Below, one piece after another: positions 1 through 64,000 of a DNA stretch of 64,000 nt. Made by a program: the position numbers and the translations under genes. This DNA comes from Pseudomonas sp. HS6. Its GTDB lineage: Bacteria > Pseudomonadota > Gammaproteobacteria > Pseudomonadales > Pseudomonadaceae. The stretch lies in contig NZ_CP067412.1 of the NCBI RefSeq assembly GCF_023375815.1, forward strand, positions 2,728,001 through 2,792,000, read 5' to 3'. Under the pieces are notes generated by a model that ran no database searches, was not told the DNA's origin, and saw nothing but the letters and a program-made list of their open reading frames with translations. The stretch's first letter is position 1; each line of letters begins with the position of its first letter.

Positions 1-587
1 CCTTCCTTGAGCCGTTGCAGCAGATCGTCGGGCGGCAAATCGACGATGACCACCTCATCGGCCGTGTCGAACACATGATCCGGCACGGTTTCCCAGACAC
101 GAATGCCGGTGATGCCGCCGACAATGTCGTTCAGGCTTTCAAGGTGCTGGACGTTCATGGTCGACCAGACATCGATGCCGGCACCCAGCAGTTCTTCGAC
201 GTCCTGCCAGCGTTTCGGGTGGCGTGAGCCGACGATGTTGGAGTGCGCCAGTTCGTCGATGAGAATCAGCGAGGGTTTACGGGTGAGCGCCGCGTCCAGA
301 TCGAATTCGGTCAAGGTGCGGTTCTTGTCGATGACTTGCTTGAGGGGCAATTGCTCGAGGCCGGCGGTCAGGGCCTGGGTTTCGGCGCGGCCATGGGTTT
401 CGATCACGCCGCTCACGACGTCGATGTGCTGTTGCTGCGCGGTCTGGGCTGCGCTCAGCATCGCGTAGGTCTTGCCGACCCCGGCACTGGCACCGAAGAA
501 GATTTTCAGCCGGCCGCGAGCGGCCTGCGCTTCGTCTTCGCGAATCTGCGCCAGGAGCTGATCGGGATCGGGACGTTGGTCGGTCAT
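1..587 (-). CDS. kdpD: KdpD sensor kinase, N-terminal part (runs off the left edge)
   Basis: Membrane sensor kinase that, with KdpE, controls the kdp potassium-uptake operon. Only the first 195 codons are in the window. The ATG at 587 lies 26 bp after kdpC in the same direction. The visible part is the cytoplasmic KdpD domain: a Walker A motif GASAGVGKT (Lys39) and a Walker B-like LILIDELAHSN near position 220-255 of the window. The membrane segments, GAF-like and kinase domains, and presumably kdpE, lie beyond the edge. Identity is strongly supported by both motifs and by the conserved kdpFABC-D order. Confidence 0.95.
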   Translation of the reverse strand, partial: MTDQRPDPDQLLAQIREDEAQAARGRLKIFFGASAGVGKTYAMLSAAQTAQQQHIDVVSGVIETHGRAETQALTAGLEQLPLKQVIDKNRTLTEFDLDAALTRKPSLILIDELAHSNIVGSRHPKRWQDVEELLGAGIDVWSTMNVQHLESLNDIVGGITGIRVWETVPDHVFDTADEVVIVDLPPDDLLQRLKE

Positions 588-613
588 CAAACCCACCCTA
601 TGTGGATTGCTGC

Positions 614-1186
614 TCAATGTGTGGCATCGAGTGCCAGGTTCAGTGCCAGGACATTGACCCGTGGCTCGCCAAGAAACCCGAGCAGCGTGCCTTCGGCGTG
701 TTCGTCGATGAGCTGGCGAACACGCGCCACGGGCAGGTTGCGTACCCGGGCGATCCGGTCTGCCTGATACAGGGCGGCAGCGACGCTGATATGCGGGTCA
801 AGACCACTAGCCGAACTGTAGACCAGGTCGGCGGGCACCGTGGCGGTGTTCCCGGGGTCGGCAGCATGCAGCGCATCGACGCGCCCCTTGATCGCATCGG
901 CCAGCGCCGGGTTCAGCGGGCCCAGGTTTGACCCGGAAGACGAGGCGCCGTTGTAAGGCATCGGGCTGGTGGCGGACGGGCGACTCCAGAAGTGCCGGGG
1001 ATCGCTGAAACCTTGGCCGATCAACGACGAACCGACGACCTTGCCATCGCGTTCGATCAGGCTGCCGGCGGCCTGTGAGGGAAAGACCAGCCGGGCGATG
1101 CCGGTGGTCAGCAGCGGATACGCCAGGCCGGTGATCAGCGACAGGGCGATCAACAGCGTCGAGGCGGGGCGAAGTAGGGAAATCAT
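614..1186 (-). CDS. kdpC: K+-transporting ATPase subunit C
   Basis: Accessory subunit of the Kdp P-type potassium pump; it stabilises the KdpA-KdpB complex in the inner membrane. 190 residues, the usual family length. One N-terminal membrane segment (about residues 7-30) is followed by a periplasmic domain with the family signature region [17 protein letters not shown] near residues 130-146. It starts 12 bp after kdpB, so it is cotranscribed. Nothing unusual is seen. Confidence 0.97.
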
Positions 1187-1198
1187 GTCAGTGCTCCT

Positions 1199-3277
<2,079 letters not shown>

Positions 3278-3287
3278 GTCCGTGATC

Positions 3288-5060
3288 TCACTTGATCATC
3301 ATGAAGTGTTCAACGACCGGGCCCAGTGCGAGCGCCGGCACGTAGTTCAACAAACCGACCAGCAACACCGTGCCGATCAACAGCACCACGAACAGCAAAC
3401 CGTGGGTCGGCATGGTGCCGGCGTTGACCGTCAGGCGTTTCTTCGCGGCCAGGCTGCCGGCCACGGCGAGCACCGGCACGATCACGCCGAACCGGCCAAA
3501 CCAGACCATGATCGACAGCATCGTGTTGTAGAACGGGGTGTTGGCCGACAGACCCGCGAAGGCGCTGCCGTTGTTGTTGGCCGCCGAGGTGAAGGCGTAA
3601 AGGATTTCCGAAAAACCGTGGACGCCGGGATTGGCGATCCCCAATTTTCCGGCCTCGGCCATGACCGCGATGGCCGTGCCGAACAGCACCAGCAGCGGCG
3701 TCACGAGGATGGCGATGGCGACCATTTTCATCTCGTAGGCCTCGATTTTCTTGCCGAGGTATTCCGGCGTGCGGCCGATCATCAGCCCGGCGATGAACAC
3801 CGCGAGGATCGCGAACACCAACATGCCGTACAGCCCCGAGCCAGTGCCGCCGAACACCACTTCGCCCAATTGCATCAGGATCAACGGCACCGCGCCGCCG
3901 AGTGGGGTGAACGAGTCATGCATTGCATTGACCGCGCCACAGGAGGCGGCCGTGGTCACGGCGGCGAACAGGCTGGAGGCGTTGATGCCGAAGCGCACCT
4001 CCTTGCCTTCCAGGTTGCCCGCCGCCGTATCGATGCCCAGCGAGGCAAACTGCGGATTGCCGAGCTGTTCGTAGTGGGTGACGGCCACCACCGCAATCAC
4101 AAAGATCACGGTCATCGTCGCCAGCAGCGCCCAGCCTTGTCGCAGGTCACCGACGATGTGCCCGAACACGAAACACAGCGCGGTCGGGATCAGGAAAATC
4201 GCGATCAACTGCAAGAAGTTGGTCAGGGCGGTGGGGTTCTCGTAAGGGTGCGCCGAGTTGGCGTTGAAGAATCCACCGCCATTGGTGCCCAGCATCTTGA
4301 TCGCTTCCTGCGAGGCCACCGGGCCCATGGCCAGGGTCTGCTTGTCGGTGCTGAGGCTTTGCAGCACCGGGTTGCCCTGGGCGTCGAGGGTCGGCTGGCC
4401 GGCGTCATTGAGCACCGGCGCCTGGTATTGCAGGACCTCCAGTGTCGAGACGTCCTTGTACGGGTCAAGGTTCTGGATCACCCCTTGGCTGACAAAGAAC
4501 AGCGCGAAAATCAGCGACAGCGGCAGCAGCACCCACAAGGTGATGCGCGTAAGGTCGGTCCAGGCGTTGCCGATGCTGTCCGCGCTGTGCCGGGCGAAAC
4601 CACGGATCAGCGCCACCGCTACCACGATGCCGGTGGCGGCGGAGAGGAAGTTCTGCACGGTCAGCGCGAGCATCTGGGTCAGGTAGCTCATCGTCGCTTC
4701 GCCGCTGTAGCCCTGCCAGTCAGTGTTGGTGACGAAACTGGCGGCGGTGTTGAACGCCGAATCCGGCGTGACCGCGACCATGCCTTGCGGGTTGAAAGGC
4801 AGCACACCCTGCAGCCGTTGCAACGCGTAAACCACCAGTAAACCCAGCGCATTGAACACGATCACCGCGAGCGCGTATTGCAGCCAGCTCATCGGCGTTT
4901 CGGCCTTGATGCCGGCCAGTCGGTACAGCGGCGACTCGATGCGCGATCCGAGGCTGAAGCGGCCCTCCATGACCTTGGTCAGCCAGATCCCCAGAGGCCA
5001 GGCCAAAAGGCCGAGCGCCACCAGGAAGGCTGCCAGCAGGACCCAGGCTTGAATAGTCAT
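3288..5060 (-). CDS. kdpA: K+-transporting ATPase subunit A
   Basis: Potassium-binding, channel-like subunit of the Kdp complex, related to the SKT transporters. 590 residues, slightly longer than the roughly 560 common in enterobacteria. The extra length seems to sit in a hydrophilic loop about residues 205-240 (around [14 protein letters not shown]). Selectivity-filter-like segments such as [20 protein letters not shown] and [17 protein letters not shown] are visible. The ATG overlaps the stop of kdpF (ATGA), indicating translational coupling. Confidence 0.97.
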
Positions 5061-5149
5061 AGGAAGTCCTCCGGAAACAGCAACGCGCAGACGAGATAGA
5101 CCAGCAAGGCCGCCGCGATCAGGCTGCCGATCAGATAGAAACCAGTCAT
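5057..5149 (-). CDS. kdpF: KdpF small membrane subunit (30 aa)
   Basis: Single-span peptide of 30 residues beginning [18 protein letters not shown] and ending FPEDFL. In the family KdpF is a lipid-like stabiliser of the KdpABC complex. It was found by reading the strand upstream of kdpA. A strong AGGAGG lies 5 bp before the ATG, and the stop overlaps the kdpA start as ATGA. Its own start overlaps the stop of the preceding 31-residue ORF in the same way. Confidence 0.9.
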
Positions 5150-5241
5150 GACCGCCTCCTGTTCAGCGCTGCACAACCGCGCGCCAGACCAATGAGACAG
5201 AAAACGAACAACGCACCCAGCACAACAAAAACGATGTCCAT
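5146..5241 (-). CDS. Small membrane peptide encoded ahead of kdpF (31 aa)
   Basis: A short ORF starting at 5241, preceded by AGGAGGGAATGCC. It encodes [20 protein letters not shown], then [11 protein letters not shown] and stop. It has one hydrophobic span of about 18 residues and a basic C-terminus, so it should insert with its C-terminus in the cytoplasm. The stop overlaps the kdpF ATG (ATGA), so three successive genes are coupled this way. From memory, short peptides of similar layout with an Arg-x-Cys motif precede kdpF in other kdp operons, but I could not check this. The function is unknown; a further Kdp subunit or assembly factor is a reasonable guess. Confidence 0.72.
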
Positions 5242-5266
5242 GGCATTCCCTCCTGCTAATGAGGGA

Positions 5267-5331
5267 AGCCTAGGGAGTGCGCTAATAAGTTGTCAGAAGG
5301 ATGTGAAGCGAAAGAATAAAAGTTCTATAAA
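5267..5331 (-). promoter_or_regulatory. Putative kdp promoter with KdpE-like box
   Basis: On the minus strand, TTTATAGAACTTTTATTC (5331-5314) resembles the T-rich KdpE site TTTATA-N-TTT of E. coli. It lies about 18 bp upstream of a possible -35 CTGACA (5296-5291) and -10 TAGGCT (5272-5267), separated by 18 bp. The -10 is about 25 bp before the small membrane peptide start. Base matching by eye only. Confidence 0.4.
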
Positions 5332-5344
5332 GACGGGAAGCGGC

Positions 5345-6694
5345 TCAGGGTTGCTTGATGCTGACGGTGACACACAGACCGCTGTTCTCGATGACGTCGG
5401 TAAACCCCAGATCAACCATGAGCCCCGTACGATCGGCAATCGCCTTGACGATGGACAAACCCAGCCCCGAGCCCGACTCATCGGTGCCCAGGCTGCGATA
5501 GAACGGGTCGAAGACACGCGCCTGTTCTTCCAAGGCAATCCCGGGGCCGGTGTCGCTGACTTGCAGTACGACCGTCGCTTGCTTCCGTTTGACCGACAGG
5601 TCGATGCGTCCGCCGGGTGGGGTGTAGCGGATGGCGTTGTCCACCAGGTTGCGGATCAGGATCAGCAGGTCGGTTTCATTGATGTCGACCTGCACGTCTT
5701 CGCTGCTCTCGACGCCGATATCGATATTCTTGCGGTCTGCCAGAGGCAGCAGGTCTTCCAGAATCCGCCGATAGATGTGCAGGACTGACACAGTGGTCGG
5801 CGCTGCACTTGAGCTCGACTGCACGGCGGCCAGGCTCAGCAGTTGATCGATCAGGTTTCGGCTGCGTTCAATGCCTCGGGATAACGGCAACAGGCGTTCG
5901 CGGGCGGCTGCCGGCATTTCCGTGGCGGCAAGGCGTTCGGCCTGAAGTGAGAGGGCGGTCATCGGTGAGCGCAGTTCATGCGCGGCATCGGCGACGAAAC
6001 GCCGCTGGTTGTCCACGGATTGGGATACGCGACCGAGCAGGCGATTGATGGCGACTACAAACGGTCGGATCTCGCTCGGCACATGGCTTTCGTCGACCGG
6101 GTGCAGGGCTTGTTCGCCACGCTGATCGATGTCAGCCGAAAGCGTGGCGATGGGGCGGAACATCTTGCGCACCAGATCACCCACCACCAGCAACAGCACC
6201 GGAAACAGAATCAGAAACGGCAGCAGACTGCGCCAGGCGCTTTCGCGGGCCTCCTTGTCGCGCACGCCGGTTTCCTGGGCGACGACGATGCGCTCGCCAC
6301 GGGCCGTGGTTCTGACCAGCACGCGAAAGTCTTCACCGCTCACCTTCAAGGTCGACAGGCCATCAGACAGGGTTGTGGGGAAGGGCAGCGGCAGCAGGGC
6401 GTCATCGTTGCCGACCGCTTGGCTGCCGTCGGCCAGGTATTGCACGATGACTCGCGATTCTTCGTTGTCGTCGTCCACGGCCTGAGCGGCGGGGTAGTGC
6501 AGGGTCATTTGCTGGCGGTCGTAGAGGGCCGCCACCTGGCGCAGGGTTTCGTCCTGCATTTCGTGGGCTTCGTCCAGCGCCGAGACAAACGCAAAAACCG
6601 CCGCCAGCAGCGCGACGATCAGGATGGCCAGCGACAGCGTGACCGACAGCCGAAGTTGCACCGAATCCCTCAGGCGCCTTTTGAAACCATCCAT
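5345..6694 (-). CDS. Sensor histidine kinase, QseC-like
   Basis: Inner-membrane sensor kinase of 449 residues. Layout: membrane span about 18-38, periplasmic sensor region about 40-155, second span about 156-173, HAMP-like linker, H-box DAAHELRSPMTAL with His239, then an ATPase domain with an N-box (NLVDNAIRYTPPGGR), DTGPGI and GSGLGLSIV. It overlaps the response regulator gene by 25 bp, typical of a coupled pair. It sits directly upstream of kdp in the same direction, yet kdpD is at the other end of the operon, so its signal is not evidently potassium. The closest family by eye is QseC/PmrB-type. Confidence 0.9.
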   Translation of the reverse strand: MDGFKRRLRDSVQLRLSVTLSLAILIVALLAAVFAFVSALDEAHEMQDETLRQVAALYDRQQMTLHYPAAQAVDDDNEESRVIVQYLADGSQAVGNDDALLPLPFPTTLSDGLSTLKVSGEDFRVLVRTTARGERIVVAQETGVRDKEARESAWRSLLPFLILFPVLLLVVGDLVRKMFRPIATLSADIDQRGEQALHPVDESHVPSEIRPFVVAINRLLGRVSQSVDNQRRFVADAAHELRSPMTALSLQAERLAATEMPAAARERLLPLSRGIERSRNLIDQLLSLAAVQSSSSAAPTTVSVLHIYRRILEDLLPLADRKNIDIGVESSEDVQVDINETDLLILIRNLVDNAIRYTPPGGRIDLSVKRKQATVVLQVSDTGPGIALEEQARVFDPFYRSLGTDESGSGLGLSIVKAIADRTGLMVDLGFTDVIENSGLCVTVSIKQP

Positions 6695-7335
6695 CCCATT
6701 CCCCTGACGTTCTTGATGACGTGACTGCCGAGTTTGCGTCGCAGGGAGTGAATCAGAAATTCCACCGCATTGCTTTCCACTTCGTTGCCCCAGCCATAGA
6801 GCCGGTCTTCGAGTTCACTGCGCGAGAGAATCGCCCCTGGCCGGATCAGCAAGGCCTGTAACAGGGCGAACTCGCGGCTGGACAATTGCACCTCCGCGTT
6901 TTCCGCAGTGGTGGCTTGTTTGGACACCAGATCCAGCGAAACCACGCCGTTGTCGAGCAGCGACAGGGCGCTGCCACCCTTGCGCCGCAACACCGCGCGC
7001 ATCCGCGCCAGCAGCTCGGCCATGTCGAAAGGTTTGAGCAGGTAATCGTCAGCACCGCCGTCGAGGCCGCGCAAGCGGTCGTCGAGACCGTCCCGGGCGG
7101 TGATGATCAGCAACGGCACCGGGTTGTTGCGCCTGCGAATGCTGTCGAGCACGTCCAGCCCGTCCTTGCCGGGCAAGCCGAGGTCCAGCAGCACCAGGTC
7201 GTAGTGCTGGGTGTCCAGCGTGGCCAGTGCGGTGAGCCCGTTTTTCACCCAGTCAGTGGCGTAACTGGCGTCGTTCAGCGCACCCTGGATGGCGTCGCCG
7301 ATCATCGGATCGTCTTCCACCAGTAATATCCGCAT
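6670..7335 (-). CDS. OmpR-family response regulator, QseB-like
   Basis: Partner of the adjacent kinase. 221 residues: a receiver domain (acidic pair EDD at 7-9, phospho-acceptor Asp51 in LLDLGLPG, Lys in LLKPF about 101) and a C-terminal winged helix (LSSREFALLQALL ... SNAVEFLIHSLRRKLG). The ATG at 7335 lies only 13 bp past the terminator of the upstream lipoprotein gene. Its promoter therefore has to lie in the 40 bp before that terminator, or it depends on read-through. Confidence 0.92.
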   Translation of the reverse strand: MRILLVEDDPMIGDAIQGALNDASYATDWVKNGLTALATLDTQHYDLVLLDLGLPGKDGLDVLDSIRRRNNPVPLLIITARDGLDDRLRGLDGGADDYLLKPFDMAELLARMRAVLRRKGGSALSLLDNGVVSLDLVSKQATTAENAEVQLSSREFALLQALLIRPGAILSRSELEDRLYGWGNEVESNAVEFLIHSLRRKLGSHVIKNVRGMGWMVSKGA

Positions 7336-7347
7336 GACCCGCTCCCC

Positions 7348-7381
7348 AAAAAAATAGCGCGACGGGCAGGGCCGTCGCGCT
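7348..7381 (-). terminator. Rho-independent terminator after lipoprotein gene
   Basis: Perfect 10-bp stem AGCGCGACGG / CCGTCGCGCT with a 6-nt loop. On the minus strand it is followed by ATTTTTTT (to 7348). It ends the leftward transcript of the lipoprotein gene. Confidence 0.85.
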
Positions 7382-7421
7382 TGTATTGAAGCATCTGTGC
7401 AAGGGTTTGTCCGGCCCCGGA

Positions 7422-7859
7422 TCAGGCGTTGCCCTTCAGCGAGTCAAAGGCTTTGAGCAACTCGTCCATCCGTGCCTTGCAGTCTTTCTGTTGCGGGGTG
7501 CTGGCACGCAAGGTGTCGAGCGAGCGGTCGATGGCCTTGTCCAGCATGTGCCAGTCGCCGGCGGCGCGCGGCTTGATCCCGGCTTCGGCAGAGTCCCAGG
7601 CGGTTTCCAGATCCTTGATCCGGGCCTTGGCGCCGGGCAGGTCGTTTTTGTCGACGAGCGCCGCGACGTCGGCGGCGATGTTGCGGAACTCGGACAGATC
7701 ACCCAGTTTTGAAGCGGTTTGGCCTTGTGTGCTGACTGCTCCCGCAGCGGCGTTTGCAGCAGGCTTGTCGGCAGGTTTCGAGCAACCGGCAGCAATGCTC
7801 AGCAGGCAGATGGACGAGACGATGGCGACGTGACGAATGATGTTTTGAATCTGGCGCAT
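7422..7859 (-). CDS. Small lipoprotein, unknown function (145 aa)
   Basis: Starts at the ATG at 7859; a longer frame upstream lacks support and overlaps the neighbouring gene. The signal peptide ends in a lipobox, SIAAGC (Cys about 26), so it is an acylated envelope protein. The mature part is helical and charged and carries the motif [21 protein letters not shown], resembling short periplasmic helical-bundle proteins. It lies 28 bp after a COG4705-type membrane protein gene and is probably cotranscribed with it. No enzymatic motif was seen. Confidence 0.85.
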
Positions 7860-7887
7860 GATAATTCCTTGATGAAAGTCTGAAGGT

Positions 7888-8652
7888 TTACTGAGTGATT
7901 GCTTTGCGATTGCCGGTGCTGATCTGCGCGACGGTGACCAGCAGGACGATGACGCAGAGGAAGATCGCGCTGGTCCAGGTCGCGCCCATGCCGAGGCCAC
8001 CGTAGGTTTTGGCCTGGGTCAGCAGGTCCCCGAGGGACGCGCCGAAGGGGCGGGTCAGGATGTAGGCGATCCAGAACGTCAGCACCGTGTTGCCGCCCAA
8101 TCGCCAGGCAATGAAGGTGGCGGCGATCAGCGCGCCGAAGATGACGGCGCCGACGGTGAAGCCCAGCCCCAGTGCTTCGGTCGCCAGGTCGCCGGCGGCC
8201 GTGCCGAGGGCAAAGGTGCAGAGCACCGTGGCCCAATAGAACAGTTCCCGTCGCGGGGTTACGATTTCGCGGATCGACAGGCTGCGTTCCGTCCGGTACC
8301 AGACCAGGAAATTCACCACCAGCAATACGGAGAACACAGCGGTGCTGGTATAGAGGCTGACGTCCAGCATGTCGGTCAGGATGTCGGTGATCTGCGTGCC
8401 GACGATGCTCACCAGCACCACGGTCAGCCAGTAGATCCAAGGGGTGTAAGCCTTGGTACGCAACTGGGTGAACAGCGCGATGGCCAGCAGCGCGGCCATG
8501 CCGAGGCTGGTCGGGCCCGCGCCGAAACCGGCATCCACGGCCAGAAAGTCGGCACCGGTTTCACCCACGGTCGTGGACAGGATCTTGATCACCCAGAAGG
8601 ACAGCGTCACTTCGGGCACTTTGTTGAGCCAGTCGGCTATGGCGGGTTTCAT
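7888..8652 (-). CDS. COG4705-type integral membrane protein
   Basis: 254 residues with seven to eight predicted spans. The repeated signature [20 protein letters not shown], followed by ET, and the later [12 protein letters not shown] and [17 protein letters not shown] are typical of the COG4705 membrane-anchored repeat proteins. Their role is unknown; they are often found near two-component systems and small lipoproteins, as here. The downstream lipoprotein gene is only 28 bp away. Confidence 0.85.
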
Positions 8653-8742
8653 GGATGGGATGCCTCTCCTGAGCAGCGCTGGAAGTGCGCAGGAGAGAAG
8701 GTACCCAGGGAAACTTAGCTGAGCCTGAGGGGCACGCGATGG

Positions 8743-9612
8743 TTAGCGCAGCGGCACGTAAATATCCGTTTGCCACTGCTCCTTCGGGATCTCGGGACTG
8801 ATGCTCAAGTACTCGAAAAACAGCGGGTGATCGCGCAGTTCTTCGCCGCTGGCGGGCAGCCAGTCGCGGTAGACCGGGTAGATGGTTTCACCGATGTGAT
8901 CGGTGGAACCTGTGTGACGCACCACGGCGCAGCGGCCGGCAGGAATGCTCAGCTCGTGGACGTTGAATTCATTCGGCGCCACCGCTTCACGGATTTCGCC
9001 GCAGATCGCGAAATGAAAGTCTTCCGGCGGCGTCGTGTCAGGATTGCCGTAAGGAATCCCGAACGTGCGGCTCGATGCCACCGGTGACTGCCCGCTTTGC
9101 TGGCGCCACTGGATGAAGCGTTGCACGCTTTGATTGACAAGGCCCGGTGGCCCACGGTGATCGAGTGCTGCGACCTGGATTCCGGGGAAGTCGACGATTC
9201 GTACCTGCATGGTAATGCTCCTTGAAAAGTGAGGAATGGCGAAGACCGTGTGCCAGACGCTCCAGTCCGGAGCCTTGCGAAACGCCCCCGGCGAAGTGCC
9301 GAAGGCTCGCTTGAATGCCCTGGAAAACGCTTCGGGACTTTCGAACCCGGCGTCGAGCGTCGCTTCCATCACTGAATGGTCGGGCAGGGTGCTCAAACGG
9401 TGCGCGGCACGGCGCAGGCGCATCAGCTGCACATAGCGCGAGACGGGCACGCCGACGTATCCCGTGAACTGCCGGTGAAAGTGGAACTCGGAAAAGTTCG
9501 CCACCTGGCTCAGCGCTTTCACCGACAGGTCGCCTTCAAGATTGGCGTCGATGTAGGCGAGTACGACGGTGAAGCGCTTCGCGTAGGCAGTTTGCGTCGG
9601 TGCGTCTGGCAC
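8743..9612 (-). CDS. AraC-family regulator with GyrI-like effector domain
   Basis: 289 residues, GTG start at 9612 preceded by AGGAG. The N-terminal 110 residues hold two helix-turn-helix motifs (FSEFHFHRQFTGYVGVPVSRY; GFESPEAFSRAFKRAFGTSPG). The C-terminal 155 residues, from MQVRIVDFPGIQVAALDHRG, form a GyrI/SbmC-like ligand-binding domain as in Rob and BmrR. It is probably a small-molecule-responsive regulator; the target is not evident. The neighbours on both sides run in the same direction but have clear gaps. Confidence 0.92.
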   Translation of the reverse strand: MPDAPTQTAYAKRFTVVLAYIDANLEGDLSVKALSQVANFSEFHFHRQFTGYVGVPVSRYVQLMRLRRAAHRLSTLPDHSVMEATLDAGFESPEAFSRAFKRAFGTSPGAFRKAPDWSVWHTVFAIPHFSRSITMQVRIVDFPGIQVAALDHRGPPGLVNQSVQRFIQWRQQSGQSPVASSRTFGIPYGNPDTTPPEDFHFAICGEIREAVAPNEFNVHELSIPAGRCAVVRHTGSTDHIGETIYPVYRDWLPASGEELRDHPLFFEYLSISPEIPKEQWQTDIYVPLR

Positions 9613-9734
9613 GGAATGAAGCTCCTGGAGTAACGGTCGGCCCTAGAATCGTCGAAAGCGGCGTACAGATACCTAGCCGGACTTGCTCAGGGTTTGACCT
9701 CTTCAGGCATTACATCCGAACGACCGTGCACGAA

Positions 9735-11702
9735 TCAATCGCGCGACTGGGCGACGATCGCAAAGTTGCCCGGTGCTTTCTCCAGCAATCCGAGGAATCT
9801 CACCAGATCGACCGTGCTGCCATCGACTTTCAAGTCTTTTGAGGTGAGGGCATCCTTGAACCCCGCCGTGCCGCCCAGTAGTTGGACGAACAAGTCTTTG
9901 GTGACAGTCAGTGTTGCGTTGGCATTCGCTGCCGGCGGGTCTTTTCGGTAGTGCAGCACGGCGTTCTCGATCCAAAGCACGAAGGATTCGCGGGTATCGG
10001 TCAGTTGCAGGTTGAAGGTCCAGTTCTTGCCGTCCGCCGCCGGCCCGTCGAGGCTCGCAGCCATGGCTTCGAGGAAGCGTTCGGTGGGCGTCTGCTGCAT
10101 CAGTTCGATCAGGTCCGAACGTCTCACGCCTTTGGCCGGCGGGCCGTTGCGCAGTTCCTGGGCGGCGGTCAGGTAGCTGTTGCGCCAGGTCGCGGATTCC
10201 GACTGGTAGCCTAATTGTTCGTAAGTCTGGGCCAGCAGTTCCTTGGCTGCCTTATCGTTGGGCTGATCAAGGACGGCTTGATCCAACAGCTCGGCCACCC
10301 AACGATATTCGCCTTTGTCATAGGCCACGCGCGCGGCTTCGATCACTTTGGCGTTGCCGCCCATCATCTCGACGTAGCGTCTGGCGGACTCCCTGGGGGG
10401 GAGCGGATTCAGATGCGCCGGGTTGCCGTCATAGGCGCCGAGGTACATCTGGTAGATCGCTTTGACGTTGTGTCGCACGTCGCCGTAATAGCCGCGGGTG
10501 CCGAAGTACGAGGCCAGCGAGTCAGGTAGCTGGATCTTCTCGGCGATTTCGTTGGGCGTGTAGCCCGCGTTCATCAGCCGTACGGTCTGATCGTGCATGT
10601 ACTTGTAGACGTCGCGGTGTTTGGTGATGAACTCGCGGATCCGCTCATTGCCCCAGATCGGCCAGTTGTGCTGGCCGAAATAGACTTCGGTGTCGCCCAG
10701 TTCATCGAGAGCGATCTGGGCGTAGTCAGACCAAAGCAATGCGTCGCGCACCTTGGCGCCACGGATCGGCAAAAGATTGTGCATGGTCTGCGCCAGCAGC
10801 TCGGCGCCGCCGTAGGCCTTGCGTTCGGGGATGGAAAAGGTCAGTTCGGCCGGCGCCTCTGCGCCTGGAATGTTGTGGAACACGAAGGTCACGCCGTCGA
10901 TGACCAGTTCCTGCGTCGGCTGATCGATGATCTGCGTCGGCGGCAGAATGCCGATGCTGCCGTAGGCGACGTTTTTGCCCAGCCCGGTATCCACCATGCC
11001 GGTTGCGCCCGGCGCCAGGTTCTTGCCGAACTGATACATCGAACGGCGAGACATCGCCGGCCCGGCCAACACGTTTTCGCTGGTGGCTTCTTCCATGAAA
11101 CCGACAGGGGCCACTACGGGAATCTTGCGTTCAGTCACTTCCGCGACCGAGGTAATGCCCAGCACACCGCCGAAGTGGTCGGCGTGGTCATGGGTGAAGA
11201 TGATGGCGGTCACGGGTTTGTCGCCCAGTTGTGCGCGGGCGAATGCCAGGGCTGCGGCGGCGGTTTCTTTTGAAGTCAGCGGATCGACCACGATCCACCC
11301 GGTCTGGCCTTCGATCAGCGTCATGTTGGCGATGTCGAAACCGCGCAACTGGTAGATGCCGTCGGTGACTTTGAACAAACCGATCTGGGCGTTGAGCATC
11401 GCATGGCGCCACAGGCTCGGGTTGACCGTCGCGGGGGCCTTGCCTTCGACAAATCGGAACGCATCGAAATCGATCAGCACAGAACCGTCGGAACCGAGGA
11501 TCTGGCCTGTCGGCCGGGCGATGAGGCCGCGTTGGGCGTCTTCCATGTCCCGCGTGTCATTGAGGTCCAGGCCCTTGACCGAGGCTTCGATCACCGCTGC
11601 GGTAGCTGGCGTTGCTTCGCCATTGGCAACGCTCGGTGGTTTGTCACAACCGGCGAGGGATACCAGCGCCAGCGCGATGAGTGTGTGGCAGGTCGATCTC
11701 AT
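9735..11702 (-). CDS. Alkylsulfatase, SdsA1-like metallo-beta-lactamase-fold lipoprotein
   Basis: Hydrolyses linear alkyl sulfates such as dodecyl sulfate to alcohol and sulfate. 655 residues from the ATG at 11702; longer upstream frames run into the LysR promoter. The signal peptide has a lipobox SLAGC (Cys19). A dinuclear zinc site THDHADH is visible (His171, His173, Asp175, His176), followed by the central helical dimerisation region and a C-terminal SCP2-like domain (from about residue 540). It is divergent from a LysR gene, matching the sdsA1-sdsB1 arrangement in P. aeruginosa. Having a lipobox rather than a cleaved secretion signal suggests cell attachment. Confidence 0.9.
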   Translation of the reverse strand: MRSTCHTLIALALVSLAGCDKPPSVANGEATPATAAVIEASVKGLDLNDTRDMEDAQRGLIARPTGQILGSDGSVLIDFDAFRFVEGKAPATVNPSLWRHAMLNAQIGLFKVTDGIYQLRGFDIANMTLIEGQTGWIVVDPLTSKETAAAALAFARAQLGDKPVTAIIFTHDHADHFGGVLGITSVAEVTERKIPVVAPVGFMEEATSENVLAGPAMSRRSMYQFGKNLAPGATGMVDTGLGKNVAYGSIGILPPTQIIDQPTQELVIDGVTFVFHNIPGAEAPAELTFSIPERKAYGGAELLAQTMHNLLPIRGAKVRDALLWSDYAQIALDELGDTEVYFGQHNWPIWGNERIREFITKHRDVYKYMHDQTVRLMNAGYTPNEIAEKIQLPDSLASYFGTRGYYGDVRHNVKAIYQMYLGAYDGNPAHLNPLPPRESARRYVEMMGGNAKVIEAARVAYDKGEYRWVAELLDQAVLDQPNDKAAKELLAQTYEQLGYQSESATWRNSYLTAAQELRNGPPAKGVRRSDLIELMQQTPTERFLEAMAASLDGPAADGKNWTFNLQLTDTRESFVLWIENAVLHYRKDPPAANANATLTVTKDLFVQLLGGTAGFKDALTSKDLKVDGSTVDLVRFLGLLEKAPGNFAIVAQSRD

Positions 11703-11764
11703 TCTTGTTGTTCTCCGATGATCAATCAGCAGAGAGTAGGGAGAGGAGGGTGATGTATCCAATG

Positions 11765-11786
11765 CATTGTTTACATCCAGACAATG
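11765..11786. promoter_or_regulatory. Inverted repeat, candidate LysR operator
   Basis: Perfect repeat CATTGT-N10-ACAATG midway in the 103-bp gap between the divergent alkylsulfatase and LysR genes. The size and symmetry suit a LysR-type recognition site controlling both genes. Confidence 0.5.
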
Positions 11787-11805
11787 CGTGGCTAGCATCG
11801 GCGAC

Positions 11806-12717
11806 ATGGACCTCAAACGACTGACACATCTTCTGGCGCTGGCCGATGAACGCCATTTCGGCCGCGCCGCCGAACGCGTGCACCTCAGCCAACCGGCCTT
11901 GAGCCGCAGCATTCAGGCGCTGGAAAGCGAAACGGGTCAGCGTCTGTTTGACCGGGACACCGGCGACGTTCGCCCGACGCCGGCCGGGGAGTTCCTGATC
12001 GAGCGGGCCCGGCGTCTGCTGTTCGATGCACGCTCGCTGGAGCGTGATCTGGCACTTTACGGCGATGGCCGGCTCGGCAACCTCGCGTTCGGCGTCGGTC
12101 CGTTTCCGGCGGCGATGTTGATGCATCAGGTGGTGCCTCGGTTGCGTCGGGAATATCCGGAAGTCACCCTGCGGGTAGAAATCAACAACTGGCAGATTCT
12201 TGAAGCCCGTTTGCGGGATGAAGCGATCGAGTTTTTCGTCGCGGACATTCGCAACTTCTCGGCCGACACCGATCTGCTGATCCGCTCGCTGGGTCAGGCC
12301 TCGGCGGGGTTCTTCGTCCGGCCACAACACCCGTTGGCCGGGCGCGCGGTGACGATGAGAGACCTGGAAAAGTACGGTATCGCAACGACGCGCCTGCCGG
12401 CCGTGGTGAAGGAAGAGACTGCGCATACCCTGGGCATTTCCACTCGCCAGGCCTTGCCGCTTGCGCTTGAGTGCGACGATGTGGCGTTGCTCAGAACGGT
12501 GGCCTGTTCGACCGATACCATCCTCGGCGTGATTCACGGCGCCGTGGCTGAAGACCTACGCATCGGTAACCTGATCGAACTGCAGGTCGTGGACAGACCC
12601 GGGCTGCATTCCGAAATCGGCGTCGTCAGCCTGCCCAACAGAAGCCAGTCACCAACCGCCCGCTGCGTGATCGACGCCATCGTCGACGAGATGGCGCAGC
12701 GCAACGTCTCGACCTGA
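11806..12717 (+). CDS. LysR-family regulator (SdsB1-like)
   Basis: 303 residues from the ATG at 11806 (MDLKRLTHLLALADERHFGR). N-terminal winged helix-turn-helix (AAERVHLSQPALSRSIQALE), C-terminal periplasmic-binding-like effector domain. It is divergent from the alkylsulfatase gene with a dyad in between, so it is the probable activator of that gene, as SdsB1 is for SdsA1. The start is placed so that the operator dyad stays outside the coding region. Confidence 0.9.
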   Translation: MDLKRLTHLLALADERHFGRAAERVHLSQPALSRSIQALESETGQRLFDRDTGDVRPTPAGEFLIERARRLLFDARSLERDLALYGDGRLGNLAFGVGPFPAAMLMHQVVPRLRREYPEVTLRVEINNWQILEARLRDEAIEFFVADIRNFSADTDLLIRSLGQASAGFFVRPQHPLAGRAVTMRDLEKYGIATTRLPAVVKEETAHTLGISTRQALPLALECDDVALLRTVACSTDTILGVIHGAVAEDLRIGNLIELQVVDRPGLHSEIGVVSLPNRSQSPTARCVIDAIVDEMAQRNVST

Positions 12718-12822
12718 ACCGGTGCTCCGGTCAGCGGCCAATGCGCCAAAGCACGAGACTTCCCGCTGAAAAACCGGATAATGGCGGCCATTCTGTTCAG
12801 CTCGCTATTCTGGTAGTCCCCC

Positions 12823-15027
12823 ATGGAAATCAAGGTCAACTTTCTCGACAACCTTCGACTTGAAGCCAAGTTCGACGACTTCACGGTGGTGGCCGACCAA
12901 CCGATCCGCTACAAGGGCGACGGCTCGGCACCGGGTCCGTTCGACTACTTCCTGGCCTCGTCGGCGCTGTGTGCGGCTTACTTCGTGAAGCTGTATTGCG
13001 AAACCCGCAATATCCCGACCGATAACATCCGCCTGTCGCAGAACAACATCGTTGACCCGGAGAACCGCTACAACCAGATCTTCAAGATTCAGGTCGAGTT
13101 GCCGGCAGACATCTCCGACAAGGACCGCCAGGGCATCCTGCGTTCCATCGACCGCTGCACCGTGAAAAAAGTGGTGCAGGCCGGCCCTGAGTTCGTGATC
13201 GAGGAAGTGGAAAACCTCGACGCCGACGCCCAGGCACTGCTGATGCCAGGCGCGAACGCCAGCGCGAGCACCTACATTCCGGGCAAGGACCTGCCGCTGG
13301 AGCAGACCATCGCCAACATGTCGGGCATCCTCGCCGACCTCGGCATGAAGATCGAAATCGCCTCGTGGCGCAACATCGTGCCCAACGTGTGGTCGCTGCA
13401 CATCCGCGACGCGCACTCGCCGATGTGCTTCACCAACGGCAAGGGCTCGACCAAGGAAGGCGCGCTGGCGTCGGCGCTGGGCGAGTTCATCGAGCGGCTG
13501 AACTGCAACTTCTTCTACAACGATCAGTTCTGGGGTCTGGACCTCGCCAATGCGCCGTTCGTGCATTACCCGGACGAGCGCTGGTTCAAGCCGGGCAGCA
13601 ATGACGAGCTGCCGAGCGAAATCCTCGACCCGTACTGCCTGAAGATCTACAACCGCGACGGCGAACTGCGTGGTTCGCACCTGATCGACACCAACTCCGG
13701 CAATGAACAGCGCGGTATCGTTTCGCTGCCGTTCGTTCGTCAGTCGGACGGCGAGGTGGTGTACTTCCCGTCGAACCTGATCGAAAACCTGTACCTGAGC
13801 AACGGCATGAGCGCCGGCAACACCCTGGCCGAAGCCCAGGTGCAGTGCCTGTCGGAAATTTTCGAACGTGCGGTGAAGCGCGAAATCATCGAAGGCGAAT
13901 TCGCCCTGCCGGACGTGCCGCAGGAAGTGTTGGCCAAGTACCCGGCGATCATGGCCGGTATTCAGGGCCTGGAAGCCCAGGGCTTCCCGGTGCTGGTGAA
14001 GGATGCGTCGCTGGGCGGCGAATTCCCGGTGATGTGCGTCACGCTGATGAACCCGCGTACCGGCGGTGTGTTCGCTTCGTTCGGCGCGCACCCGAGCTTC
14101 GAAGTGGCGCTGGAGCGCAGCCTGACCGAGTTGCTGCAAGGCCGCAGTTTCGAAGGCCTGAACGATCTGCCGCAGCCAACCTTCGAAGGTCAGGCGGTCA
14201 CCGAACCGAACAACTTCGTCGAGCACTTCATCGACTCCAGCGGTGTGGTGTCGTGGCGCTTCTTCAGCGCCCAGGCGGAATACGAGTTCGTGGAATGGGA
14301 CTTCACCGGCCAGGGTGAAAACTCCAACGTCGAGGAAGCCGAAACCCTGTTCGGCATCCTCAAGGGCATGGGCAAGGAATCGTACATGGCGGTCTACGAG
14401 CACATCGGTGCAACCGCTTGCCGCATCCTGGTGCCGGACTACTCGGAAATCTACCCGGTGGACGACCTGATCTGGGACAACACCAACAAGGCGCTGTTCT
14501 TCCGCGAAGACATCCTCAACCTGCATCGCTTGAACGAAGAAGAACTCCAGTCGCTGGTCGAGCGTCTGGTCGAAAGCGAGCTGGATGACTACACCGACAT
14601 CACCACGCTGATCGGCATCGAGTTCGATGACAACACCGTGTGGGGGCAACTGACGATTCTGGAACTGAAACTGCTGATCTGGCTCGCCCTGGGACAAATC
14701 GAGGAGGCTAAGGAAGCAGTGGAAATGTTCCTCCAGTACAACGACAACACCGTCGAGCGGGGGCTGTTCTATCAGGCCGTCAACGGGGTGCTGGAGATGC
14801 AACTGGACGAAGATCTGGAGCTGGCCGACTACGAAGCCAACTTCCGCCGCATGTTCGGCAACGAACGGATGGACGCCGCGATCGGCTCGGTGGACGGCAG
14901 CGTACGCTTCTACGGCTTGACGCCGACCAGCATGAAGCTGGAAGGACTCGACCGCCATCTGCGCCTGATCGACAGCTACAAGAAACTGCACGCGGCCCGG
15001 GCCAATGTGACGGCTTCGGTTCGCTGA
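12823..15027 (+). CDS. OsmC-YcaO fusion protein
   Basis: 734 residues. Residues 1-140 form an OsmC/Ohr-like domain (DFTVVADQP; PGPFDYFLASSALCAAYFVK). Residues about 170-560 form a YcaO ATP-binding cyclodehydratase-type domain (ASALGEFIERL; EAQVQCLSEIFERAVKRE; LERSLTELLQGR). The rest is a TPR-like helical tail. It resembles the E. coli YcaO subgroup linked to RimO-dependent beta-methylthiolation of ribosomal protein S12. It lacks the C-terminal PxPxP of azoline-forming RiPP enzymes, and no peptide precursor or partner E1-like gene is nearby. A housekeeping role is more likely than natural-product formation. Confidence 0.92.
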   Translation: MEIKVNFLDNLRLEAKFDDFTVVADQPIRYKGDGSAPGPFDYFLASSALCAAYFVKLYCETRNIPTDNIRLSQNNIVDPENRYNQIFKIQVELPADISDKDRQGILRSIDRCTVKKVVQAGPEFVIEEVENLDADAQALLMPGANASASTYIPGKDLPLEQTIANMSGILADLGMKIEIASWRNIVPNVWSLHIRDAHSPMCFTNGKGSTKEGALASALGEFIERLNCNFFYNDQFWGLDLANAPFVHYPDERWFKPGSNDELPSEILDPYCLKIYNRDGELRGSHLIDTNSGNEQRGIVSLPFVRQSDGEVVYFPSNLIENLYLSNGMSAGNTLAEAQVQCLSEIFERAVKREIIEGEFALPDVPQEVLAKYPAIMAGIQGLEAQGFPVLVKDASLGGEFPVMCVTLMNPRTGGVFASFGAHPSFEVALERSLTELLQGRSFEGLNDLPQPTFEGQAVTEPNNFVEHFIDSSGVVSWRFFSAQAEYEFVEWDFTGQGENSNVEEAETLFGILKGMGKESYMAVYEHIGATACRILVPDYSEIYPVDDLIWDNTNKALFFREDILNLHRLNEEELQSLVERLVESELDDYTDITTLIGIEFDDNTVWGQLTILELKLLIWLALGQIEEAKEAVEMFLQYNDNTVERGLFYQAVNGVLEMQLDEDLELADYEANFRRMFGNERMDAAIGSVDGSVRFYGLTPTSMKLEGLDRHLRLIDSYKKLHAARANVTASVR

Positions 15028-15040
15028 CAGCGCTGACAAC

Positions 15041-15066
15041 AAAAAAGCACCTTCGGGTGCTTTTTT
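15041..15066 (+). terminator. Rho-independent terminator after ycaO-type gene
   Basis: Perfect stem AAAAAAGCACC / GGTGCTTTTTT around a TTCG tetraloop, 13 bp after the stop codon. Confidence 0.95.
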
Positions 15067-15103
15067 GTTTTTAAGATGGACGCCTGTCAGAGGGAGCGAT
15101 GCA

Positions 15104-15559
15104 ATGGATTTGAAGTTCAGTCATGTCGATGTACTGGTCAATAACCTCGAAGAAGCCTGCGCCTACTATGCGCAGATTCTGAAAGCCAGAATCTCCAGAA
15201 CCCTCGTCTGGGAACGGGGTGGTCTGCACGTTCGCTACGCGGTTGCGCTGATCGGGCAGGAGCGTTTCATGCTGGTCCAGCCGTTGGCGGGCAACCTCAA
15301 GGAACTGCTGGACGCGTCGGGGGAGGGGATGATCTATCGCCACTGCTATTCGACACCGGACATCGAGAAGGCCTACGACGAACTGGTGATCGCCGGCGTG
15401 CAGCCCGAAGACGAAAACGGCCAGCCACTGGAACGCGCCAACCTGCAATCACCGTCCGGGACACGCATCATCTGGCTGCCCAAGCGCTTCGGGCATTTCT
15501 CTATCGAGATCCTCGAAGAGCAGACGCTGGAGGCTTTCATCGCATCGGCGTTTTCCTGA
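15104..15559 (+). CDS. VOC-family (glyoxalase fold) protein
   Basis: 151 residues from the ATG at 15104 (MDLKFSHVDVLVNNLEEACA), preceded by AGAGGGAG. The pattern is that of a two-module vicinal-oxygen-chelate protein: the first module begins FSHVDVLVNNL and the second ends FGHFSIEILEE, with candidate metal ligands His7 and Glu near the C-terminus. This places it near methylmalonyl-CoA epimerase and glyoxalase relatives, but the substrate cannot be told from sequence. It is followed 10 bp later by the dispersed palindrome. Confidence 0.85.
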   Translation: MDLKFSHVDVLVNNLEEACAYYAQILKARISRTLVWERGGLHVRYAVALIGQERFMLVQPLAGNLKELLDASGEGMIYRHCYSTPDIEKAYDELVIAGVQPEDENGQPLERANLQSPSGTRIIWLPKRFGHFSIEILEEQTLEAFIASAFS

Positions 15560-15569
15560 GTTTTTTAAT

Positions 15570-15604
15570 GGGGACAGATTTATTTTTAAAATAAATCTGT
15601 CCCC
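15570..15604. repeat. Dispersed palindrome, full copy 1
   Basis: 35 bp: arm GGGGACAGATTTATTTT, one T, then the exact reverse complement of the arm. It lies 10 bp after the VOC gene and is followed by TTTT, so it may also stop transcription. Copies recur at 16253, 18811, 18882 and 24907. Confidence 0.95.
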
Positions 15605-15681
15605 TTTTGCATCCGATTGCCCGCCTGCTCCGTAAATTCATCACCCTCATTCGAAGGGTCGAAGAATTCAGGAGACACACC

Positions 15682-16242
15682 ATGCACTCGCTCATCAAAC
15701 GCATTGCCATCGCCTGCTTCACGCTGCTCTGCTTCGGTACGGGATCGATTTTTGCCGCCGATACTGTGATGGTAGGCGGTGCGGCCATGTACCCGAACAA
15801 GACCATCGTTGAAAACGCCGTCAACTCGAAGGACCACACGACCCTCGTTGCAGCGGTCAAGGCGGCCGGGCTGGTCGACACCCTCAACAGCAAGGGGCCG
15901 TTCACGGTCTTCGCGCCTACCAATGAAGCGTTCGCCAAATTGCCCGCTGGTACTGTCGATACGCTGGTCAAACCGGAGCACAAGGCCGATCTGACTACGA
16001 TCCTCACCTATCACGTGGTTGCTGGCACTCACACGGCAAAACAGCTGATGGATGACGCCAAAATGCACGGCGGCAAAGTCATGCTCAAAACCGTTCAGGG
16101 CGAATCCCTGACCGTCATGCTGCACGACGGCAAGTTGTGGGTGGTGGACGCCAAAGGCGGGAAGGCTGCGATCACCATTGCGGACGTGATGCAGTCCAAT
16201 GGCGTGATTCATGTAGTGGATACGGTGCTGATGCCGAAGTAG
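15682..16242 (+). CDS. Secreted fasciclin (FAS1) domain protein
   Basis: 186 residues from the ATG at 15682, preceded by AGGAGACACACC. The signal peptide is about 1-25 (cleaved near SIFAA). One FAS1 domain follows, with the H1 box GPFTVFAPTNEAFAKLP and the H2-like segment GVIHVVDTVLMPK. FAS1 proteins are adhesion or matrix proteins; bacterial single-domain forms are secreted and of uncertain role. It is flanked on both sides by copies of the same palindrome and looks monocistronic. Confidence 0.93.
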   Translation: MHSLIKRIAIACFTLLCFGTGSIFAADTVMVGGAAMYPNKTIVENAVNSKDHTTLVAAVKAAGLVDTLNSKGPFTVFAPTNEAFAKLPAGTVDTLVKPEHKADLTTILTYHVVAGTHTAKQLMDDAKMHGGKVMLKTVQGESLTVMLHDGKLWVVDAKGGKAAITIADVMQSNGVIHVVDTVLMPK

Positions 16243-16247
16243 TCTTT

Positions 16248-16292
16248 TTATTGGGGACAGATTTATTTTTAAAATAAATCTGTCCCCAATAA
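16248..16292. repeat. Dispersed palindrome, full copy 2
   Basis: The same 35-bp core as copy 1 (16253-16287). Here the pairing extends outwards by five more bases each side (TTATT...AATAA), giving 22-bp arms. It lies 5 bp after the fasciclin stop codon. Confidence 0.95.
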
Positions 16293-16364
16293 GGGGCTTG
16301 GAATTGGCCAGTGTGCCCTTATAACAAGGGTTACCTCCAACATCCCCGAGGGGAAGGACAGACC

Positions 16365-16871
16365 ATGACCAGCCAAACCGAAACTGCCATCCTCGCCGGC
16401 GGCTGCTTCTGGGGCATGCAAGATCTGTTGCGGCGCTATCCCGGCGTCCTGCAAACGCGCGTCGGTTACACCGGTGGCGATGTGCCGAATGCCACTTATC
16501 GCAATCATGGCAATCACGCCGAAGCCATCGAAATCGTCTTCGATCCGGCCGTTATCAGCTATCGGCAGATCCTTGAGTTCTTCTTTCAGATTCACGACCC
16601 GACCACGCCCAACCGTCAGGGCAATGACCTTGGCCCCAGCTATCGTTCAGCGATCTATTACCTGAATGACCAGCAACGTGACGTCGCTGAAGACACCGCC
16701 GCCGATGTCGAGGCCTCACGCCTATGGCCTGGACGAGTGGTGACTGAAATCGAACCGGCCGGGCCGTTCTGGGAGGCGGAGCCGGAGCACCAGGATTATC
16801 TGGAGCGTATTCCGAATGGCTACACCTGCCACTTCATCCGCCCGAACTGGAAGCTTCCGAAGCGCGGCTGA
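16365..16871 (+). CDS. msrA: Peptide-methionine (S)-S-oxide reductase
   Basis: Repairs methionine-S-sulfoxide in proteins. 168 residues from the ATG at 16365, with GGGGAAGG upstream. The catalytic motif AGGCFWG (Cys14) is present, followed by [14 protein letters not shown] and the conserved [19 protein letters not shown]. It is a short single-domain form without the C-terminal resolving cysteine pair of longer MsrA proteins and without a fused MsrB. It looks monocistronic. Confidence 0.96.
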
Positions 16872-16900
16872 GGTTCAGTAGCTTTCAGTACGAAAGCGAA

Positions 16901-16944
16901 GGGAACAGGTCTGCTATCTGAAAAGTAGATCTGTTCCCTTTTTT
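16901..16944 (+). terminator. Palindromic terminator related to the dispersed repeat
   Basis: An imperfect hairpin with GGGAACAGGTCT on the left and AGATCTGTTCCC on the right, followed by TTTTTT. It ends msrA. The tip sequence GGGAACAG/CTGTTCCC looks like a diverged relative of the GGGGACAG palindrome. Confidence 0.7.
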
Positions 16945-16962
16945 AACCGAATTCCAGAAAGG

Positions 16963-16981
16963 TAGCTAAGCAAGTTAGCTA
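16963..16981. promoter_or_regulatory. MarR-type operator palindrome
   Basis: Perfect repeat TAGCTAA-GCAAG-TTAGCTA immediately upstream of the MarR-monooxygenase operon. The 19-bp size and symmetry are typical of MarR-family sites, so autorepression is likely. Confidence 0.65.
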
Positions 16982-17030
16982 TATGTTAGTTTCGCGTCCT
17001 CTTCACGACCAGCCCGGACCGATCCTGCAC

Positions 17031-17549
17031 ATGACGTCACCTTCATCACCGCCAAATCCAGCCGAAGACCCCCGCAACCTGCAGATCGCCAGTGATGTTG
17101 TCGGCCAACAGTTGCAACAGATCGCCATCCTGACGCGCAAGTCTGCCAGCCATCTGGGCGCGGTGCTGGGCATCAATCAGACGGACGTGGCGGCGCTTGA
17201 GCACTTGATCACTGACGGGCCTCTTCCGCCGACTGAACTTGCGACGCGCCTTTCAGTGACCACCGCCGGCATCACGCTGGTCATCGATCGGCTGGAACGC
17301 GCGGGGCATGTGGTCCGCGAGCGGCAGCTCAATGACAAGCGCCGGGTGTTGGTGTGTCCGGTTCCTGATTCGGTGGCGCAGGCGTATCGGCATATTGCGC
17401 CAATGCTCAATGGCCTGAGCGCCGTACTCGCAGCACTCGACGGCAAGGATCGCGCAGTGGTTGAAACATTCCTTGGTCAAGTGATCGAGGTCTACCGCAC
17501 CACGTTGCCGGGCAGCGCTGTGGCCACGTCTGAAAGTCAGGACGCATGA
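17031..17549 (+). CDS. MarR-family transcriptional regulator
   Basis: 172 residues from the ATG at 17031. A start at 16983 is also open but would sit 1 bp after the operator. The winged helix is visible: ALEHLITDGPLPPTELATRL and TAGITLVIDRLERAGHVVRE, with the wing arginines RQLNDKRRVLV. Its stop overlaps the start of the monooxygenase (ATGATGA), so the two are one operon. It probably represses this operon through the palindrome at 16963 and is relieved by a phenolic or xenobiotic ligand. Confidence 0.9.
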   Translation: MTSPSSPPNPAEDPRNLQIASDVVGQQLQQIAILTRKSASHLGAVLGINQTDVAALEHLITDGPLPPTELATRLSVTTAGITLVIDRLERAGHVVRERQLNDKRRVLVCPVPDSVAQAYRHIAPMLNGLSAVLAALDGKDRAVVETFLGQVIEVYRTTLPGSAVATSESQDA

Positions 17550-18751
17550 TGAACCCCAAAAAAGTACTGGTGACTGGTGCAAGCATCGCCGGACCTGCGC
17601 TGGCGTATTGGCTGTCCCGACAAGGCATGGACGTCACGGTGGTGGAGAGGGCGCCTGCGTTTCGCGATGGCGGACAGACCATTGACGTGCGGGGCGCCGG
17701 GCGTGAGGTCGTCCGGCGCATGGGTCTGGAAGATTTGATTCGGGCGAACACGACCCAGGAACAGGGCATCGCCTTCGTTGACCAGAACAACCGGACCAAG
17801 GCGTTTCTGGGTGTCGATGCATTCGATGGGAAGGGGCCGATAGCTGAGCTTGAGATTCTGCGGGGTGAACTCGCCAAATTATTGATCCAGCACAGCCAGG
17901 ACCGTGTCCTGTACCGATTCGGCGATAGTGTTGAAGCCATGGAAGACGATGGCGAGCAGGTTCACGTGCGTTTCGAACAGGGTGGCAAGCAGGTTTACGA
18001 TCTGGTGATCGTGGCTGAAGGGATTGGTTCGACGACCCGCAACCGGGTGTTCGGCAACGAGGTCCAGCGTCGTCCCCTCAATTTGTATACGGCTTATTTC
18101 ACCGTGCCTCGACAGCCAAGCGATGGCCAGGTCATGCGCTGGCACAATATTCCTGGTGGTCGCTGTGTCTGTTTGCGGCCTGACAATCTGGGCACCACCC
18201 GCGCCTTTTTGTCTTTTCAGCAGGCACCGTGTGGATACGAAAAACTCGCGCAGGACGAACAGAAGTCCTTGCTCAGGCAAATATTCGCCGACGCCGGTTG
18301 GGAGACACCTCGCGTGCTGGCTGCGCTGGAGGATGCCACCGACCTGTATCTGGACGCGGTGGGGCAGGTGAAGATGCCCCGTTGGTCCAGGGGGCGCATC
18401 GCGCTGGTCGGGGACGCGGCTTATTGCGCATCGCCCATCAGCGGCATGGGCACCAGCCTGGGGCTGTGCGGCGCCTATGTGCTGGCCGGTGAACTGGGAC
18501 GCCACGCTGACCACGCCGAGGCGTTCGCGGCCTACGAAAAACTGATGCGGCCATTTGTCGCCCAAGCCCAAAGCGTGCCTGGGTTTGCCCCCCGACTGGC
18601 ATCGCCGCATTCGCGCCTTGGCATCGCCCTTGGTCACGCTGTATTGAGACTGGCGAGTGCGCCGGGGTTCAAGCGTCTGTTCGGGAAGCTCCTTTCGCCG
18701 AAGGCAGATGCTATCGAATTGCCGGAGTATGACGAGCCGCAGTGGGGGTAG
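17546..18751 (+). CDS. FAD-dependent monooxygenase (TetX/PHBH-like)
   Basis: 401 residues. N-terminal FAD dinucleotide motif VLVTGASIAGPALAYWLSRQG (a GxSxxG variant of GxGxxG), an ILRGELAKLL substrate-domain element, and the second FAD motif GRIALVGDAAYCASPISGMG near residue 290. These place it with class A flavoprotein monooxygenases of the TetX/aromatic hydroxylase type, which insert one oxygen atom using NAD(P)H. It is translationally coupled to marR. The substrate is unknown; detoxification is likely. Confidence 0.9.
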   Translation: MMNPKKVLVTGASIAGPALAYWLSRQGMDVTVVERAPAFRDGGQTIDVRGAGREVVRRMGLEDLIRANTTQEQGIAFVDQNNRTKAFLGVDAFDGKGPIAELEILRGELAKLLIQHSQDRVLYRFGDSVEAMEDDGEQVHVRFEQGGKQVYDLVIVAEGIGSTTRNRVFGNEVQRRPLNLYTAYFTVPRQPSDGQVMRWHNIPGGRCVCLRPDNLGTTRAFLSFQQAPCGYEKLAQDEQKSLLRQIFADAGWETPRVLAALEDATDLYLDAVGQVKMPRWSRGRIALVGDAAYCASPISGMGTSLGLCGAYVLAGELGRHADHAEAFAAYEKLMRPFVAQAQSVPGFAPRLASPHSRLGIALGHAVLRLASAPGFKRLFGKLLSPKADAIELPEYDEPQWG

Positions 18752-18810
18752 GTGTGTCAGCTTGTGGGGATTGCTGATCGTGACAAGCGTCAGATTTGGA
18801 CTCACTCAAA

Positions 18811-18846
18811 GGGGACAAATTTATTATAAAAAATAAATCTGTCCCC
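18811..18846. repeat. Dispersed palindrome, full but imperfect copy 3
   Basis: GGGGACAAATTTATTAT on the left and AAATAAATCTGTCCCC on the right. The left arm has diverged at two positions from copies 1 and 2. It lies 60 bp after the monooxygenase stop. Confidence 0.9.
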
Positions 18847-18881
18847 ATTTTTAAAGTGGACGTAGAGCGAGAGCATTCAAT

Positions 18882-18898
18882 GGGGACAGATTTATTAT
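18882..18898 (+). repeat. Dispersed palindrome, half copy 4
   Basis: GGGGACAGATTTATTAT with no facing arm, 35 bp after copy 3 and 53 bp before the LysE start. Its TTATTAT could contribute a -10-like sequence to the exporter gene. Confidence 0.85.
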
Positions 18899-18951
18899 CA
18901 TTGGTAGCGGCTCCTGTACCATTCAGCCTCTCACTCCAACGAGCATGGAAA

Positions 18952-19593
18952 ATGGATTCTCACTCGATTCTGGCTTTTACCCTGGTCGCCGCTATTGCCA
19001 TCGCAAGCCCAGGCCCCGCGACGCTGATGGCGATCAACAACAGCCTGGCCCATGGTCAGCGCAGCGCGATCTGGTCGTCGCTCGGCAATGCCAGTGGTCT
19101 GTTCTGCCTTTCAGCTGCCGCGATGCTCGGGCTCGGGGCATTGCTCGCCAGTTCCGAAATGCTGTTCAACGCGGTGAAGATCATTGGCGCCGGTTATCTG
19201 TTCTATCTCGGGATCAAGCAACTGTTCAAAAAGGACGCGATGCTTCAGGACAGTCCTCAGGACGATTCGAAGAAAGCCCGGCCCACGCGCCTGAAACTTT
19301 ACAAGTCGGCATTCCTGACGGCCGTGACCAATCCCAAGGCGACGATGTTTTTCACCGCGCTGTTTCCGCAATTCATCGACCAGAGCGCGACGCTGCTGCC
19401 ACAGTTCCTGATCCTGACGTCGATTTTCATGGCGCTGTCGGTGACGTCCCTGACGCTATACGCCGCGCTCGCCTCCCGGGCCAAGGGCGTGTTGACCCGA
19501 CCGGCGTTTTCGCGCTGGGTCAGCCGGGTGGTGGGGTCGACGTTTATCGGCTTCGGCGCCGCCATTCTGACCATGCGCCGGCAGGCTGCCTGA
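18952..19593 (+). CDS. LysE/RhtB-family amino acid exporter
   Basis: 213 residues from the ATG at 18952; the frame is open further upstream but that part is repeat-derived sequence. Six predicted membrane spans. The family motif ASPGPATLMAINNSLAHGQR near residues 18-37 and the later KSAFLTAVTNPKATMFFTALFPQF are characteristic. It exports amino acids or related metabolites; specificity cannot be read from sequence. No partner regulator is adjacent. Confidence 0.92.
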   Translation: MDSHSILAFTLVAAIAIASPGPATLMAINNSLAHGQRSAIWSSLGNASGLFCLSAAAMLGLGALLASSEMLFNAVKIIGAGYLFYLGIKQLFKKDAMLQDSPQDDSKKARPTRLKLYKSAFLTAVTNPKATMFFTALFPQFIDQSATLLPQFLILTSIFMALSVTSLTLYAALASRAKGVLTRPAFSRWVSRVVGSTFIGFGAAILTMRRQAA

Positions 19594-19615
19594 GAGGCAG
19601 CGTCCGCCTCCAGCC

Positions 19616-20524
19616 TCAGCGGGTTATAAAGCTGCGAATCGCCTGTGTGGTTTCCACCGGCGCTTCTTCCATCAGCCAATGACCCGCGCCGGCGATCACC
19701 ACTTCGGTGACGTTATCGGCGGCGTTGCGCATCACGATGGCTTCGTTGTTGCCGAAGGACTTTTCACCGCCGACGGCGAGGACCGGCATCGTCAGTTTGC
19801 TCTTTGACGACGCTTCGTTGTCCACAGCGTCCTGGCGAATCGCGCGGAATTGAGCGAAGGCCGCGTGCATCGCGCCGGGGCGGGCGTAGAGTCTGGCGTA
19901 ATGCTGGCGGGTGGCTTCGTCGACTTTTTTCGGGTCGCCGGCGAACTCGTTCCAGAACCGATCGAGATAAATGCGCTCACGGCCGGCGACCAGCCGCTCC
20001 ATGTCCGCGCCGCCAAAATCGAAGTGCCAGAGCATCGGCGAGCGCACGATGTCGTTCCACGGCGCAATGCCCGGAACCGGCGCATCCATCACCACCAGGC
20101 GATCGGTCTGTTGTGGATACCGCGAGGCATAGGCGAACGCGACCATGGTGCCGATGTCGTGACCGATGACGACCGAATGCTCAATGCCCAGCGAAGCCAG
20201 TACTGCGCGGATGTCTCCCGCCTGGGTCTTCTTGTCGTAGCCACCGTCGGGAATCGACGACAACCCCATGCCGCGCAGATCAGGGATCACCACGGTGTGA
20301 TCCTTCGCCAGATCGGTGGCGAGTGGCACCCACATGTCCCCGGTATCACCAAAACCATGCAACAGCACCACCGCAGGGCCTTTGCCGCCGATGCGCGTGT
20401 GGATCTTCGCGCCGTCCACGGCAATGTCTTGCGTGCGGAACGACGCGGGGAACGGTTTTACGTCAGCATGGGCCGGAACACTCAGGGCCACCAGCAAGGA
20501 AGCGGTCAGCAAGGCGCGGATCAT
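19616..20524 (-). CDS. Secreted alpha/beta hydrolase (epoxide hydrolase-like)
   Basis: 302 residues from the ATG at 20524, with a signal peptide of about 20 residues (SVPAHA cleavage). Fold signatures: the oxyanion HGFGDTGDMW, the nucleophile elbow VIGHDIGTMVAF with Asp as nucleophile, and a C-terminal catalytic His in AGHWLMEEAP. An Asp nucleophile with this context is typical of epoxide hydrolases and haloalkane dehalogenases, here exported to the periplasm. The longer frame upstream to 20953 is not credible. Confidence 0.9.
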   Translation of the reverse strand: MIRALLTASLLVALSVPAHADVKPFPASFRTQDIAVDGAKIHTRIGGKGPAVVLLHGFGDTGDMWVPLATDLAKDHTVVIPDLRGMGLSSIPDGGYDKKTQAGDIRAVLASLGIEHSVVIGHDIGTMVAFAYASRYPQQTDRLVVMDAPVPGIAPWNDIVRSPMLWHFDFGGADMERLVAGRERIYLDRFWNEFAGDPKKVDEATRQHYARLYARPGAMHAAFAQFRAIRQDAVDNEASSKSKLTMPVLAVGGEKSFGNNEAIVMRNAADNVTEVVIAGAGHWLMEEAPVETTQAIRSFITR

Positions 20525-20708
20525 CACGGTGACTCCAGAGGTGTGGTGGGTGGAGCGTAGACCGGTTTGAGAGCGGTGCCGTTTGCCGCCGGGCATTTTG
20601 CATCGGCATTCGTTCCCGACTTGCCTGACCCGCCGATATCGGGGAAGCTCCCGCGAATCCTGTCTCGGGCAAGTTGGCTGTACGATCGAATCGTTAGGGA
20701 AGCGTTGA

Positions 20709-21836
20709 ATGGCGTTCAAGGTGTTGGTGGTCGGTGGGTATGGAAACTTCGGTAGCATCGTCTGCCGGCATCTGGCGTCGATGCATGATGTTGATCTGGC
20801 GATCTCGGGTCGCGATCCGCACAAGTTGCAGCGCAAGGTCGAGGCGTTGCAAGCCGCGTCAGGCAAAACGTGCGCAAGTTGGTGCGGCGATGCCATGGGG
20901 CCGGGGTTCCAATCCGCATTGAGTACGATGGGGATTGAGCTGGTCATCCACACCGGCGGCCCGTTTCAGGGGCAGTCCTATGCGGTGGCCGAGAGTTGCA
21001 TCGAGGCCGGTGTGAACTATTGCGACCTGTCCGACTGCCGAACCTTCGTCAACGGTATCGCTGTACTCGATGCGCGCGCGAAAGAGGCGGGCGTGGCGAT
21101 TCTCAGTGGTTGCAGTTCGGTGCCGACGCTATCGTCAGCCATCATCGATCAGCAGCGGTATCGCTTTCAGCGCATCGACTCGATCGAGCATGGCATTTCC
21201 TCTTCCGCGAAGATGCCGGGGCTTTCTACGGTCGAGGGTGTGCTTGCCTACGCGGGCAAACCGATCAGGCAACTCAAGGATGGCCGGGTTCACGAGGTGC
21301 CGGGCTGGCAGGATCTGACACTGCGCAAGATGCCGCACTTGGGCACTCGCTTGCTGGCTAACGTCGACGTGCCGGACATGGACATTTTCGCCGGTCGTTA
21401 TGGCGCCCGGACACTGAGCTTCAAGGCCGGTGCCGGGCTCAAGCTCGGCGGTGTCGCCAATGCATTGTTCGCCCAGGCCCAGAAGACGGGGCTGATTCGC
21501 GACCATGCGCCCTGGGCCGCGCGACTGCATCGCCTGGGCACCTGGTTCGAGCGACTCGGCGACGGCAAAAGCGCGATGTACATCGACGTGCAAGGCAGCG
21601 GGGTTGAAGGACAACCGCTGTCCATGACCGCTCAGCTGACGGCGTGGAATGACAAGGGCCCGGAAATACCGAGCTGCGCCGCTGTTGCCCTGGCCGCCAA
21701 AATGGCCCAGGGCTATGTGCCTGAATCCGGCGCCCGGCCCTGCGTCGGCGAAATCACCGTCGACGAATACATGGCCGCGATCAACGACCCTGAAAACCTC
21801 AGCCTGTCTGTGCAATTCTCTGACGAGCAGCGCTGA
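20709..21836 (+). CDS. Saccharopine-dehydrogenase-like NAD(P)-binding protein
   Basis: 375 residues. It starts MAFKVLVVGGYGNFGSIVCR, a Rossmann GxGxxG fold. Next come ELVIHTGGPFQGQSYAVAES and CIEAGVNYCDLSD, characteristic of the saccharopine dehydrogenase NADP-binding family. The substrate is unknown. The next gene (DUF2269 type) begins 2 bp after the stop, so they form an operon. Confidence 0.85.
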   Translation: MAFKVLVVGGYGNFGSIVCRHLASMHDVDLAISGRDPHKLQRKVEALQAASGKTCASWCGDAMGPGFQSALSTMGIELVIHTGGPFQGQSYAVAESCIEAGVNYCDLSDCRTFVNGIAVLDARAKEAGVAILSGCSSVPTLSSAIIDQQRYRFQRIDSIEHGISSSAKMPGLSTVEGVLAYAGKPIRQLKDGRVHEVPGWQDLTLRKMPHLGTRLLANVDVPDMDIFAGRYGARTLSFKAGAGLKLGGVANALFAQAQKTGLIRDHAPWAARLHRLGTWFERLGDGKSAMYIDVQGSGVEGQPLSMTAQLTAWNDKGPEIPSCAAVALAAKMAQGYVPESGARPCVGEITVDEYMAAINDPENLSLSVQFSDEQR

Positions 21837-21838
21837 CC

Positions 21839-22330
21839 ATGCTTTACCTGTGCCTCAAGTACATTCATGTGATCGCCGCGGTTTTCCTGTTCGGATTCGG
21901 CATGGGTTCCTACCTTTACCTGATCGCCGCCAGCCGCACCGCCAACCCTCAGGTGATTGCTCATGTGGCGAGAATGGTCGTGCGCTTCGACGCCTGGATC
22001 ACCACCCCGGCAGGCTTCATTCAGATCGCATCGGGCTATGGGCTGATCAAGCTGGTCGGCCTTCCGCTGACCACAGAGTGGGTGCTGACGTCGTTGATCA
22101 TCTTTCTTTGCGTGGGATCGCTCTGGCTGCCGGTGCTGGTGCTTCAGAAGCGCCTGTACATGATGGCTTCGAGTGCGATCGAGACCGGAGGACGGCTTGA
22201 GGATGAATATCGGTCGGTGTACCGGAAATGGTTCTGGATGGGGGTGGCCGGTTTTCTGGGGATGTTCGTGATCGTCTTGATGATGGTGACGAAGATGACG
22301 CCCGTGCAGGTGCTAGGGCTGTTGCTGTAA
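21839..22330 (+). CDS. DUF2269-type membrane protein
   Basis: 163 residues with four membrane spans, beginning MLYLCLKYIHVIAAVFLFG. The KYIHVIAA...FGFGMGSY and FDAWITTPAGFIQIASGY segments match the DUF2269 family, which has His residues in the first helices and no known function. It is cotranscribed with the upstream dehydrogenase. Its 3' end overlaps the convergent DCC-family gene by 18 bp. Confidence 0.85.
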   Translation: MLYLCLKYIHVIAAVFLFGFGMGSYLYLIAASRTANPQVIAHVARMVVRFDAWITTPAGFIQIASGYGLIKLVGLPLTTEWVLTSLIIFLCVGSLWLPVLVLQKRLYMMASSAIETGGRLEDEYRSVYRKWFWMGVAGFLGMFVIVLMMVTKMTPVQVLGLLL

Positions 22331-22783
22331 CGAAGCCTTCAGAAAACGTTGCTCATGATCGGGATCAGGCAGAAGACAGGTGTCATATTGTCCAAACAGC
22401 CGATAGCGATTCAGTGCAATACGATCGTAGGCCCAGTTCCGAAGCCCGCGCGGAAAAATGCGCAAGCACTGCAATGGACGCCAGCGGGCGGGCAACTGGG
22501 CAACGACTTCGAAAAAGGCGTCGGAGCGTTCCCAATAGTGTCGGCCGCGGATGACCGCCATGGTGTCGAACTGATCGAGGGGTAAATCTGCCCAGGCGAG
22601 CAGCGCCTGCCCTTCGGGAGACTGCACCGCTGCCAGCCGGACTCGCTGATGGCGGTCATGGCGAATCAGGAACTTCGCCCAGCCATTGCACAACTTGCAG
22701 ACGCCATCGAACAACACCACTGTCTCGCCGGGTTTCAGCAGGGGAGCCGGTGAAGGGCGAATCCGGGAAACGGGCATAGACAT
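22313..22783 (-). CDS. DCC-family thiol-disulfide oxidoreductase
   Basis: 156 residues. The motif VVLFDGVCKLCN carries the CxxC pair (Cys29, Cys32) typical of DUF393/DCC proteins, followed by DTMAVIRGRHYWERSDAFFEV and the C-terminal YDRIALNRYRLFGQYDTC. It is presumed to be a thioredoxin-fold redox protein. It is convergent with the DUF2269 gene, with overlapping 3' ends. Confidence 0.9.
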   Translation of the reverse strand: MSMPVSRIRPSPAPLLKPGETVVLFDGVCKLCNGWAKFLIRHDRHQRVRLAAVQSPEGQALLAWADLPLDQFDTMAVIRGRHYWERSDAFFEVVAQLPARWRPLQCLRIFPRGLRNWAYDRIALNRYRLFGQYDTCLLPDPDHEQRFLKASLQQQP

Positions 22784-22818
22784 CGGTCCATTGAGGCCTG
22801 GTTTCCCGGATCATATCC

Positions 22819-23808
22819 TTAAACGGTCACGACAATCTTGCCGACCTGCTGGTTGGCTTCAAGAAAGCGATGCGCGTCTTGAATGTCTTCGAGGGCGAAC
22901 GTCTTCGCGATGATCGGTTGCAGCGCGCCGGATGCGAGGCCGTCGCTGATAAACGCCTTGGCTCGGGCCAGAGCGGCAGGATCCGCGACGACTTCCGCGT
23001 ACAGGTAGCCCTTGAGGGTCAGGCATTTGCCCAGCACGGTGAACAATGGGAACGGCGTGGGCTCGGAGCTCAAGGCGCCGTACTCAAGCAGAATACCGCC
23101 CCTGGCCATGCTCTGGGTGAGCTGTTCGAAAGCGGGGCCGCCGATCGGATCGAACACCACGCGTGCGCCCTGGCCATCGGTCAGGGCCATGACGGCGGCG
23201 ACGATATCCTCTTCATCGCTGACGATGACATGCGCGGCGCCGGCGTCCAGCAAGGCCTGTTTCTTGGCTCGGGTGCGGGTCACGGCAATCGAAGTCGCAC
23301 CGACCATTCGGGCAATCTGGAAGGCCGCCAGGCCGACGCTGCTGGAAGCGGCAGTGATCAGCACAAAATCATTCTTCGTCAGTTTGGCTTGTTCGACGAG
23401 CGCGCCCCACGCGGTAACGTATTGCATCCAGGAAGCGGCGGCCTGTTCGAAGGACAGGTTCGACGGGTGTTTAACCGTCAGCTCGGCGGGCACGTTGGCC
23501 AGCTCGCCGTAGGTGCCCCATTTGGCGATGTCCAGCGGCGGAATCAGGCTGACGGTATCGCCGACCTTGAACTCGCTGACACCGGCGCCGACGGCAGCCA
23601 CCACACCAGCCGCTTCATAGCCCAGACGGCTGGGAAACTGCGCTTCCTGCAAATAAGCATGATTGCGGAACATGACCTCGGCACGATTCAATCCGAAGGC
23701 TTTGACCTCGATTTGCACCTCGCCGGATGCCGGAGCCGGCACATCGACCGATTCCAGTTTCAAAACGCTTGCGTCGCCGTATTCATGAATCCTGACAATG
23801 CGTGCCAT
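22819..23808 (-). CDS. MDR-family quinone oxidoreductase-like enzyme
   Basis: 329 residues from the ATG at 23808. A medium-chain dehydrogenase/reductase: GroES-like domain (FPSRLGYEAAGVVAAVGAGV) followed by a Rossmann domain (LITAASSSVGLAAFQIARMVGA). The catalytic-zinc and structural-zinc cysteine sets are absent, so it is closer to zinc-free NADPH:quinone oxidoreductases than to alcohol dehydrogenases. It is divergent from a frameshifted LysR gene that was probably its regulator. Confidence 0.88.
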   Translation of the reverse strand: MARIVRIHEYGDASVLKLESVDVPAPASGEVQIEVKAFGLNRAEVMFRNHAYLQEAQFPSRLGYEAAGVVAAVGAGVSEFKVGDTVSLIPPLDIAKWGTYGELANVPAELTVKHPSNLSFEQAAASWMQYVTAWGALVEQAKLTKNDFVLITAASSSVGLAAFQIARMVGATSIAVTRTRAKKQALLDAGAAHVIVSDEEDIVAAVMALTDGQGARVVFDPIGGPAFEQLTQSMARGGILLEYGALSSEPTPFPLFTVLGKCLTLKGYLYAEVVADPAALARAKAFISDGLASGALQPIIAKTFALEDIQDAHRFLEANQQVGKIVVTV

Positions 23809-23973
23809 GTTTACCTCTTCTGTGATCAATGAGGCCGGTGTGACCGGCCGGAATTCGAGTGAAATTGCGCTTGTTGCAGTCGTGCGCGGCGTTGCCATGG
23901 CCGTCAATTTAGGCTTTGGCCTGCGCCAGATAAAGACCTACGATAGCGCAACACTAGAAACACAGGGTTTCCA

Positions 23974-24869
23974 ATGGATCGCCTCACCTTGATGGCCGTC
24001 TTCGTCAAAGCGGTGGAGCTTGGCTCCTTCAGTGCAGTGGCGGATGAGCTCAATCTGTCCCCGCAACTGGTGGGCAAACAGGTCAAGATGCTTGAGCAGC
24101 ATCTGGGCGTCTCGCTGCTCAATCGCACGACCCGCAAACAGAGCCTCACCGATTTCGGCCGCACGTTCTATCAACGGGCGAAGCTGATCCTGGCCGATAT
24201 GGACGCCGCGGAAGAAATGGCCGCGATGACCCGAGGCGTACCCAGCGGCCGGCTCAGAATCAACGCGCCGGTCACCTTTGGCGTCAGCACGCTGTCGCCT
24301 CGGCTGCTGGAGTACATGGTCAGGTATCCGCAGGTGTCGGTGGATCTGACCCTGTCCAACGAACTCGTTGATCTGGTGGAGGGCGGGTATGACGTGGTGT
24401 TTCGAATCGGTGAGCTGTCCGACAGCGGCCTGAAGGCATTGCCTTTGAAGCCTTATCAAATGGTGCTGTGCGCGGCGCCTGCCTATCTGGCCAGACGGCC
24501 ACCCATCTCGACGCCGCTGGATCTGCAGGAGCATGAATGCCTGGCGTTTGCCTATTCGGACGGTCGCTCTCACATTCGCCTCGAAGGGCCGGACGGTTGC
24601 ATCGACGTGCCGATTAAAAGCAGATTGACGATCAATCAGGCCGACCCGTTGCTGTCAGCGGCGGTGGCTGGGCTGGGCTGGGGGTCGTGCTGTTGCCGTT
24701 GGAGCTGGTCAAGGATGCGCTGAGAAGTGGAACGCTGGTCGGGCTTCTGCCGGACTACAACGTTCCGGTCTCCCCGATGAATCTTCTGTATGCACCGGAC
24801 CCTCGGCTGACGCCCAAGCTGCGAAGCTTCGTGGATTTTGCCAGGGCAGCGTTTGGCGCTGATGCGTGA
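23974..24869 (+). pseudogene. LysR-family regulator, frameshifted at a CTGGG repeat
   Basis: The first 230 codons read as a normal LysR protein: helix-turn-helix VELGSFSAVADELNLSPQLVG, then the effector domain to NQADPLLSAAVAGLG. The frame then shifts and stops at 24723 after a nonsense tail of about 17 residues. The rest of the domain (LLPLELVKDALRSGTLVGLL to GADA) continues in another frame to 24869. The break is at three tandem CTGGG units (24668-24682). Removing one unit restores a 296-residue protein with the canonical AGLGVVLLPLEL. It is divergent from the MDR-family oxidoreductase gene. Confidence 0.88.
24668..24682 (+). repeat. CTGGG x3 tandem repeat inside lysR
   Basis: Three exact copies of CTGGG followed by GG, at the point where the LysR frame is lost. 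A two-copy version would be in frame. Confidence 0.9.
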
Positions 24870-24906
24870 TAGGGCAGGACAAAGAAAGCAAAGAAAGCAA
24901 AAGAAA

Positions 24907-24922
24907 GGGGACAGATTTATTT
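24907..24922 (+). repeat. Dispersed palindrome, half copy 5
   Basis: GGGGACAGATTTATTT, preceded by short AAAGAAAGC-type direct repeats (24878-24906), with no facing arm. It lies in the 95-bp gap after the frameshifted lysR. Confidence 0.85.
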
Positions 24923-24964
24923 AGCAAAGAAGAGACACACGAGCCGAAAACCCTCTGGCCAGCC

Positions 24965-25303
24965 TCACCACAGCAACGCTTCAACTTCATCAAATTTATC
25001 GGCGACCCTCAAACAGGTATCCGCCCATCCGCTGCTCATACCGAGTTCCTGCAAAGGTCCGGTCGGTGCGAACAGCAGGGCGACCGTCAATCGCTCCGGC
25101 AGAGTGCCGGCCTTCAAGGTGTGAATCAGGGCTTGCAGTTCCGTTTTCGCTTCGAGCTCATCAGCCCAGGACGACCAGCAGAAGTCGTTATCCGGAATCG
25201 ACACCAGTTCGACGGCGGCCTCAAGTATGAGGATGAGTGATTCGATATTGGATTCACACTGGGCGGGTCCTTGGAGCAAACGACGCAGGTGACGAGTTTC
25301 CAT
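24965..25303 (-). CDS. Hypothetical protein (112 aa)
   Basis: Begins METRHLRRLLQGPAQCESNI and ends VADKFDEVEALLW. Acidic, helical, no signal peptide, no membrane span and no motif I recognise. Codon use resembles that of its neighbours, and the opposite strand has no better candidate. It seems to be a Pseudomonas-type conserved hypothetical, but this is from memory. It stands alone, between a frameshifted lysR and another lysR. Confidence 0.65.
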   Translation of the reverse strand: METRHLRRLLQGPAQCESNIESLILILEAAVELVSIPDNDFCWSSWADELEAKTELQALIHTLKAGTLPERLTVALLFAPTGPLQELGMSSGWADTCLRVADKFDEVEALLW

Positions 25304-25372
25304 CAGGCATTCCAGATACGGTTTCTACGTTAAATGAGGCAGGCATTGCCCCGTGTCGACTCATCGCCTGAA

Positions 25373-26275
25373 TCAAACCAGATTGGGCCGCAACTCGTGC
25401 ACCAGATCAATCAGCGCACGCAATCGCGCCGGCACGAAGCGATGGCCCGAGTAATAAAGCCGCAATCCGCCAAACGATGGACACCACGGCATCAGCACCG
25501 GCACCAACACGCCGCTTGCCAGTTCTTCCTGAATGAACCACTCGGAAATGAAACCGATGCCCAGGCCCAGCACCACGGCCTGTTTGATCGCCAGCAATTC
25601 GTTGAATACCAGGCGCGCCGGCAGATCCATCTGCAGTTTCTCGCCGTCGCGCTCCAATTCCCAGTGATAGAGGCCACCGTGGGCCATGCGCATGCCGATG
25701 CTTTGGTGGGTCAGCAGATCCCGCGGGTGCTCGGGCACGCCATGGCGTTCGAGGTACTCCGGCGTTGCCACCATGAGCATCCGGATGTCGGCTGACAGCG
25801 CCACTGCAATCATGTCTTGTGGTACGGACTCGGCCAGGCGAATCCCGGCGTCGAAGCCCCCAGCGACTATGTCGACCATGCTTGCCTCGCTGACGACGTC
25901 GATGCGCACCTCGGGATAGCGCCGAGCGTACTGATACAGCAGCGGCTCCAGCAGCAGGTAGGCCGCGCCGTGTGGTGCGTTGATGCGCAGTGTGCCGCTG
26001 GGTTCGTCGAGACCGACGCTGGCCTCTTCGCCGGCACTCTTGATCTGCGCCAGTGCCGGGGCGATGCGCTCCACATAGCGCTGCCCAATGTCGGTGAGGG
26101 CAACGCTGCGTGTGGAGCGATTGAACAGGCGCACCTTCAGGCGCGCTTCGAGGCCGGCCACTGCGCTGCTCACGGCCGTGGTGGACATGCCCAGCTCCTG
26201 TGCTGCGCCGCGAAAACTGTTGCGCCGGGCAACGGCCAGAACCACTTCCAGCTCGGTCATTCCTGTTCTGTGCAT
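25373..26275 (-). CDS. LysR-family regulator
   Basis: 300 residues from the ATG at 26275 (MHRTGMTELEVVLAVARRNS); a 20-residue longer start is open but not preferred. Winged helix-turn-helix AAQELGMSTTAVSSAVAGLE, then an effector-binding domain. It is divergent from an aldehyde dehydrogenase gene with a 124-bp shared promoter region, so it probably controls that gene. Confidence 0.9.
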   Translation of the reverse strand: MHRTGMTELEVVLAVARRNSFRGAAQELGMSTTAVSSAVAGLEARLKVRLFNRSTRSVALTDIGQRYVERIAPALAQIKSAGEEASVGLDEPSGTLRINAPHGAAYLLLEPLLYQYARRYPEVRIDVVSEASMVDIVAGGFDAGIRLAESVPQDMIAVALSADIRMLMVATPEYLERHGVPEHPRDLLTHQSIGMRMAHGGLYHWELERDGEKLQMDLPARLVFNELLAIKQAVVLGLGIGFISEWFIQEELASGVLVPVLMPWCPSFGGLRLYYSGHRFVPARLRALIDLVHELRPNLV

Positions 26276-26399
26276 GGATTGTCCTGAAAATAGGGATGCT
26301 TCATCAGCAAAAGGATAGCTTATCGGAACAATCAACCCTTCTTAGACTTCGCTTCATCGAGGCTCGCTTCAAGCGAGTCATTTTGAGCGAGGAATTGCC

Positions 26400-27842
26400 A
26401 TGCAGCGCATTGAACACATCTACATCAACGGCGAGTACGTCCTCCCACACGGTCAGGAATGGTTCGACCTCCATAACCCGAGCACCGAGCAAGTCATCGG
26501 TCAGGTGCGACTGGGCGATGCACTCGACGCCCAGCGCGCCATCGCCGCCGCCAAGGCTGCCTTCCCGGCCTGGTCTCGTACCTCGCGCGAGGAGCGCATC
26601 GCCGCCCTGCAGCGCATGCATAAGGCCGTGGCGGCCAGAGAGGAAGAATTGCTGGAAGCCATCCTTGAGGAGTACGGCTCGCCTGCGGTTCGCGGGCGCT
26701 GGATGGCGACGTATCCGGCGGATGTGATTGCGCAAGCGATCGAGGCACTGGAGGCGTTCGACTTCGAAGAGCAGGCCGGGATGGCCAAGGTCATTCTGAC
26801 GCCCGTGGGCGTGACTGGCCTGATCACGCCGTGGAACAGCAATGCCGGCTTCATCTGCAACAAGCTGGCCACCGCACTGGCGGCTGGCTGCACCGCCGTC
26901 ATCAAACCCAGCGAGATGAGCGCGTTGCAGACGCAGGTCGTGATCCGGGCGTTGCACGAAGCGGGGCTGCCACCGGGTGTCTTCAACATCGTCAACGGGC
27001 GGGGCGATGTGGTTGGCGAGGAAATCGCCCGCCATCCCGACGTTGCCAAGATTTCGTTCACCGGGTCGTCCGCTGTCGGTCAACATCTGGTCAGAACCGG
27101 CGCCGACACCCTGAAGCGCGTGACCCTGGAACTGGGCGGCAAATCGCCCACCGTGGTACTCGATGACGCGGATTTCCAGGCGATCATGCCGTTGGCACTG
27201 CACGCCGGATTTCTCAACAGCGGCCAGGCCTGCATCGCGGGCACGCGCATTCTGGTACCGCGCTCACGGCTGGCAGAGTTCGAGCAGGCTGCGAAGGAGG
27301 GCGTCGCACAGTTTCAATCGGGCGATCCGCGCAACGCCGACACCGATATCGGCCCGATGGTCAGCCAGAAACAATGGGAGCGGGTACAGCACTACATCCG
27401 AATCGGCCAGGAGGAGGGGGCGAGGTTGCTGGCGGGTGGCGAAGGTCGTCCGGCAGGCCTGCACGCCGGATGGTTCGTCAAACCCACAGTTTTTACGGAC
27501 GCCAACAACCAGATGCGTATCGCGCGGGAGGAAATCTTCGGCCCGGTGCTGACGATCATCCCCTACGAGGACGACGCCGATGCAATCAGCATTGCCAACG
27601 ATACGGATTATGGGCTGAGCGCTTTGGTGCTCGGGAAGAGCCACGAACGCTGTGTAAATATCGCCCGTCAGATCGATTCGGGACGCGTGCTTATCAACAC
27701 TCTGGCCCATGAACCGCGCGCCCCTTTTGGTGGTTTCAAACACTCGGGCCTGGGACGCGAAATGGGTAAGTGGGGAATGAGCGCGTATCTGGAACCAAAG
27801 ACGCTAATCGCGAATGCTCCGAAATCTGACCGCGAAGACTGA
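26400..27842 (+). CDS. NAD(P)-dependent aldehyde dehydrogenase
   Basis: 480 residues, start preceded by GAGCGAGGAATTGCC. Complete ALDH superfamily signature set: WNSNAGF near residue 143, the catalytic Glu in VTLELGGKSP, the nucleophile Cys278 in LNSGQACIAGTRI, and EEIFGPVLTIIPYEDD. It oxidises an aldehyde to a carboxylic acid; the physiological substrate is not evident. It is divergent from a LysR gene that probably regulates it. Confidence 0.92.
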   Translation: MQRIEHIYINGEYVLPHGQEWFDLHNPSTEQVIGQVRLGDALDAQRAIAAAKAAFPAWSRTSREERIAALQRMHKAVAAREEELLEAILEEYGSPAVRGRWMATYPADVIAQAIEALEAFDFEEQAGMAKVILTPVGVTGLITPWNSNAGFICNKLATALAAGCTAVIKPSEMSALQTQVVIRALHEAGLPPGVFNIVNGRGDVVGEEIARHPDVAKISFTGSSAVGQHLVRTGADTLKRVTLELGGKSPTVVLDDADFQAIMPLALHAGFLNSGQACIAGTRILVPRSRLAEFEQAAKEGVAQFQSGDPRNADTDIGPMVSQKQWERVQHYIRIGQEEGARLLAGGEGRPAGLHAGWFVKPTVFTDANNQMRIAREEIFGPVLTIIPYEDDADAISIANDTDYGLSALVLGKSHERCVNIARQIDSGRVLINTLAHEPRAPFGGFKHSGLGREMGKWGMSAYLEPKTLIANAPKSDRED

Positions 27843-27854
27843 CCGCTACCTCTA

Positions 27855-29417
27855 TCACGCAGACTCATCCGCCGAACACCAGCGATTACGCCCCAACCGC
27901 TTCGCCTGATACAGGCAGGTATCCGCCGATTTCAGCAGCATGGCCGGCGTCACCGCGTCGTCCACCGGATGGCGGGTCGCAATGCCCGCGCTGGCGGTGA
28001 CGTAACCAAGGGGATGTCCGGTGTGTTCCAGTTCCAGCGAGCGGATGGCTTGCAGGATGTCTTCGGCGACTTGAATGGCGCCGGCGTTGTCGGTGTTCGG
28101 CAGCAGCACGGTGAACTCTTCGCCGCCATAGCGGACGGCGAGGTCGCCGGGGCGTTTGACCGCTTGCTGGATCGCGCGTCCGACGGCGTTCAGGCAGTCG
28201 TCGCCGGCGGCGTGGCCATAACGGTCGTTGTAGCGTTTGAAGTGGTCGACATCGAGCATGATCAACGACAGCGACGAGCCCTGTCGGCGGGCCAGGCGAA
28301 TCTCGTCCGCCAGTGCGTTGTCCAGGCGCCGACGATTGCCGAGGCCGGTGAGGCTATCGGTCAGAGCCATGTCGCGCATGGCCTGGTGCGCGGAACGGAT
28401 TTCCCGCTCCATCGCGATACGCTGGCGCAACTGGCTCAGTACGATCAGCCCGAAACCGGCGAGGACCAGAATCAGGAAAATCAGCACGAAGCCGTTTTTC
28501 AGCAAGTCCCGACGCCACGGCGCGGTGATGGAATCTTTCGACAGGCCGGCTTCCACCACCAGCGGATAGGTGGTCAAGGCGCGATAGCCATACAGGCGCT
28601 CGGTGTCATCGACGACGGCCCTGATCTGGGCGATGCCTTCGTTGGAGGCGGGCAGGTAAGTCTTGAAGATCTCGCTGTTCGCCAGGCTTTTGCCCACCAC
28701 GGAGGCGATGAAAGGACGGCGAACCAGAATCGTGCCGTCACGCATGGCCAGTACCAGCGCGCCTTTGTCATCGATCCGGAAATCGCCGTAATAATCGACG
28801 AAATAACTGACCTTGACCGTCCCCAACAGCACGCCTGCGAACGAGCCGTCGGGGTTGTTCAAGCGGCGGGAGATGGGAATGATCAGGTCATGGGTCGAGC
28901 GGCTCTCGACCACCTGGCCGATGCGCACTTGTCGATCTTCATGAGTGCGGTGGTACTGGAAATAATCGCGGTCGGCGTTGTTGGCCGTGTCCGGGGTGAC
29001 CTCTTTGTCGGTCACGATCCAGTGGCCGTCCGGGCCGTAGATGAACAGGCCGTGCAGCTGCGGCATGATTTTCGATTGCTGCACCAGCAGCTTGTGAATG
29101 CGCGGGACATCGAGGTTCTGCAGACCGTCACCTTCGACGCGCTCGGCCAGCCCGGCGGTGACCACATCGACCTGGCGAATGGTGTCTTCGGCGTGTTGGG
29201 CGGTGGCGCGGGCCAGGTTGGTCACCGAATCGCGCGCGGATGCAAAGACCGACCGATAGTCACGCCACGTCCGCCAGCTCTCGACCGCCAGAAACGCGAC
29301 GACCACAACCAGCATGAAGCTGACGGTCAGCCGAAAGGTCGTGCCGGCCTTCACGGCCTTGCTGGCGGGGCGCTGCGCCTTGTTTGCAGTTGGCTCTTGC
29401 GTGTTGCGTCCGAGCAT
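27855..29417 (-). CDS. Diguanylate cyclase with periplasmic Cache sensor
   Basis: 520 residues from the ATG at 29417, preceded by AAGGAAAAG. Membrane span about 28-48, a dCache-like periplasmic domain about 50-300 (with DRDYFQYHRTH and VSYFVDYYGDF), a second span about 310-330, then a GGDEF domain. The active site is GGEEF, so catalysis is expected. An inhibitory I-site RPGD lies exactly five residues before it, so product feedback is expected. It makes cyclic-di-GMP in response to an extracellular ligand, probably an amino or organic acid judging by the sensor family. Confidence 0.93.
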   Translation of the reverse strand: MLGRNTQEPTANKAQRPASKAVKAGTTFRLTVSFMLVVVVAFLAVESWRTWRDYRSVFASARDSVTNLARATAQHAEDTIRQVDVVTAGLAERVEGDGLQNLDVPRIHKLLVQQSKIMPQLHGLFIYGPDGHWIVTDKEVTPDTANNADRDYFQYHRTHEDRQVRIGQVVESRSTHDLIIPISRRLNNPDGSFAGVLLGTVKVSYFVDYYGDFRIDDKGALVLAMRDGTILVRRPFIASVVGKSLANSEIFKTYLPASNEGIAQIRAVVDDTERLYGYRALTTYPLVVEAGLSKDSITAPWRRDLLKNGFVLIFLILVLAGFGLIVLSQLRQRIAMEREIRSAHQAMRDMALTDSLTGLGNRRRLDNALADEIRLARRQGSSLSLIMLDVDHFKRYNDRYGHAAGDDCLNAVGRAIQQAVKRPGDLAVRYGGEEFTVLLPNTDNAGAIQVAEDILQAIRSLELEHTGHPLGYVTASAGIATRHPVDDAVTPAMLLKSADTCLYQAKRLGRNRWCSADESA

Positions 29418-29642
29418 CAACTTTTCCTTGGATGTCGTTCTGAACGTAATGCTGGCGAATATTATGACAAGGATCGGCAAGAAGTTCGGAGCAGCCTTGT
29501 CATTGCTCATTACTTTGGCTGAATTGTCTCGTTTGAGTTGACGGTTAAACGCTTTGCAGGCGATTTATCACTTTCAGGCGAGTCATTAATCTGTGCCCAT
29601 CTTGAACGCAAGCGAACTTCCACAACTAAAAAGGGATTCAAC

Positions 29643-30275
29643 ATGAGCACTGCAACCTACAACCGCCTGAACAAAGACGACGCCGTGGTTCTGCTGGTCG
29701 ATCACCAGACCGGTCTGATATCGCTGGTTCAGGACTTCTCGCCGAACGAGTTCAAGAACAACGTGCTGGCACTGGCCGACCTGGCCAAATTCTTCGAGTT
29801 GCCGACCATCCTCACCACCAGTTTCGAACAAGGTCCGAACGGCCCGCTGGTGCCGGAGCTCAAGGAAATGTTCCCGGATGCGCCGTACATTGCCCGCCCG
29901 GGCCAGATCAACGCCTGGGACAACGAAGACTTCGTCAAGGCCATCAAGGCCACCGGTCGCAAGCAGATCATCATTGCCGGTGTCGTGACCGACGTGTGCG
30001 TAGCGTTCCCGACCTTGTCGGCGCTGGCGGAAGGGTTTGACGTGTTCGTGGTGACCGATGCCTCCGGCACCTTCAACACCACCGTGCAACAAGCCGCCTG
30101 GAACCGCATGACCCAGGCCGGGGCTCAGATGATGAACTGGTTCTCGGTGGCCTGTGAGCTGCACCGCGACTGGCGCAACGACATTGAAGGGCTGGGCAAC
30201 CTGCTGTCGCAGCGGATTCCGAACTACCGCAATTTGATGAATGGCTACGCGGCGCTGACGGCTCGTCAGGGTTGA
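29643..30275 (+). CDS. ycaC: YcaC-type isochorismatase-family hydrolase
   Basis: 210 residues from the ATG at 29643. Cysteine-hydrolase fold with the triad Asp in LLVDHQTGLISLV, a Lys in the AIKATGRKQ region and the nucleophile Cys in GVVTDVCVAFPTL. The C-terminal part NWFSVACELHRDWRND matches E. coli and P. aeruginosa YcaC. YcaC has a solved structure but an uncertain substrate. It is followed by a strong terminator and is monocistronic. Confidence 0.9.
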   Translation: MSTATYNRLNKDDAVVLLVDHQTGLISLVQDFSPNEFKNNVLALADLAKFFELPTILTTSFEQGPNGPLVPELKEMFPDAPYIARPGQINAWDNEDFVKAIKATGRKQIIIAGVVTDVCVAFPTLSALAEGFDVFVVTDASGTFNTTVQQAAWNRMTQAGAQMMNWFSVACELHRDWRNDIEGLGNLLSQRIPNYRNLMNGYAALTARQG

Positions 30276-30295
30276 TCGAATACTGCAAAAAATCG

Positions 30296-30331
30296 AAAGG
30301 CCTGCCCTCAAAAGCAGGCCTTTCTTTTTTT
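30296..30331. terminator. Bidirectional terminator between ycaC and hydroxyproline operon
   Basis: Perfect 10-bp stem AAAGGCCTGC / GCAGGCCTTT with an 8-nt loop, followed on the plus strand by CTTTTTTT. It serves ycaC, and on the minus strand the convergent operon that ends at 30331. Confidence 0.93.
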
Positions 30332-31593
30332 CAGAAACGATCCAGCCTGTAAGGCTCGACACTCGGCAGTTCCACACTCCGAGTCGCAGCCAGCGGTGAA
30401 ACCATCCGCTCGATCATCTCCGCCGTTACCGCCGCCTGGGTCAGCCCCAGATGCTGATGACCAAAAGCGAGCAGTACCTTGCCGTCGTTTGTCTGATCGA
30501 TGATCGGCAGCGAGTCCGGCAGCGACGGCCTGAAGCCCATCCACGGTGTGGCCGCCTCGGCACTCAACTCATTACGGAACAATCCCTTGCTCAACCGATG
30601 CAACTGCCAGGCGCGCGCCATGGTCGGCGGCGCCTCAAGCCCGGCGAACTCGACGGTGCCCGCCAGCCGCAAGCCTTCGGACATCGGCGTCATGATGAAC
30701 TTGCGTTCCAGTGATGTGACGGGGAAGGGCAGCCGGTTGTGTTCCTGAGGCAGCATCAGGTGATAACCGCGTTCGGTGTCCAGCGGCACTTTCTTGCCGG
30801 TCAGCGCTGTCGTCAGCTTTGCCGAGTGGGCACCGCAGGCGATCAATACCCGACGGGCACTCATGTTGCCGGTTCCGGTATTGAGCGAAACGCCCTGTGC
30901 ATCCAGTTGCCCGCCCTCGACCCGTTGCTTCACAAACTGCACGCCGCTGGCCTTCGCGGCGCTGACCAGTTCACACACCACCCGGTACGGATCGATGAAG
31001 TGCCCGGTGCTCGGGAAAAACAACCCGCCCTGAAGGTGTTCGCTCAGTTGCGGTGCGCTGTCACGCACCGCAGCTGCCTGCCATAAATCGACTGGGACCT
31101 GCTGCTGACGCAAGCGTGCCTGCAACGCGTCAATGGCCGGGCGCGAGTCGGGACGTTCGAACACCAGCAGCGAACCTTCCACTTTCAGCAGGTCGGGGCG
31201 CTGGATGTCACCGAGCAACCGGTGCCAGGCCTCCAGCGAGCTTTCATTGAGCGCTCGCAGACCCGCCACCGTGCGCTGGAACGGCGCCGATCGCAGATTC
31301 AGCAACAGTCGAATGAACCAGGGCATGGCGTGGGGCAGGTATTTCCAGTCCAGGCGCAGCGGCCCCATCGGGTCTATGAGCATGGTCGGCAAGCGTTTGA
31401 GGATCGACAGATCGGCAATCGGAAACACTTGCTCGGTCGCCAGGTGCCCGGCGTTGCCGAACGATGCGCCGTGGCCCGGCTCCTGCGGGTCGATCACGAC
31501 CACCTGCAAACCCTGTCGCGCCAGACGCAGTGCGCAGGCAACGCCGATGATGCCGGCGCCGACCACGGCGATGTCATGGGTGATGTTCGGCAT
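30331..31593 (-). CDS. D-hydroxyproline dehydrogenase-like FAD oxidoreductase
   Basis: 420 residues from the ATG at 31593. DadA-type flavoprotein: N-terminal FAD motif IAVVGAGIIGVACALRLARQ, GHGASFGNAGHLATEQVFP, and a C-terminal GFRPSLPDSLPIIDQ plus FGHQHLGLTQA. In this operon it most likely oxidises cis-4-hydroxy-D-proline (the epimerase product) to 1-pyrroline-4-hydroxy-2-carboxylate. It is a single polypeptide, unlike the multi-subunit enzyme of P. aeruginosa. The gap to the upstream dehydrogenase gene is 4 bp. Confidence 0.87.
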   Translation of the reverse strand: MPNITHDIAVVGAGIIGVACALRLARQGLQVVVIDPQEPGHGASFGNAGHLATEQVFPIADLSILKRLPTMLIDPMGPLRLDWKYLPHAMPWFIRLLLNLRSAPFQRTVAGLRALNESSLEAWHRLLGDIQRPDLLKVEGSLLVFERPDSRPAIDALQARLRQQQVPVDLWQAAAVRDSAPQLSEHLQGGLFFPSTGHFIDPYRVVCELVSAAKASGVQFVKQRVEGGQLDAQGVSLNTGTGNMSARRVLIACGAHSAKLTTALTGKKVPLDTERGYHLMLPQEHNRLPFPVTSLERKFIMTPMSEGLRLAGTVEFAGLEAPPTMARAWQLHRLSKGLFRNELSAEAATPWMGFRPSLPDSLPIIDQTNDGKVLLAFGHQHLGLTQAAVTAEMIERMVSPLAATRSVELPSVEPYRLDRF

Positions 31594-31597
31594 GGTT

Positions 31598-33175
31598 TCA
31601 GGCTTCCCTCTGGCCATCGAGCAGGCGTCGCAGTGCCAGTGGATTTGCCTGTTTGAGTGCGGCTGGCAGCAAGGCGTCGGGGAAGTCCTGATAGCAGACC
31701 GGGCGCAGGAAACGCAGGATCGCTGCCGTGCCGACCGACGTGGTGCGCGGATCGGACGTGGCCGGGAACGGCCCGCCATGCACCATCGCATCGCAGACTT
31801 CGACACCTGTCGGCCAGCCGTTGACCAGCAAGCGTCCGGCCTTGCGTTCCAGCGTCGGCAGCAATGAACGGGCCTGATCCAGATCCTCGTCATCGAGATG
31901 CAGGGTGGCGGTCAGTTGACCTTCCAGCTGTTCGAGCACCTGACTGAGCTCATCGTGGCTGGCGCATTGCACGACCAACGACGCCGCGCCAAAGGCTTCG
32001 GCTTGCAGCGCGTGATCGGCAAGAAAATCCGCAGCATCGGCGACAAAGACATGGGCCTGACCCTGGTTCGGACCGGTTCCTCTCTGACCGACCACTGCAA
32101 GGCGTGCGCGCGGGTTTTCCGCCAGTGCATTCACGCTGGACTCGTAGGCATTGAAGATGCCGGGCGTGAGCATGGTCTGGGCCGGGCTGCGCTGGATGAG
32201 TTCGGCGGCGGCGCCAATGAAGGTGTCCAGCGCCGGCCCCTCGAGGGCGATCACCAGGCCGGGATTGGTGCAGAACTGCCCGGCGCCCAGCGTGAGCGAG
32301 GCGACAAATCCTTCGGCCAGCGCTTGCGGGCGATTGTGCAACGCGGCGGGAAACAGCAACACCGGGTTGATCGAACTCATTTCCGCATACACCGGAATCG
32401 GTTCGGGGCGAGCCTGAGCCGCTTTGATCAGCGCGAGGCCGCCACTGCGCGAACCGGTGAAACCCACCGCTTTGATGCGTGGGTCGCTGACCAGCGCAAT
32501 GCCGACTTCGCGCCCGGAACCGTACAGCAACGAGAACACGCCCTCAGGCAGACCGCACGCCTTGACGGCCCGAGCCACTGCGCGGCCGACCAGTTCGCTG
32601 GTGCCGGGGTGGGCGCCGTGGGCCTTGACGATCACCGGGCATCCGGCGGCCAATGCCGAAGCCGTATCGCCGCCAGCGACGGAGAAGGCGAGGGGAAAAT
32701 TGCTCGCGCCGAACACCGCCACCGGTCCCAGTGCTATCTGACGCTGACGCAGATCCGAGCGTGGCATTGGCTGACGCTGTGGTTGGGCGCTGTCGACGCG
32801 CACATCCAGCCATTCACCGGCTCGTACAGTGCGAGCGAACAGCCGCAATTGCTGGCAGGTACGCCCGCGTTCGCCCAACAGGCGAGGGCGCGGCAGGCCG
32901 GTTTCGGCCATGGCGCGTTCGATCAACTCATCGCCGAGGGCTTCAATTTCGTTGGCGATGGTTTCGATAAATTCGGCGCGTGCGTCCGGCGCGGTTTCGC
33001 GATAGCGGTCGAACGCAGCCCAGGCCAGAGCACAGGCTTGTTTGACATGCTCGGCGGAGCCGCCGGCGTAAGCGGGTTCCAGCGGTGTATCGGTGGCCGG
33101 GTTGATCCCTTGGATGATGTCGCGATCGCCCGCGATGGTTTGCTGACCGATCAGCAGTTTGCCCGTAAGAGACAT
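31598..33175 (-). CDS. Alpha-ketoglutarate semialdehyde dehydrogenase
   Basis: 525 residues from the ATG at 33175. ALDH family member of the 2,5-dioxovalerate dehydrogenase type: [36 protein letters not shown], and the catalytic Cys in [13 protein letters not shown]. It oxidises the semialdehyde made by the deaminase to 2-oxoglutarate, the last step of hydroxyproline breakdown. Operon position between the deaminase (67 bp) and the FAD enzyme (4 bp) supports this. Confidence 0.92.
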
Positions 33176-33242
33176 GGCAGGTTCCTGGAGAAGAATGAAG
33201 GCCCGCCGCGGGTGTGGGCGGCGGGCTGAAGCGAGCAGCCGG

Positions 33243-34190
33243 TCAGGCGAAGTTCTGTTCCGCCGACCAGTTTTCGTACCAGTGACGGAACAGCGTGTAC
33301 TGGGCTTCCGCGTAGCGACGTTGCGAGTCGCTGAGGGCATCGGTCTCGTTGAAATGCAGGGTGTATTCCTTGTCGCCGTTGAGCACCATCAGGTGTTTGT
33401 AATACAGCACCAGATCCGCGCCTTCATCGAAGGACGACAGCACCGCCAGCGCCGATTCCAGCTCCCGCGCCTGGCGCCGGGCCTTGGCATCGCCCTTGGC
33501 CGCTTGCTTGCTCAGCGCCACCAGTTGCAGCACTTCGCGGGGCAGGGCGTTGCCGATGCCGGTGATCGCACCGGTGGCGTTGCAGTTGACGAAACCGTGC
33601 ACGACTTGAGTGTCGACACCGACCATCAGCGTTACGTCATCGTCCTTGGAGGTGATGTTTTCGGCGGCGTAACGCAGGTCGGCGGCACCGCCGAATTCCT
33701 TGAAGCCGATCAGGTTCGGATATTCGCGGCGCAGTTCGAAGAACAGGTCGGCGCGGGTCGCGAAGCCGTAGTAAGGGCTGTTGTAGATCACCGACGGCAA
33801 GTTCGGCGCGGCCTGCAAAATCGCGGAAAAGTGGGCCTTTTGCGCGGCGAGCGAAGCGCCACGGGACAGTACCCGTGGAATCACCATCAAGCCCTGAGCA
33901 CCGACTTTTGCGGCATGGGCGGCATGGGAAACCGCTTCACGGGTGTTGATGGCGCCAGTACCGACGATGGTCGGAATACCGGCAGCCACCAGCCGCGCCA
34001 CGCCTTCCTGACGCTCGGCCTCGGTGAGCAGCGGCCAGTCACCCATGGAACCGCAATAGACCACGGCGCTCATGCCGGTATCGATCAACTCGCGACCCTT
34101 GGCCACCAAGGCGTCGAAGTCCGGTTTGCGTGCGGCGGTGCACGGGGTCATCAAGGCGGGCATGCAGCCGGTGAAGATGTTGTCGCTCAT
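33243..34190 (-). CDS. 1-pyrroline-4-hydroxy-2-carboxylate deaminase (DapA family)
   Basis: 315 residues from the ATG at 34190. A DapA/N-acetylneuraminate-lyase TIM barrel. YNSPYYGF carries the conserved Tyr and [14 protein letters not shown] the Schiff-base Lys. DapA paralogs in hydroxyproline operons convert pyrroline-hydroxycarboxylate to 2-oxoglutarate semialdehyde with release of ammonia. Placement next to the epimerase makes this assignment much more likely than dihydrodipicolinate synthesis. Confidence 0.9.
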
Positions 34191-34245
34191 TATTGTTCTC
34201 CTTGGAACGGTCATTCAGATAGGTTTGGAAAAGCAGCGCGGCGGC

Positions 34246-35172
34246 TCAGATGCCCCACGCGAACGGATCTGTTTCGTCGATCAGCAGCGTGCTGTCGGCG
34301 GTCATGTAGGCGCGGCCGGTGATGAACGGGCGCACGCGTTCACCTTCCCATTCGAAGCGACCTTTGAACTGGCTGCCGGTGATGCTGGCCTGCACCCAGC
34401 GCTCGCCAGACGCAAGTTTTTCGTCGGCGGCCAGGCACGCGAGTTTGGCGCTGGTGCCGGTGCCGCAAGGGGAGCGGTCGTAGGCTTTGCCGGGACACAT
34501 GACGAAGTTGCGGCTGTCGGCGTGGTCGTCATCGGCGAACAGTTCGACGTGGTCGATGACCGCGCCGTCGTCGCCATGAATGCCTTGGTCTTCGAGGGCC
34601 TTGAGCATTTTCCAGGTGAAGTCGGTCAGGGTTTCGACGTTGTCCATCGTCAGCGTCTGGCCGTGTTCGGAAACCAGGAAAAACCAGTTGCCGCCATAGG
34701 CGATATCACCGAGGAAGCGGCCGTATCCCGGCACCTCAACCGCCACTTGTTTGCGCAATCGATAAGCCGGCACGTTGCCGAGGGTCACGGCGCCGTCCTC
34801 ATGCAACGTCGCGCTGACCGGGCCGACCGGCGTGTCGATCTTGTGCACGCCCGGCGCGATCAGCCCCAGGTGCTGCAAGGAGGCGATGAGGCCGATGGTG
34901 CCGTGGCCGCACATGCCCAGATAGCCGGCGTTGTTGAAGAAGATCACGCCGCAGGTGGCGTCCGCCGACACCGGCTCGCAATACAGCGCGCCGACCAGTA
35001 CATCGTTGCCGCGCGGCTCTAGCAGACAAGCTCGGCGCCAGCGGTCGTGCTGATTGCGCAGGGCATCACGCTTTTCGGCCATGGTGTTGCCGGACAGATC
35101 GGGGAAGCCTTTCATCACCAGACGCGTGGGTTCGCCGCCGGTGTGCGAATCAATGACGTGTACTCGTTTCAT
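34246..35172 (-). CDS. lhpA: 4-hydroxyproline 2-epimerase
   Basis: 308 residues, proline-racemase superfamily. Both catalytic cysteines are present: Cys88 in GMCGHGT and Cys236 in [10 protein letters not shown] Cys/Cys pair indicates a racemase or epimerase rather than the Thr-containing dehydratases. It converts trans-4-hydroxy-L-proline to the cis-D epimer and so starts the pathway. It lies 22 bp after the permease gene. Confidence 0.95.
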
Positions 35173-35194
35173 GATCGTGTCCCTTCAAGAGATT

Positions 35195-36826
35195 TCAATA
35201 AGCGCCGGCAGCGCGCGGGTTGGCAGCGGAGGCCGGGGACGTCGAAGTGACTTCGCTTTCATCCTCTTCGGACTCCAGGCGCAGCAGATGCGCCGGTACG
35301 CCAGTGGCGGCGCCCCAGTAATAAATGCCGGTGGCGAAAGCGGCGACGACCAGTGTGTCGAAAGGGTGGGCGAGGATGCCCAGACCACCGAAGGTGCCGA
35401 GTTTCGACAGGACGATGGTCACGGCATAGAACGCGATCAGCCACGCAGATGAGCGCACTTGATGGGCAAGGCTCAGATGTTGGGTCGGCACGAAACGACC
35501 ACACAGCAGGTACACGACAAACATCAGGATTTGCAGGCCGAGCAGCCAGGACACGGTGTCCCAACCCGACCAATAGACGATCAGCGCCGCGATGATGAAC
35601 GACACCGGCCCCAGCACACCCATGCACTTGACCCGGAACGGGCGCGGCATGTCGGGCGCATTGCGACGCAGTGCGGCGACGGTCACCGGCGCCACGGCGT
35701 AGCTCAACACCAGTGCGGCAGACACCACGTTGATCAGCGCTTCCCAGGACGGGAACGGCAGAGTCCAGAACACCGACAGGGCGAAGGTCAGCCACAGCGC
35801 CGGGCGCGGGATGCCGGACTTCTCATCGATGCGGGTGAAGACCTTGAAGAAGGTGCCGGTCTGTGCCCAGCCGTAGATCACCCGAGGTGTGGCGTTCATG
35901 TAGATGTTGCCGCAACCGCTTGGCGAGATCACCGCGTCCGCGACCACCAGATAAGCCAGCCAGCCCACGCCAAGTGCCAAGGCGATGTCGCGATACGGCA
36001 GGGCGAATTCCTTGGAAACTCCGGCCCAGCCATTGGCGAGCAGTTCGGTAGGAATGCCGCCGAGGAACGCCGTTTGCAGCAACACGTAGATTGCGGTGGA
36101 CAGCAGCACCGACAGGATCAGCGCGATCGGAATGGTGCGCTGGGGATTTTTCACTTCGCTGGCCACCGAGATAATCGGGGTGAGGCCGAGGTAGGCGAAG
36201 ATGACGCCGCCGGCGGAAACAGCCATCTCGATGCCCGAGAGCCCGAAGGGGGCGAAGCCTTGAACCTGGAAGTTCTCGGGTTTGAAGAAGGTGAACAGCA
36301 CACCGATCACCAGCAGCGGCACGATGAACTTGAATACGCTGACCAGGTTGTTGGCCTTGGCGAAGGTTTTCACGCTGCGGTAGTTGAGCAGGAAGAACAC
36401 GCAGAGCAGGCCGAACTGCACCAGCCAGCCCAGCAACGTCGGATCACCACTGCCGGTTTTGGTCAGGCCGGGAAACCACGCCGCCGCATATTGGCGAGAG
36501 GCAACCACTTCGATCGCCACCAGGCTGGAAAACGCGATCAGCGTGATAAAACCCATCAGATAACCCAGCAGCGGGCCGTGGCTGTAGACCGGATAACGCA
36601 CCACACCGCCGGCCCGGGGCAACGCCGCGCCCAGTTCGCAGTAGACGATGCCCAGCAGCAACACGGCGAAACCGCCCAGCAGCCAGGAGAAAATCCCCGC
36701 CGGCCCGGCAATCGCGGAGACGTGACTGGCCGCGAACAACCAGCCCGAACCGAAGATCGCCCCGAGCCCGATAAAGGTGAGGTCGATCAGTGAAAGTTGT
36801 TTTTTGAACTTGCCTTGGCCTGACAT
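35195..36826 (-). CDS. APC-family amino acid permease (probable hydroxyproline uptake)
   Basis: 543 residues with 12-14 membrane spans. Typical APC start IDLTFIGLGAIFGSGWLFAA, with VISPSGCGNIYMNATPRVIYG and LSVFWTLPFPSWEALINV further on. It is the first gene of the hydroxyproline operon, so hydroxyproline or proline-like substrates are likely. It has a 60-residue hydrophilic C-terminal tail rich in Glu, Ser and Ala. The start at 36826 is divergent from the AraC-type regulator. Confidence 0.9.
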   Translation of the reverse strand: MSGQGKFKKQLSLIDLTFIGLGAIFGSGWLFAASHVSAIAGPAGIFSWLLGGFAVLLLGIVYCELGAALPRAGGVVRYPVYSHGPLLGYLMGFITLIAFSSLVAIEVVASRQYAAAWFPGLTKTGSGDPTLLGWLVQFGLLCVFFLLNYRSVKTFAKANNLVSVFKFIVPLLVIGVLFTFFKPENFQVQGFAPFGLSGIEMAVSAGGVIFAYLGLTPIISVASEVKNPQRTIPIALILSVLLSTAIYVLLQTAFLGGIPTELLANGWAGVSKEFALPYRDIALALGVGWLAYLVVADAVISPSGCGNIYMNATPRVIYGWAQTGTFFKVFTRIDEKSGIPRPALWLTFALSVFWTLPFPSWEALINVVSAALVLSYAVAPVTVAALRRNAPDMPRPFRVKCMGVLGPVSFIIAALIVYWSGWDTVSWLLGLQILMFVVYLLCGRFVPTQHLSLAHQVRSSAWLIAFYAVTIVLSKLGTFGGLGILAHPFDTLVVAAFATGIYYWGAATGVPAHLLRLESEEDESEVTSTSPASAANPRAAGAY

Positions 36827-36868
36827 GGCATCGCCTTCTTGTGAGTTATTGGATAGGCAGGTGTGAAG

Positions 36869-36891
36869 TCACTGGAACGGCTAAACAGTGA
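36869..36891. promoter_or_regulatory. Inverted repeat in the permease/regulator divergent region
   Basis: TCACTG-N11-CAGTGA, 43 bp upstream of the permease start and 171 bp upstream of the regulator start. A candidate binding or promoter element only; AraC proteins more often bind direct repeats. Confidence 0.3.
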
Positions 36892-37061
36892 ACTCATCAG
36901 GCGTCGGGCGATTGATGTTTTGCGCAGGTCTGGATGACGAAATCAGCACAATTGCGCTGAGCGATGGCAGCCCTCGACAGGCAGGGGACGTTGTTGCAAT
37001 CTGCAAGCGAACGCCACACGGCAGGTCGTTGGCCGATCCACCCGCGAAGGAAAAACTGACG

Positions 37062-37832
37062 ATGCAGAGCGCGTTTGCGATCCTGTGTCAGGGCGATGAA
37101 CGTCATCGCCCCGAAACCCTCGAAGCGCTGCTGGCCGGCGTGGCGGCGCTGTTGCCGATGCTGGATGTGATTCCGAACGCGGCGATTTTCATCAAGGATG
37201 TCGAAGCGCGGTACGTCATGGCCAACCGCACGCTGGTGCAACGCTGCGGGTTGAAAGACCTGAAACCGTTGCTCGGTAAAACCAGTGCGCAGGTATTCCC
37301 GGCGCAACTGGGGCCGGGCTACACCGAGCAGGATCGTCGGGTGCTGGAAGAAGGGTGGGTGCTGGAGGATCAGCTGGAGTTGCACCTCTACGGCAGTCGC
37401 GAACCGGGCTGGTGCCTGACGCATAAACGACCGCTGTACAGCCGCGACGGCGCGATCATTGGCCTGGCAGGGATTTCGGTGGATCTGCAATCAGCCAGCG
37501 AAACTCACCCGGCCTTCGAGCGACTGGCCGCTGTCGACGAACACATCCGCGCGCATTTCAATCGCCGGGTGACGCTGGGTGAACTGACCCGGATCGCCGG
37601 TATCTCGGTGGCGCAGCTGGAGCGTTACTGCAAACGCGTGTTCCACCTGACGCCACGGCAGATGATCCAGAAAGTACGGCTGGAGCATGCCCATCGCTTG
37701 TTGCACACCGACATGCCGATCACCGAGGTTGCACTGCAATGTGGCTATACCGATCACAGTGCTTTCACCCGCCAGTTCAAGGCCTCGACCGGATTCACGC
37801 CGCGTCAGTATCGACAGGCGACGGAACAATGA
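37062..37832 (+). CDS. PAS-AraC regulator of the hydroxyproline operon
   Basis: 256 residues from the ATG at 37062, preceded by GAAGG; the frame is open for 58 more codons upstream but without a good start. An N-terminal PAS-like sensor (NAAIFIKDVEARYVMANRTL ... GLAGISVDLQ) is joined to a C-terminal AraC domain (ISVAQLERYCKRVF and CGYTDHSAFTRQFKASTGFT). It is divergent from the permease and therefore the likely activator of the operon. PAS rather than cupin sensing is the typical architecture for hydroxyproline regulators in Pseudomonas as far as I recall. Confidence 0.88.
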   Translation: MQSAFAILCQGDERHRPETLEALLAGVAALLPMLDVIPNAAIFIKDVEARYVMANRTLVQRCGLKDLKPLLGKTSAQVFPAQLGPGYTEQDRRVLEEGWVLEDQLELHLYGSREPGWCLTHKRPLYSRDGAIIGLAGISVDLQSASETHPAFERLAAVDEHIRAHFNRRVTLGELTRIAGISVAQLERYCKRVFHLTPRQMIQKVRLEHAHRLLHTDMPITEVALQCGYTDHSAFTRQFKASTGFTPRQYRQATEQ

Positions 37833-37896
37833 GCGGCTCCCGGGTCATGGCGGCTAGACTGAACACATCAACTCCCCTTGCTGCAGGTGAAACGAG

Positions 37897-38169
37897 ATGA
37901 GCGAAACCTGGGTACGCCGATGCTCGTATGGCCTGTTCGCGATCCTGCTGACGTTGACGGCGTCCTGTTCGAGCAAGGCTCACTACGCGACCACCGGTGA
38001 TCGCTGCTATGCCAAAGCGGTGCCGACGATGGGCGAGGGTGGCCTGGCCTGGGGATCGACCCTGGGCCAGGCACAGAAAAAATCCATGAACAACTGCATG
38101 CGCTACGCCGGCCGCTCCGGCGGCACGCCCAGTACCTGTCAGGTGGTGGTGTCCAAGTGCAAGAATTGA
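37897..38169 (+). CDS. Small lipoprotein (90 aa), unknown function
   Basis: Signal peptide with lipobox LTASCSS (Cys24). The mature region is about 66 residues with four further cysteines (CYAK, NNCMRY, STCQ, SKCKN), suggesting two disulfides, and the motif WGSTLGQAQKKSMNNC. This resembles DUF4189-like or small Cys-rich envelope proteins; no function is assigned. It stands alone between the AraC-type gene and a convergent hypothetical. Confidence 0.8.
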   Translation: MSETWVRRCSYGLFAILLTLTASCSSKAHYATTGDRCYAKAVPTMGEGGLAWGSTLGQAQKKSMNNCMRYAGRSGGTPSTCQVVVSKCKN

Positions 38170-38226
38170 CGAGGGGATCCAGTCGCCACATTGAAGATCA
38201 GTGGCGCTGGTGGCTTTAGGACAGGG

Positions 38227-38655
38227 TTACCGCGCGCGTTTCAACGACTGCGAAAGGGCCTGCTTGGCGATCAACGAGGCAACGTCCTTGGCACCGTAGC
38301 AGCGAAACTTAACGCTGTACGTGTCGGTGTCCAGACGAACGACTTTCGTCACGAAACCGCCTTCAACGACGACCTTGCGAATCGATGTCATCGGCACTTC
38401 GACGTCCAGTGTCCCGTCCTGAGCCATGCGATTCATGGCATTGGCATTCAAGTGAACAGCGTTCTGGGTCACGGTCACTTTGCCGCCCACCCACAACCCA
38501 CCGTAATGATTTCTGAACCCTTCAAGCACGCCGGCCAGCACGCCGACATTGCCGCTGCCGACGACTTCGTAGAACTCGCCCACATCCTCGTAGTTCACTT
38601 CGGCGTCGGTCACCAGAAAATTGGCCATCTTCGACTTCAATACGGCTTCGGCCAT
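38227..38655 (-). CDS. Hypothetical protein with PH/GRAM-like pattern (142 aa)
   Basis: No signal peptide and no membrane span. It has alternating beta-strand pattern with GGLWVGGKVTVTQNAVHLN and SIRKVVVEGGFVTKVVRL, which looks like a bacterial pleckstrin-homology/GRAM fold. That is a pattern-based guess. It is convergent with the small lipoprotein and divergent from the TonB-dependent receptor gene. Confidence 0.75.
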   Translation of the reverse strand: MAEAVLKSKMANFLVTDAEVNYEDVGEFYEVVGSGNVGVLAGVLEGFRNHYGGLWVGGKVTVTQNAVHLNANAMNRMAQDGTLDVEVPMTSIRKVVVEGGFVTKVVRLDTDTYSVKFRCYGAKDVASLIAKQALSQSLKRAR

Positions 38656-38798
38656 CCCTGCATCTCCTTTGTTTAATCAAAATCCAGAATTTCAGCCGCC
38701 TGTTTACCTGACAAAAAACAAAATCGCCATGTGTTTACTTCGTTCATTCATACGTCGCAGTTCTCACTGCCCGTTACTGTCTGTCTGGAGTTCCCTCG

Positions 38799-40925
38799 AT
38801 GCCCTCGCTCAAAACACTGCCCGCTGCATTGCTGGGGCTGGCCCTTGCTTGTCCGGTCGAAGCCGATTCTCAGGGCATGGAGTTGGGGCAGGTGTTGATC
38901 GGGGCTGAGGACCAGAACGGTGAAGACCTTTCGCTGGAGGAGGCCAAGGCCCGGTTGGCACAGGTGCCCGGCGGCACCAACGTGGTCGATATGCGCCGCC
39001 CGATGCAGGGGAGGGTGGCAAGCAATCAGGATGTACTCGCCTATCAACCGGGGGTGTATGCCCAGTCGGCGGGCAACGAAGGGGTGAAAATCTCGATTCG
39101 TGGTTCGGGCATCAATCGGGCGCCTGGCGCTCACGCGTCGGGGCTGTACACGATGCTCGACGGTCTGCCGCTGACCGGCCCCGGCGGTACGCCTTATGAG
39201 TTGCTGGAACCACTGTGGCTCGATCATGTTGAAGTGCTGCGCGGTGCCAACGGTTTCGACCGCGGCGCGCTGGCCCTCGGTGGGGCGGTCGATTACGTCA
39301 GCCACACCGGCTACGACGCGCCTCTGTTGAATGTGCGTTACGTCATGGGCAGCCACGGCTATGCCCAGCGGCAAGTCAGCTCGGGGCAGGTGCTCGGCGA
39401 CTTCGATTACTACCTGTCGATGACCGATGCGCACTCCGACGGTTATCAGGATCACACCGCGAGCAAGAGCCAGGGTGTGATTGCCAACTTCGGCTATCGC
39501 TTCAATCCGAATCTGGAAACCCGCTTCTACATCCGCCACCGCGAGACCGACAACGACCTCGCCGGACGGGTGACCAAGCACTCCATCGAACACGATCCGC
39601 GTGCTGCCAACCCGGCCTACGTGACGCGCAACGACAGCCGCGATCAACCCGGCAGCACCTTCATCGGCAACAAGACCACGTACTACATCGACGACGATTC
39701 GAGCATCCAGACCGGTCTCGTTTATCACGATTACCCGATGGACCTGCGCGAAGGTCCGAACCGTTTGAAGGTCGCGTACACCGATGTCAGCGGCACATTC
39801 GACTACAAGCGCCGCGACACCCTCTGGGGGATGGAGAGCAACAGCACCGTGGGCCTGCGGGTGACCAAACACCTGCCCAACGATGGGGCCAGCGAGCTGG
39901 TGCGGATTCCCACCGGCAACACCGCCGGTTACGCGCCGGGCACGCACATGCGCGACTTCACTTATCAAGGCTCGGACACCGTTCTGCACTTTGGCAATGA
40001 CCTGGAGATCGCCGACGACCTGTGGCTGACCACCGGCCTCGCCGCGATCTACACCCGCCGCGAAAGTGCCGTGACCTATCCGGAAGGCGGCGGCAAGACC
40101 AGCCTCGGCGACTGGGATTACGCGCCACGTCTGGGTCTGCGTTATCAGGTGACGCCGGACCTGCAACTGTTCGCTAACCTCAGCCGCTCGGTCGAAGCGC
40201 CGCATCCGTGGTCGCTGATCTACAGCTCGAACATTCGCTTCCCGGCCGGCAGCGGCGCCGCCACCGGCACCCAGCGCGACCCCATTAAACTGCAAAACCA
40301 GACCGCAACCACCCTGGAACTCGGCGGCCGTGGCGACAGCTCACTCGGCGAATGGAGCCTGGCCTGGTATTACGCCCAGGTGCGCCACGAATTGCTCTCG
40401 GTATTGCCGGACGCCAACGCCACCACGCCTTATGAACTCAATGCCAGCCCGACCGTGCACCAAGGTATTGAAGCCAGCCTCAACAGCAACCTGTGGTCAG
40501 CGAACGATGGCGGCAAGTTGAGCTTGCGCCAGGCCTATACCTTCAGCGATTTCCACTACCGCGACGACGATCGCTTCGGCGACAACCGCTTGCCCGGCCT
40601 GCCGATGCATTACTACCAGGGCGAACTGCGCTACGACTTCCCGCAGGGCTTCTTCGCCGCCGTCAACACGCAACTGGTATCGAAAGTGGCGGTGGATTAC
40701 GCCAACAGCTACTACGCCGATCCCTACGCTACCTTCGGCGCGACCCTCGGTTACAACGCACCCAAAGGCGACTGGCAGACCTGGCTGGACATGCGCAACC
40801 TGACCGACAAGCACTACGCCGCTACCGTTACGCCGGGCTATGACGATAAAGGACTGGATGCCGCACGCTCAACGCCGGGCGAGGGCATGGCGATGTATGT
40901 CGGGGTGTCGTGGAGTTTGCTTTGA
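38799..40925 (+). CDS. TonB-dependent outer-membrane receptor (orphan)
   Basis: 708 residues with a signal peptide of about 22. The plug domain follows (QDVLAYQPGVYAQSAGNEGV; ISIRGSGINRAPGAHASG; LDHVEVLRGANGF), then a 22-strand barrel ending in an aromatic/hydrophobic C-terminal strand, VGVSWSLL. There is no N-terminal STN signalling domain and no adjacent sigma/anti-sigma or transport genes. By eye it is FecA-like in barrel style but not closely related to the two receptors in the siderophore island. The ligand is unknown. Confidence 0.9.
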   Translation: MPSLKTLPAALLGLALACPVEADSQGMELGQVLIGAEDQNGEDLSLEEAKARLAQVPGGTNVVDMRRPMQGRVASNQDVLAYQPGVYAQSAGNEGVKISIRGSGINRAPGAHASGLYTMLDGLPLTGPGGTPYELLEPLWLDHVEVLRGANGFDRGALALGGAVDYVSHTGYDAPLLNVRYVMGSHGYAQRQVSSGQVLGDFDYYLSMTDAHSDGYQDHTASKSQGVIANFGYRFNPNLETRFYIRHRETDNDLAGRVTKHSIEHDPRAANPAYVTRNDSRDQPGSTFIGNKTTYYIDDDSSIQTGLVYHDYPMDLREGPNRLKVAYTDVSGTFDYKRRDTLWGMESNSTVGLRVTKHLPNDGASELVRIPTGNTAGYAPGTHMRDFTYQGSDTVLHFGNDLEIADDLWLTTGLAAIYTRRESAVTYPEGGGKTSLGDWDYAPRLGLRYQVTPDLQLFANLSRSVEAPHPWSLIYSSNIRFPAGSGAATGTQRDPIKLQNQTATTLELGGRGDSSLGEWSLAWYYAQVRHELLSVLPDANATTPYELNASPTVHQGIEASLNSNLWSANDGGKLSLRQAYTFSDFHYRDDDRFGDNRLPGLPMHYYQGELRYDFPQGFFAAVNTQLVSKVAVDYANSYYADPYATFGATLGYNAPKGDWQTWLDMRNLTDKHYAATVTPGYDDKGLDAARSTPGEGMAMYVGVSWSLL

Positions 40926-40985
40926 GGCTGGTGCTTGAGTGTCAAACCCTATCGATCAGTAATCTCTGGTGCATGGAACCAAAAA

Positions 40986-41372
40986 ATGAAATTGCGATTC
41001 TCCTGGGAAGAAGCGTTCGACGACTTGTTTCCGCACTGTAGTTCAAGCGTCATGAAGGACGATGGTGCGAGCCCTTTGTCTTGCATCCTGACCGATGATG
41101 GGGGCTGCGGGCATATACATTCGCTGGAGTGGATAGACGTGGGTCTGGCGCGGATCAAATCGGTGAAGGAGTCAAAGGTCGAATTCGATAGCTGGGGTCG
41201 TGAAGATTGGGGATCAGAGTTTTCAAAGGACTCCGTAAAGATCTATTTCCTGATGGAAGACGATTATTGTGAATTTCTAAGTCTGGAAGCCTTTGAAAAA
41301 GCCTTGATGGCATGGCGGGATTTTATTGTGTTGCCACCCGATAAAGAGGCGACACGAGAGCTGGACATTTGA
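40986..41372 (+). CDS. Hypothetical immunity-like protein (129 aa)
   Basis: Starts MKLRFSWEEAFDDLFPHCSS at 40986; a TTG start at 40935 would add 17 residues. Acidic, many aromatic residues (WIDVGL, SWGREDWGSEF, FLMEDDYCEF), no signal peptide. AT content is higher and codons are less biased than in flanking genes, a sign of transfer. The acidic, Trp-rich small-protein style resembles orphan immunity proteins, but no toxin gene is adjacent, so this is only a suggestion. Confidence 0.6.
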   Translation: MKLRFSWEEAFDDLFPHCSSSVMKDDGASPLSCILTDDGGCGHIHSLEWIDVGLARIKSVKESKVEFDSWGREDWGSEFSKDSVKIYFLMEDDYCEFLSLEAFEKALMAWRDFIVLPPDKEATRELDI

Positions 41373-41505
41373 GCCGGGCCGGCGATCGGGAGAGTGTTCA
41401 GCCATCCAGCAATGGCGTACCAAGACCGCTTTCGCTTGCCTGAAGTTTTTACCCGTCACCCAACAGCTTCGGCATCCCTGCCTTTGCGCTCTGACGGGGT
41501 AACCC

Positions 41506-42261
41506 TCAAACAATATCGTCGATCAGAATATGGTGCTGCCCGCGACTGCATTGCTCGATCCGTGCCTCGACCTTGTAGACCGTGCGCAGCATCGGCTCGG
41601 TGATGACCTCATGGCTCGGCCCGCTGCCATGGGCCGTGCCACCAGCGATGACCAGCACCTGATCGGCAAATCGCAGCGCCTGGTTCAAGTCGTGGATGGC
41701 GATGAACACGATCACTTCACGGCGGCGCGCCAGGGCTTTCATGAAGTTCAACACCTGAACCTGCCGGTGCATGTCGAGTGCGCTGGTGGGTTCGTCCATC
41801 AGCAGGATTTCCGGCTCGCGCACCAAAGTTTGGGCGATTGACACCAACTGTTGCTGACCGCCGCTCAGTTCACCGAGGTTGCGGAACGACAGTTCGGTGA
41901 TCCCGAGCGCTTCCAGAATCTCGTCCACCAGTTGCAACTCATCGTCGTGAACCGACCAGTTGGGCGTCAGTTGCTTTCGCGCCAGCAGCACCGATTCATA
42001 CACCGTCAACCGGGCGCTGGCGTTCAGGCCCTGGGGCATATAGCTGATGCCTTGGGTACCTTTCTTCGAACCTTCGAGAATCACTTCGCCCGGGCCGTCG
42101 ATCAGCCCGGCCATGCGTTTGAACAACGTCGATTTGCCCGCCGCATTGGGCCCGACCACCGCCACGACCTGGCCGCCGGTAAACGTCGCGGTGCTGACAC
42201 CGGAAATGATCTCGCGCTGCCCGTAGCGGGCGCCGAGGTTGTCGAGCCGGATCTTCACCAT
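41506..42261 (-). CDS. Iron-siderophore ABC transporter ATPase
   Basis: 251 residues. Walker A GPNAAGKST (37-45), signature LSGGQQQ, Walker B ILLMDEPT, and the H-loop AIHDLN. FecE/FepC-type ATPase powering siderophore import across the inner membrane. Its start overlaps the permease end by 7 bp, and it is the last gene of the leftward island. Confidence 0.94.
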   Translation of the reverse strand: MVKIRLDNLGARYGQREIISGVSTATFTGGQVVAVVGPNAAGKSTLFKRMAGLIDGPGEVILEGSKKGTQGISYMPQGLNASARLTVYESVLLARKQLTPNWSVHDDELQLVDEILEALGITELSFRNLGELSGGQQQLVSIAQTLVREPEILLMDEPTSALDMHRQVQVLNFMKALARRREVIVFIAIHDLNQALRFADQVLVIAGGTAHGSGPSHEVITEPMLRTVYKVEARIEQCSRGQHHILIDDIV

Positions 42262-43316
42262 GAGTTTTTCTTTCCGTTGAGAATCAGAGAAATGAAGAAC
42301 GGCACGCCGATCAGTGACGTGACCACGCCGATGGGGAAAATCGCCCCCGGGATCAGCGTCTTGCTGACCACCGAACTGGCGGACAGGATCAGCGCACCGG
42401 TCAGCAACGAGGCCGGCAGGAAAAACCGCTGATCCTCGCCGATCAGCATCCGCGCAATGTGCGGCCCGACCAGCCCGATAAAACCGATCGTGCCGACGAA
42501 CGCCACCGGAAACGACGCGAGCAGGCTGACCATGATCAGCGTCTGAAAGCGCAGGCTGCGCACGTTGATACCAAAACTGGCGGCCTTGTCATCACCCAGT
42601 CGCAGGGCTGTCATTGCCCAAGCGCGTTTGGCGAAGATCGGCAGGGTGATGAGGATCACCACGCAGACCACCCCGAGTTTTGGCCACGTGGCTTTGGTCA
42701 GGCTGCCCATGGTCCAGAACACCACGGCCGCCACGGCTTGCTCGGTGGCGAAGAACTGCACCAGCGCCAGCAGCGCATTGAAGGTAAACACCAGCGCGAT
42801 GCCGAGCAGCACGATGGTCTCGGCCGTCACCCCGCGACGCATGCTCATGAAGTGAATCAGCAGCGCCGAGAGCATCGCCATGATGAACGCGTTGAGCGGC
42901 ACTATGTATTGCGCCGCCAGTGGAAACAGCGCCACGCCAAAGGCCAGCCCCAGCGCCGCACCGAAACCGGCCGCCGCAGAAATGCCGAGGGTGAAGGGAC
43001 TGGCGAGCGGGTTGTTGAGGATGGTCTGCATCTGCGCACCGGCCAGCGACAGCGCCGCGCCGACAGCGACCGCCATCAGCGCCACCGGCAGACGGATGTC
43101 CCACATCACCACCCGGACTTGTGCCGAAGCGGTGTCCGGTGAGAACAACGCTTTGAGTACTTCACCAAGGCTGTATTGCGCCGGGCCGAGGGCCAGATCG
43201 AGCAGCACGCTGAAGATCAGCAACACGCTCAGCCCGAGCAAGATCAGCCGTTTACGCAGCACCAGCCGACGGTAGGTGACGCTCTGCACGATCGGTGCTT
43301 CGCCCAGCGAACTCAT
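42255..43316 (-). CDS. FecCD-family siderophore permease
   Basis: 353 residues with about ten membrane spans. It carries BtuC/FecCD signatures: ALSLAGAQMQTILNNPLASP and GFIGLVGPHIARMLIG. A single permease gene, so it presumably works as a homodimer. It overlaps both neighbours (4 bp with the binding protein, 7 bp with the ATPase), so all three are translationally coupled. Confidence 0.95.
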   Translation of the reverse strand: MSSLGEAPIVQSVTYRRLVLRKRLILLGLSVLLIFSVLLDLALGPAQYSLGEVLKALFSPDTASAQVRVVMWDIRLPVALMAVAVGAALSLAGAQMQTILNNPLASPFTLGISAAAGFGAALGLAFGVALFPLAAQYIVPLNAFIMAMLSALLIHFMSMRRGVTAETIVLLGIALVFTFNALLALVQFFATEQAVAAVVFWTMGSLTKATWPKLGVVCVVILITLPIFAKRAWAMTALRLGDDKAASFGINVRSLRFQTLIMVSLLASFPVAFVGTIGFIGLVGPHIARMLIGEDQRFFLPASLLTGALILSASSVVSKTLIPGAIFPIGVVTSLIGVPFFISLILNGKKNSW

Positions 43317-44500
43317 GGTTTGGCCTCGGTTTTTTGCAGGCTGACGAAATAGCCCGGTTCGTAAGGTACTGGCAGAAACCGCTCATGCAACTCGCGAAAC
43401 GCGGTATCCGGATCAAGATCGGCGAACAGTTCCGGGTGGAACCATTTCGCCAATTGCTGAATGGCCACGAATTGGTAAGGGCTGTTGTAGAACTGGTGCC
43501 AGATCGCATGAAACGCCTGAGTGTTCTGCGCCTTGATGCCGGCGTAGGCCGGGCGCTGGGTGTACCAGGCCAGTTTGCGCCGGGCTTCGGCCAAGTCCGC
43601 GCCCGGGCCGACGCCGACCCAATGGCCGCCCGGCGCAAAGGCTTCCCAGTCGGCGCTGGTGACCACGACATGGTCGGGATTGGCGACGATCACTTGCTCT
43701 GGGTTCAGTTGCCCGAAGGTGCTCGGAATGATCCGGCGGGCGATGTTATTGCCGCCGGCCATGTCGACGAACAGGCCGAAGTTCTCGTTGCCGAAACTCA
43801 GGCAGCAATCGTCGGTGTAGCCGCCGATGCGTTCAATGAACACGCTGGGGCGGGCAGGGTGGCGCTTCTCGATCACGTCGGTGACGCGGTGGATCTGCTG
43901 GTTACGAAAATCGATGAAGGCCTCGGCGCGTTGTTCCTTGCCGAACAACTTGCCGAACAGTCGCATGGTTGGCTCGGTGTTCTGCATCGGGTTGTTGCGA
44001 AAGTCGACGTACACCACCGGGATGCCCAAAGCGTCGAGTTTCTCGATGTAGCGCGCATCCTCGGTCGCGTGCTGCGCTTCGATGTTGAGGATGATCACGT
44101 CAGGCTTCTGCGAGATCGCCTGCTCGATGTCGAAGGTTCCGCTCTCGAAACCGCCGAAGGTCGGGATTTTCGCGATGTCGGGGAATTTGCGCAGGTAGGC
44201 GTTATAGGTGTCCGGGTCGGACTGGATCAAATCCTTGCGCCAGCCGACGATGCGTTCGATGGGGTTTTGCGTATCCAACGCGGCCACCAGATACAACTGG
44301 CGACCTTCACCCAGAATGACCCGGCGCACCGGCAAATGTACCTTGACCGTGCGGCCCTGCAAGTCAGTCACGGTGCCCAGCGCCGGATCCGGCTCGGCAG
44401 CCTGCGCGCTGCTTGGCATCAATGAAGAAAACGACAAGCCCAGCAGCCCTGCGAACAACAGAGCGGCGAAGGTCTGGCGGCGGCGAAAAACGTTAACCAT
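43313..44500 (-). CDS. Periplasmic siderophore-binding protein (BtuF/FecB fold)
   Basis: 395 residues from the ATG at 44500; signal peptide about 1-34 (SAQA cleavage). Helical-backbone binding protein: RRVILGEGRQLYLVAALD, RIVGWRKDLIQSDPD, KPDVIILNIEA, then a C-terminal lobe. It is about 80-100 residues longer than typical FecB/FhuD, mostly in the C-terminal lobe. It captures the ferri-siderophore delivered by the neighbouring receptor. It starts 64 bp after the receptor gene and overlaps the permease start (ATGA). Confidence 0.92.
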   Translation of the reverse strand: MVNVFRRRQTFAALLFAGLLGLSFSSLMPSSAQAAEPDPALGTVTDLQGRTVKVHLPVRRVILGEGRQLYLVAALDTQNPIERIVGWRKDLIQSDPDTYNAYLRKFPDIAKIPTFGGFESGTFDIEQAISQKPDVIILNIEAQHATEDARYIEKLDALGIPVVYVDFRNNPMQNTEPTMRLFGKLFGKEQRAEAFIDFRNQQIHRVTDVIEKRHPARPSVFIERIGGYTDDCCLSFGNENFGLFVDMAGGNNIARRIIPSTFGQLNPEQVIVANPDHVVVTSADWEAFAPGGHWVGVGPGADLAEARRKLAWYTQRPAYAGIKAQNTQAFHAIWHQFYNSPYQFVAIQQLAKWFHPELFADLDPDTAFRELHERFLPVPYEPGYFVSLQKTEAKP

Positions 44501-44564
44501 GGTGTATGCCTTTGCAAAAGCCGGATCGGACCACGACGCCAGGCGCCGCACCGGGCCGGACGTT

Positions 44565-46982
44565 TCAGAAATCGACAGTGGCCGAGAGCAACAAGGTACG
44601 AGGCGCGCCCTGAGAGAACGCACCGTAGGAGGCGACGCCCGACCAATATTCGCGGTCGAACACGTTCTGCACGGTGGCCCGGAAAGTGGTCGGTCGTTCG
44701 GCGATGCGCGTGGCGTAGCGGGCGCCGACATCGAAACGGGTCCAGGCGTCCAGTTGTTGGGTGTTGGCCTGATCGACGTATTGGTTGCCGGTGTAGATCG
44801 CACCGCTGGTCAACGTCAGGCCTTCGACTTTCGGGACGTCCCATTCGGCCCAGAGGTTGGCTTGCACCTCGGGAACGCCGACCGGTTTATTGCCGCGATT
44901 GGCGGCAACGCCGGTACGGGTCAGTTCGCCGTCGAGCAGCGTCACGCCACCGAGCAGGCGCGTGCCCGATGCAATCTCGCCGGCCATGTTCAGTTCGACG
45001 CCCCGGTTGCGCTGTTCGCCATTGACCGCGAACACTCCGGAGGCCAATTCGCCGCTGGGCTTTTCAAGCTGGAACAGGGCGATGGTGGACATGAAACGGC
45101 CGTAGTCGAGCTTGACTCCGACTTCCTGCTGCCGGGACACATAAGGGGAAAAGATCTCGCCCGCGTTGGAGGCGGCGGACGGCGCGATGTCACCCTTGCT
45201 CAGGCCTTCGACGTAGTTGTAGTAGAACGCGACATGATCCCAGGGTTTGACGACGACCCCGAACAGCGGTGTGGATTTTCTCTTGTCGTAATGTGTGGTG
45301 ACGAAGCCGGCCGGGTTGTAGTTGTCCGATTTGATGTTTTGCTGACGCACGCCGAGCGTGACTTGAAGGCGTTCGTCGAGCATCGACAGGGTGTCGGCGA
45401 GGGCCACGCCCGACAGTTCGCTTTCGGAGACCTTTGGCGTATCCGGTTTGGCGATCGCGGGTTTCGGACGGTCGATCGGGTGGTAGATGTTCGACAGGAT
45501 CGCCGGCCCGGAAATAATGCCCCGGGACAAGTTATCGCGGTAACGGGTGACCTGCAGGGCGGTGCTGTGACTGATCGGCCCGGTGTCTAACCGCAGCCGC
45601 GCGCCGGCATCGACGGTGTAGCGCTGGACTTCGAACTTGTAATAGCCGGGGATCGACGAGGTGTCGCCCGCTTCATTGATGATGGTTGGTGTCTGGTCGG
45701 ACATGCGCGCGACATCCGATCGGCCACCGCCAGCATGGGCGAACAGCGTCAGGTTGTCGTTGAGGTCGTATTCGCCACCCAATAACGCCGATTTGTCGCG
45801 GGTTTCCGACCAGCCCCATTCCTGGCTGACGCTGGTGCGCCCGTTGGCCGCCGAAGGAATCTCCACGCCGGGGGCGATCAGAAACGGTCGGGACGCGGCG
45901 TCGAAGCTCTCTTTCTGGTTGATCAGATCCAGGGTGGTGCGCAGGCGGTCGCCCTGATAGTCGAGGGAAATCGCGCCGATGCCGACTTCCCTCGATTGCT
46001 TGTCGATGGCCGTTTCACCTTGCTGGACGCTGCCATTGATTCGCACCCCAAACCGGCGTTCTTCGCCGAAGCGGCGGCTGACATCGAGGTGCCCGCCGAG
46101 CTGGGTATTCAATGCATAACTGGTGGTAAAGCGGGTCAGGTCTTCGTCCAGAGAACGCTTGGGCACCACGTTGATCACGCCGCCGACACCGCTGTTGGGC
46201 GACATGCCGTAGAGCAGGGCGCCAGGGCCTTTGACCAGTTCGATGCGTTCGGCGTACTCGGTGAACACCCGGTAGTTGGAGGCCACGCCGTACACGCCGT
46301 CGAACGCCAGTTCACCGAGGTTGCCTTCACCGACCGGAAAGCCACGGATGAAGAATGAATCGACAATCCCTCCGGCCTGTCCCGTGGAGCGCACTGAAGA
46401 GTCACGCTCCAGCAAGTCGCCGACGGTGACAGCCTGTTGATCCTTGATCAACGTCGAGGTGTAGCTGCTGACGCTGAACGGGGTGTCCATCGAGTCGCGG
46501 TTGCCCAGCATGCCGAGGCGTCCGCCGCGAGCGACCTGACCGCCCGGGAGCACCGATGGCAGGCTGTCGGTGCGCTTGTCGGTGCCTTCGATCGTGGTGT
46601 CCGACAACGTGACCCGGCGCACCACCAGCGTCCAGGTGCCGTCGCTGCGGGCGACCATTTCCAGGCCGCTGCCCTCCAGCAGGCGGGTTACCGCTTCCTG
46701 TACCGAGTAGCTGCCGGACAATCCCGGGCTGACGAGGCCTTCAGTGATCGATGGCTGAAACGACAGGGCAATCCCGGCGTCCACGGCAAAACTCGACAGG
46801 GTCACACCGAGCGGGCCGGGAGCGATGTTGTAGGCTCGAACGGTGACCGCGTCCAGTTGCGTCGGTCCGGCAGCCAGAGCGAACGTGCCACCGGCCAGGC
46901 CCAGCACAACGCTGAGCAACACACTGCGTAGAACGGGCTTTAGTAGCAGACGATCCGAAGGCAAGGGTCGTGCAACGAGCAT
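44565..46982 (-). CDS. TonB-dependent siderophore receptor with STN signalling domain
   Basis: 805 residues. Signal peptide (cleavage near ALAAG, about 38), then an STN secretin-like domain at about 50-115 (LSSFAVDAGIALSFQ ... LEGSGLEMVARSDGTWTLVV) that signals to FecR. The plug follows (SMDTPFSVSSYTSTLIKDQQ; GGIVDSFFIRGFPVGEGNLG), then a barrel ending in VDF. It transports a ferri-siderophore and reports ligand occupancy. It lies downstream of fecI/fecR after a terminator, so it likely has its own sigma-dependent promoter. Its plug and barrel are closely similar to the receptor at 58714. Confidence 0.95.
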   Translation of the reverse strand: MLVARPLPSDRLLLKPVLRSVLLSVVLGLAGGTFALAAGPTQLDAVTVRAYNIAPGPLGVTLSSFAVDAGIALSFQPSITEGLVSPGLSGSYSVQEAVTRLLEGSGLEMVARSDGTWTLVVRRVTLSDTTIEGTDKRTDSLPSVLPGGQVARGGRLGMLGNRDSMDTPFSVSSYTSTLIKDQQAVTVGDLLERDSSVRSTGQAGGIVDSFFIRGFPVGEGNLGELAFDGVYGVASNYRVFTEYAERIELVKGPGALLYGMSPNSGVGGVINVVPKRSLDEDLTRFTTSYALNTQLGGHLDVSRRFGEERRFGVRINGSVQQGETAIDKQSREVGIGAISLDYQGDRLRTTLDLINQKESFDAASRPFLIAPGVEIPSAANGRTSVSQEWGWSETRDKSALLGGEYDLNDNLTLFAHAGGGRSDVARMSDQTPTIINEAGDTSSIPGYYKFEVQRYTVDAGARLRLDTGPISHSTALQVTRYRDNLSRGIISGPAILSNIYHPIDRPKPAIAKPDTPKVSESELSGVALADTLSMLDERLQVTLGVRQQNIKSDNYNPAGFVTTHYDKRKSTPLFGVVVKPWDHVAFYYNYVEGLSKGDIAPSAASNAGEIFSPYVSRQQEVGVKLDYGRFMSTIALFQLEKPSGELASGVFAVNGEQRNRGVELNMAGEIASGTRLLGGVTLLDGELTRTGVAANRGNKPVGVPEVQANLWAEWDVPKVEGLTLTSGAIYTGNQYVDQANTQQLDAWTRFDVGARYATRIAERPTTFRATVQNVFDREYWSGVASYGAFSQGAPRTLLLSATVDF

Positions 46983-46998
46983 GAGGGAGTGACCCTAT

Positions 46999-47025
46999 GG
47001 ACGAGGTGGAATGGTTGTTCCTTTC
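46999..47025 (-). promoter_or_regulatory. Candidate FecI-type promoter for the STN receptor
   Basis: On the minus strand GAAAGG (47025-47020), 16 bp, then CGTCC (47003-46999). This resembles iron-starvation ECF promoters with GAAA-type -35 and CGTC-type -10. It is very close to the annotated ATG (17 bp), so the true start may be further in. Confidence 0.3.
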
Positions 47026-47041
47026 ATTGCCAGCCGAGATC

Positions 47042-47071
47042 AAAAAAAGTATCACCTGCGAGGTGATTTTT
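47042..47071 (-). terminator. Terminator between fecR and the receptor gene
   Basis: Stem ATCACCT / AGGTGAT with a 3-nt loop, flanked by A-runs and T-runs on both sides (minus strand reads ACTTTTTTTG after the stem). It separates the sigma/anti-sigma transcript from the receptor transcript. Confidence 0.85.
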
Positions 47072-47075
47072 TTGC

Positions 47076-48053
47076 TCAGGCGGGTGAGAGCGTCACCCAG
47101 TAACCGCTCAAGTGCCCGGAGACGTGCACGGGATAGGTCTGCGCCAGCATGTTCAGCGAACGTTGGGTATCGCTGATGGGAAAGGCCCCGGAAATGCGCA
47201 AGTCGGCAATGGCCGGGTCGCAGCGCACGAAACCCCGGCGATAGCGCGCCAGTTCGACGACGAAATCCGCCAGGCGCATCTTGTCGGCCATCAGCATGCC
47301 CTGGGTCCAGGCGCCGACGTTGCGGTCGGTCGGGTTCAGTGAGCCAAAGGCCTGAGATGAAAAGTCGGTGCGTTGCCCGGCGTTGACGATGATCGGCGTG
47401 CGCTGAGGGCTGTCGGCCAACTCGACTTGCACGGCGCCTTCGAGCACTGCGAGTTGGGTGCGCGGCTGCCATTCACGAACGGTGAAGCGCGTGCCCAGCG
47501 CCTGCATCCGGCCCTGACGGGTGCTGACCAGAAAGGGCCGAGGTTGCGTGGCGGTGTCCGGCGCGGTCTGTACCAGGATTTCGCCTTCGCGCAGATTGAT
47601 CAGCCGCTGACGGGTATCGAACAGGACGTCGATGGCCGTGTCGGTGTTCAGGGTGATTTGCGAGCCGTCGGCCAGGGTCAGTTCGCGGCGCTGGCCCACG
47701 GCGGTGTGGTAATCGGCGGACCATTGCTGCGATTGCGCCAGTTTCCAGCTGCCCCAACCGGCGGGCACCGCTGCCAGCAACAAGGCCAGTTTGCCCAGGG
47801 CGGCGCGGCGTTCCGGGTTGCTTGGGCGATCCAGCGCCGACATCGCCAGCGACGGTGGCAGGCCGCCGAACTTGCTTTGCAGCAACTGCGCGCGGGCCCA
47901 CGCCCGATTGCGTTCGGGGCTACTGACTTTCCAGTATTCCCATTCCGCGCGCTCGGTTTCGCTGAGGTCGTTTTCACTCAGGCGCATCAGCCACTCGGCG
48001 GCTTCTTCGAGGATTTTCGGATCGAGCGGCGGTTCACTGCGACGCGTGAGCAT
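47076..48053 (-). CDS. fecR: FecR-type anti-sigma/transmembrane regulator
   Basis: 325 residues. N-terminal cytoplasmic domain (AAEWLMRLSENDLSETERAE; WKVSSPERNRAWARA), one membrane span about 88-103, then a periplasmic FecR domain (YHTAVGQRRELTLADGSQIT; RFTVREW) and a C-terminal STN-interacting part. It relays the receptor signal to the sigma factor. It starts directly at the sigma gene stop (TGAATG), so the two are translationally coupled. Confidence 0.95.
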   Translation of the reverse strand: MLTRRSEPPLDPKILEEAAEWLMRLSENDLSETERAEWEYWKVSSPERNRAWARAQLLQSKFGGLPPSLAMSALDRPSNPERRAALGKLALLLAAVPAGWGSWKLAQSQQWSADYHTAVGQRRELTLADGSQITLNTDTAIDVLFDTRQRLINLREGEILVQTAPDTATQPRPFLVSTRQGRMQALGTRFTVREWQPRTQLAVLEGAVQVELADSPQRTPIIVNAGQRTDFSSQAFGSLNPTDRNVGAWTQGMLMADKMRLADFVVELARYRRGFVRCDPAIADLRISGAFPISDTQRSLNMLAQTYPVHVSGHLSGYWVTLSPA

Positions 48054-48569
48054 TCATTCCACCAGCATCAGGCACTGCACGAAAGCCTGTTTCATGTAGC
48101 GCTTGACGGTGATCAGCGAGACGTCCAGCTGCTCGGCGATGTCGGCGTATTTCAAACCGCCGATCTGCGACAGCAGGAACGCGCGTTTGACCAGTGGCGG
48201 AAGGGTGTCGAGCATGGCGTCGATTTCATGCAGGGTTTCCAGCACCACGAAACGCAGTTCGGGCGAGGGCACTTCCGGCGCAGGCAAATGTGCGAGGGCA
48301 TCAAGGTAGGCGCGTTCCAGTGCCTTGCGCTGATACCAGTTGATGAGGATGCCCTTCGCCACGCAACTCAGGTACGCCCGGGGCTGCTCGATGGTCGTGA
48401 CCTGGGAGGCGAGGATCCGGGTGAAGGTATCCTGCGCCAGATCCGCCGCATCCATGGCGTTACCCAGTTTTTTCTTCAGCGTGTTGTACAGCCAGCCGTG
48501 ATGACCGCTGTACAGCGCTTCGATCACGCGCAGGTGGTTGTCGTTGTTCGCGGGAAGGGTTTCGCTCAT
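48054..48569 (-). CDS. fecI: FecI-type iron-starvation ECF sigma factor
   Basis: 171 residues from the ATG at 48569; a 26-residue longer frame would cover the Fur-box-like site and is rejected. Region 2: HHGWLYNTLKKKLGNAMDAA and DLAQDTFTRIL. Region 4: LPPLVKRAFLLSQIGGLKYA, then DIAEQLDVSLITVKRYMKQA. With FecR and the STN receptor it forms a cell-surface signalling system that switches on siderophore uptake. Confidence 0.95.
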   Translation of the reverse strand: MSETLPANNDNHLRVIEALYSGHHGWLYNTLKKKLGNAMDAADLAQDTFTRILASQVTTIEQPRAYLSCVAKGILINWYQRKALERAYLDALAHLPAPEVPSPELRFVVLETLHEIDAMLDTLPPLVKRAFLLSQIGGLKYADIAEQLDVSLITVKRYMKQAFVQCLMLVE

Positions 48570-48583
48570 GGCTGCAGTGTTTT

Positions 48584-48602
48584 GCAATTGAGAAGTATTC
48601 CC
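48584..48602. promoter_or_regulatory. Fur-box-like site upstream of fecI
   Basis: GCAATTGAGAAGTATTCCC shares 11 of 19 positions with the consensus GATAATGATAATCATTATC by my count and lies 15 bp upstream of the sigma factor start. Iron repression of fecI is the usual arrangement. Confidence 0.5.
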
Positions 48603-48653
48603 AATGCTAGTGTACAAAGAGCCCGCGACGCAAGCGCGAATCAGCATCCGTTT

Positions 48654-49838
48654 TCAGGCGCGTGGCATTCTCAACAACGCGTTTACCATGGCGTCGATTT
48701 CAGCCTCGGTGTTGTAGGCGTGCAGCGATGCGCGGCTGACTTCCAGCAGGTCCCGTTGCTGCATGTCGAGCAGGGTCGAACGGAAGGTCGAGGTGGTGAC
48801 GTTGATGCGTTTTTCCTGCTGCGCCAGCCATGCCTGGACTTGTGCTGCGCTGGCGTCCTTACAGGTGAAGGTGACGATGCCTGACTTGACCGCGCCCCGA
48901 TCCTGCGGCGTAACGCCGGGTACGTCGTTCAGGCGATTGCGCAGGTGAGCTGACAATCCTTGAATGCGCTGCCACATCGGCTCGATGCCTTGCGTCAGGG
49001 CGTAACGGGTCGCGGCGCCCATGCCCAGTTTCGCTGCCACGTTGCATTCCCAGTTTTCAAAGCGCCGGGCATCGCCACGAATCCTGAAGGTGTCCGGTGT
49101 CAGCAATGAAGCGGCATGCAGGTCGAGAAACGCCGGCTCAAGGTTTTCGCACAAAGTCTTTTCGACATAGAGAAATCCCATGCCCCGAGGGCCACGAAGG
49201 TATTTGCGGCTGGTGGCAGCGAGCATATGGCAGCCGATTTTCTGCACATCGATCGGCATCTGTCCGACGCCCTGACAGGCATCCAGCAGAAACAGAACCC
49301 CGGCCGCGCGGGCGAGGGCGCCGATCTGTTCGATGGGCTGCACCGGGCCGCCATTGGTAGCGATCACTGGCAGCGACACCAGGGCGACCCGGTCATCGCC
49401 GAGCATGTCCCGCAGCGCCGGCAATGACACCTGACCCAGTTCATCGTTGGGAATGACCCTGATCTCGATCCCGCGCTGCTGCTTGAGTTGCAGGTAGGGA
49501 ATGTAGTTGCCGGCGTATTCGGTGGACGACGTCAGCACCACATCGCCGGGCCGCAGCGGCAATGAGTAGAAGGCCATGTCCCAGGCGCGGGTCGCGTTCT
49601 CGATCACCGCGATTTCTTCGGGCCGCGCGTTGATCAGTTGACCGATCTGCTCGTAGACATTTTCCACTTCAACGGATTGCTGCCCGGCGGCTTCGTAACC
49701 GCCGATCCGGGCTTCAAGTTGCAGGTGACGGGTCATCACCTCGATCACCGGGTCTGGCATCAGCGCTGCGCCGGCATTGTTGAAATGAATCAGTTGCTCG
49801 ACACCCGGTGTGTCGGCGCGCAGTTGTTCAATGTGCAA
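48654..49838 (-). CDS. Class V aminotransferase-fold PLP enzyme
   Basis: 394 residues. The PLP lysine lies in AATSRKYLRGPRG (Lys212) and the pyridine-binding Asp in LLDACQGVGQ (Asp186). The fold is that of cysteine desulfurases and isopenicillin-N-epimerase-like enzymes, but no mobile catalytic-Cys loop was recognised. It is the last gene of the leftward biosynthetic operon, 14 bp after the exporter. A tailoring or precursor-forming role in siderophore synthesis is inferred from position only. Confidence 0.88.
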   Translation of the reverse strand: MHIEQLRADTPGVEQLIHFNNAGAALMPDPVIEVMTRHLQLEARIGGYEAAGQQSVEVENVYEQIGQLINARPEEIAVIENATRAWDMAFYSLPLRPGDVVLTSSTEYAGNYIPYLQLKQQRGIEIRVIPNDELGQVSLPALRDMLGDDRVALVSLPVIATNGGPVQPIEQIGALARAAGVLFLLDACQGVGQMPIDVQKIGCHMLAATSRKYLRGPRGMGFLYVEKTLCENLEPAFLDLHAASLLTPDTFRIRGDARRFENWECNVAAKLGMGAATRYALTQGIEPMWQRIQGLSAHLRNRLNDVPGVTPQDRGAVKSGIVTFTCKDASAAQVQAWLAQQEKRINVTTSTFRSTLLDMQQRDLLEVSRASLHAYNTEAEIDAMVNALLRMPRA

Positions 49839-49852
49839 AGCAAACTCCTTGA

Positions 49853-51097
49853 TCAGTCGCCCGGCGGGATCTGGCTCGGTTGCATGACCATGGGCCGGTA
49901 GCGCAACGCAACGATGGGTATCAGCGCGAGGATGTAGGCGAGGCAGACAAACAGGTAGGTGTACTGCAAACCGTAGACCTGGCTGAGCAGCCCACCGGCC
50001 GAGATGCCGGCGATGGACGCAAACTGTGCGGTGCTCTGGGCAATGCCCAACACGTAGCCCTGGCGTGAGCTGTCGGCGGTCTTGGAGATCAGCGCCATCA
50101 GCACCGGCGTCGTGGCGCCCAGCAATACGCCCCAGATGAAGTAAGCGCCGACGAATACGATCGGATTACGCGTGACGCCGGCGAGTGCCGTCAGCGCAAT
50201 ACAGCCGAGGACGACATAAGTAATGCGTTGCAGAGTGTCCTGCTGGCTACGGTGTTCGAAGTAACGCGACCACGCGGTTGCCGACAGAATGAAACCCAGC
50301 GCCAGCAAGCCATAACACAGCCCGACCACCGAGTTGCTGACCTCGAACACCGAGCTGACATACAGCGAGAACGACGTCTGCGGCAGCATCCGCGCCAGCA
50401 GCAAAATGCCCATGACACCCAGCAGCGACAGCAGGGGCGTGCCTTGCCAGACGCTGGTGTTGTGGCTGACCGGAGCTTCTTTATCGGCAACCGGTGCTTT
50501 CTTCACTGGCGGCACGTCCGGCAATGTCACGGCCGCGACCACGGTGCAGATGGCGCACAGCACCGCCGCGATCATGTTGATCCAGAAGAACGTCGCGTAA
50601 TCGAGGATCAGGCCGCCGACCACGGCGCCGAGCAACGAGCCGACGTTGGTGGAAATCTGCAGGATCGCGAACAGCCGCGCTCGCCGCGAAGGCGCTTCGA
50701 TACTCACGCCATACGCCTGGGCCGGGGCGATGTAGCCGGCGAAGGCGCCTTGCAGGAAGCGCAGGATCAGGATCACCCAGATGTCACTGCACAGGGCCAG
50801 CCCAAGCTGGGTCAATGACAGGCCGGCGAGGGCGCGGATCATCATCAACTTGTGGCCGTAGCGATCGCCGATACGGCCCCAGAATGCACTGGTCAGAATA
50901 ATGCCCAGCATCGGCCCGACGTACACGGCGATGCTGGCGAAACTGAAGAGCGAGTCCGAAGACGTCAGCCCACGCAGGTGGACGGGCCAGAACGGCCCGC
51001 TCATTTCCATCGCGCCCATCGAAATGAGCTGGGTCGCGAACAGAAGATAAATCAGGACTCTTACGCGCGAACCCGCGATGGAACCTGCATGGGTCAT
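49853..51097 (-). CDS. MFS transporter, probable siderophore exporter
   Basis: 414 residues with twelve predicted membrane spans. The MFS loop motif GRIGDRYGHKLMMIRAL is between spans 2 and 3, and PVLMALISKTADSSRQGYVLG is in the second half. It lies between the NIS synthetase (13 bp) and the class V enzyme (14 bp), the usual place for a siderophore efflux pump such as SbnD or PvsC. Confidence 0.9.
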   Translation of the reverse strand: MTHAGSIAGSRVRVLIYLLFATQLISMGAMEMSGPFWPVHLRGLTSSDSLFSFASIAVYVGPMLGIILTSAFWGRIGDRYGHKLMMIRALAGLSLTQLGLALCSDIWVILILRFLQGAFAGYIAPAQAYGVSIEAPSRRARLFAILQISTNVGSLLGAVVGGLILDYATFFWINMIAAVLCAICTVVAAVTLPDVPPVKKAPVADKEAPVSHNTSVWQGTPLLSLLGVMGILLLARMLPQTSFSLYVSSVFEVSNSVVGLCYGLLALGFILSATAWSRYFEHRSQQDTLQRITYVVLGCIALTALAGVTRNPIVFVGAYFIWGVLLGATTPVLMALISKTADSSRQGYVLGIAQSTAQFASIAGISAGGLLSQVYGLQYTYLFVCLAYILALIPIVALRYRPMVMQPSQIPPGD

Positions 51098-51110
51098 GAG
51101 TCAGCCTCGG

Positions 51111-52964
51111 TTATTGAACGACATTGAGCGGGTTGGTCAGCGTGTGCTGAATCCGATAGTTGGAGTACTGCATCATGTGCATGCGCAACAACGAGCGGGT
51201 CGGCCACGGGTCATTGAGGAAGGCCTTGCGTTCGACTTCCCACAGATCCGGCGCGACACGCTCGCGCACCGCTGCGAAAGCCTGCTCGGTCTCTTCACGC
51301 AGAATGTCCCACATCCGATTGTTGTCCAGCGCGTACTCCTTGGTCAGCCACAAAGCCATTTCATGCAGGTGCGTGAGGAACGCCGCGTCGAGCACGAACA
51401 TGCGCACCGGTTCGATATCGCCCTCGAACACCGTTGGCAGAATGCCCGGCTGCACGTGCGGTTGCAGGGTGTAACCGCGTCCTTCCAGTAAAGGCGCGTA
51501 GGTTCTGCCGTCGCCGAAATCGCGGATCAGCAGACTACGTGCTTTGCCATCCGGGGAAAACAGCACCATCGTGTTCTGCTGGTGCGCCTCAAGCCCGATG
51601 CCGTACATCAAGTAGATTGCAATCACCGGATGGGTGACCACTTTGGCGTACTGACGGAACCAGTCTTCGACCTGGGCGACATTGGCCCGAACCCCATCGC
51701 GCTCGATCAAGTCGGTGAACAACGGGCGGCCGCTGCCCGGCAAGCGAGTGAACAGAGAAGCCACGGTGATCGGCAGACACTCATCGGTGCGCTCGAACGC
51801 TTGCTGGCTGGCGCGGAACACCACCGACAGATGCCGGCCGGGGTGGTCGTCCTGGGTGATCGCGTTCTTGTAGCGCACGCCGATCTCTTCCGGGAAGATT
51901 TCCAGACGCTGCCCGAAACCGTTTTCGACCTCGAGGATTTTTGTGATGACGGTGCTGATGCGCGGGCCCATGTGGATCGACTTGGCTTGCAGGCTGCGCA
52001 GCTCGCTGGTCATCCACACGGCAATCGGTAACTTGATCAGCGGCGCGCTTTCCTTGAGCACCGGCATCATCGTGCGGTACGACATGGTCGGCAGGGTCTG
52101 GATGTCCGGGCCGTCGGTGATCAGGATGCCTTCTGCGATTTCCGCCGCGAAGTGCTTCTGCACGTAAGCCTGCAAATGCCATGAGTGAATCGGCAGTGGC
52201 AACCATTGGGATTCGTCCAGGCCCTTGTCGTTAAGCGACGCTTTCCATTGCTCCCATTGAGTCGGGAAGTTGCTGGCGAACCAGGTGTGGTAGTCGGTGA
52301 CGTGGGGCATGCTTTCGCTTTTCGCCATGTCGGCCCGCAACGCGGCAATGCGCAGTGGCACCTGGGCGTTGAACTCCGGCGACAGTTGCTCGACTTCTTC
52401 ATCGCTCAGGCCCGGTCGGGCTTTCCACGTCGGATAATACGGGTGACCTTCCAGCGAGCCCCACTGGTCGAGGAGGATCGCGGCGTCCTTGGTGCTGGCG
52501 TGCTGGCGCAGGTAATCGGTCAGGCTGTCGAGGCCCTGTTCCTGGGCGGCAGCGGCCAGTCGTGCGTTCCATTGCTGGCGATGCTGACGAGCGTGGGCGT
52601 CGTTCATCAGGCTGTTTTCCATGTCCGACTTGAGCCCGGCGATGCCTTCATCGGTCGGTTCGAAATCGAAGCTGTCGCGCAGCACATCCAACAGGTCCTG
52701 ATGGGTATAGATCACCTGGCGTACGCCTTCATCGGTCATCAGAATCACGTCGCCGTCATTGACCACGGTGTCCGCCGGGCCCTTGGTGATGTTGGAAAAG
52801 AACACTTGGGAACGGCCGTCTTTCAGCGCGTACGTGGCCTCGTTGCCTGCGGCGGAGAAGCGCAGACCCGAGCGATCCAGAATGTTTTCGGCAAACAGGC
52901 AACGGATCATCCGTCGCAGGGCGTTCTTGCGGGAGTAGGCGATGAGTGTCTTGAAGTCATCCAT
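51111..52964 (-). CDS. IucA/IucC-family (NIS) siderophore synthetase
   Basis: 617 residues, the standard length. Conserved NIS motifs are visible: EGHPYYPTWKARPGLS with His174, KLPIAVWMTSELRS (311-324), HMGPRIST (331-338), EAHQQN (459-464) and RDFGDG (481-486). The enzyme adenylates a carboxylate, usually of citrate, and joins it to an amine or alcohol. It is the only synthetase of this type in the window, so it either acts repeatedly or makes a simple mono-condensed product. It is flanked by the dehydrogenase (45 bp) and the exporter (13 bp). Confidence 0.95.
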   Translation of the reverse strand: MDDFKTLIAYSRKNALRRMIRCLFAENILDRSGLRFSAAGNEATYALKDGRSQVFFSNITKGPADTVVNDGDVILMTDEGVRQVIYTHQDLLDVLRDSFDFEPTDEGIAGLKSDMENSLMNDAHARQHRQQWNARLAAAAQEQGLDSLTDYLRQHASTKDAAILLDQWGSLEGHPYYPTWKARPGLSDEEVEQLSPEFNAQVPLRIAALRADMAKSESMPHVTDYHTWFASNFPTQWEQWKASLNDKGLDESQWLPLPIHSWHLQAYVQKHFAAEIAEGILITDGPDIQTLPTMSYRTMMPVLKESAPLIKLPIAVWMTSELRSLQAKSIHMGPRISTVITKILEVENGFGQRLEIFPEEIGVRYKNAITQDDHPGRHLSVVFRASQQAFERTDECLPITVASLFTRLPGSGRPLFTDLIERDGVRANVAQVEDWFRQYAKVVTHPVIAIYLMYGIGLEAHQQNTMVLFSPDGKARSLLIRDFGDGRTYAPLLEGRGYTLQPHVQPGILPTVFEGDIEPVRMFVLDAAFLTHLHEMALWLTKEYALDNNRMWDILREETEQAFAAVRERVAPDLWEVERKAFLNDPWPTRSLLRMHMMQYSNYRIQHTLTNPLNVVQ

Positions 52965-53009
52965 ATCAGCTATCTGCTCGTCGAGAAATTAATGAAGTGT
53001 TGAACCCGC

Positions 53010-54158
53010 TCACGCCGTGCGCGGCCATTGGCTGGGGAAGTAGTCGAGCGCCGAGTTGCGCAGGCCCTGCATGTAGGAAACGCTCCATTGCAGGACTTCT
53101 TCGATGTAGGGGACTTTCAGTTGGAAGCGCCGAGCCATTTCCACCAGCAGCACCAGGCCGTAGGCGACGTCTTCATTGAAGGCGCGGCTTTCACGTTCGA
53201 TCACGTAGCCGGCGCGGTTGTCATCGGCTGGAATCATCGGGGCGAGGATGTCGTTGTAGGCCTGGTTGGTGCGCAGGATCGACAACATGCTGCTCTGATC
53301 GCGGATCTGCTCGCCGTAGGCCTCGACGATTTCCTGCTTGAGGGATTTGACCGACGACAGGTCGATGCCCATGCGCTGGCTGATCACGCTGCACAGCTCC
53401 TGACTTTCCTGATCCATGCGTTCCAGGAAATAGGCGCCGAGCTCCGGGCACTCGGTCCACCAGCACATGCGTTGCGGGAAGATCTTGCGATGCCACTGGC
53501 CGTAGGGACCGATCAACCCGTAAATCACCGAACTGTGCATGATCGGATTGCCCGGTGTCAGGGTGATTTCCAGGTAGTGGTCGAGCATCGTCACGCAGGG
53601 GCCGTACAGCGTGGTGAGGATTTCTTCCAGGTGTTGCCGCGACTGCGATGATTCCCGGTCATGCATCGCCACATATAGCTGGCTCTTGCCGCCGCCCATC
53701 TTCACCGACACCCCCGGCTTCAGATCGAACGCGGTGTGTGGCACGTCCTTCATGCCCCAGATCACCACGTTCGAACGTTCGCCCAGTGTGGCTTCCGCCA
53801 GCCAGTCGAAGCCGCAGAAGCCCGGAATGGCGCCGACGTACACCGGTTTGCTTGAACTCAAATGCGGCGCGATGGCTTGCAGGGTTTGCGGTCGTGCGTG
53901 GGCCGGCACCGTGATGATCACGATGTCGGCGTCGGCAACCACGACGCTGGCATCGGTGCTGACCTGATCCGGTCGTGCGCTCAGCGTCGAGCCGTCCGGC
54001 ATCAGCGCCTGCATCGGCAGCTTGGCGAGGTGCCGGTCGACCACTTCCTGGTTATTGGTGAGCATCGAGACCTGAACATTGGGCAACTGTTTAAACAGGA
54101 TGGCATTCAGATGCCCGGTCCGGCCTGCGCCGCAGATGGCGACTTTCAGCGGTTTCAT
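53010..54158 (-). CDS. Octopine/opine-dehydrogenase-family enzyme
   Basis: 382 residues. N-terminal Rossmann motif VAICGAGRTGHLNA, then the C-terminal octopine-dehydrogenase domain with TPGNPIMHSSVIYG, whose His208 matches the catalytic His context of the family. Opine dehydrogenases interconvert an amino acid plus a 2-oxo acid with an N-(carboxyalkyl)amino acid. Run in the oxidative direction, this chemistry could replace SbnB and release 2,3-diaminopropionate from the SbnA product. Alternatively it could build an opine-type metallophore; no nicotianamine-synthase-like gene is present. Confidence 0.88.
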   Translation of the reverse strand: MKPLKVAICGAGRTGHLNAILFKQLPNVQVSMLTNNQEVVDRHLAKLPMQALMPDGSTLSARPDQVSTDASVVVADADIVIITVPAHARPQTLQAIAPHLSSSKPVYVGAIPGFCGFDWLAEATLGERSNVVIWGMKDVPHTAFDLKPGVSVKMGGGKSQLYVAMHDRESSQSRQHLEEILTTLYGPCVTMLDHYLEITLTPGNPIMHSSVIYGLIGPYGQWHRKIFPQRMCWWTECPELGAYFLERMDQESQELCSVISQRMGIDLSSVKSLKQEIVEAYGEQIRDQSSMLSILRTNQAYNDILAPMIPADDNRAGYVIERESRAFNEDVAYGLVLLVEMARRFQLKVPYIEEVLQWSVSYMQGLRNSALDYFPSQWPRTA

Positions 54159-54186
54159 ACAGAGACTTTCCTGTGTGGGAGACGCG

Positions 54187-55230
54187 TCAGGCGACGCTCA
54201 ATTGCAGGGGAGTGGCGTCGGATTCCAGCCAGCGAGTCTTACCCAGCCAGCGATCCAGTTGCGGTGCGACGCCCGGGTCCAGCAGGTCCCGTTCTTCCAG
54301 CCAGTTGTCATCGAATACGGTGTGCAGGTATTTCTCGCCGCCGTCGGCAATCGGCACCACGACGTTGCCGGTCAACGTGCCTTTGTGGATCAGCTCCAGC
54401 GCCTTGAAGATCGCACCGCCGGTCGAGCCGCCGACCAGCAGCGCCAGGTTGCGTGCGATGTAGCGGGCGGTTTCGAACGCCTGAGAGTCGGTTACCTGCA
54501 AGCCCAGGTCGATGCAGCTGTAGTCGAGCACCAGGCCGACGGTGTCGCCGGCCGGGGTGCCGGTTCCCGACTGGTAATACGGATAGCCGGGATGGCCGAA
54601 GACGATGGAGCCGGCCGGCTCGACGGCTACTGTCACGATATCCGGGTTGTGCAGTTTCAGACCGCGGGCGATGCCGGTCATCGAGCCGCCGGTGCCAACG
54701 CAACCGACATAGGCACCGATGTGGCCACCGGCCTGGGCGATGGTTTCACGGACAAAATCGCTGTAACCGCCGGCGTTGGCTGCGTTGTCCGACTGGTTCA
54801 TGAACACCGCGCCGGGGATCTGCGACGCGAGTTCGGCAGCCAGCCGTTGGCGCTCGACCACGGCCACTTCGTCTTCCCGGTAAGTGCCGGCGACGAAGCG
54901 GATTTCCGCCCCCAGTGCCTTCATCACCGCGATCTTGTCCTGAGCTGCGTGATGATCGACCACGGCAATGAAATGCAGGTCGAACTCCACGGCCGCCATC
55001 GCCAGGCCGATGCCGGTATTGCCGGAGGACGATTCCACAACCACGCCACCGGGTTTCAACTTTCCGGACTTGAGCGCCGCCAATACCATGTTTCGCGCCA
55101 TACGGTCTTTAATACTGCCGCCGGGGTTGTTCTTCTCTATCTTCAGCAAAAGCCGGGCGTTGGTATCCGGAACATCAATGCCCAACATTGGTGTATTGCC
55201 AATAAGATCCGAAACTTTATTCAGTATCAT
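54187..55230 (-). CDS. sbnA: SbnA-like PLP synthase for 2,3-diaminopropionate
   Basis: 347 residues of the cysteine-synthase fold. PLP lysine in NNPGGSIKDRMARN (Lys41), phosphate/substrate loop ESSSGNTGIGLAMA and the glycine loop GCVGTGGSMTGIARGL. The SbnA subfamily joins O-phospho-L-serine with L-glutamate to give N-(1-amino-1-carboxyethyl)glutamate. The adjacent serine-kinase-like, opine-dehydrogenase and NIS genes favour this over cysteine synthesis. It starts 14 bp after the decarboxylase stop. Confidence 0.88.
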   Translation of the reverse strand: MILNKVSDLIGNTPMLGIDVPDTNARLLLKIEKNNPGGSIKDRMARNMVLAALKSGKLKPGGVVVESSSGNTGIGLAMAAVEFDLHFIAVVDHHAAQDKIAVMKALGAEIRFVAGTYREDEVAVVERQRLAAELASQIPGAVFMNQSDNAANAGGYSDFVRETIAQAGGHIGAYVGCVGTGGSMTGIARGLKLHNPDIVTVAVEPAGSIVFGHPGYPYYQSGTGTPAGDTVGLVLDYSCIDLGLQVTDSQAFETARYIARNLALLVGGSTGGAIFKALELIHKGTLTGNVVVPIADGGEKYLHTVFDDNWLEERDLLDPGVAPQLDRWLGKTRWLESDATPLQLSVA

Positions 55231-55244
55231 CTGGACGTCTTCCC

Positions 55245-56639
55245 TTAATAGTCAGGTGTGAATGCGTAGTTACCTTCCGTACAACACGTCGCCATCAGCC
55301 GCTGCGGCAACGGGTGGCGATGAAATTCGTTTTCCAGCAAGTCCATCTGATAACCAGCGGTGTTGGCGTAGATCAATAAGTCGCCGGTTTGTGGTGTGGT
55401 TTCGAAGTTGATCAGTCGATGAGTGATCACATCATCATCCAGGCAACTATGCCCGGCGATATAGGCTTGTATCGGAACAGTCTTCGACTCTTTCGAAGTG
55501 ATCAATATTGGATCGACAAGGTATTCAGATGAAAACCATGTTTCGCACGCGCTGAAACTGCTGCCTTCGGCAAAGATCACAACTTTTTTGTCGGACAGTT
55601 GTTTGGTTTGGGTTACGCGAAAGACGGTAATGGCGGCTTGGTCAACCAGACTTCGGCCGGGCTCCAGTGCCAGTTTTATATTTCTATCCTTCAAGTAACT
55701 CGCAATGGTTTTTCCCGGAGAGTGATCCGACTCCAGGAATAACTCCAGCCACTGGCAAGCTGTCAGACTGCTGCCATAAGGGTAATAAGCGTTGGGCACT
55801 CGACGATTCTGATAATGACCAGGATTGTTGTCGTTCTGCAAAAAACTGTTGTAATCCTGCGGGTCTACATACCGCATCGGCAGGCCACCACCGATATCGA
55901 TCATGACCGGGTCCAGCCCCATTTCCCTTGCTGCATCGATGAAGCCAGTGACTTCGCGGAAAGCCTGTACCCGGGTTTCGTAGCCGTAACCGCCGAGGTG
56001 GAAATGGAAACCTTCGAAGTGCAACGACTCACGCTGTTCGGTCAGCAATTGCAGGCACTGAAACAAATCATCCGCGCCCATTCCGAAGCGACTTGAGGGG
56101 CAACTTGTCGGCCTGTAACGCAGCAGGATCCGGGCTTTGGCCGGTGGTTGCGAAGTGTCGAGCAGCGCTTTGAGATGGCTGAACTCTTCCAGTGAGTCCA
56201 CACAAATCAGCGATCCACCTTGTACCAGCGCACGATGAAACTCTGCCGTTTTGGCCGGCCCGGTTGCACACAGATGTTCCGCCGGAGTTCCGGCGCGCAG
56301 TGCAGCTTGCAGCTCAAAGAGGCTCGACACGTCGGTGCCGATGCCCGAAGCCGATGCCGCAGCCAGCAAGCATTGGGACTTGTTGGCTTTGGCACCGTAG
56401 AAAATCGCGTAGTCAACGTCGTGTCGTTTCAACACCGATTGCAGCGCCTGGACGTTGGCCTCAAATGAATGTGGCCATACTAGATTCAGCGGGGATCCGT
56501 GTTGTTTAATAAGTTCAACAAGTTTTTCCGGGGAATGTTGAAGTAAATTATCGATAATAGGGTCAATTAGCGGTTTCAGCACTTTTGGGTATTGGGTTTC
56601 GATTGTTTCTTTAATTGGCGGCGCAATTAATTCAGGCAT
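55245..56639 (-). CDS. Type III PLP decarboxylase (Y4yA/SbnH-like)
   Basis: 464 residues, alanine-racemase/diaminopimelate-decarboxylase fold. PLP lysine in FYGAKANKS (Lys84), HFHLGGYGYE, the glycine-rich DIGGGLPMRYV, EPGRSLVDQA and the C-terminal DLLIYANTAGYQMD. It is first in the leftward operon and probably decarboxylates a diamino acid or its citryl amide, as SbnH does. As far as I remember, the neighbouring set MFS, IucA/C-like, dehydrogenase, SbnA-like and this enzyme also occurs as y4xMNOP-y4yA on plasmid NGR234a; unverified. The 5' half is more AT-rich than its neighbours. Confidence 0.88.
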   Translation of the reverse strand: MPELIAPPIKETIETQYPKVLKPLIDPIIDNLLQHSPEKLVELIKQHGSPLNLVWPHSFEANVQALQSVLKRHDVDYAIFYGAKANKSQCLLAAASASGIGTDVSSLFELQAALRAGTPAEHLCATGPAKTAEFHRALVQGGSLICVDSLEEFSHLKALLDTSQPPAKARILLRYRPTSCPSSRFGMGADDLFQCLQLLTEQRESLHFEGFHFHLGGYGYETRVQAFREVTGFIDAAREMGLDPVMIDIGGGLPMRYVDPQDYNSFLQNDNNPGHYQNRRVPNAYYPYGSSLTACQWLELFLESDHSPGKTIASYLKDRNIKLALEPGRSLVDQAAITVFRVTQTKQLSDKKVVIFAEGSSFSACETWFSSEYLVDPILITSKESKTVPIQAYIAGHSCLDDDVITHRLINFETTPQTGDLLIYANTAGYQMDLLENEFHRHPLPQRLMATCCTEGNYAFTPDY

Positions 56640-56675
56640 AGAAAACCTCTGGCGTCGATAATCGCCATGTGCAGG

Positions 56676-56694
56676 TCGACAACTAATCGTTATC
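56676..56694. promoter_or_regulatory. Fur-box-like site upstream of the biosynthetic operon
   Basis: The right half AATCGTTATC matches 9 of 10 positions of the Fur consensus half AATCATTATC; the left half is poor (11 of 19 overall by my count). It sits 37 bp upstream of the decarboxylase start. Confidence 0.45.
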
Positions 56695-56731
56695 GATTTG
56701 TGTGTTCTTGCTGCTCGTCAGATACGAGTGT

Positions 56732-56818
56732 TTAAAGAGGTGGAGGCGGATGACAGATCCGCTCTGCAAATAAACACGGGGTATGTTCTTTCATAAAATT
56801 TTCACAAAACTGTTTCAT
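56732..56818 (-). CDS. Small ORF, 28 codons, ending in four prolines
   Basis: ATG at 56818, with AAGGAG 10 bp upstream and TGGGG between. It begins MKQFCENFMKEHTPC and ends AERICHPPPPL. It has three cysteines, is hydrophilic and has no membrane span. The stop lies 92 bp before the decarboxylase start on the same strand, so it would be a leader ORF of the biosynthetic operon. A terminal run of four prolines just before the stop is a classic ribosome-slowing sequence, so a translational leader role is possible. It could also be a chance frame; function unknown. Confidence 0.5.
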   Translation of the reverse strand: MKQFCENFMKEHTPCLFAERICHPPPPL

Positions 56819-56846
56819 GAGAACCCCACTCCTTAAGGCTCAGGCA

Positions 56847-56886
56847 GGCAAGGAGAAGGCCAATAACTGATGGCCTTGCCTCTTTT
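56847..56886 (+). terminator. Hairpin with T-rich tail in the divergent region
   Basis: Nested pairing: GGCAAGG / CCTTGCC outside and AAGGCC-N10-GGCCTT inside (the two alternatives share bases), followed on the plus strand by TCTTTT. No plus-strand gene precedes it, so it would end a short transcript or act as RNA structure ahead of the minus-strand small ORF. Confidence 0.45.
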
Positions 56887-56995
56887 GAAGTGCCATTACC
56901 TGACATGTAAATGACATCATTGCGCCGAACTTTCCGTGAACAAAATCTCAGGACTTGATTTGAGTCTTGACCCTGTCAGCGGCTCGAACAATATT

Positions 56996-57014
56996 GCGAA
57001 CAGGAACGATTATC
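56996..57014. promoter_or_regulatory. Fur-box-like site upstream of the aldolase operon
   Basis: GCGAACAGGAACGATTATC shares 11 of 19 positions with the Fur consensus by my count, with a good right half ATTATC. It is 235 bp before the aldolase start, so the leader of that operon would be long. Confidence 0.4.
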
Positions 57015-57114
57015 AAGTAAGGTTTTCAAATATTTTTGAATGAACACACACAACAGGGGAGTGCGAAGCCGCTTATTCGCATGCTCAAGTAAGCGCTCGC
57101 GTGTTGATTTTAAA

Positions 57115-57151
57115 AACCGTCAACGCCTTGTTATTCAAGGTGTTGGCGGTT
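57115..57151. other. Strong 16-bp hairpin upstream of the aldolase operon
   Basis: AACCGTCAACGCCTTG, loop TTATT, then CAAGGTGTTGGCGGTT. Fourteen Watson-Crick and two G-U pairs in the plus-strand RNA. It lies about 98 bp before the aldolase ATG. On the minus strand it is followed by TTTTT and would look like a terminator, though no minus-strand gene precedes it. Confidence 0.8.
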
Positions 57152-57249
57152 GATTCAAGACACCCGGATTCAACTCGGTTTTTCCCCTGTAACAGGTGTT
57201 CGAATTTTTTTTGAAAACCCACGACTGAAGCACGCTCAGGAGAGTCCCG

Positions 57250-58137
57250 ATGACTGTTCGTCACAGCACCAACGCCACGCTTCCCATCAGCTACCTGTTC
57301 GTTCCCGGCAACCGGCCGGAGCGCTTTTCCAAAGCGGTCGAAGCCGGGCCGGATGCGATCATCCTCGACCTCGAAGATGCCGTTCATCCGAACAGCAAAG
57401 CCGTGGCCCGGGCGTCGATCTGGGCCTGGCAGCAGAGCACGCCCGAAACCGCCTGCCAGCGTTACATCCGGTTGAACAGCGTCGGCAGTTCGCTGTTTCG
57501 CCAGGACATGACCTGGCTGGGCGACATGCGCTACCCCGAGCGCTGCGCAGGGATTTTCCTGCCCAAGGCCGAATGTCCCGAAAGCCTGACCCGCGTGGTC
57601 GAACGCCTGCTGGCGTGGAACCCCGACCTGCAAATCGTCGCCATCATCGAGACTGCCAAAGGCTTGCATCAGGTCGAGGCAATTGCCGCGATTCCGGGCC
57701 TGGCACGGCTGGCATTCGGCTCGCTGGATTTTTCCCTGGACATCGATTGCAGCCAGATTCCTGAGGCGTTTCTGTTCGCCCGCAATCGCATCGTGCTGGC
57801 GTCACGCGTTGCCGGTTTGCCGGCACCGATCGATGGCGTGACCCCGGCCATCAGCGACATGGCGGTGGTCGAGCGCGACTCACGTTACGCCCGGTCGCTG
57901 GGGTTCGGCGCCAAGTTGTGTATCCATCCTTCGCAGCTCGCCACGGTGCAGAAAGCCTACCTGCCCAACGCCCGCCAACTGGCTTGGGCGGATCGGGTCC
58001 TGAACGCCGTGGCCGGGGGCAGCCACGCGGTGCAAGTCGACGGTGAAATGGTCGATCTGCCGCTGATCGAGCAGGCGCAACGCCTGCGGGACATGGCCAG
58101 CCAGTACGCGCTGGTCGCCAACGCGGATGCCTGCTGA
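57250..58137 (+). CDS. CitE/HpcH-HpaI-type aldolase of the siderophore island
   Basis: 295 residues, start preceded by AGGAGAG. CitE-like TIM barrel: SYLFVPGNRPERFSKAVEAG, the metal-binding ILDLEDAVHPNSK, RYIRLNSVGS, AIIETAKGLHQVEAIAAIPG and LGFGAKLCIHPSQL. In staphyloferrin B loci SbnG, of the same broad superfamily, makes citrate for the NIS synthetase. A similar dedicated supply of citrate or a citrate analogue is inferred here, but this protein looks closer to CitE than to HpaI. The serine-kinase-like gene follows after 15 bp. Confidence 0.87.
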   Translation: MTVRHSTNATLPISYLFVPGNRPERFSKAVEAGPDAIILDLEDAVHPNSKAVARASIWAWQQSTPETACQRYIRLNSVGSSLFRQDMTWLGDMRYPERCAGIFLPKAECPESLTRVVERLLAWNPDLQIVAIIETAKGLHQVEAIAAIPGLARLAFGSLDFSLDIDCSQIPEAFLFARNRIVLASRVAGLPAPIDGVTPAISDMAVVERDSRYARSLGFGAKLCIHPSQLATVQKAYLPNARQLAWADRVLNAVAGGSHAVQVDGEMVDLPLIEQAQRLRDMASQYALVANADAC

Positions 58138-58152
58138 AACGGGGGACGAATC

Positions 58153-58554
58153 ATGGGACATGGTTACCAGATTGCCCTGCGGCCACTGTGCGACGTGCGG
58201 CAATCCGAGCAGGTCGATCCGCTCAACGTGCAGCGGCTGCGCGAGGCGATCATCCAGGCCGGGCACTGGCTGGAACCGATCATCGTCGAGCGCTCCCGGG
58301 GCATCGTGATGGACGGCAATCACCGGTTCAACGCGGCGCGGGCGCTGGGGTTGAAACGGGTGCCGTGCATCCAGCTCGACTACGCCGATCCACGTGTCTG
58401 TGTACGGCACTGGCAAACCGGGCAGGCGTTCGAAGTGGCGCGGATTTTCACCACCATCGAGCGCGGCGAACTGTTCCCCTACAAGACCACCCGGCACGCG
58501 TTCGACCCCGCGCTGCCGGTGATCTCCATTCCGCTGCAATGCCTGTACGACTGA
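58153..58554 (+). CDS. ParB-fold free serine kinase-like protein (SerK/SbnI-like)
   Basis: 133 residues of ParB/sulfiredoxin fold: LRPLCDVRQSEQVDPLNVQR with Glu19, EPIIVERSRG, and DGNHRFNAARALGLKRVPCI (54-73). It has no DNA-binding domain. Small proteins of this type include the free serine kinases SerK and SbnI, which make O-phospho-L-serine; SbnI does this for SbnA. Its position 15 bp after the aldolase and across from sbnA supports the same role. It is shorter than SbnI (about 250 residues). Confidence 0.82.
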   Translation: MGHGYQIALRPLCDVRQSEQVDPLNVQRLREAIIQAGHWLEPIIVERSRGIVMDGNHRFNAARALGLKRVPCIQLDYADPRVCVRHWQTGQAFEVARIFTTIERGELFPYKTTRHAFDPALPVISIPLQCLYD

Positions 58555-58560
58555 CCGGCG

Positions 58561-58592
58561 CCGGAGGGTGGGTTTCGCAGCCCATCCTCCGG
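58561..58592 (+). terminator. Hairpin after the kinase-like gene
   Basis: CCGGAGGGTGGG, loop TTTCGCAG, CCCATCCTCCGG: a 12-bp stem with one G-U pair, 6 bp after the stop. There is no clear T-run, so termination may be weak or factor-dependent. Confidence 0.55.
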
Positions 58593-58662
58593 ACGTTCTC
58601 TCCCGAGCAATCCGCTCGCAAAAAAATTTCAACGACGCTGATACTTTTTCGATTGTCGACTG

Positions 58663-58681
58663 GCAAATAGGAGTCATTACC
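58663..58681. promoter_or_regulatory. Fur-box-like site upstream of the second receptor
   Basis: GCAAATAGGAGTCATTACC shares 12 of 19 positions with the Fur consensus by my count, the best in this island. It lies 32 bp upstream of the receptor start. Confidence 0.55.
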
Positions 58682-58713
58682 ATTTTCAGCCATTCGAGAA
58701 GGACCCCATCGTC

Positions 58714-60918
58714 ATGTCTGTTGCACGTCGACCTTGCAGTGAACGCGCGTTAACGCTGGCTATTCGCACCGCCATGCTGAGTTCTATTCTGGCCGCAGGA
58801 AGCGCCACTGCCTGGGCAGCAGACCCCAAGCAATCCGAGCAACAGGACGTCGCCGCCACGGAAGGGCTGACGCTGGACACCACCAACGTCACCGGCAGCT
58901 ACAACGGCGCGACTGCCTTGCCGGAAGTACTCGCCGGAGGCCAGGTCGCACGGGGCGCGCGGCTGGGGATGATGGGCAACAAGGACGTCATGGACACGCC
59001 ATTCAGCGTGACCAGCTACACCGCGAAAACCCTCGCTGACCTGCAAACGGTGACCGTGGCCGATGCGCTGGAACGCGACCCTTCGGTACGTTCCACCGGG
59101 CAGACCGGCGGCATCGTCGATTCGTTTTTCATCCGTGGATTTGCGATAGGCGAGGGCAACCTCGGCGAGTTGGCCTACGACGGCGTGTACGGCGTAGCGC
59201 CCAATTATCGGGTGTTTACCGAATACGCCGAACGCGTTGAAGTGTTGAAAGGGCCGGGCGCGTTGATGTATGGCATTTCCCCCAACAGCGGCGTCGGCGG
59301 CGTGATCAACATCGTGCCCAAACGGCCACTGGACGAAGACCTGACCCGCTTCACCGGCACTTACGCGTCTGACTCGCAAGTCGGTGGCCACTTGGATGTC
59401 AGTCGACGTTTCGGCAGCGAGAACCAGTTTGGCATCCGTTTCAACGGCAGCACCCAGGGCGGCGACACCGCGATCAACGATCAGGAACGCGCGCTGAACA
59501 TCGGCGCCATCGCACTCGATTACAAGGGCGAGCGGTTGCGCCTGAACCTGGATTACATCAGCCAGAAAGAGAGCTTCGACGCAGCCTCGCGACCGTTCAC
59601 CATTGCACCGGGTGTGAAGGTTCCATCGGCGCCGAACGGCCGCACCAACCTGCCGCAGGACTGGGGCTGGTCGGACACCAAGGAACAGTCGGCATTGCTC
59701 GGCGGCGAGTATGACCTCAGCGAAAACCTGACCGTGTTCGCCCACGCGGGCGGCGGTCGCTCCGACGTCAAGCGCATGTCCGACCAGGTACCGCGAATCC
59801 TCAACGACGCCGGCGACACCAGCAACATTCCCGGTTACTACAAATTCAACGTCGACCGTTCGACGGCCGACGTGGGGATGCGTGCACTGTTCGCCACCGG
59901 CCCGGTCACCCACACGACCACGGTCATGGCGACCCGTTATCAGGACGAATTGTCGCGGGGCATCAACAACGGCACGGAAATCCGCTCGAACATCTACCAC
60001 CCGGTGGACGTGCCCAAGCAGTACATCAGCTCGCCGAAAGTGCTGCGCATTTCCGAATCGGAACTGTCTGGCGTCGCACTGACCGATACCCTCGGCTTTC
60101 TCGATGACCGGATTCAGTTGACCCTCGGCGTACGCCGACAGGACATCGAATCGCGTAACTACAACGCCTCGGGCTCGGTCAGTTCTCGTTATGACGACAG
60201 CGCGACCACACCGCTGGCGGGCGTGGTGGTCAAACCATGGGAAGACGTTTCGCTTTACTACAACTACGTCGAAGGCCTGAGCAAAGGCGACATCGCCCCC
60301 GGCACTGCAGCCAACTCTGGCGAAACGTTCGCACCCTACAAATCCAAGCAGCATGAAATCGGTGTGAAGTACGAACACGGTACGTTCATGACGACTCTGG
60401 CACTGTTCCAGATCGAGAAACCGAGCGGCGAAATCGGCGCTGGCAACGTGTTCTCGGTGCAGGCCGAACAACGTAACCGTGGCGTCGAGTTGAGCATGTT
60501 CGGTGAAGTCGCGCCGGGCACTCGCCTGATGGGCGGCGTGACCTTGCTGGACGGCGAACTGACGGACTCGGCCACCGCCGCCAACCGTGGCAACAAACCG
60601 GTGGGCGTGCCGGATGTTCAGGCCAACCTCTGGGCGGAGTGGGATACACCGTGGGTCGAAGGTTTCACCCTGACCGGCGGCGCGATCTACACCGACAGCC
60701 AATACGTCAATCAGGCCAATACCCAGGAGCTGCCTTCCTGGACCCGCATCGACGCCGGCGCTCGCTACGCCACCAAGATCGAAGGTCGGCCGACGACGTT
60801 CCGCGCCACGGTGCAGAACGTGTTTGATCGTGAGTACTGGTCGGGTGTGGCGTCCTACGGCGCGTTCTCCCCGGGCTATCCGCGCACGTTGCAGTTGTCG
60901 GCGACCGTCGACTTCTGA
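58714..60918 (+). CDS. TonB-dependent siderophore receptor, STN-less paralog
   Basis: 734 residues. The signal peptide ends near AWAAD (about residue 30). A short N-terminus follows with no STN domain, then the plug (GGIVDSFFIRGFAIGEGNLG) and barrel ending VDF. Over the plug and barrel it reads almost in register with the receptor at 44565, sharing many long strings such as NVFDREYWSGVASYGAFS. So one copy imports and signals, this one imports only. A Fur-like site lies upstream and a terminator downstream. Confidence 0.95.
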   Translation: MSVARRPCSERALTLAIRTAMLSSILAAGSATAWAADPKQSEQQDVAATEGLTLDTTNVTGSYNGATALPEVLAGGQVARGARLGMMGNKDVMDTPFSVTSYTAKTLADLQTVTVADALERDPSVRSTGQTGGIVDSFFIRGFAIGEGNLGELAYDGVYGVAPNYRVFTEYAERVEVLKGPGALMYGISPNSGVGGVINIVPKRPLDEDLTRFTGTYASDSQVGGHLDVSRRFGSENQFGIRFNGSTQGGDTAINDQERALNIGAIALDYKGERLRLNLDYISQKESFDAASRPFTIAPGVKVPSAPNGRTNLPQDWGWSDTKEQSALLGGEYDLSENLTVFAHAGGGRSDVKRMSDQVPRILNDAGDTSNIPGYYKFNVDRSTADVGMRALFATGPVTHTTTVMATRYQDELSRGINNGTEIRSNIYHPVDVPKQYISSPKVLRISESELSGVALTDTLGFLDDRIQLTLGVRRQDIESRNYNASGSVSSRYDDSATTPLAGVVVKPWEDVSLYYNYVEGLSKGDIAPGTAANSGETFAPYKSKQHEIGVKYEHGTFMTTLALFQIEKPSGEIGAGNVFSVQAEQRNRGVELSMFGEVAPGTRLMGGVTLLDGELTDSATAANRGNKPVGVPDVQANLWAEWDTPWVEGFTLTGGAIYTDSQYVNQANTQELPSWTRIDAGARYATKIEGRPTTFRATVQNVFDREYWSGVASYGAFSPGYPRTLQLSATVDF

Positions 60919-60924
60919 TCGGGG

Positions 60925-60951
60925 GGCGCACTGCTGAGTGCGCCTTCTTCT
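60925..60951 (+). terminator. Terminator after the second receptor
   Basis: Perfect stem GGCGCACT / AGTGCGCC around GCTG, then TTCTTCT. Confidence 0.9.
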
Positions 60952-60996
60952 ATATAGAGCTACGCACAGCGGCTGATCATAAAAAGGAGCATTCGC

Positions 60997-61374
60997 ATGT
61001 TAACCAGCCCGGCATCGACGTCCTCTGGCAAGCAATCGCAGTTCCCGTTGGCGAAGGGGCAGCGGGCCTTTGATTTCGAGCGCAGCACCAATGAGCATAT
61101 CCGTGAGCTGCTGCATTATTACGGGCTGCGCACCAGTCTGATCCGGATCAAGGTGATCGATGCCTTGCTGGTTGCAGCACGCGATGGACGCGCCGTTGGC
61201 GGGCGCGGGGTGCATGGGTATCTGCAGGCGTTTGTCAGCGGCATTCAGTTCATCAGCGTCAGGGAAGTGCTCAAGCGTTTGTGCGAGGAGGGCGTCATCG
61301 TGTTTCAGCCTGACAAGAGCTACCGGTTTACCGGTGAAGCCTATGCCTTGCTGGAGCAGCATGCCGACCGCTGA
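60997..61374 (+). CDS. Small Fur-like winged-helix protein (125 aa)
   Basis: Start preceded by AAAAAGGAG. The core HIRELLHYYGLRTSLIRIKV is followed by FISVREVLKRLCEEGVIVFQ and YRFTGEAYALL, giving a Fur-type winged helix. The C-terminal metal-binding and dimerisation domain of Fur/Zur is missing: no HHH or CxxC cluster is seen. Pseudomonads have proteins of this kind annotated as Fe2+/Zn2+ uptake regulators, but true metal sensing seems doubtful. Position at the end of the siderophore island suggests a role there. Confidence 0.75.
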   Translation: MLTSPASTSSGKQSQFPLAKGQRAFDFERSTNEHIRELLHYYGLRTSLIRIKVIDALLVAARDGRAVGGRGVHGYLQAFVSGIQFISVREVLKRLCEEGVIVFQPDKSYRFTGEAYALLEQHADR

Positions 61375-61398
61375 ATGACTGCGTTTGCTGTCCGGATC

Positions 61399-61425
61399 AA
61401 ACCACCTGTTCGCAGGTGGTTTTTT
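61399..61425 (+). terminator. Terminator after the Fur-like gene
   Basis: Perfect stem AAACCACCTG / CAGGTGGTTT around a TTCG loop, followed by TTT. Confidence 0.95.
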
Positions 61426-61575
61426 CGTTTGAGGCCGTCAATCCCGATTCGATGAAAGCGTTCGATCACCGGACAGCCAAACCTTCGTCCAATTGCCCAC
61501 CCCGACACTCCGGCGTACTGTGACCGGTGAACCACCCGTGATCACACAATAAATAGAAGATCGAGTGCCTTGCCC

Positions 61576-62532
61576 ATGGACAACCGCCTGCTGAGCGACC
61601 GCAGCAGCGTGTTTCGCCACGCTGACCCGTATGCCGTCTCCGACTATGTGAACCAGCACGTCGGCCAGCATTTCATCGGCCTGTCCCGGGCTACCCATCC
61701 CCAAGCCAGCCTCAACCATCGCAAACTCGCCGACCTCGATCTGTGTCGTATCAGCTATGGCGGCAGCGTTCGCGTCACTTCAGTGGCGCTGGAAACGGTC
61801 TATCACCTGCAAGTTCTGCTGCAAGGCAATTGCCTGTGGCGCGGGCCCAAGCGTGAACATCATCTGGTGCCGGGCGAATTGTTGTTGATCAACCCGGACG
61901 ATCCGGTCGACCTGACCTATTCCGACGATTGCGAGAAATTCATCCTCAAGGTGCCGGTCAGCGTCCTAGAGTCGGTGTGCGACGAGCAGCGCTGGTTGCA
62001 TCCTGCTGGTGGCATCCGGTTTCTGCGCAATCATTACCGGCTCGACGAACTGGAAGGTTTTACCAACCTGTTGGGCATGATCTGCCAGGAAGCCGAAGCC
62101 AGCGATCCGTTGCTGCGGGTGCAGGAGCATTACGCGCAGATCATCGGCAGCAAACTGATTTCGCTGATGAGCACCAACGTCAGCCGTGAATGCCTGAGTT
62201 CACCAAGCGTCAGTTTCGAGCGAATCCTCGACTATATAGAGCGCAACTTGAAACAGGATCTGCCTGCCGAACACCTGGCCACACAGGCGAACATGAGCCT
62301 GCGTTCCCTGTACGCGCTGTTCGAACGCCAACTCGGCGTGACCCCGATGCAATACATCCGCCAGCGCAAGCTGGAACGTATTCATGCCTGCCTCAGCGAT
62401 CCGAGCTGTCCGGTGCGCAACCTCACTGAACTGGCGCTGGACTACGGCTTCCTGCACCTCGGTCGTTTCTCCGAAAGCTATCGCCAGCAGTTCGGCGAGT
62501 TGCCGTCTGTGACCTTCAAACGCCGCCCCTGA
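61576..62532 (+). CDS. benR: AraC/XylS-family activator of benzoate genes
   Basis: 318 residues from the ATG at 61576; a TTG two codons earlier is also possible. The N-terminal effector domain (VYHLQVLLQGNCLWRGPKRE; LVPGELLLINPDDPVDLTYS) is of the XylS/BenR type. The C-terminal AraC domain has HLATQANMSLRSLYALFERQ and LALDYGFLHLGRFSESYRQQ. It lies just upstream of benA, whose promoter carries two exact XylS/BenR half-sites. It activates the ben operon with benzoate. An AntR-type anthranilate role is less likely given the BenA identity. Confidence 0.93.
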   Translation: MDNRLLSDRSSVFRHADPYAVSDYVNQHVGQHFIGLSRATHPQASLNHRKLADLDLCRISYGGSVRVTSVALETVYHLQVLLQGNCLWRGPKREHHLVPGELLLINPDDPVDLTYSDDCEKFILKVPVSVLESVCDEQRWLHPAGGIRFLRNHYRLDELEGFTNLLGMICQEAEASDPLLRVQEHYAQIIGSKLISLMSTNVSRECLSSPSVSFERILDYIERNLKQDLPAEHLATQANMSLRSLYALFERQLGVTPMQYIRQRKLERIHACLSDPSCPVRNLTELALDYGFLHLGRFSESYRQQFGELPSVTFKRRP

Positions 62533-62575
62533 AATTCCCGCCCCGAAACAATCTGAAGCACCTGCCGCGCCGTCC

Positions 62576-62590
62576 TGCACAAAACGGATA
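62576..62590 (+). promoter_or_regulatory. BenR distal binding site
   Basis: TGCA-CAAAAC-GGATA, an exact fit to the XylS/BenR half-site TGCA-N6-GGNTA, 21 bp upstream of a second copy. Confidence 0.88.
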
Positions 62591-62596
62591 GCGCTC

Positions 62597-62611
62597 TGCA
62601 GGATTCGGATA
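62597..62611 (+). promoter_or_regulatory. BenR proximal binding site
   Basis: TGCA-GGATTC-GGATA, a direct repeat of the distal site with 21-bp periodicity. Its end is 21 bp before the -10 element, the same geometry as the TOL plasmid Pm promoter. Confidence 0.88.
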
Positions 62612-62632
62612 TTGCCTCCCGCGTTGCCTCCC

Positions 62633-62638
62633 TAATCT
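62633..62638 (+). promoter_or_regulatory. benA promoter -10 element
   Basis: TAATCT located 21 bp after the proximal BenR site. No good -35 hexamer is present, as expected for an activator-dependent promoter. Confidence 0.6.
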
Positions 62639-62674
62639 GACCTGGCCTGAACAATAACAATGGAGGCCCCGGCC

Positions 62675-64000
62675 ATGTCCCTGGGAATCGACTACCTCAA
62701 TGCCATGCTTGAAGAGGACCCCGAGAAGGGGGCCTACCGCTGCAAACGGGAGATGTTCACCGATCCGCGGCTGTTCGAACTGGAGATGGCGCACATCTTC
62801 GAAGGCAACTGGATCTACCTCGCCCATGAAAGCCAGATCCCCAACGTCAATGACTTTTTGACCACCACCATGGGTCGCCAACCCATCTTCATCGCCCGCA
62901 ACAAGGCCGGTGTGCTCAATGCTTTTCTCAATGCGTGCAGCCATCGCGGCGCCATGCTGTGCCGGCACAAGTCCGGCAACCGTTCCAGCTATACCTGCCC
63001 GTTCCACGGCTGGACGTTCAACAACAGCGGCAAACTGCTCAAGGTCAAGGACCCGAGCGAGGCCGGCTACCCCGAAGGTTTCAACTGCGAAGGCTCCCAC
63101 GACCTGACCAAAGTCGCGCGTTTCGAATCCTATCGCGGCTTCCTGTTCGGCAGCCTGAATGCCGACGTGAAGTCTCTCGCCGAGCACCTGGGCGAGTCGG
63201 CCAGGATCATTGACATGATCGTCGATCAGTCCCCCGAAGGCCTGGAGGTGCTGCGCGGTTCCAGCTCTTACATCTATGAAGGCAACTGGAAACTCACTGC
63301 CGAAAATGGCGCCGACGGCTATCACGTCAGCTCCGTGCACTGGAACTACGCCGCCACCCAGAACCAACGCCAGCAGCGCGACGCGGGCGGGGAAATCAAG
63401 ACCATGAGCGCCGGCAGCTGGGCGAAGAAGGGCGGTGGTTTCTACTCGTTCGAGCACGGCCATCTGCTGCTCTGGACCCGTTGGGCCAACCCCGAGGACC
63501 GTCCGGCGTACGAGCGTCGCGATGAACTGGTCCGGGACTTTGGCCAGGCTCGCGCCGACTGGATGATCGAGAACTCGCGCAACCTGTGCCTGTACCCCAA
63601 CGTTTACCTGATGGATCAGTTCAGCTCGCAGATCCGCGTCGCCCGGCCGATCTCCGTCGACAAGACCGAGATCACCATCTATTGCATCGCCCCCAAAGGC
63701 GAGAGCGCCGAGGCTCGGGCCAAACGCATTCGCCAATACGAAGACTTCTTCAACGTCAGCGGCATGGCCACCCCGGATGACCTTGAAGAATTCCGCTCGT
63801 GCCAGACCGGCTACGGTGCCGGGCGCGGCTGGAACGACATGTCCCGTGGCGCGACCCATTGGGTCGAAGGCGCGGACGCGGCGGCCGAGGAAATCGACCT
63901 CAAGCCCTTGCTGTCCGGCATGCGCACCGAGGACGAAGGGCTGTTCGTGTTGCAACACAAGTACTGGCAGGAAACCATGCTCAAGGCCGCCGCCAGCGAT
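62675..64000 (+). CDS. benA: Benzoate 1,2-dioxygenase large subunit (runs off the right edge)
   Basis: 442 codons visible of an expected 450-465; start preceded by GGAGG. Rieske iron-sulfur ligands lie in [11 protein letters not shown] (Cys and His) and CPFHGW (Cys and His). Mononuclear iron ligands lie in [15 protein letters not shown]. With BenB and the reductase BenC it converts benzoate to the cis-diol. The sequence strongly resembles remembered pseudomonad BenA (for example [18 protein letters not shown]). benBCD presumably follow beyond the edge. Confidence 0.96.

Follow-up and report, generated by a model that had tools for sequence, protein, structure and literature searches.

The locus at positions 41506-61374 of the window (the whole 64-kb stretch of Pseudomonas sp. 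HS6 DNA analyzed here) belongs, on strong grounds, to the proteobactin (pbt)/y4xMNOP family as a representative from Pseudomonas, and it very probably serves to make, export and re-import a citrate-based iron-scavenging molecule. That it is a siderophore locus is highly likely. Gene classes were assigned with Pfam and NCBIfam models, and all classes named in the original prediction were found within the locus:

41506..42261, minus strand: ABC transporter ATPase, ferric-siderophore importer (PF00005, 1.7e-24; 41% to the Proteus-locus homologue)
42255..43316, minus strand: FecCD-type permease (PF01032, 9.5e-82; 57% to Proteus)
43313..44500, minus strand: periplasmic siderophore-binding protein, 395 aa (PF01497; 57% to Proteus, 58% to Serratia)
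44565..46982, minus strand: TonB-dependent receptor with N-terminal STN signalling domain (PF00593, PF07715, PF07660)
47076..48053, minus strand: FecR anti-sigma factor (PF04773, PF16220)
48054..48647, minus strand: FecI-type ECF sigma factor (PF04542, PF08281)
48654..49838, minus strand: class V PLP enzyme, accessory (PF00266, 9.6e-61; 55% to Serratia)
49853..51097, minus strand: MFS siderophore exporter (nearest model FslB, rhizoferrin export, NF041040)
51111..52964, minus strand: NIS synthetase, PbtA/Y4xN homologue (PF04183, PF06276; nearest model FslA)
53010..54158, minus strand: octopine-dehydrogenase-family enzyme (PF02317, 97.5 bits, cut-off 30)
54187..55230, minus strand: SbnA/CysK-type beta-replacement enzyme (PF00291; SbnA model, 221 of 350 bits)
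55245..56639, minus strand: alanine-racemase-fold PLP decarboxylase, Y4yA family (PF02784, PF00278)
57250..58137, plus strand: CitE-like CoA-ester lyase family protein, PbtI homologue, accessory (PF03328; 46% to Proteus)
58153..58554, plus strand: ParB_N/SerK-like protein, a half-size, SerK/SbnI-type predicted free serine kinase, Y4yB homologue
58714..60918, plus strand: second TonB-dependent receptor, no STN domain listed (PF00593, PF07715)
60997..61374, plus strand: 125-aa protein, perhaps a winged-helix regulator, membership uncertain

Gene content and surroundings

Together these genes form a full siderophore locus of the citrate NIS type, equipped with an exporter, receptors, an importer and a FecI/FecR pair of its own. 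The two receptors, which had been called related, are 70% identical over 683 residues. The inner-membrane importer had been described as full; ATPase, permease and binding protein are indeed present, with a single permease gene. The listed reading frame of the binding protein starts from GTG at 44803, and a Met with a signal-peptide-like stretch occurs at 44500. With the NCBIfam models the class V PLP enzyme scored 173 bits for SufS and 154 bits for EgtE, both under the cut-offs, and its gene was found in 21 of the 83 loci compared. For the 125-aa protein all Pfam and NCBIfam families stayed below threshold (best Pfam hit, E 0.026), and 10 of the 83 loci contain a match of 40 bits or more.

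As to the term island, used in the original prediction, a locus GC content of 60.3% against 60.7% for the window and the lack of any tRNA gene found in the window give no mark of recent insertion, although the distribution of the locus is patchy. An Rfam search of the window gave no matches. A consensus-based Fur-box scan of the 64-kb window returned 19 sites with 12 of 19 matches and 4 sites with 13 of 19, compared to 10.4 and 1.5 in a control of 20 block-shuffled sequences; none scored higher. Immediately ahead of the second receptor gene, two weak 12-match sites overlap at 58663-58687. No strong Fur box was found, which counts against the explanation that we favor below, and the scan speaks clearly neither for nor against direct Fur control.

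Relation to proteobactin and y4xMNOP

Twelve window genes matched 11 genes of one Proteus mirabilis locus, with protein identities of 41-72%. The Proteus counterparts are the ATPase, permease, binding protein, receptor, MFS protein, NIS synthetase, opine dehydrogenase, SbnA-like enzyme, decarboxylase, divergent CitE and ParB-like protein. The identification of the Proteus loci (L003 and L005) with PMI0229-0239 relies on gene content and does not use locus tags. According to the available parts of a review (PMC11026637), the latter genes are the NIS siderophore locus proteobactin (pbt, pbtA-I) of P. mirabilis, named in 2010 (Himpsl et al.), and pbt mutants lost iron chelation when a second system was removed as well. 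The locus had been thought apparently undescribed. This view has to be given up because the same gene set fits a named locus whose mutants show a role in iron chelation. A characterized product of the same gene set, which would have refuted the original prediction, is given only in part: proteobactin has a name, but apparently no solved structure. Our search, mostly outside subscription journals, found neither a structure nor enzymology of proteobactin, though a structure may have been published, and no paper linking NIS synthetase or diaminopropionate with opine dehydrogenase. At the terms tried, the accessible portions of two Pseudomonas papers (PMC8085936, PMC3596284) made no mention of such a locus.

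The window carries the linked set typical of pbt, i.e. decarboxylase, PLP enzyme, opine dehydrogenase, MFS exporter, binding protein, receptor, permease and ATPase. It differs from pbt by the additional FecI/FecR pair, the second receptor, the class V PLP enzyme, an AraC neighbor and the gene order. Over nearly its full length the NIS synthetase is 50% identical to the Proteus protein and 48% to Y4xN, and it falls in one tree with both.

Part of the gene order had been likened to y4xMNOP-y4yA of plasmid pNGR234a (Sinorhizobium fredii), and this was confirmed: six homologous genes with 40-71% identity, encoding the ParB-like protein (y4yB), decarboxylase, SbnA-like enzyme, opine dehydrogenase, NIS synthetase and MFS protein, are arranged as y4yB-y4yA-y4xPONM. 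Unlike the window, the 17.8 kb compared contains no receptor or importer, and the genes are located between nopX and nopL. In the available excerpts, the y4yB-y4xM genes are placed in the rhizobial type III secretion region with a role called enigmatic (PMC3973906), and their induction by apigenin is given as about 53- to 83-fold (PMC10970691).

Distribution and core conservation

The locus was found in 18 of 298 sampled Pseudomonas genomes, that of HS6 included. Among this sample and the best 80 of 104 confirmed relatives, the latter not an unbiased selection, the carriers were rhizobia, Pectobacterium, insect symbionts, Proteus and some Pseudomonas. The five-gene core comparison put forward with the original prediction was carried out: of the 68 loci spanning 20 kb or more, 67 had the full set of decarboxylase, SbnA-like enzyme, opine dehydrogenase, NIS synthetase and MFS exporter; the 15 of 83 loci that were shorter are excluded from this count. 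Alignment rows (70, 75, 76 or 84) are orthologues over a bit-score threshold and over 70% of the length of the window protein, which is included. Clade synthetases without the other core genes exist (L075), and three plasmid records without an opine dehydrogenase carry clade synthetases; both observations speak against the explanation proposed below. Distant plasmid opine dehydrogenases (H103-H105) occur in phosphonate or oxidase neighborhoods with no annotated cysteine-synthase-type gene and were set aside as uninformative.

Proposed pathway

Gene content, synteny, the single synthetase, the negative search for SbnB, residue conservation and the predicted kinase fold are results of this analysis; we infer all reactions and the product of the following route, which we favor on balance. 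The 133-aa SerK/SbnI-like kinase would phosphorylate free serine to phosphoserine. The SbnA-like enzyme would then bring in an amino acid, in the simplest case glutamate, whose amino group takes the place of the phosphate. The resulting N-linked adduct (ACEGA) would be oxidized and hydrolyzed by the octopine-dehydrogenase-family enzyme, working in reverse, which would yield 2,3-diaminopropionate together with a 2-keto acid. We regard formation of diaminopropionate from phosphoserine as fairly likely and lean towards the reverse opine step. The single NIS synthetase would then couple citrate, the probable acyl substrate, to the diamino acid, after which the decarboxylase would strip the carboxylate, a step that seems reasonably likely. 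A second citrate would be added by the same synthetase (compare FigA/FigC with ornithine in rhizoferrin), and the MFS protein would export N,N'-dicitryl-1,2-diaminoethane (C14H20N2O12, [M+H]+ 409.109), a tentative candidate for the end product. Re-uptake of the iron complex would involve both TonB receptors, the binding protein and the FecCD/ATPase importer, with the STN-bearing receptor signalling through FecR to FecI.

Slightly more tentatively still, proteobactin and its many relatives might form one short-backbone rhizoferrin family (N,N'-dicitryl-1,2-diaminoethane or a close analogue), with the diamine supplied by a previously unrecognized diaminopropionate module: a minimal 133-residue free serine kinase, an SbnA-type enzyme whose pocket differs, and a reversed opine dehydrogenase replacing the unrelated SbnB. 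If true, this would give a chemistry to a locus present in all the carriers named above, explain the y4yB-y4xM genes in the type III secretion region, add a second, unrelated route of diaminopropionate release and illustrate how little protein a free serine kinase needs. The comparison suggests a testable structure composed of citrate and a serine-derived diamine, with one exact mass.

The proposed diamine module

Judged by its sequence, the ParB protein is a 133-residue relative of SerK/SbnI-type serine kinases with the active-site residues kept. Its predicted structure contains the whole fold of these kinases, and it retains a Glu at the position of SerK E30, mutants of which are named in PDB titles, plus the DGxHR and KTTRH motifs. 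The alignment used for models and structures comprised 41 of 67 orthologue references, with the window protein added or included. Because it scored under the NCBIfam equivalog cut-offs (SerK, 44.6 of 380 bits; SbnI, 24.8 of 350 bits), we filed it as a short relative and not as SerK or SbnI. These scores count against the favored route, as does the failure to find the gene in 8 of the 68 long loci.

In staphyloferrin B biosynthesis diaminopropionate is released by SbnB, an enzyme unrelated to opine dehydrogenase. The predicted replacement of SbnB was borne out: no SbnB-like gene was found in the 83 loci and an opine dehydrogenase stands in its place, while in the HS6 genome the best match to the SbnB model (TIGR03944) reached 98.8 bits against a cut-off of 326.9 and lies elsewhere on the chromosome. 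Assignment of the replacing enzyme to the Octopine/nopaline dehydrogenase family is based on the PF02317 score and on its His-Arg-Asp residues; H208, R325 and D330 align on H212, R324 and D329 of octopine dehydrogenase 3c7a and are kept in 76 of 76 rows.

Known members of this family act reductively and the three key residues are intact, which favors a forward reaction in which a 2-keto acid is joined reductively to an amino group of diaminopropionate or a citryl-diamine, giving a citrate-opine hybrid chelator instead of dicitryl-diaminoethane. The arrangement in L068, where the opine dehydrogenase gene adjoins the NIS gene apart from the SbnA-like gene, points the same way. If the enzyme worked forward, however, the adduct formed by the SbnA-like enzyme would lack a release step of the SbnB type, and use of pyruvate is doubtful because the residue aligned with the pyruvate-binding Q118 of octopine dehydrogenase is Phe in 74 of 76 rows. 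We consider the forward reaction unlikely and retain the reverse one.

The SbnA-like enzyme misses the cut-off of the SbnA model (TIGR03945), and its scores with the CBS, CysK and SbnA models are about equal (226, 223 and 221 bits). Two of the three phosphoserine-selecting residues of SbnA are changed in 75 of 75 rows (Tyr152 to Ser147 and Ser185 to Gly179), which argues against the proposed route. So does the description of Y4xP as a cysteine synthase in the accessible text of PMC3973906. This description and the similar model scores would suit a cysteine synthase or other sulfur enzyme, with the diamine obtained elsewhere, e.g. from ornithine to give rhizoferrin or an analogue. Such a role is improbable in view of gene order and residue conservation: among the window's 17 gene types, to which neighborhood counts were restricted, the SbnA-like gene is directly beside the decarboxylase gene in 75 of 75 loci and beside the opine dehydrogenase gene in 71 of 75, and R127, aligned with SbnA R132, is invariant in 75 of 75 rows and absent from the four paralogues in the same genome.

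Decarboxylase

The structural model of the decarboxylase (mean pLDDT 86.5, with most of segment 363-372 below 50) was based on an alignment of 41 of 71 orthologue references, with the window protein added or included. The predicted fold is shared with LysA, FigC (7kh2) and SbnH (6knk) and does not separate their specificities. Several points count against the favored route. The model is somewhat closer to LysA than to FigC or SbnH. Where SbnH has the citrate-contacting Lys347 (His357 in FigC), 72 of 76 rows of this decarboxylase carry Asp or Glu. With diaminopropionate, neither FigA/FigC nor the Ralstonia enzyme carried out a siderophore reaction.

Synthetase and acyl donor

The NIS synthetase was correctly predicted to be single, being the sole IucA/IucC match in the 6.55-Mb genome. 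Its best model is FslA, the synthetase of the citrate siderophore rhizoferrin, although the score of 284 bits fails the NCBIfam cut-off of 1000; SbnF (116 bits) and SbnC (109 bits) scored lower. The pbt authors, as cited in the available parts of PMC11026637, classed PbtA as a type B synthetase and suggested oxaloacetate as its substrate, formed from citrate via the CitE-like PbtI. This proposal speaks against our explanation, and a divergent CitE-like gene is indeed present in Pseudomonas and Enterobacterales loci. One NIS branch comprises 35 loci, of which 32 gave scores of 120 bits or more for this gene and the other 3 weaker ones; no match of at least 50 bits was found in the 48 loci outside that branch. 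With the core genes conserved and the CitE-like gene restricted to one branch, its protein is probably not the general source of a required acyl group, and together with the FslA match this makes use of oxaloacetate improbable. The CitE-like protein matched RipC best (168 bits, cut-off 375), followed by citE (116 bits, cut-off 443), with no SbnG model listed; a role as general citrate source like SbnG appears unlikely in view of its confinement to one branch and this best match.

Comparison with other siderophore systems

Staphyloferrin B (sbn) biosynthesis shares with the window the logic of kinase, SbnA-type enzyme, release enzyme, citryl-amino-acid decarboxylase and MFS exporter. It uses three synthetases (SbnC, SbnE and SbnF) instead of one and SbnB instead of an opine dehydrogenase, and the window kinase is half-size. 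A true staphyloferrin B pathway with the missing synthetases encoded elsewhere, to which the parallels of kinase, SbnA-like enzyme, decarboxylase, HpcH/HpaI-fold protein and exporter with SbnI, SbnA, SbnH, SbnG and SbnD might point, is contradicted by the single genome-wide IucA/IucC match, the lack of an SbnB over cut-off and the SbnA score under cut-off, and was rejected as highly improbable.

Rhizoferrin loci (fsl/fig) resemble the window in having one NIS enzyme, one citryl-amino-acid decarboxylase and an MFS exporter, and provide the best models for the synthetase and exporter. They differ in that the window scores remain far under the cut-offs for FslB (177 of 600 bits) and FslC (24.5 of 500 bits) as for FslA, and in the extra diamine module. 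Triabactin (trbABC of Pseudomonas sp. NCIMB 10586) likewise involves an NIS synthetase and an MFS exporter, but is encoded by a three-gene operon without a diamine module, according to the available parts of PMC10080011. A gene pair similar to that of triabactin, NIS synthetase plus MFS exporter, occurs in L098, the synthetase of which forms a distant branch of the tree; from the gene order, our guess is that L098 encodes triabactin.

Genetic organization of the locus

The siderophore locus of Pseudomonas sp. HS6 is real and complete, and the gene classes assigned to it in the original prediction were all confirmed with Pfam and NCBIfam models. The window corresponds to C1:2728001-2792000 of a single contig of 6.55 Mb. 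Twelve minus-strand genes, the decarboxylase (56639) being the first and the ATPase (41506) the last, are separated by short gaps or overlap, an arrangement that suggests one long operon. The CitE-like, ParB-like, second receptor and 125-aa protein genes have the opposite orientation. The NIS synthetase is 97% identical to a protein of Pseudomonas sp. PSE1(2024) and 89% identical to one of P. koreensis. It is the single synthetase of its kind, as had been proposed, with no other IucA/IucC match in the genome.

The 125-aa protein (60997-61374), which has no family assignment, is fast-evolving, with 48-90% identity across ten Pseudomonas loci, and by eye resembles the DNA-binding half of Fur with the metal-binding half missing. 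The class V PLP enzyme (48654-49838) shows some similarity to the pyoverdine-tailoring PvdN in NCBIfam.

Relation to proteobactin and other loci

Twelve window genes matched eleven genes of one locus in the Proteus mirabilis sequences L003 and L005, both receptors falling on the same Proteus gene. Besides the six genes shared with pNGR234a, these eleven comprise homologues of the receptor, binding protein, permease, ATPase and divergent CitE-like genes. As described for proteobactin in the review PMC11026637, the pbtABCDEFGHI genes (PMI0229-0239) encode the NIS synthetase PbtA, placed in one clade with Y4xN, and on the other strand the citrate-lyase-like PbtI; the other pbt genes encode a permease, an ATPase, a decarboxylase, a PLP enzyme, an opine dehydrogenase, an MFS protein, a binding protein, a receptor and a hypothetical protein. 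According to the same review the pbt locus is iron-repressed, and pbt mutants lose chelation only if a second siderophore is also removed. The Proteus locus fits PMI0229-0239, the two being equated by gene content and not by locus tags. The description of the window locus as undescribed was therefore abandoned, and we regard it as a proteobactin-family locus of Pseudomonas that carries additional genes. No structure of proteobactin was found in the literature searched, including passages of papers that name it; for specialists the interest is that this structure becomes directly testable.

The y4xMNOP-y4yA gene order of pNGR234a, which the original prediction had pointed to, was borne out by the annotation of the pNGR234a locus and by protein comparison. 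The order is ParB-like (y4yB, 40% identity to the window protein), decarboxylase (y4yA, 49%), SbnA-like (y4xP, 71%), opine dehydrogenase (y4xO, 52%), NIS synthetase (y4xN, 48%) and MFS exporter (y4xM, 52%). The six genes (y4yB-y4yA-y4xPONM, L002 4002-11047) are flanked by nopX and nopL. A table of PMC10970691 places them under tts box 8, with an apigenin induction of about 53- to 83-fold, and lists a further copy on pNGR234b.

A Serratia plasmid (L004) carries ten of the window's gene types; there the class V PLP enzyme gene adjoins the binding-protein gene and an IS903B element (6094-7062) lies inside the decarboxylase region. Several genes of the locus are fragmented in an aphid Arsenophonus symbiont (L008), and the pathway may be decaying in both. 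The synthetase was a distant match in two Pseudomonas genomes, L098 and L099; the first of these, with its distant synthetase followed by an MFS gene, resembles the triabactin operon of PMC10080011.

Conservation and distribution of the core

Named species genomes were scanned with a ten-row NIS alignment, by which 104 relatives were confirmed. The best 80 of the 104 were analyzed together with three plasmid loci, and gene presence in these 83 loci was scored using per-gene bit-score thresholds that we chose. In this set of the best 80 plus three plasmid loci the core genes were detected in 83 (NIS), 77 (MFS), 76 (opine dehydrogenase), 75 (SbnA-like) and 75 (decarboxylase) loci, followed by the ParB-like gene (69), receptor (69), binding protein (67) and permease (44), and by CitE (32), class V enzyme (21) and 125-aa protein (10). 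All five core genes occurred in 67 of the 68 loci of at least 20 kb within the same selection; the sole exception is L075 from Mesorhizobium caraganae, in which the synthetase lies among other genes. Among the gene types searched, the decarboxylase gene adjoined the SbnA-like gene in all 75 loci with all four enzymes, and the opine dehydrogenase gene came next after the SbnA-like gene in 71 of them. The ParB-like gene, which encodes the predicted kinase, lies between the latter two in three of the remaining four loci, and in the fourth (L068) the dehydrogenase and NIS genes are divergent from the rest.

On plasmids, each of the 42 records with an opine dehydrogenase of more than 50% identity also carried the synthetase, whereas the dehydrogenase was missing from 3 of 45 records with the synthetase. 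Clade synthetases with no detected opine dehydrogenase (L075, L078, L079, L080, L084, NZ_CP017104, NZ_CP080528 and NZ_CP006879) belong to Mesorhizobium, Bradyrhizobium and Rhizobium. Beside the first five no other core gene was detected, with 10 kb upstream covered for L075, L078 and L084, and L079 and L080 being short contigs. The opine dehydrogenase was found in 18 of 298 sampled Pseudomonas genomes, that of HS6 included. The synthetase (E up to 1e-80) occurred in 5 of 398 genomes drawn across the phylum, two of the five being of the distant triabactin-like kind, and the locus is thus thinly spread.

In a FastTree phylogeny with local support only, the synthetases mostly cluster with those of the same order. 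A single branch separates each of Pseudomonadales, Enterobacterales and Neisseriales from all other rows, which is not so for Hyphomicrobiales or Burkholderiales. The branch uniting Bosea, Enterobacterales and Pseudomonas contains 35 loci; CitE scored at least 120 bits in 32 of them and lower in the remaining three. In the 48 loci outside this branch it always stayed below 50 bits. The CitE-like gene is an addition to the core and not a member of it.

Opine dehydrogenase and SbnA-like enzyme

An SbnB-type gene was found in none of the 83 loci (best 80 of 104 plus plasmids), in agreement with the proposal that SbnB is replaced, and none was found at the family cut-off in the HS6 genome. The two true SbnA genes examined from other genomes adjoin SbnB genes scoring over the cut-off. 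The opine dehydrogenase (Pfam PF02317, 97.5 bits) aligns with octopine dehydrogenase 3c7a over residues 4-360, the greater part of its own chain. Its H208, R325 and D330, identical in all 76 opine dehydrogenase rows, align with H212, R324 and D329 of 3c7a, which we take to have functional roles in octopine dehydrogenase. Because the adduct formed by SbnA is itself an opine-type secondary amine, an opine dehydrogenase working in reverse would take over the role of SbnB. We infer the pathway mechanism as a whole. Its strong structural piece is the predicted mini-kinase encoded by the ParB-like gene, and its strong comparative piece is that the opine dehydrogenase almost always accompanies the SbnA-like enzyme and SbnB is not found. 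Calculated [M+H]+ values are 409.1089 for dicitryl-1,2-diaminoethane, the predicted product, 453.0987 for dicitryl-diaminopropionate, 437.1402 for rhizoferrin and 235.0925 for citryl-1,2-diaminoethane.

The SbnA-like enzyme scored 221 bits with the SbnA, 226 with the CBS and 223 with the cysteine synthase A model of NCBIfam, each below its cut-off. SbnA was the top model for the proteins of pNGR234a and Serratia, yet again below cut-off. PMC12414870 names Arg132, Tyr152 and Ser185 of SbnA as the residues that select phosphoserine. The arginine is retained as R127 in all 75 rows, while Ser and Gly replace Tyr152 and Ser185 in all 75; the enzyme is therefore a distinct sub-family with a predicted pocket that is partly SbnA-like. 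Four paralogues from the HS6 genome have no Arg at the first position and Phe at the second. In L104, one of two SbnA comparison sequences, Gly falls in the columns of Arg132 and Ser185, in the former probably through a one-column alignment shift. Y4xP is reported as a cysteine synthase in PMC3973906, which counts against a dedicated siderophore role. A cysteine-synthase-type reading frame elsewhere in the genome (L109, C1:3744277-3745176) has one in-frame TGA, which may mark a pseudogene or stem from a sequencing artefact.

Regulation and neighboring genes

The minus-strand run includes FecI and FecR genes, and one of the two receptors, which are 70% identical, has an STN domain; the ferric siderophore is therefore likely to act through cell-surface signalling. 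A search for Fur boxes gave none that was convincing, and two weak overlapping sites just upstream of the second receptor.

The left neighbors (27855-40925) encode a GGDEF protein, an FAD oxidoreductase, an aldehyde dehydrogenase, a DHDPS-family protein, a proline racemase and a permease, a set that looks like hydroxyproline catabolism. After these catabolic-looking genes come an AraC-type regulator and a further TonB receptor.
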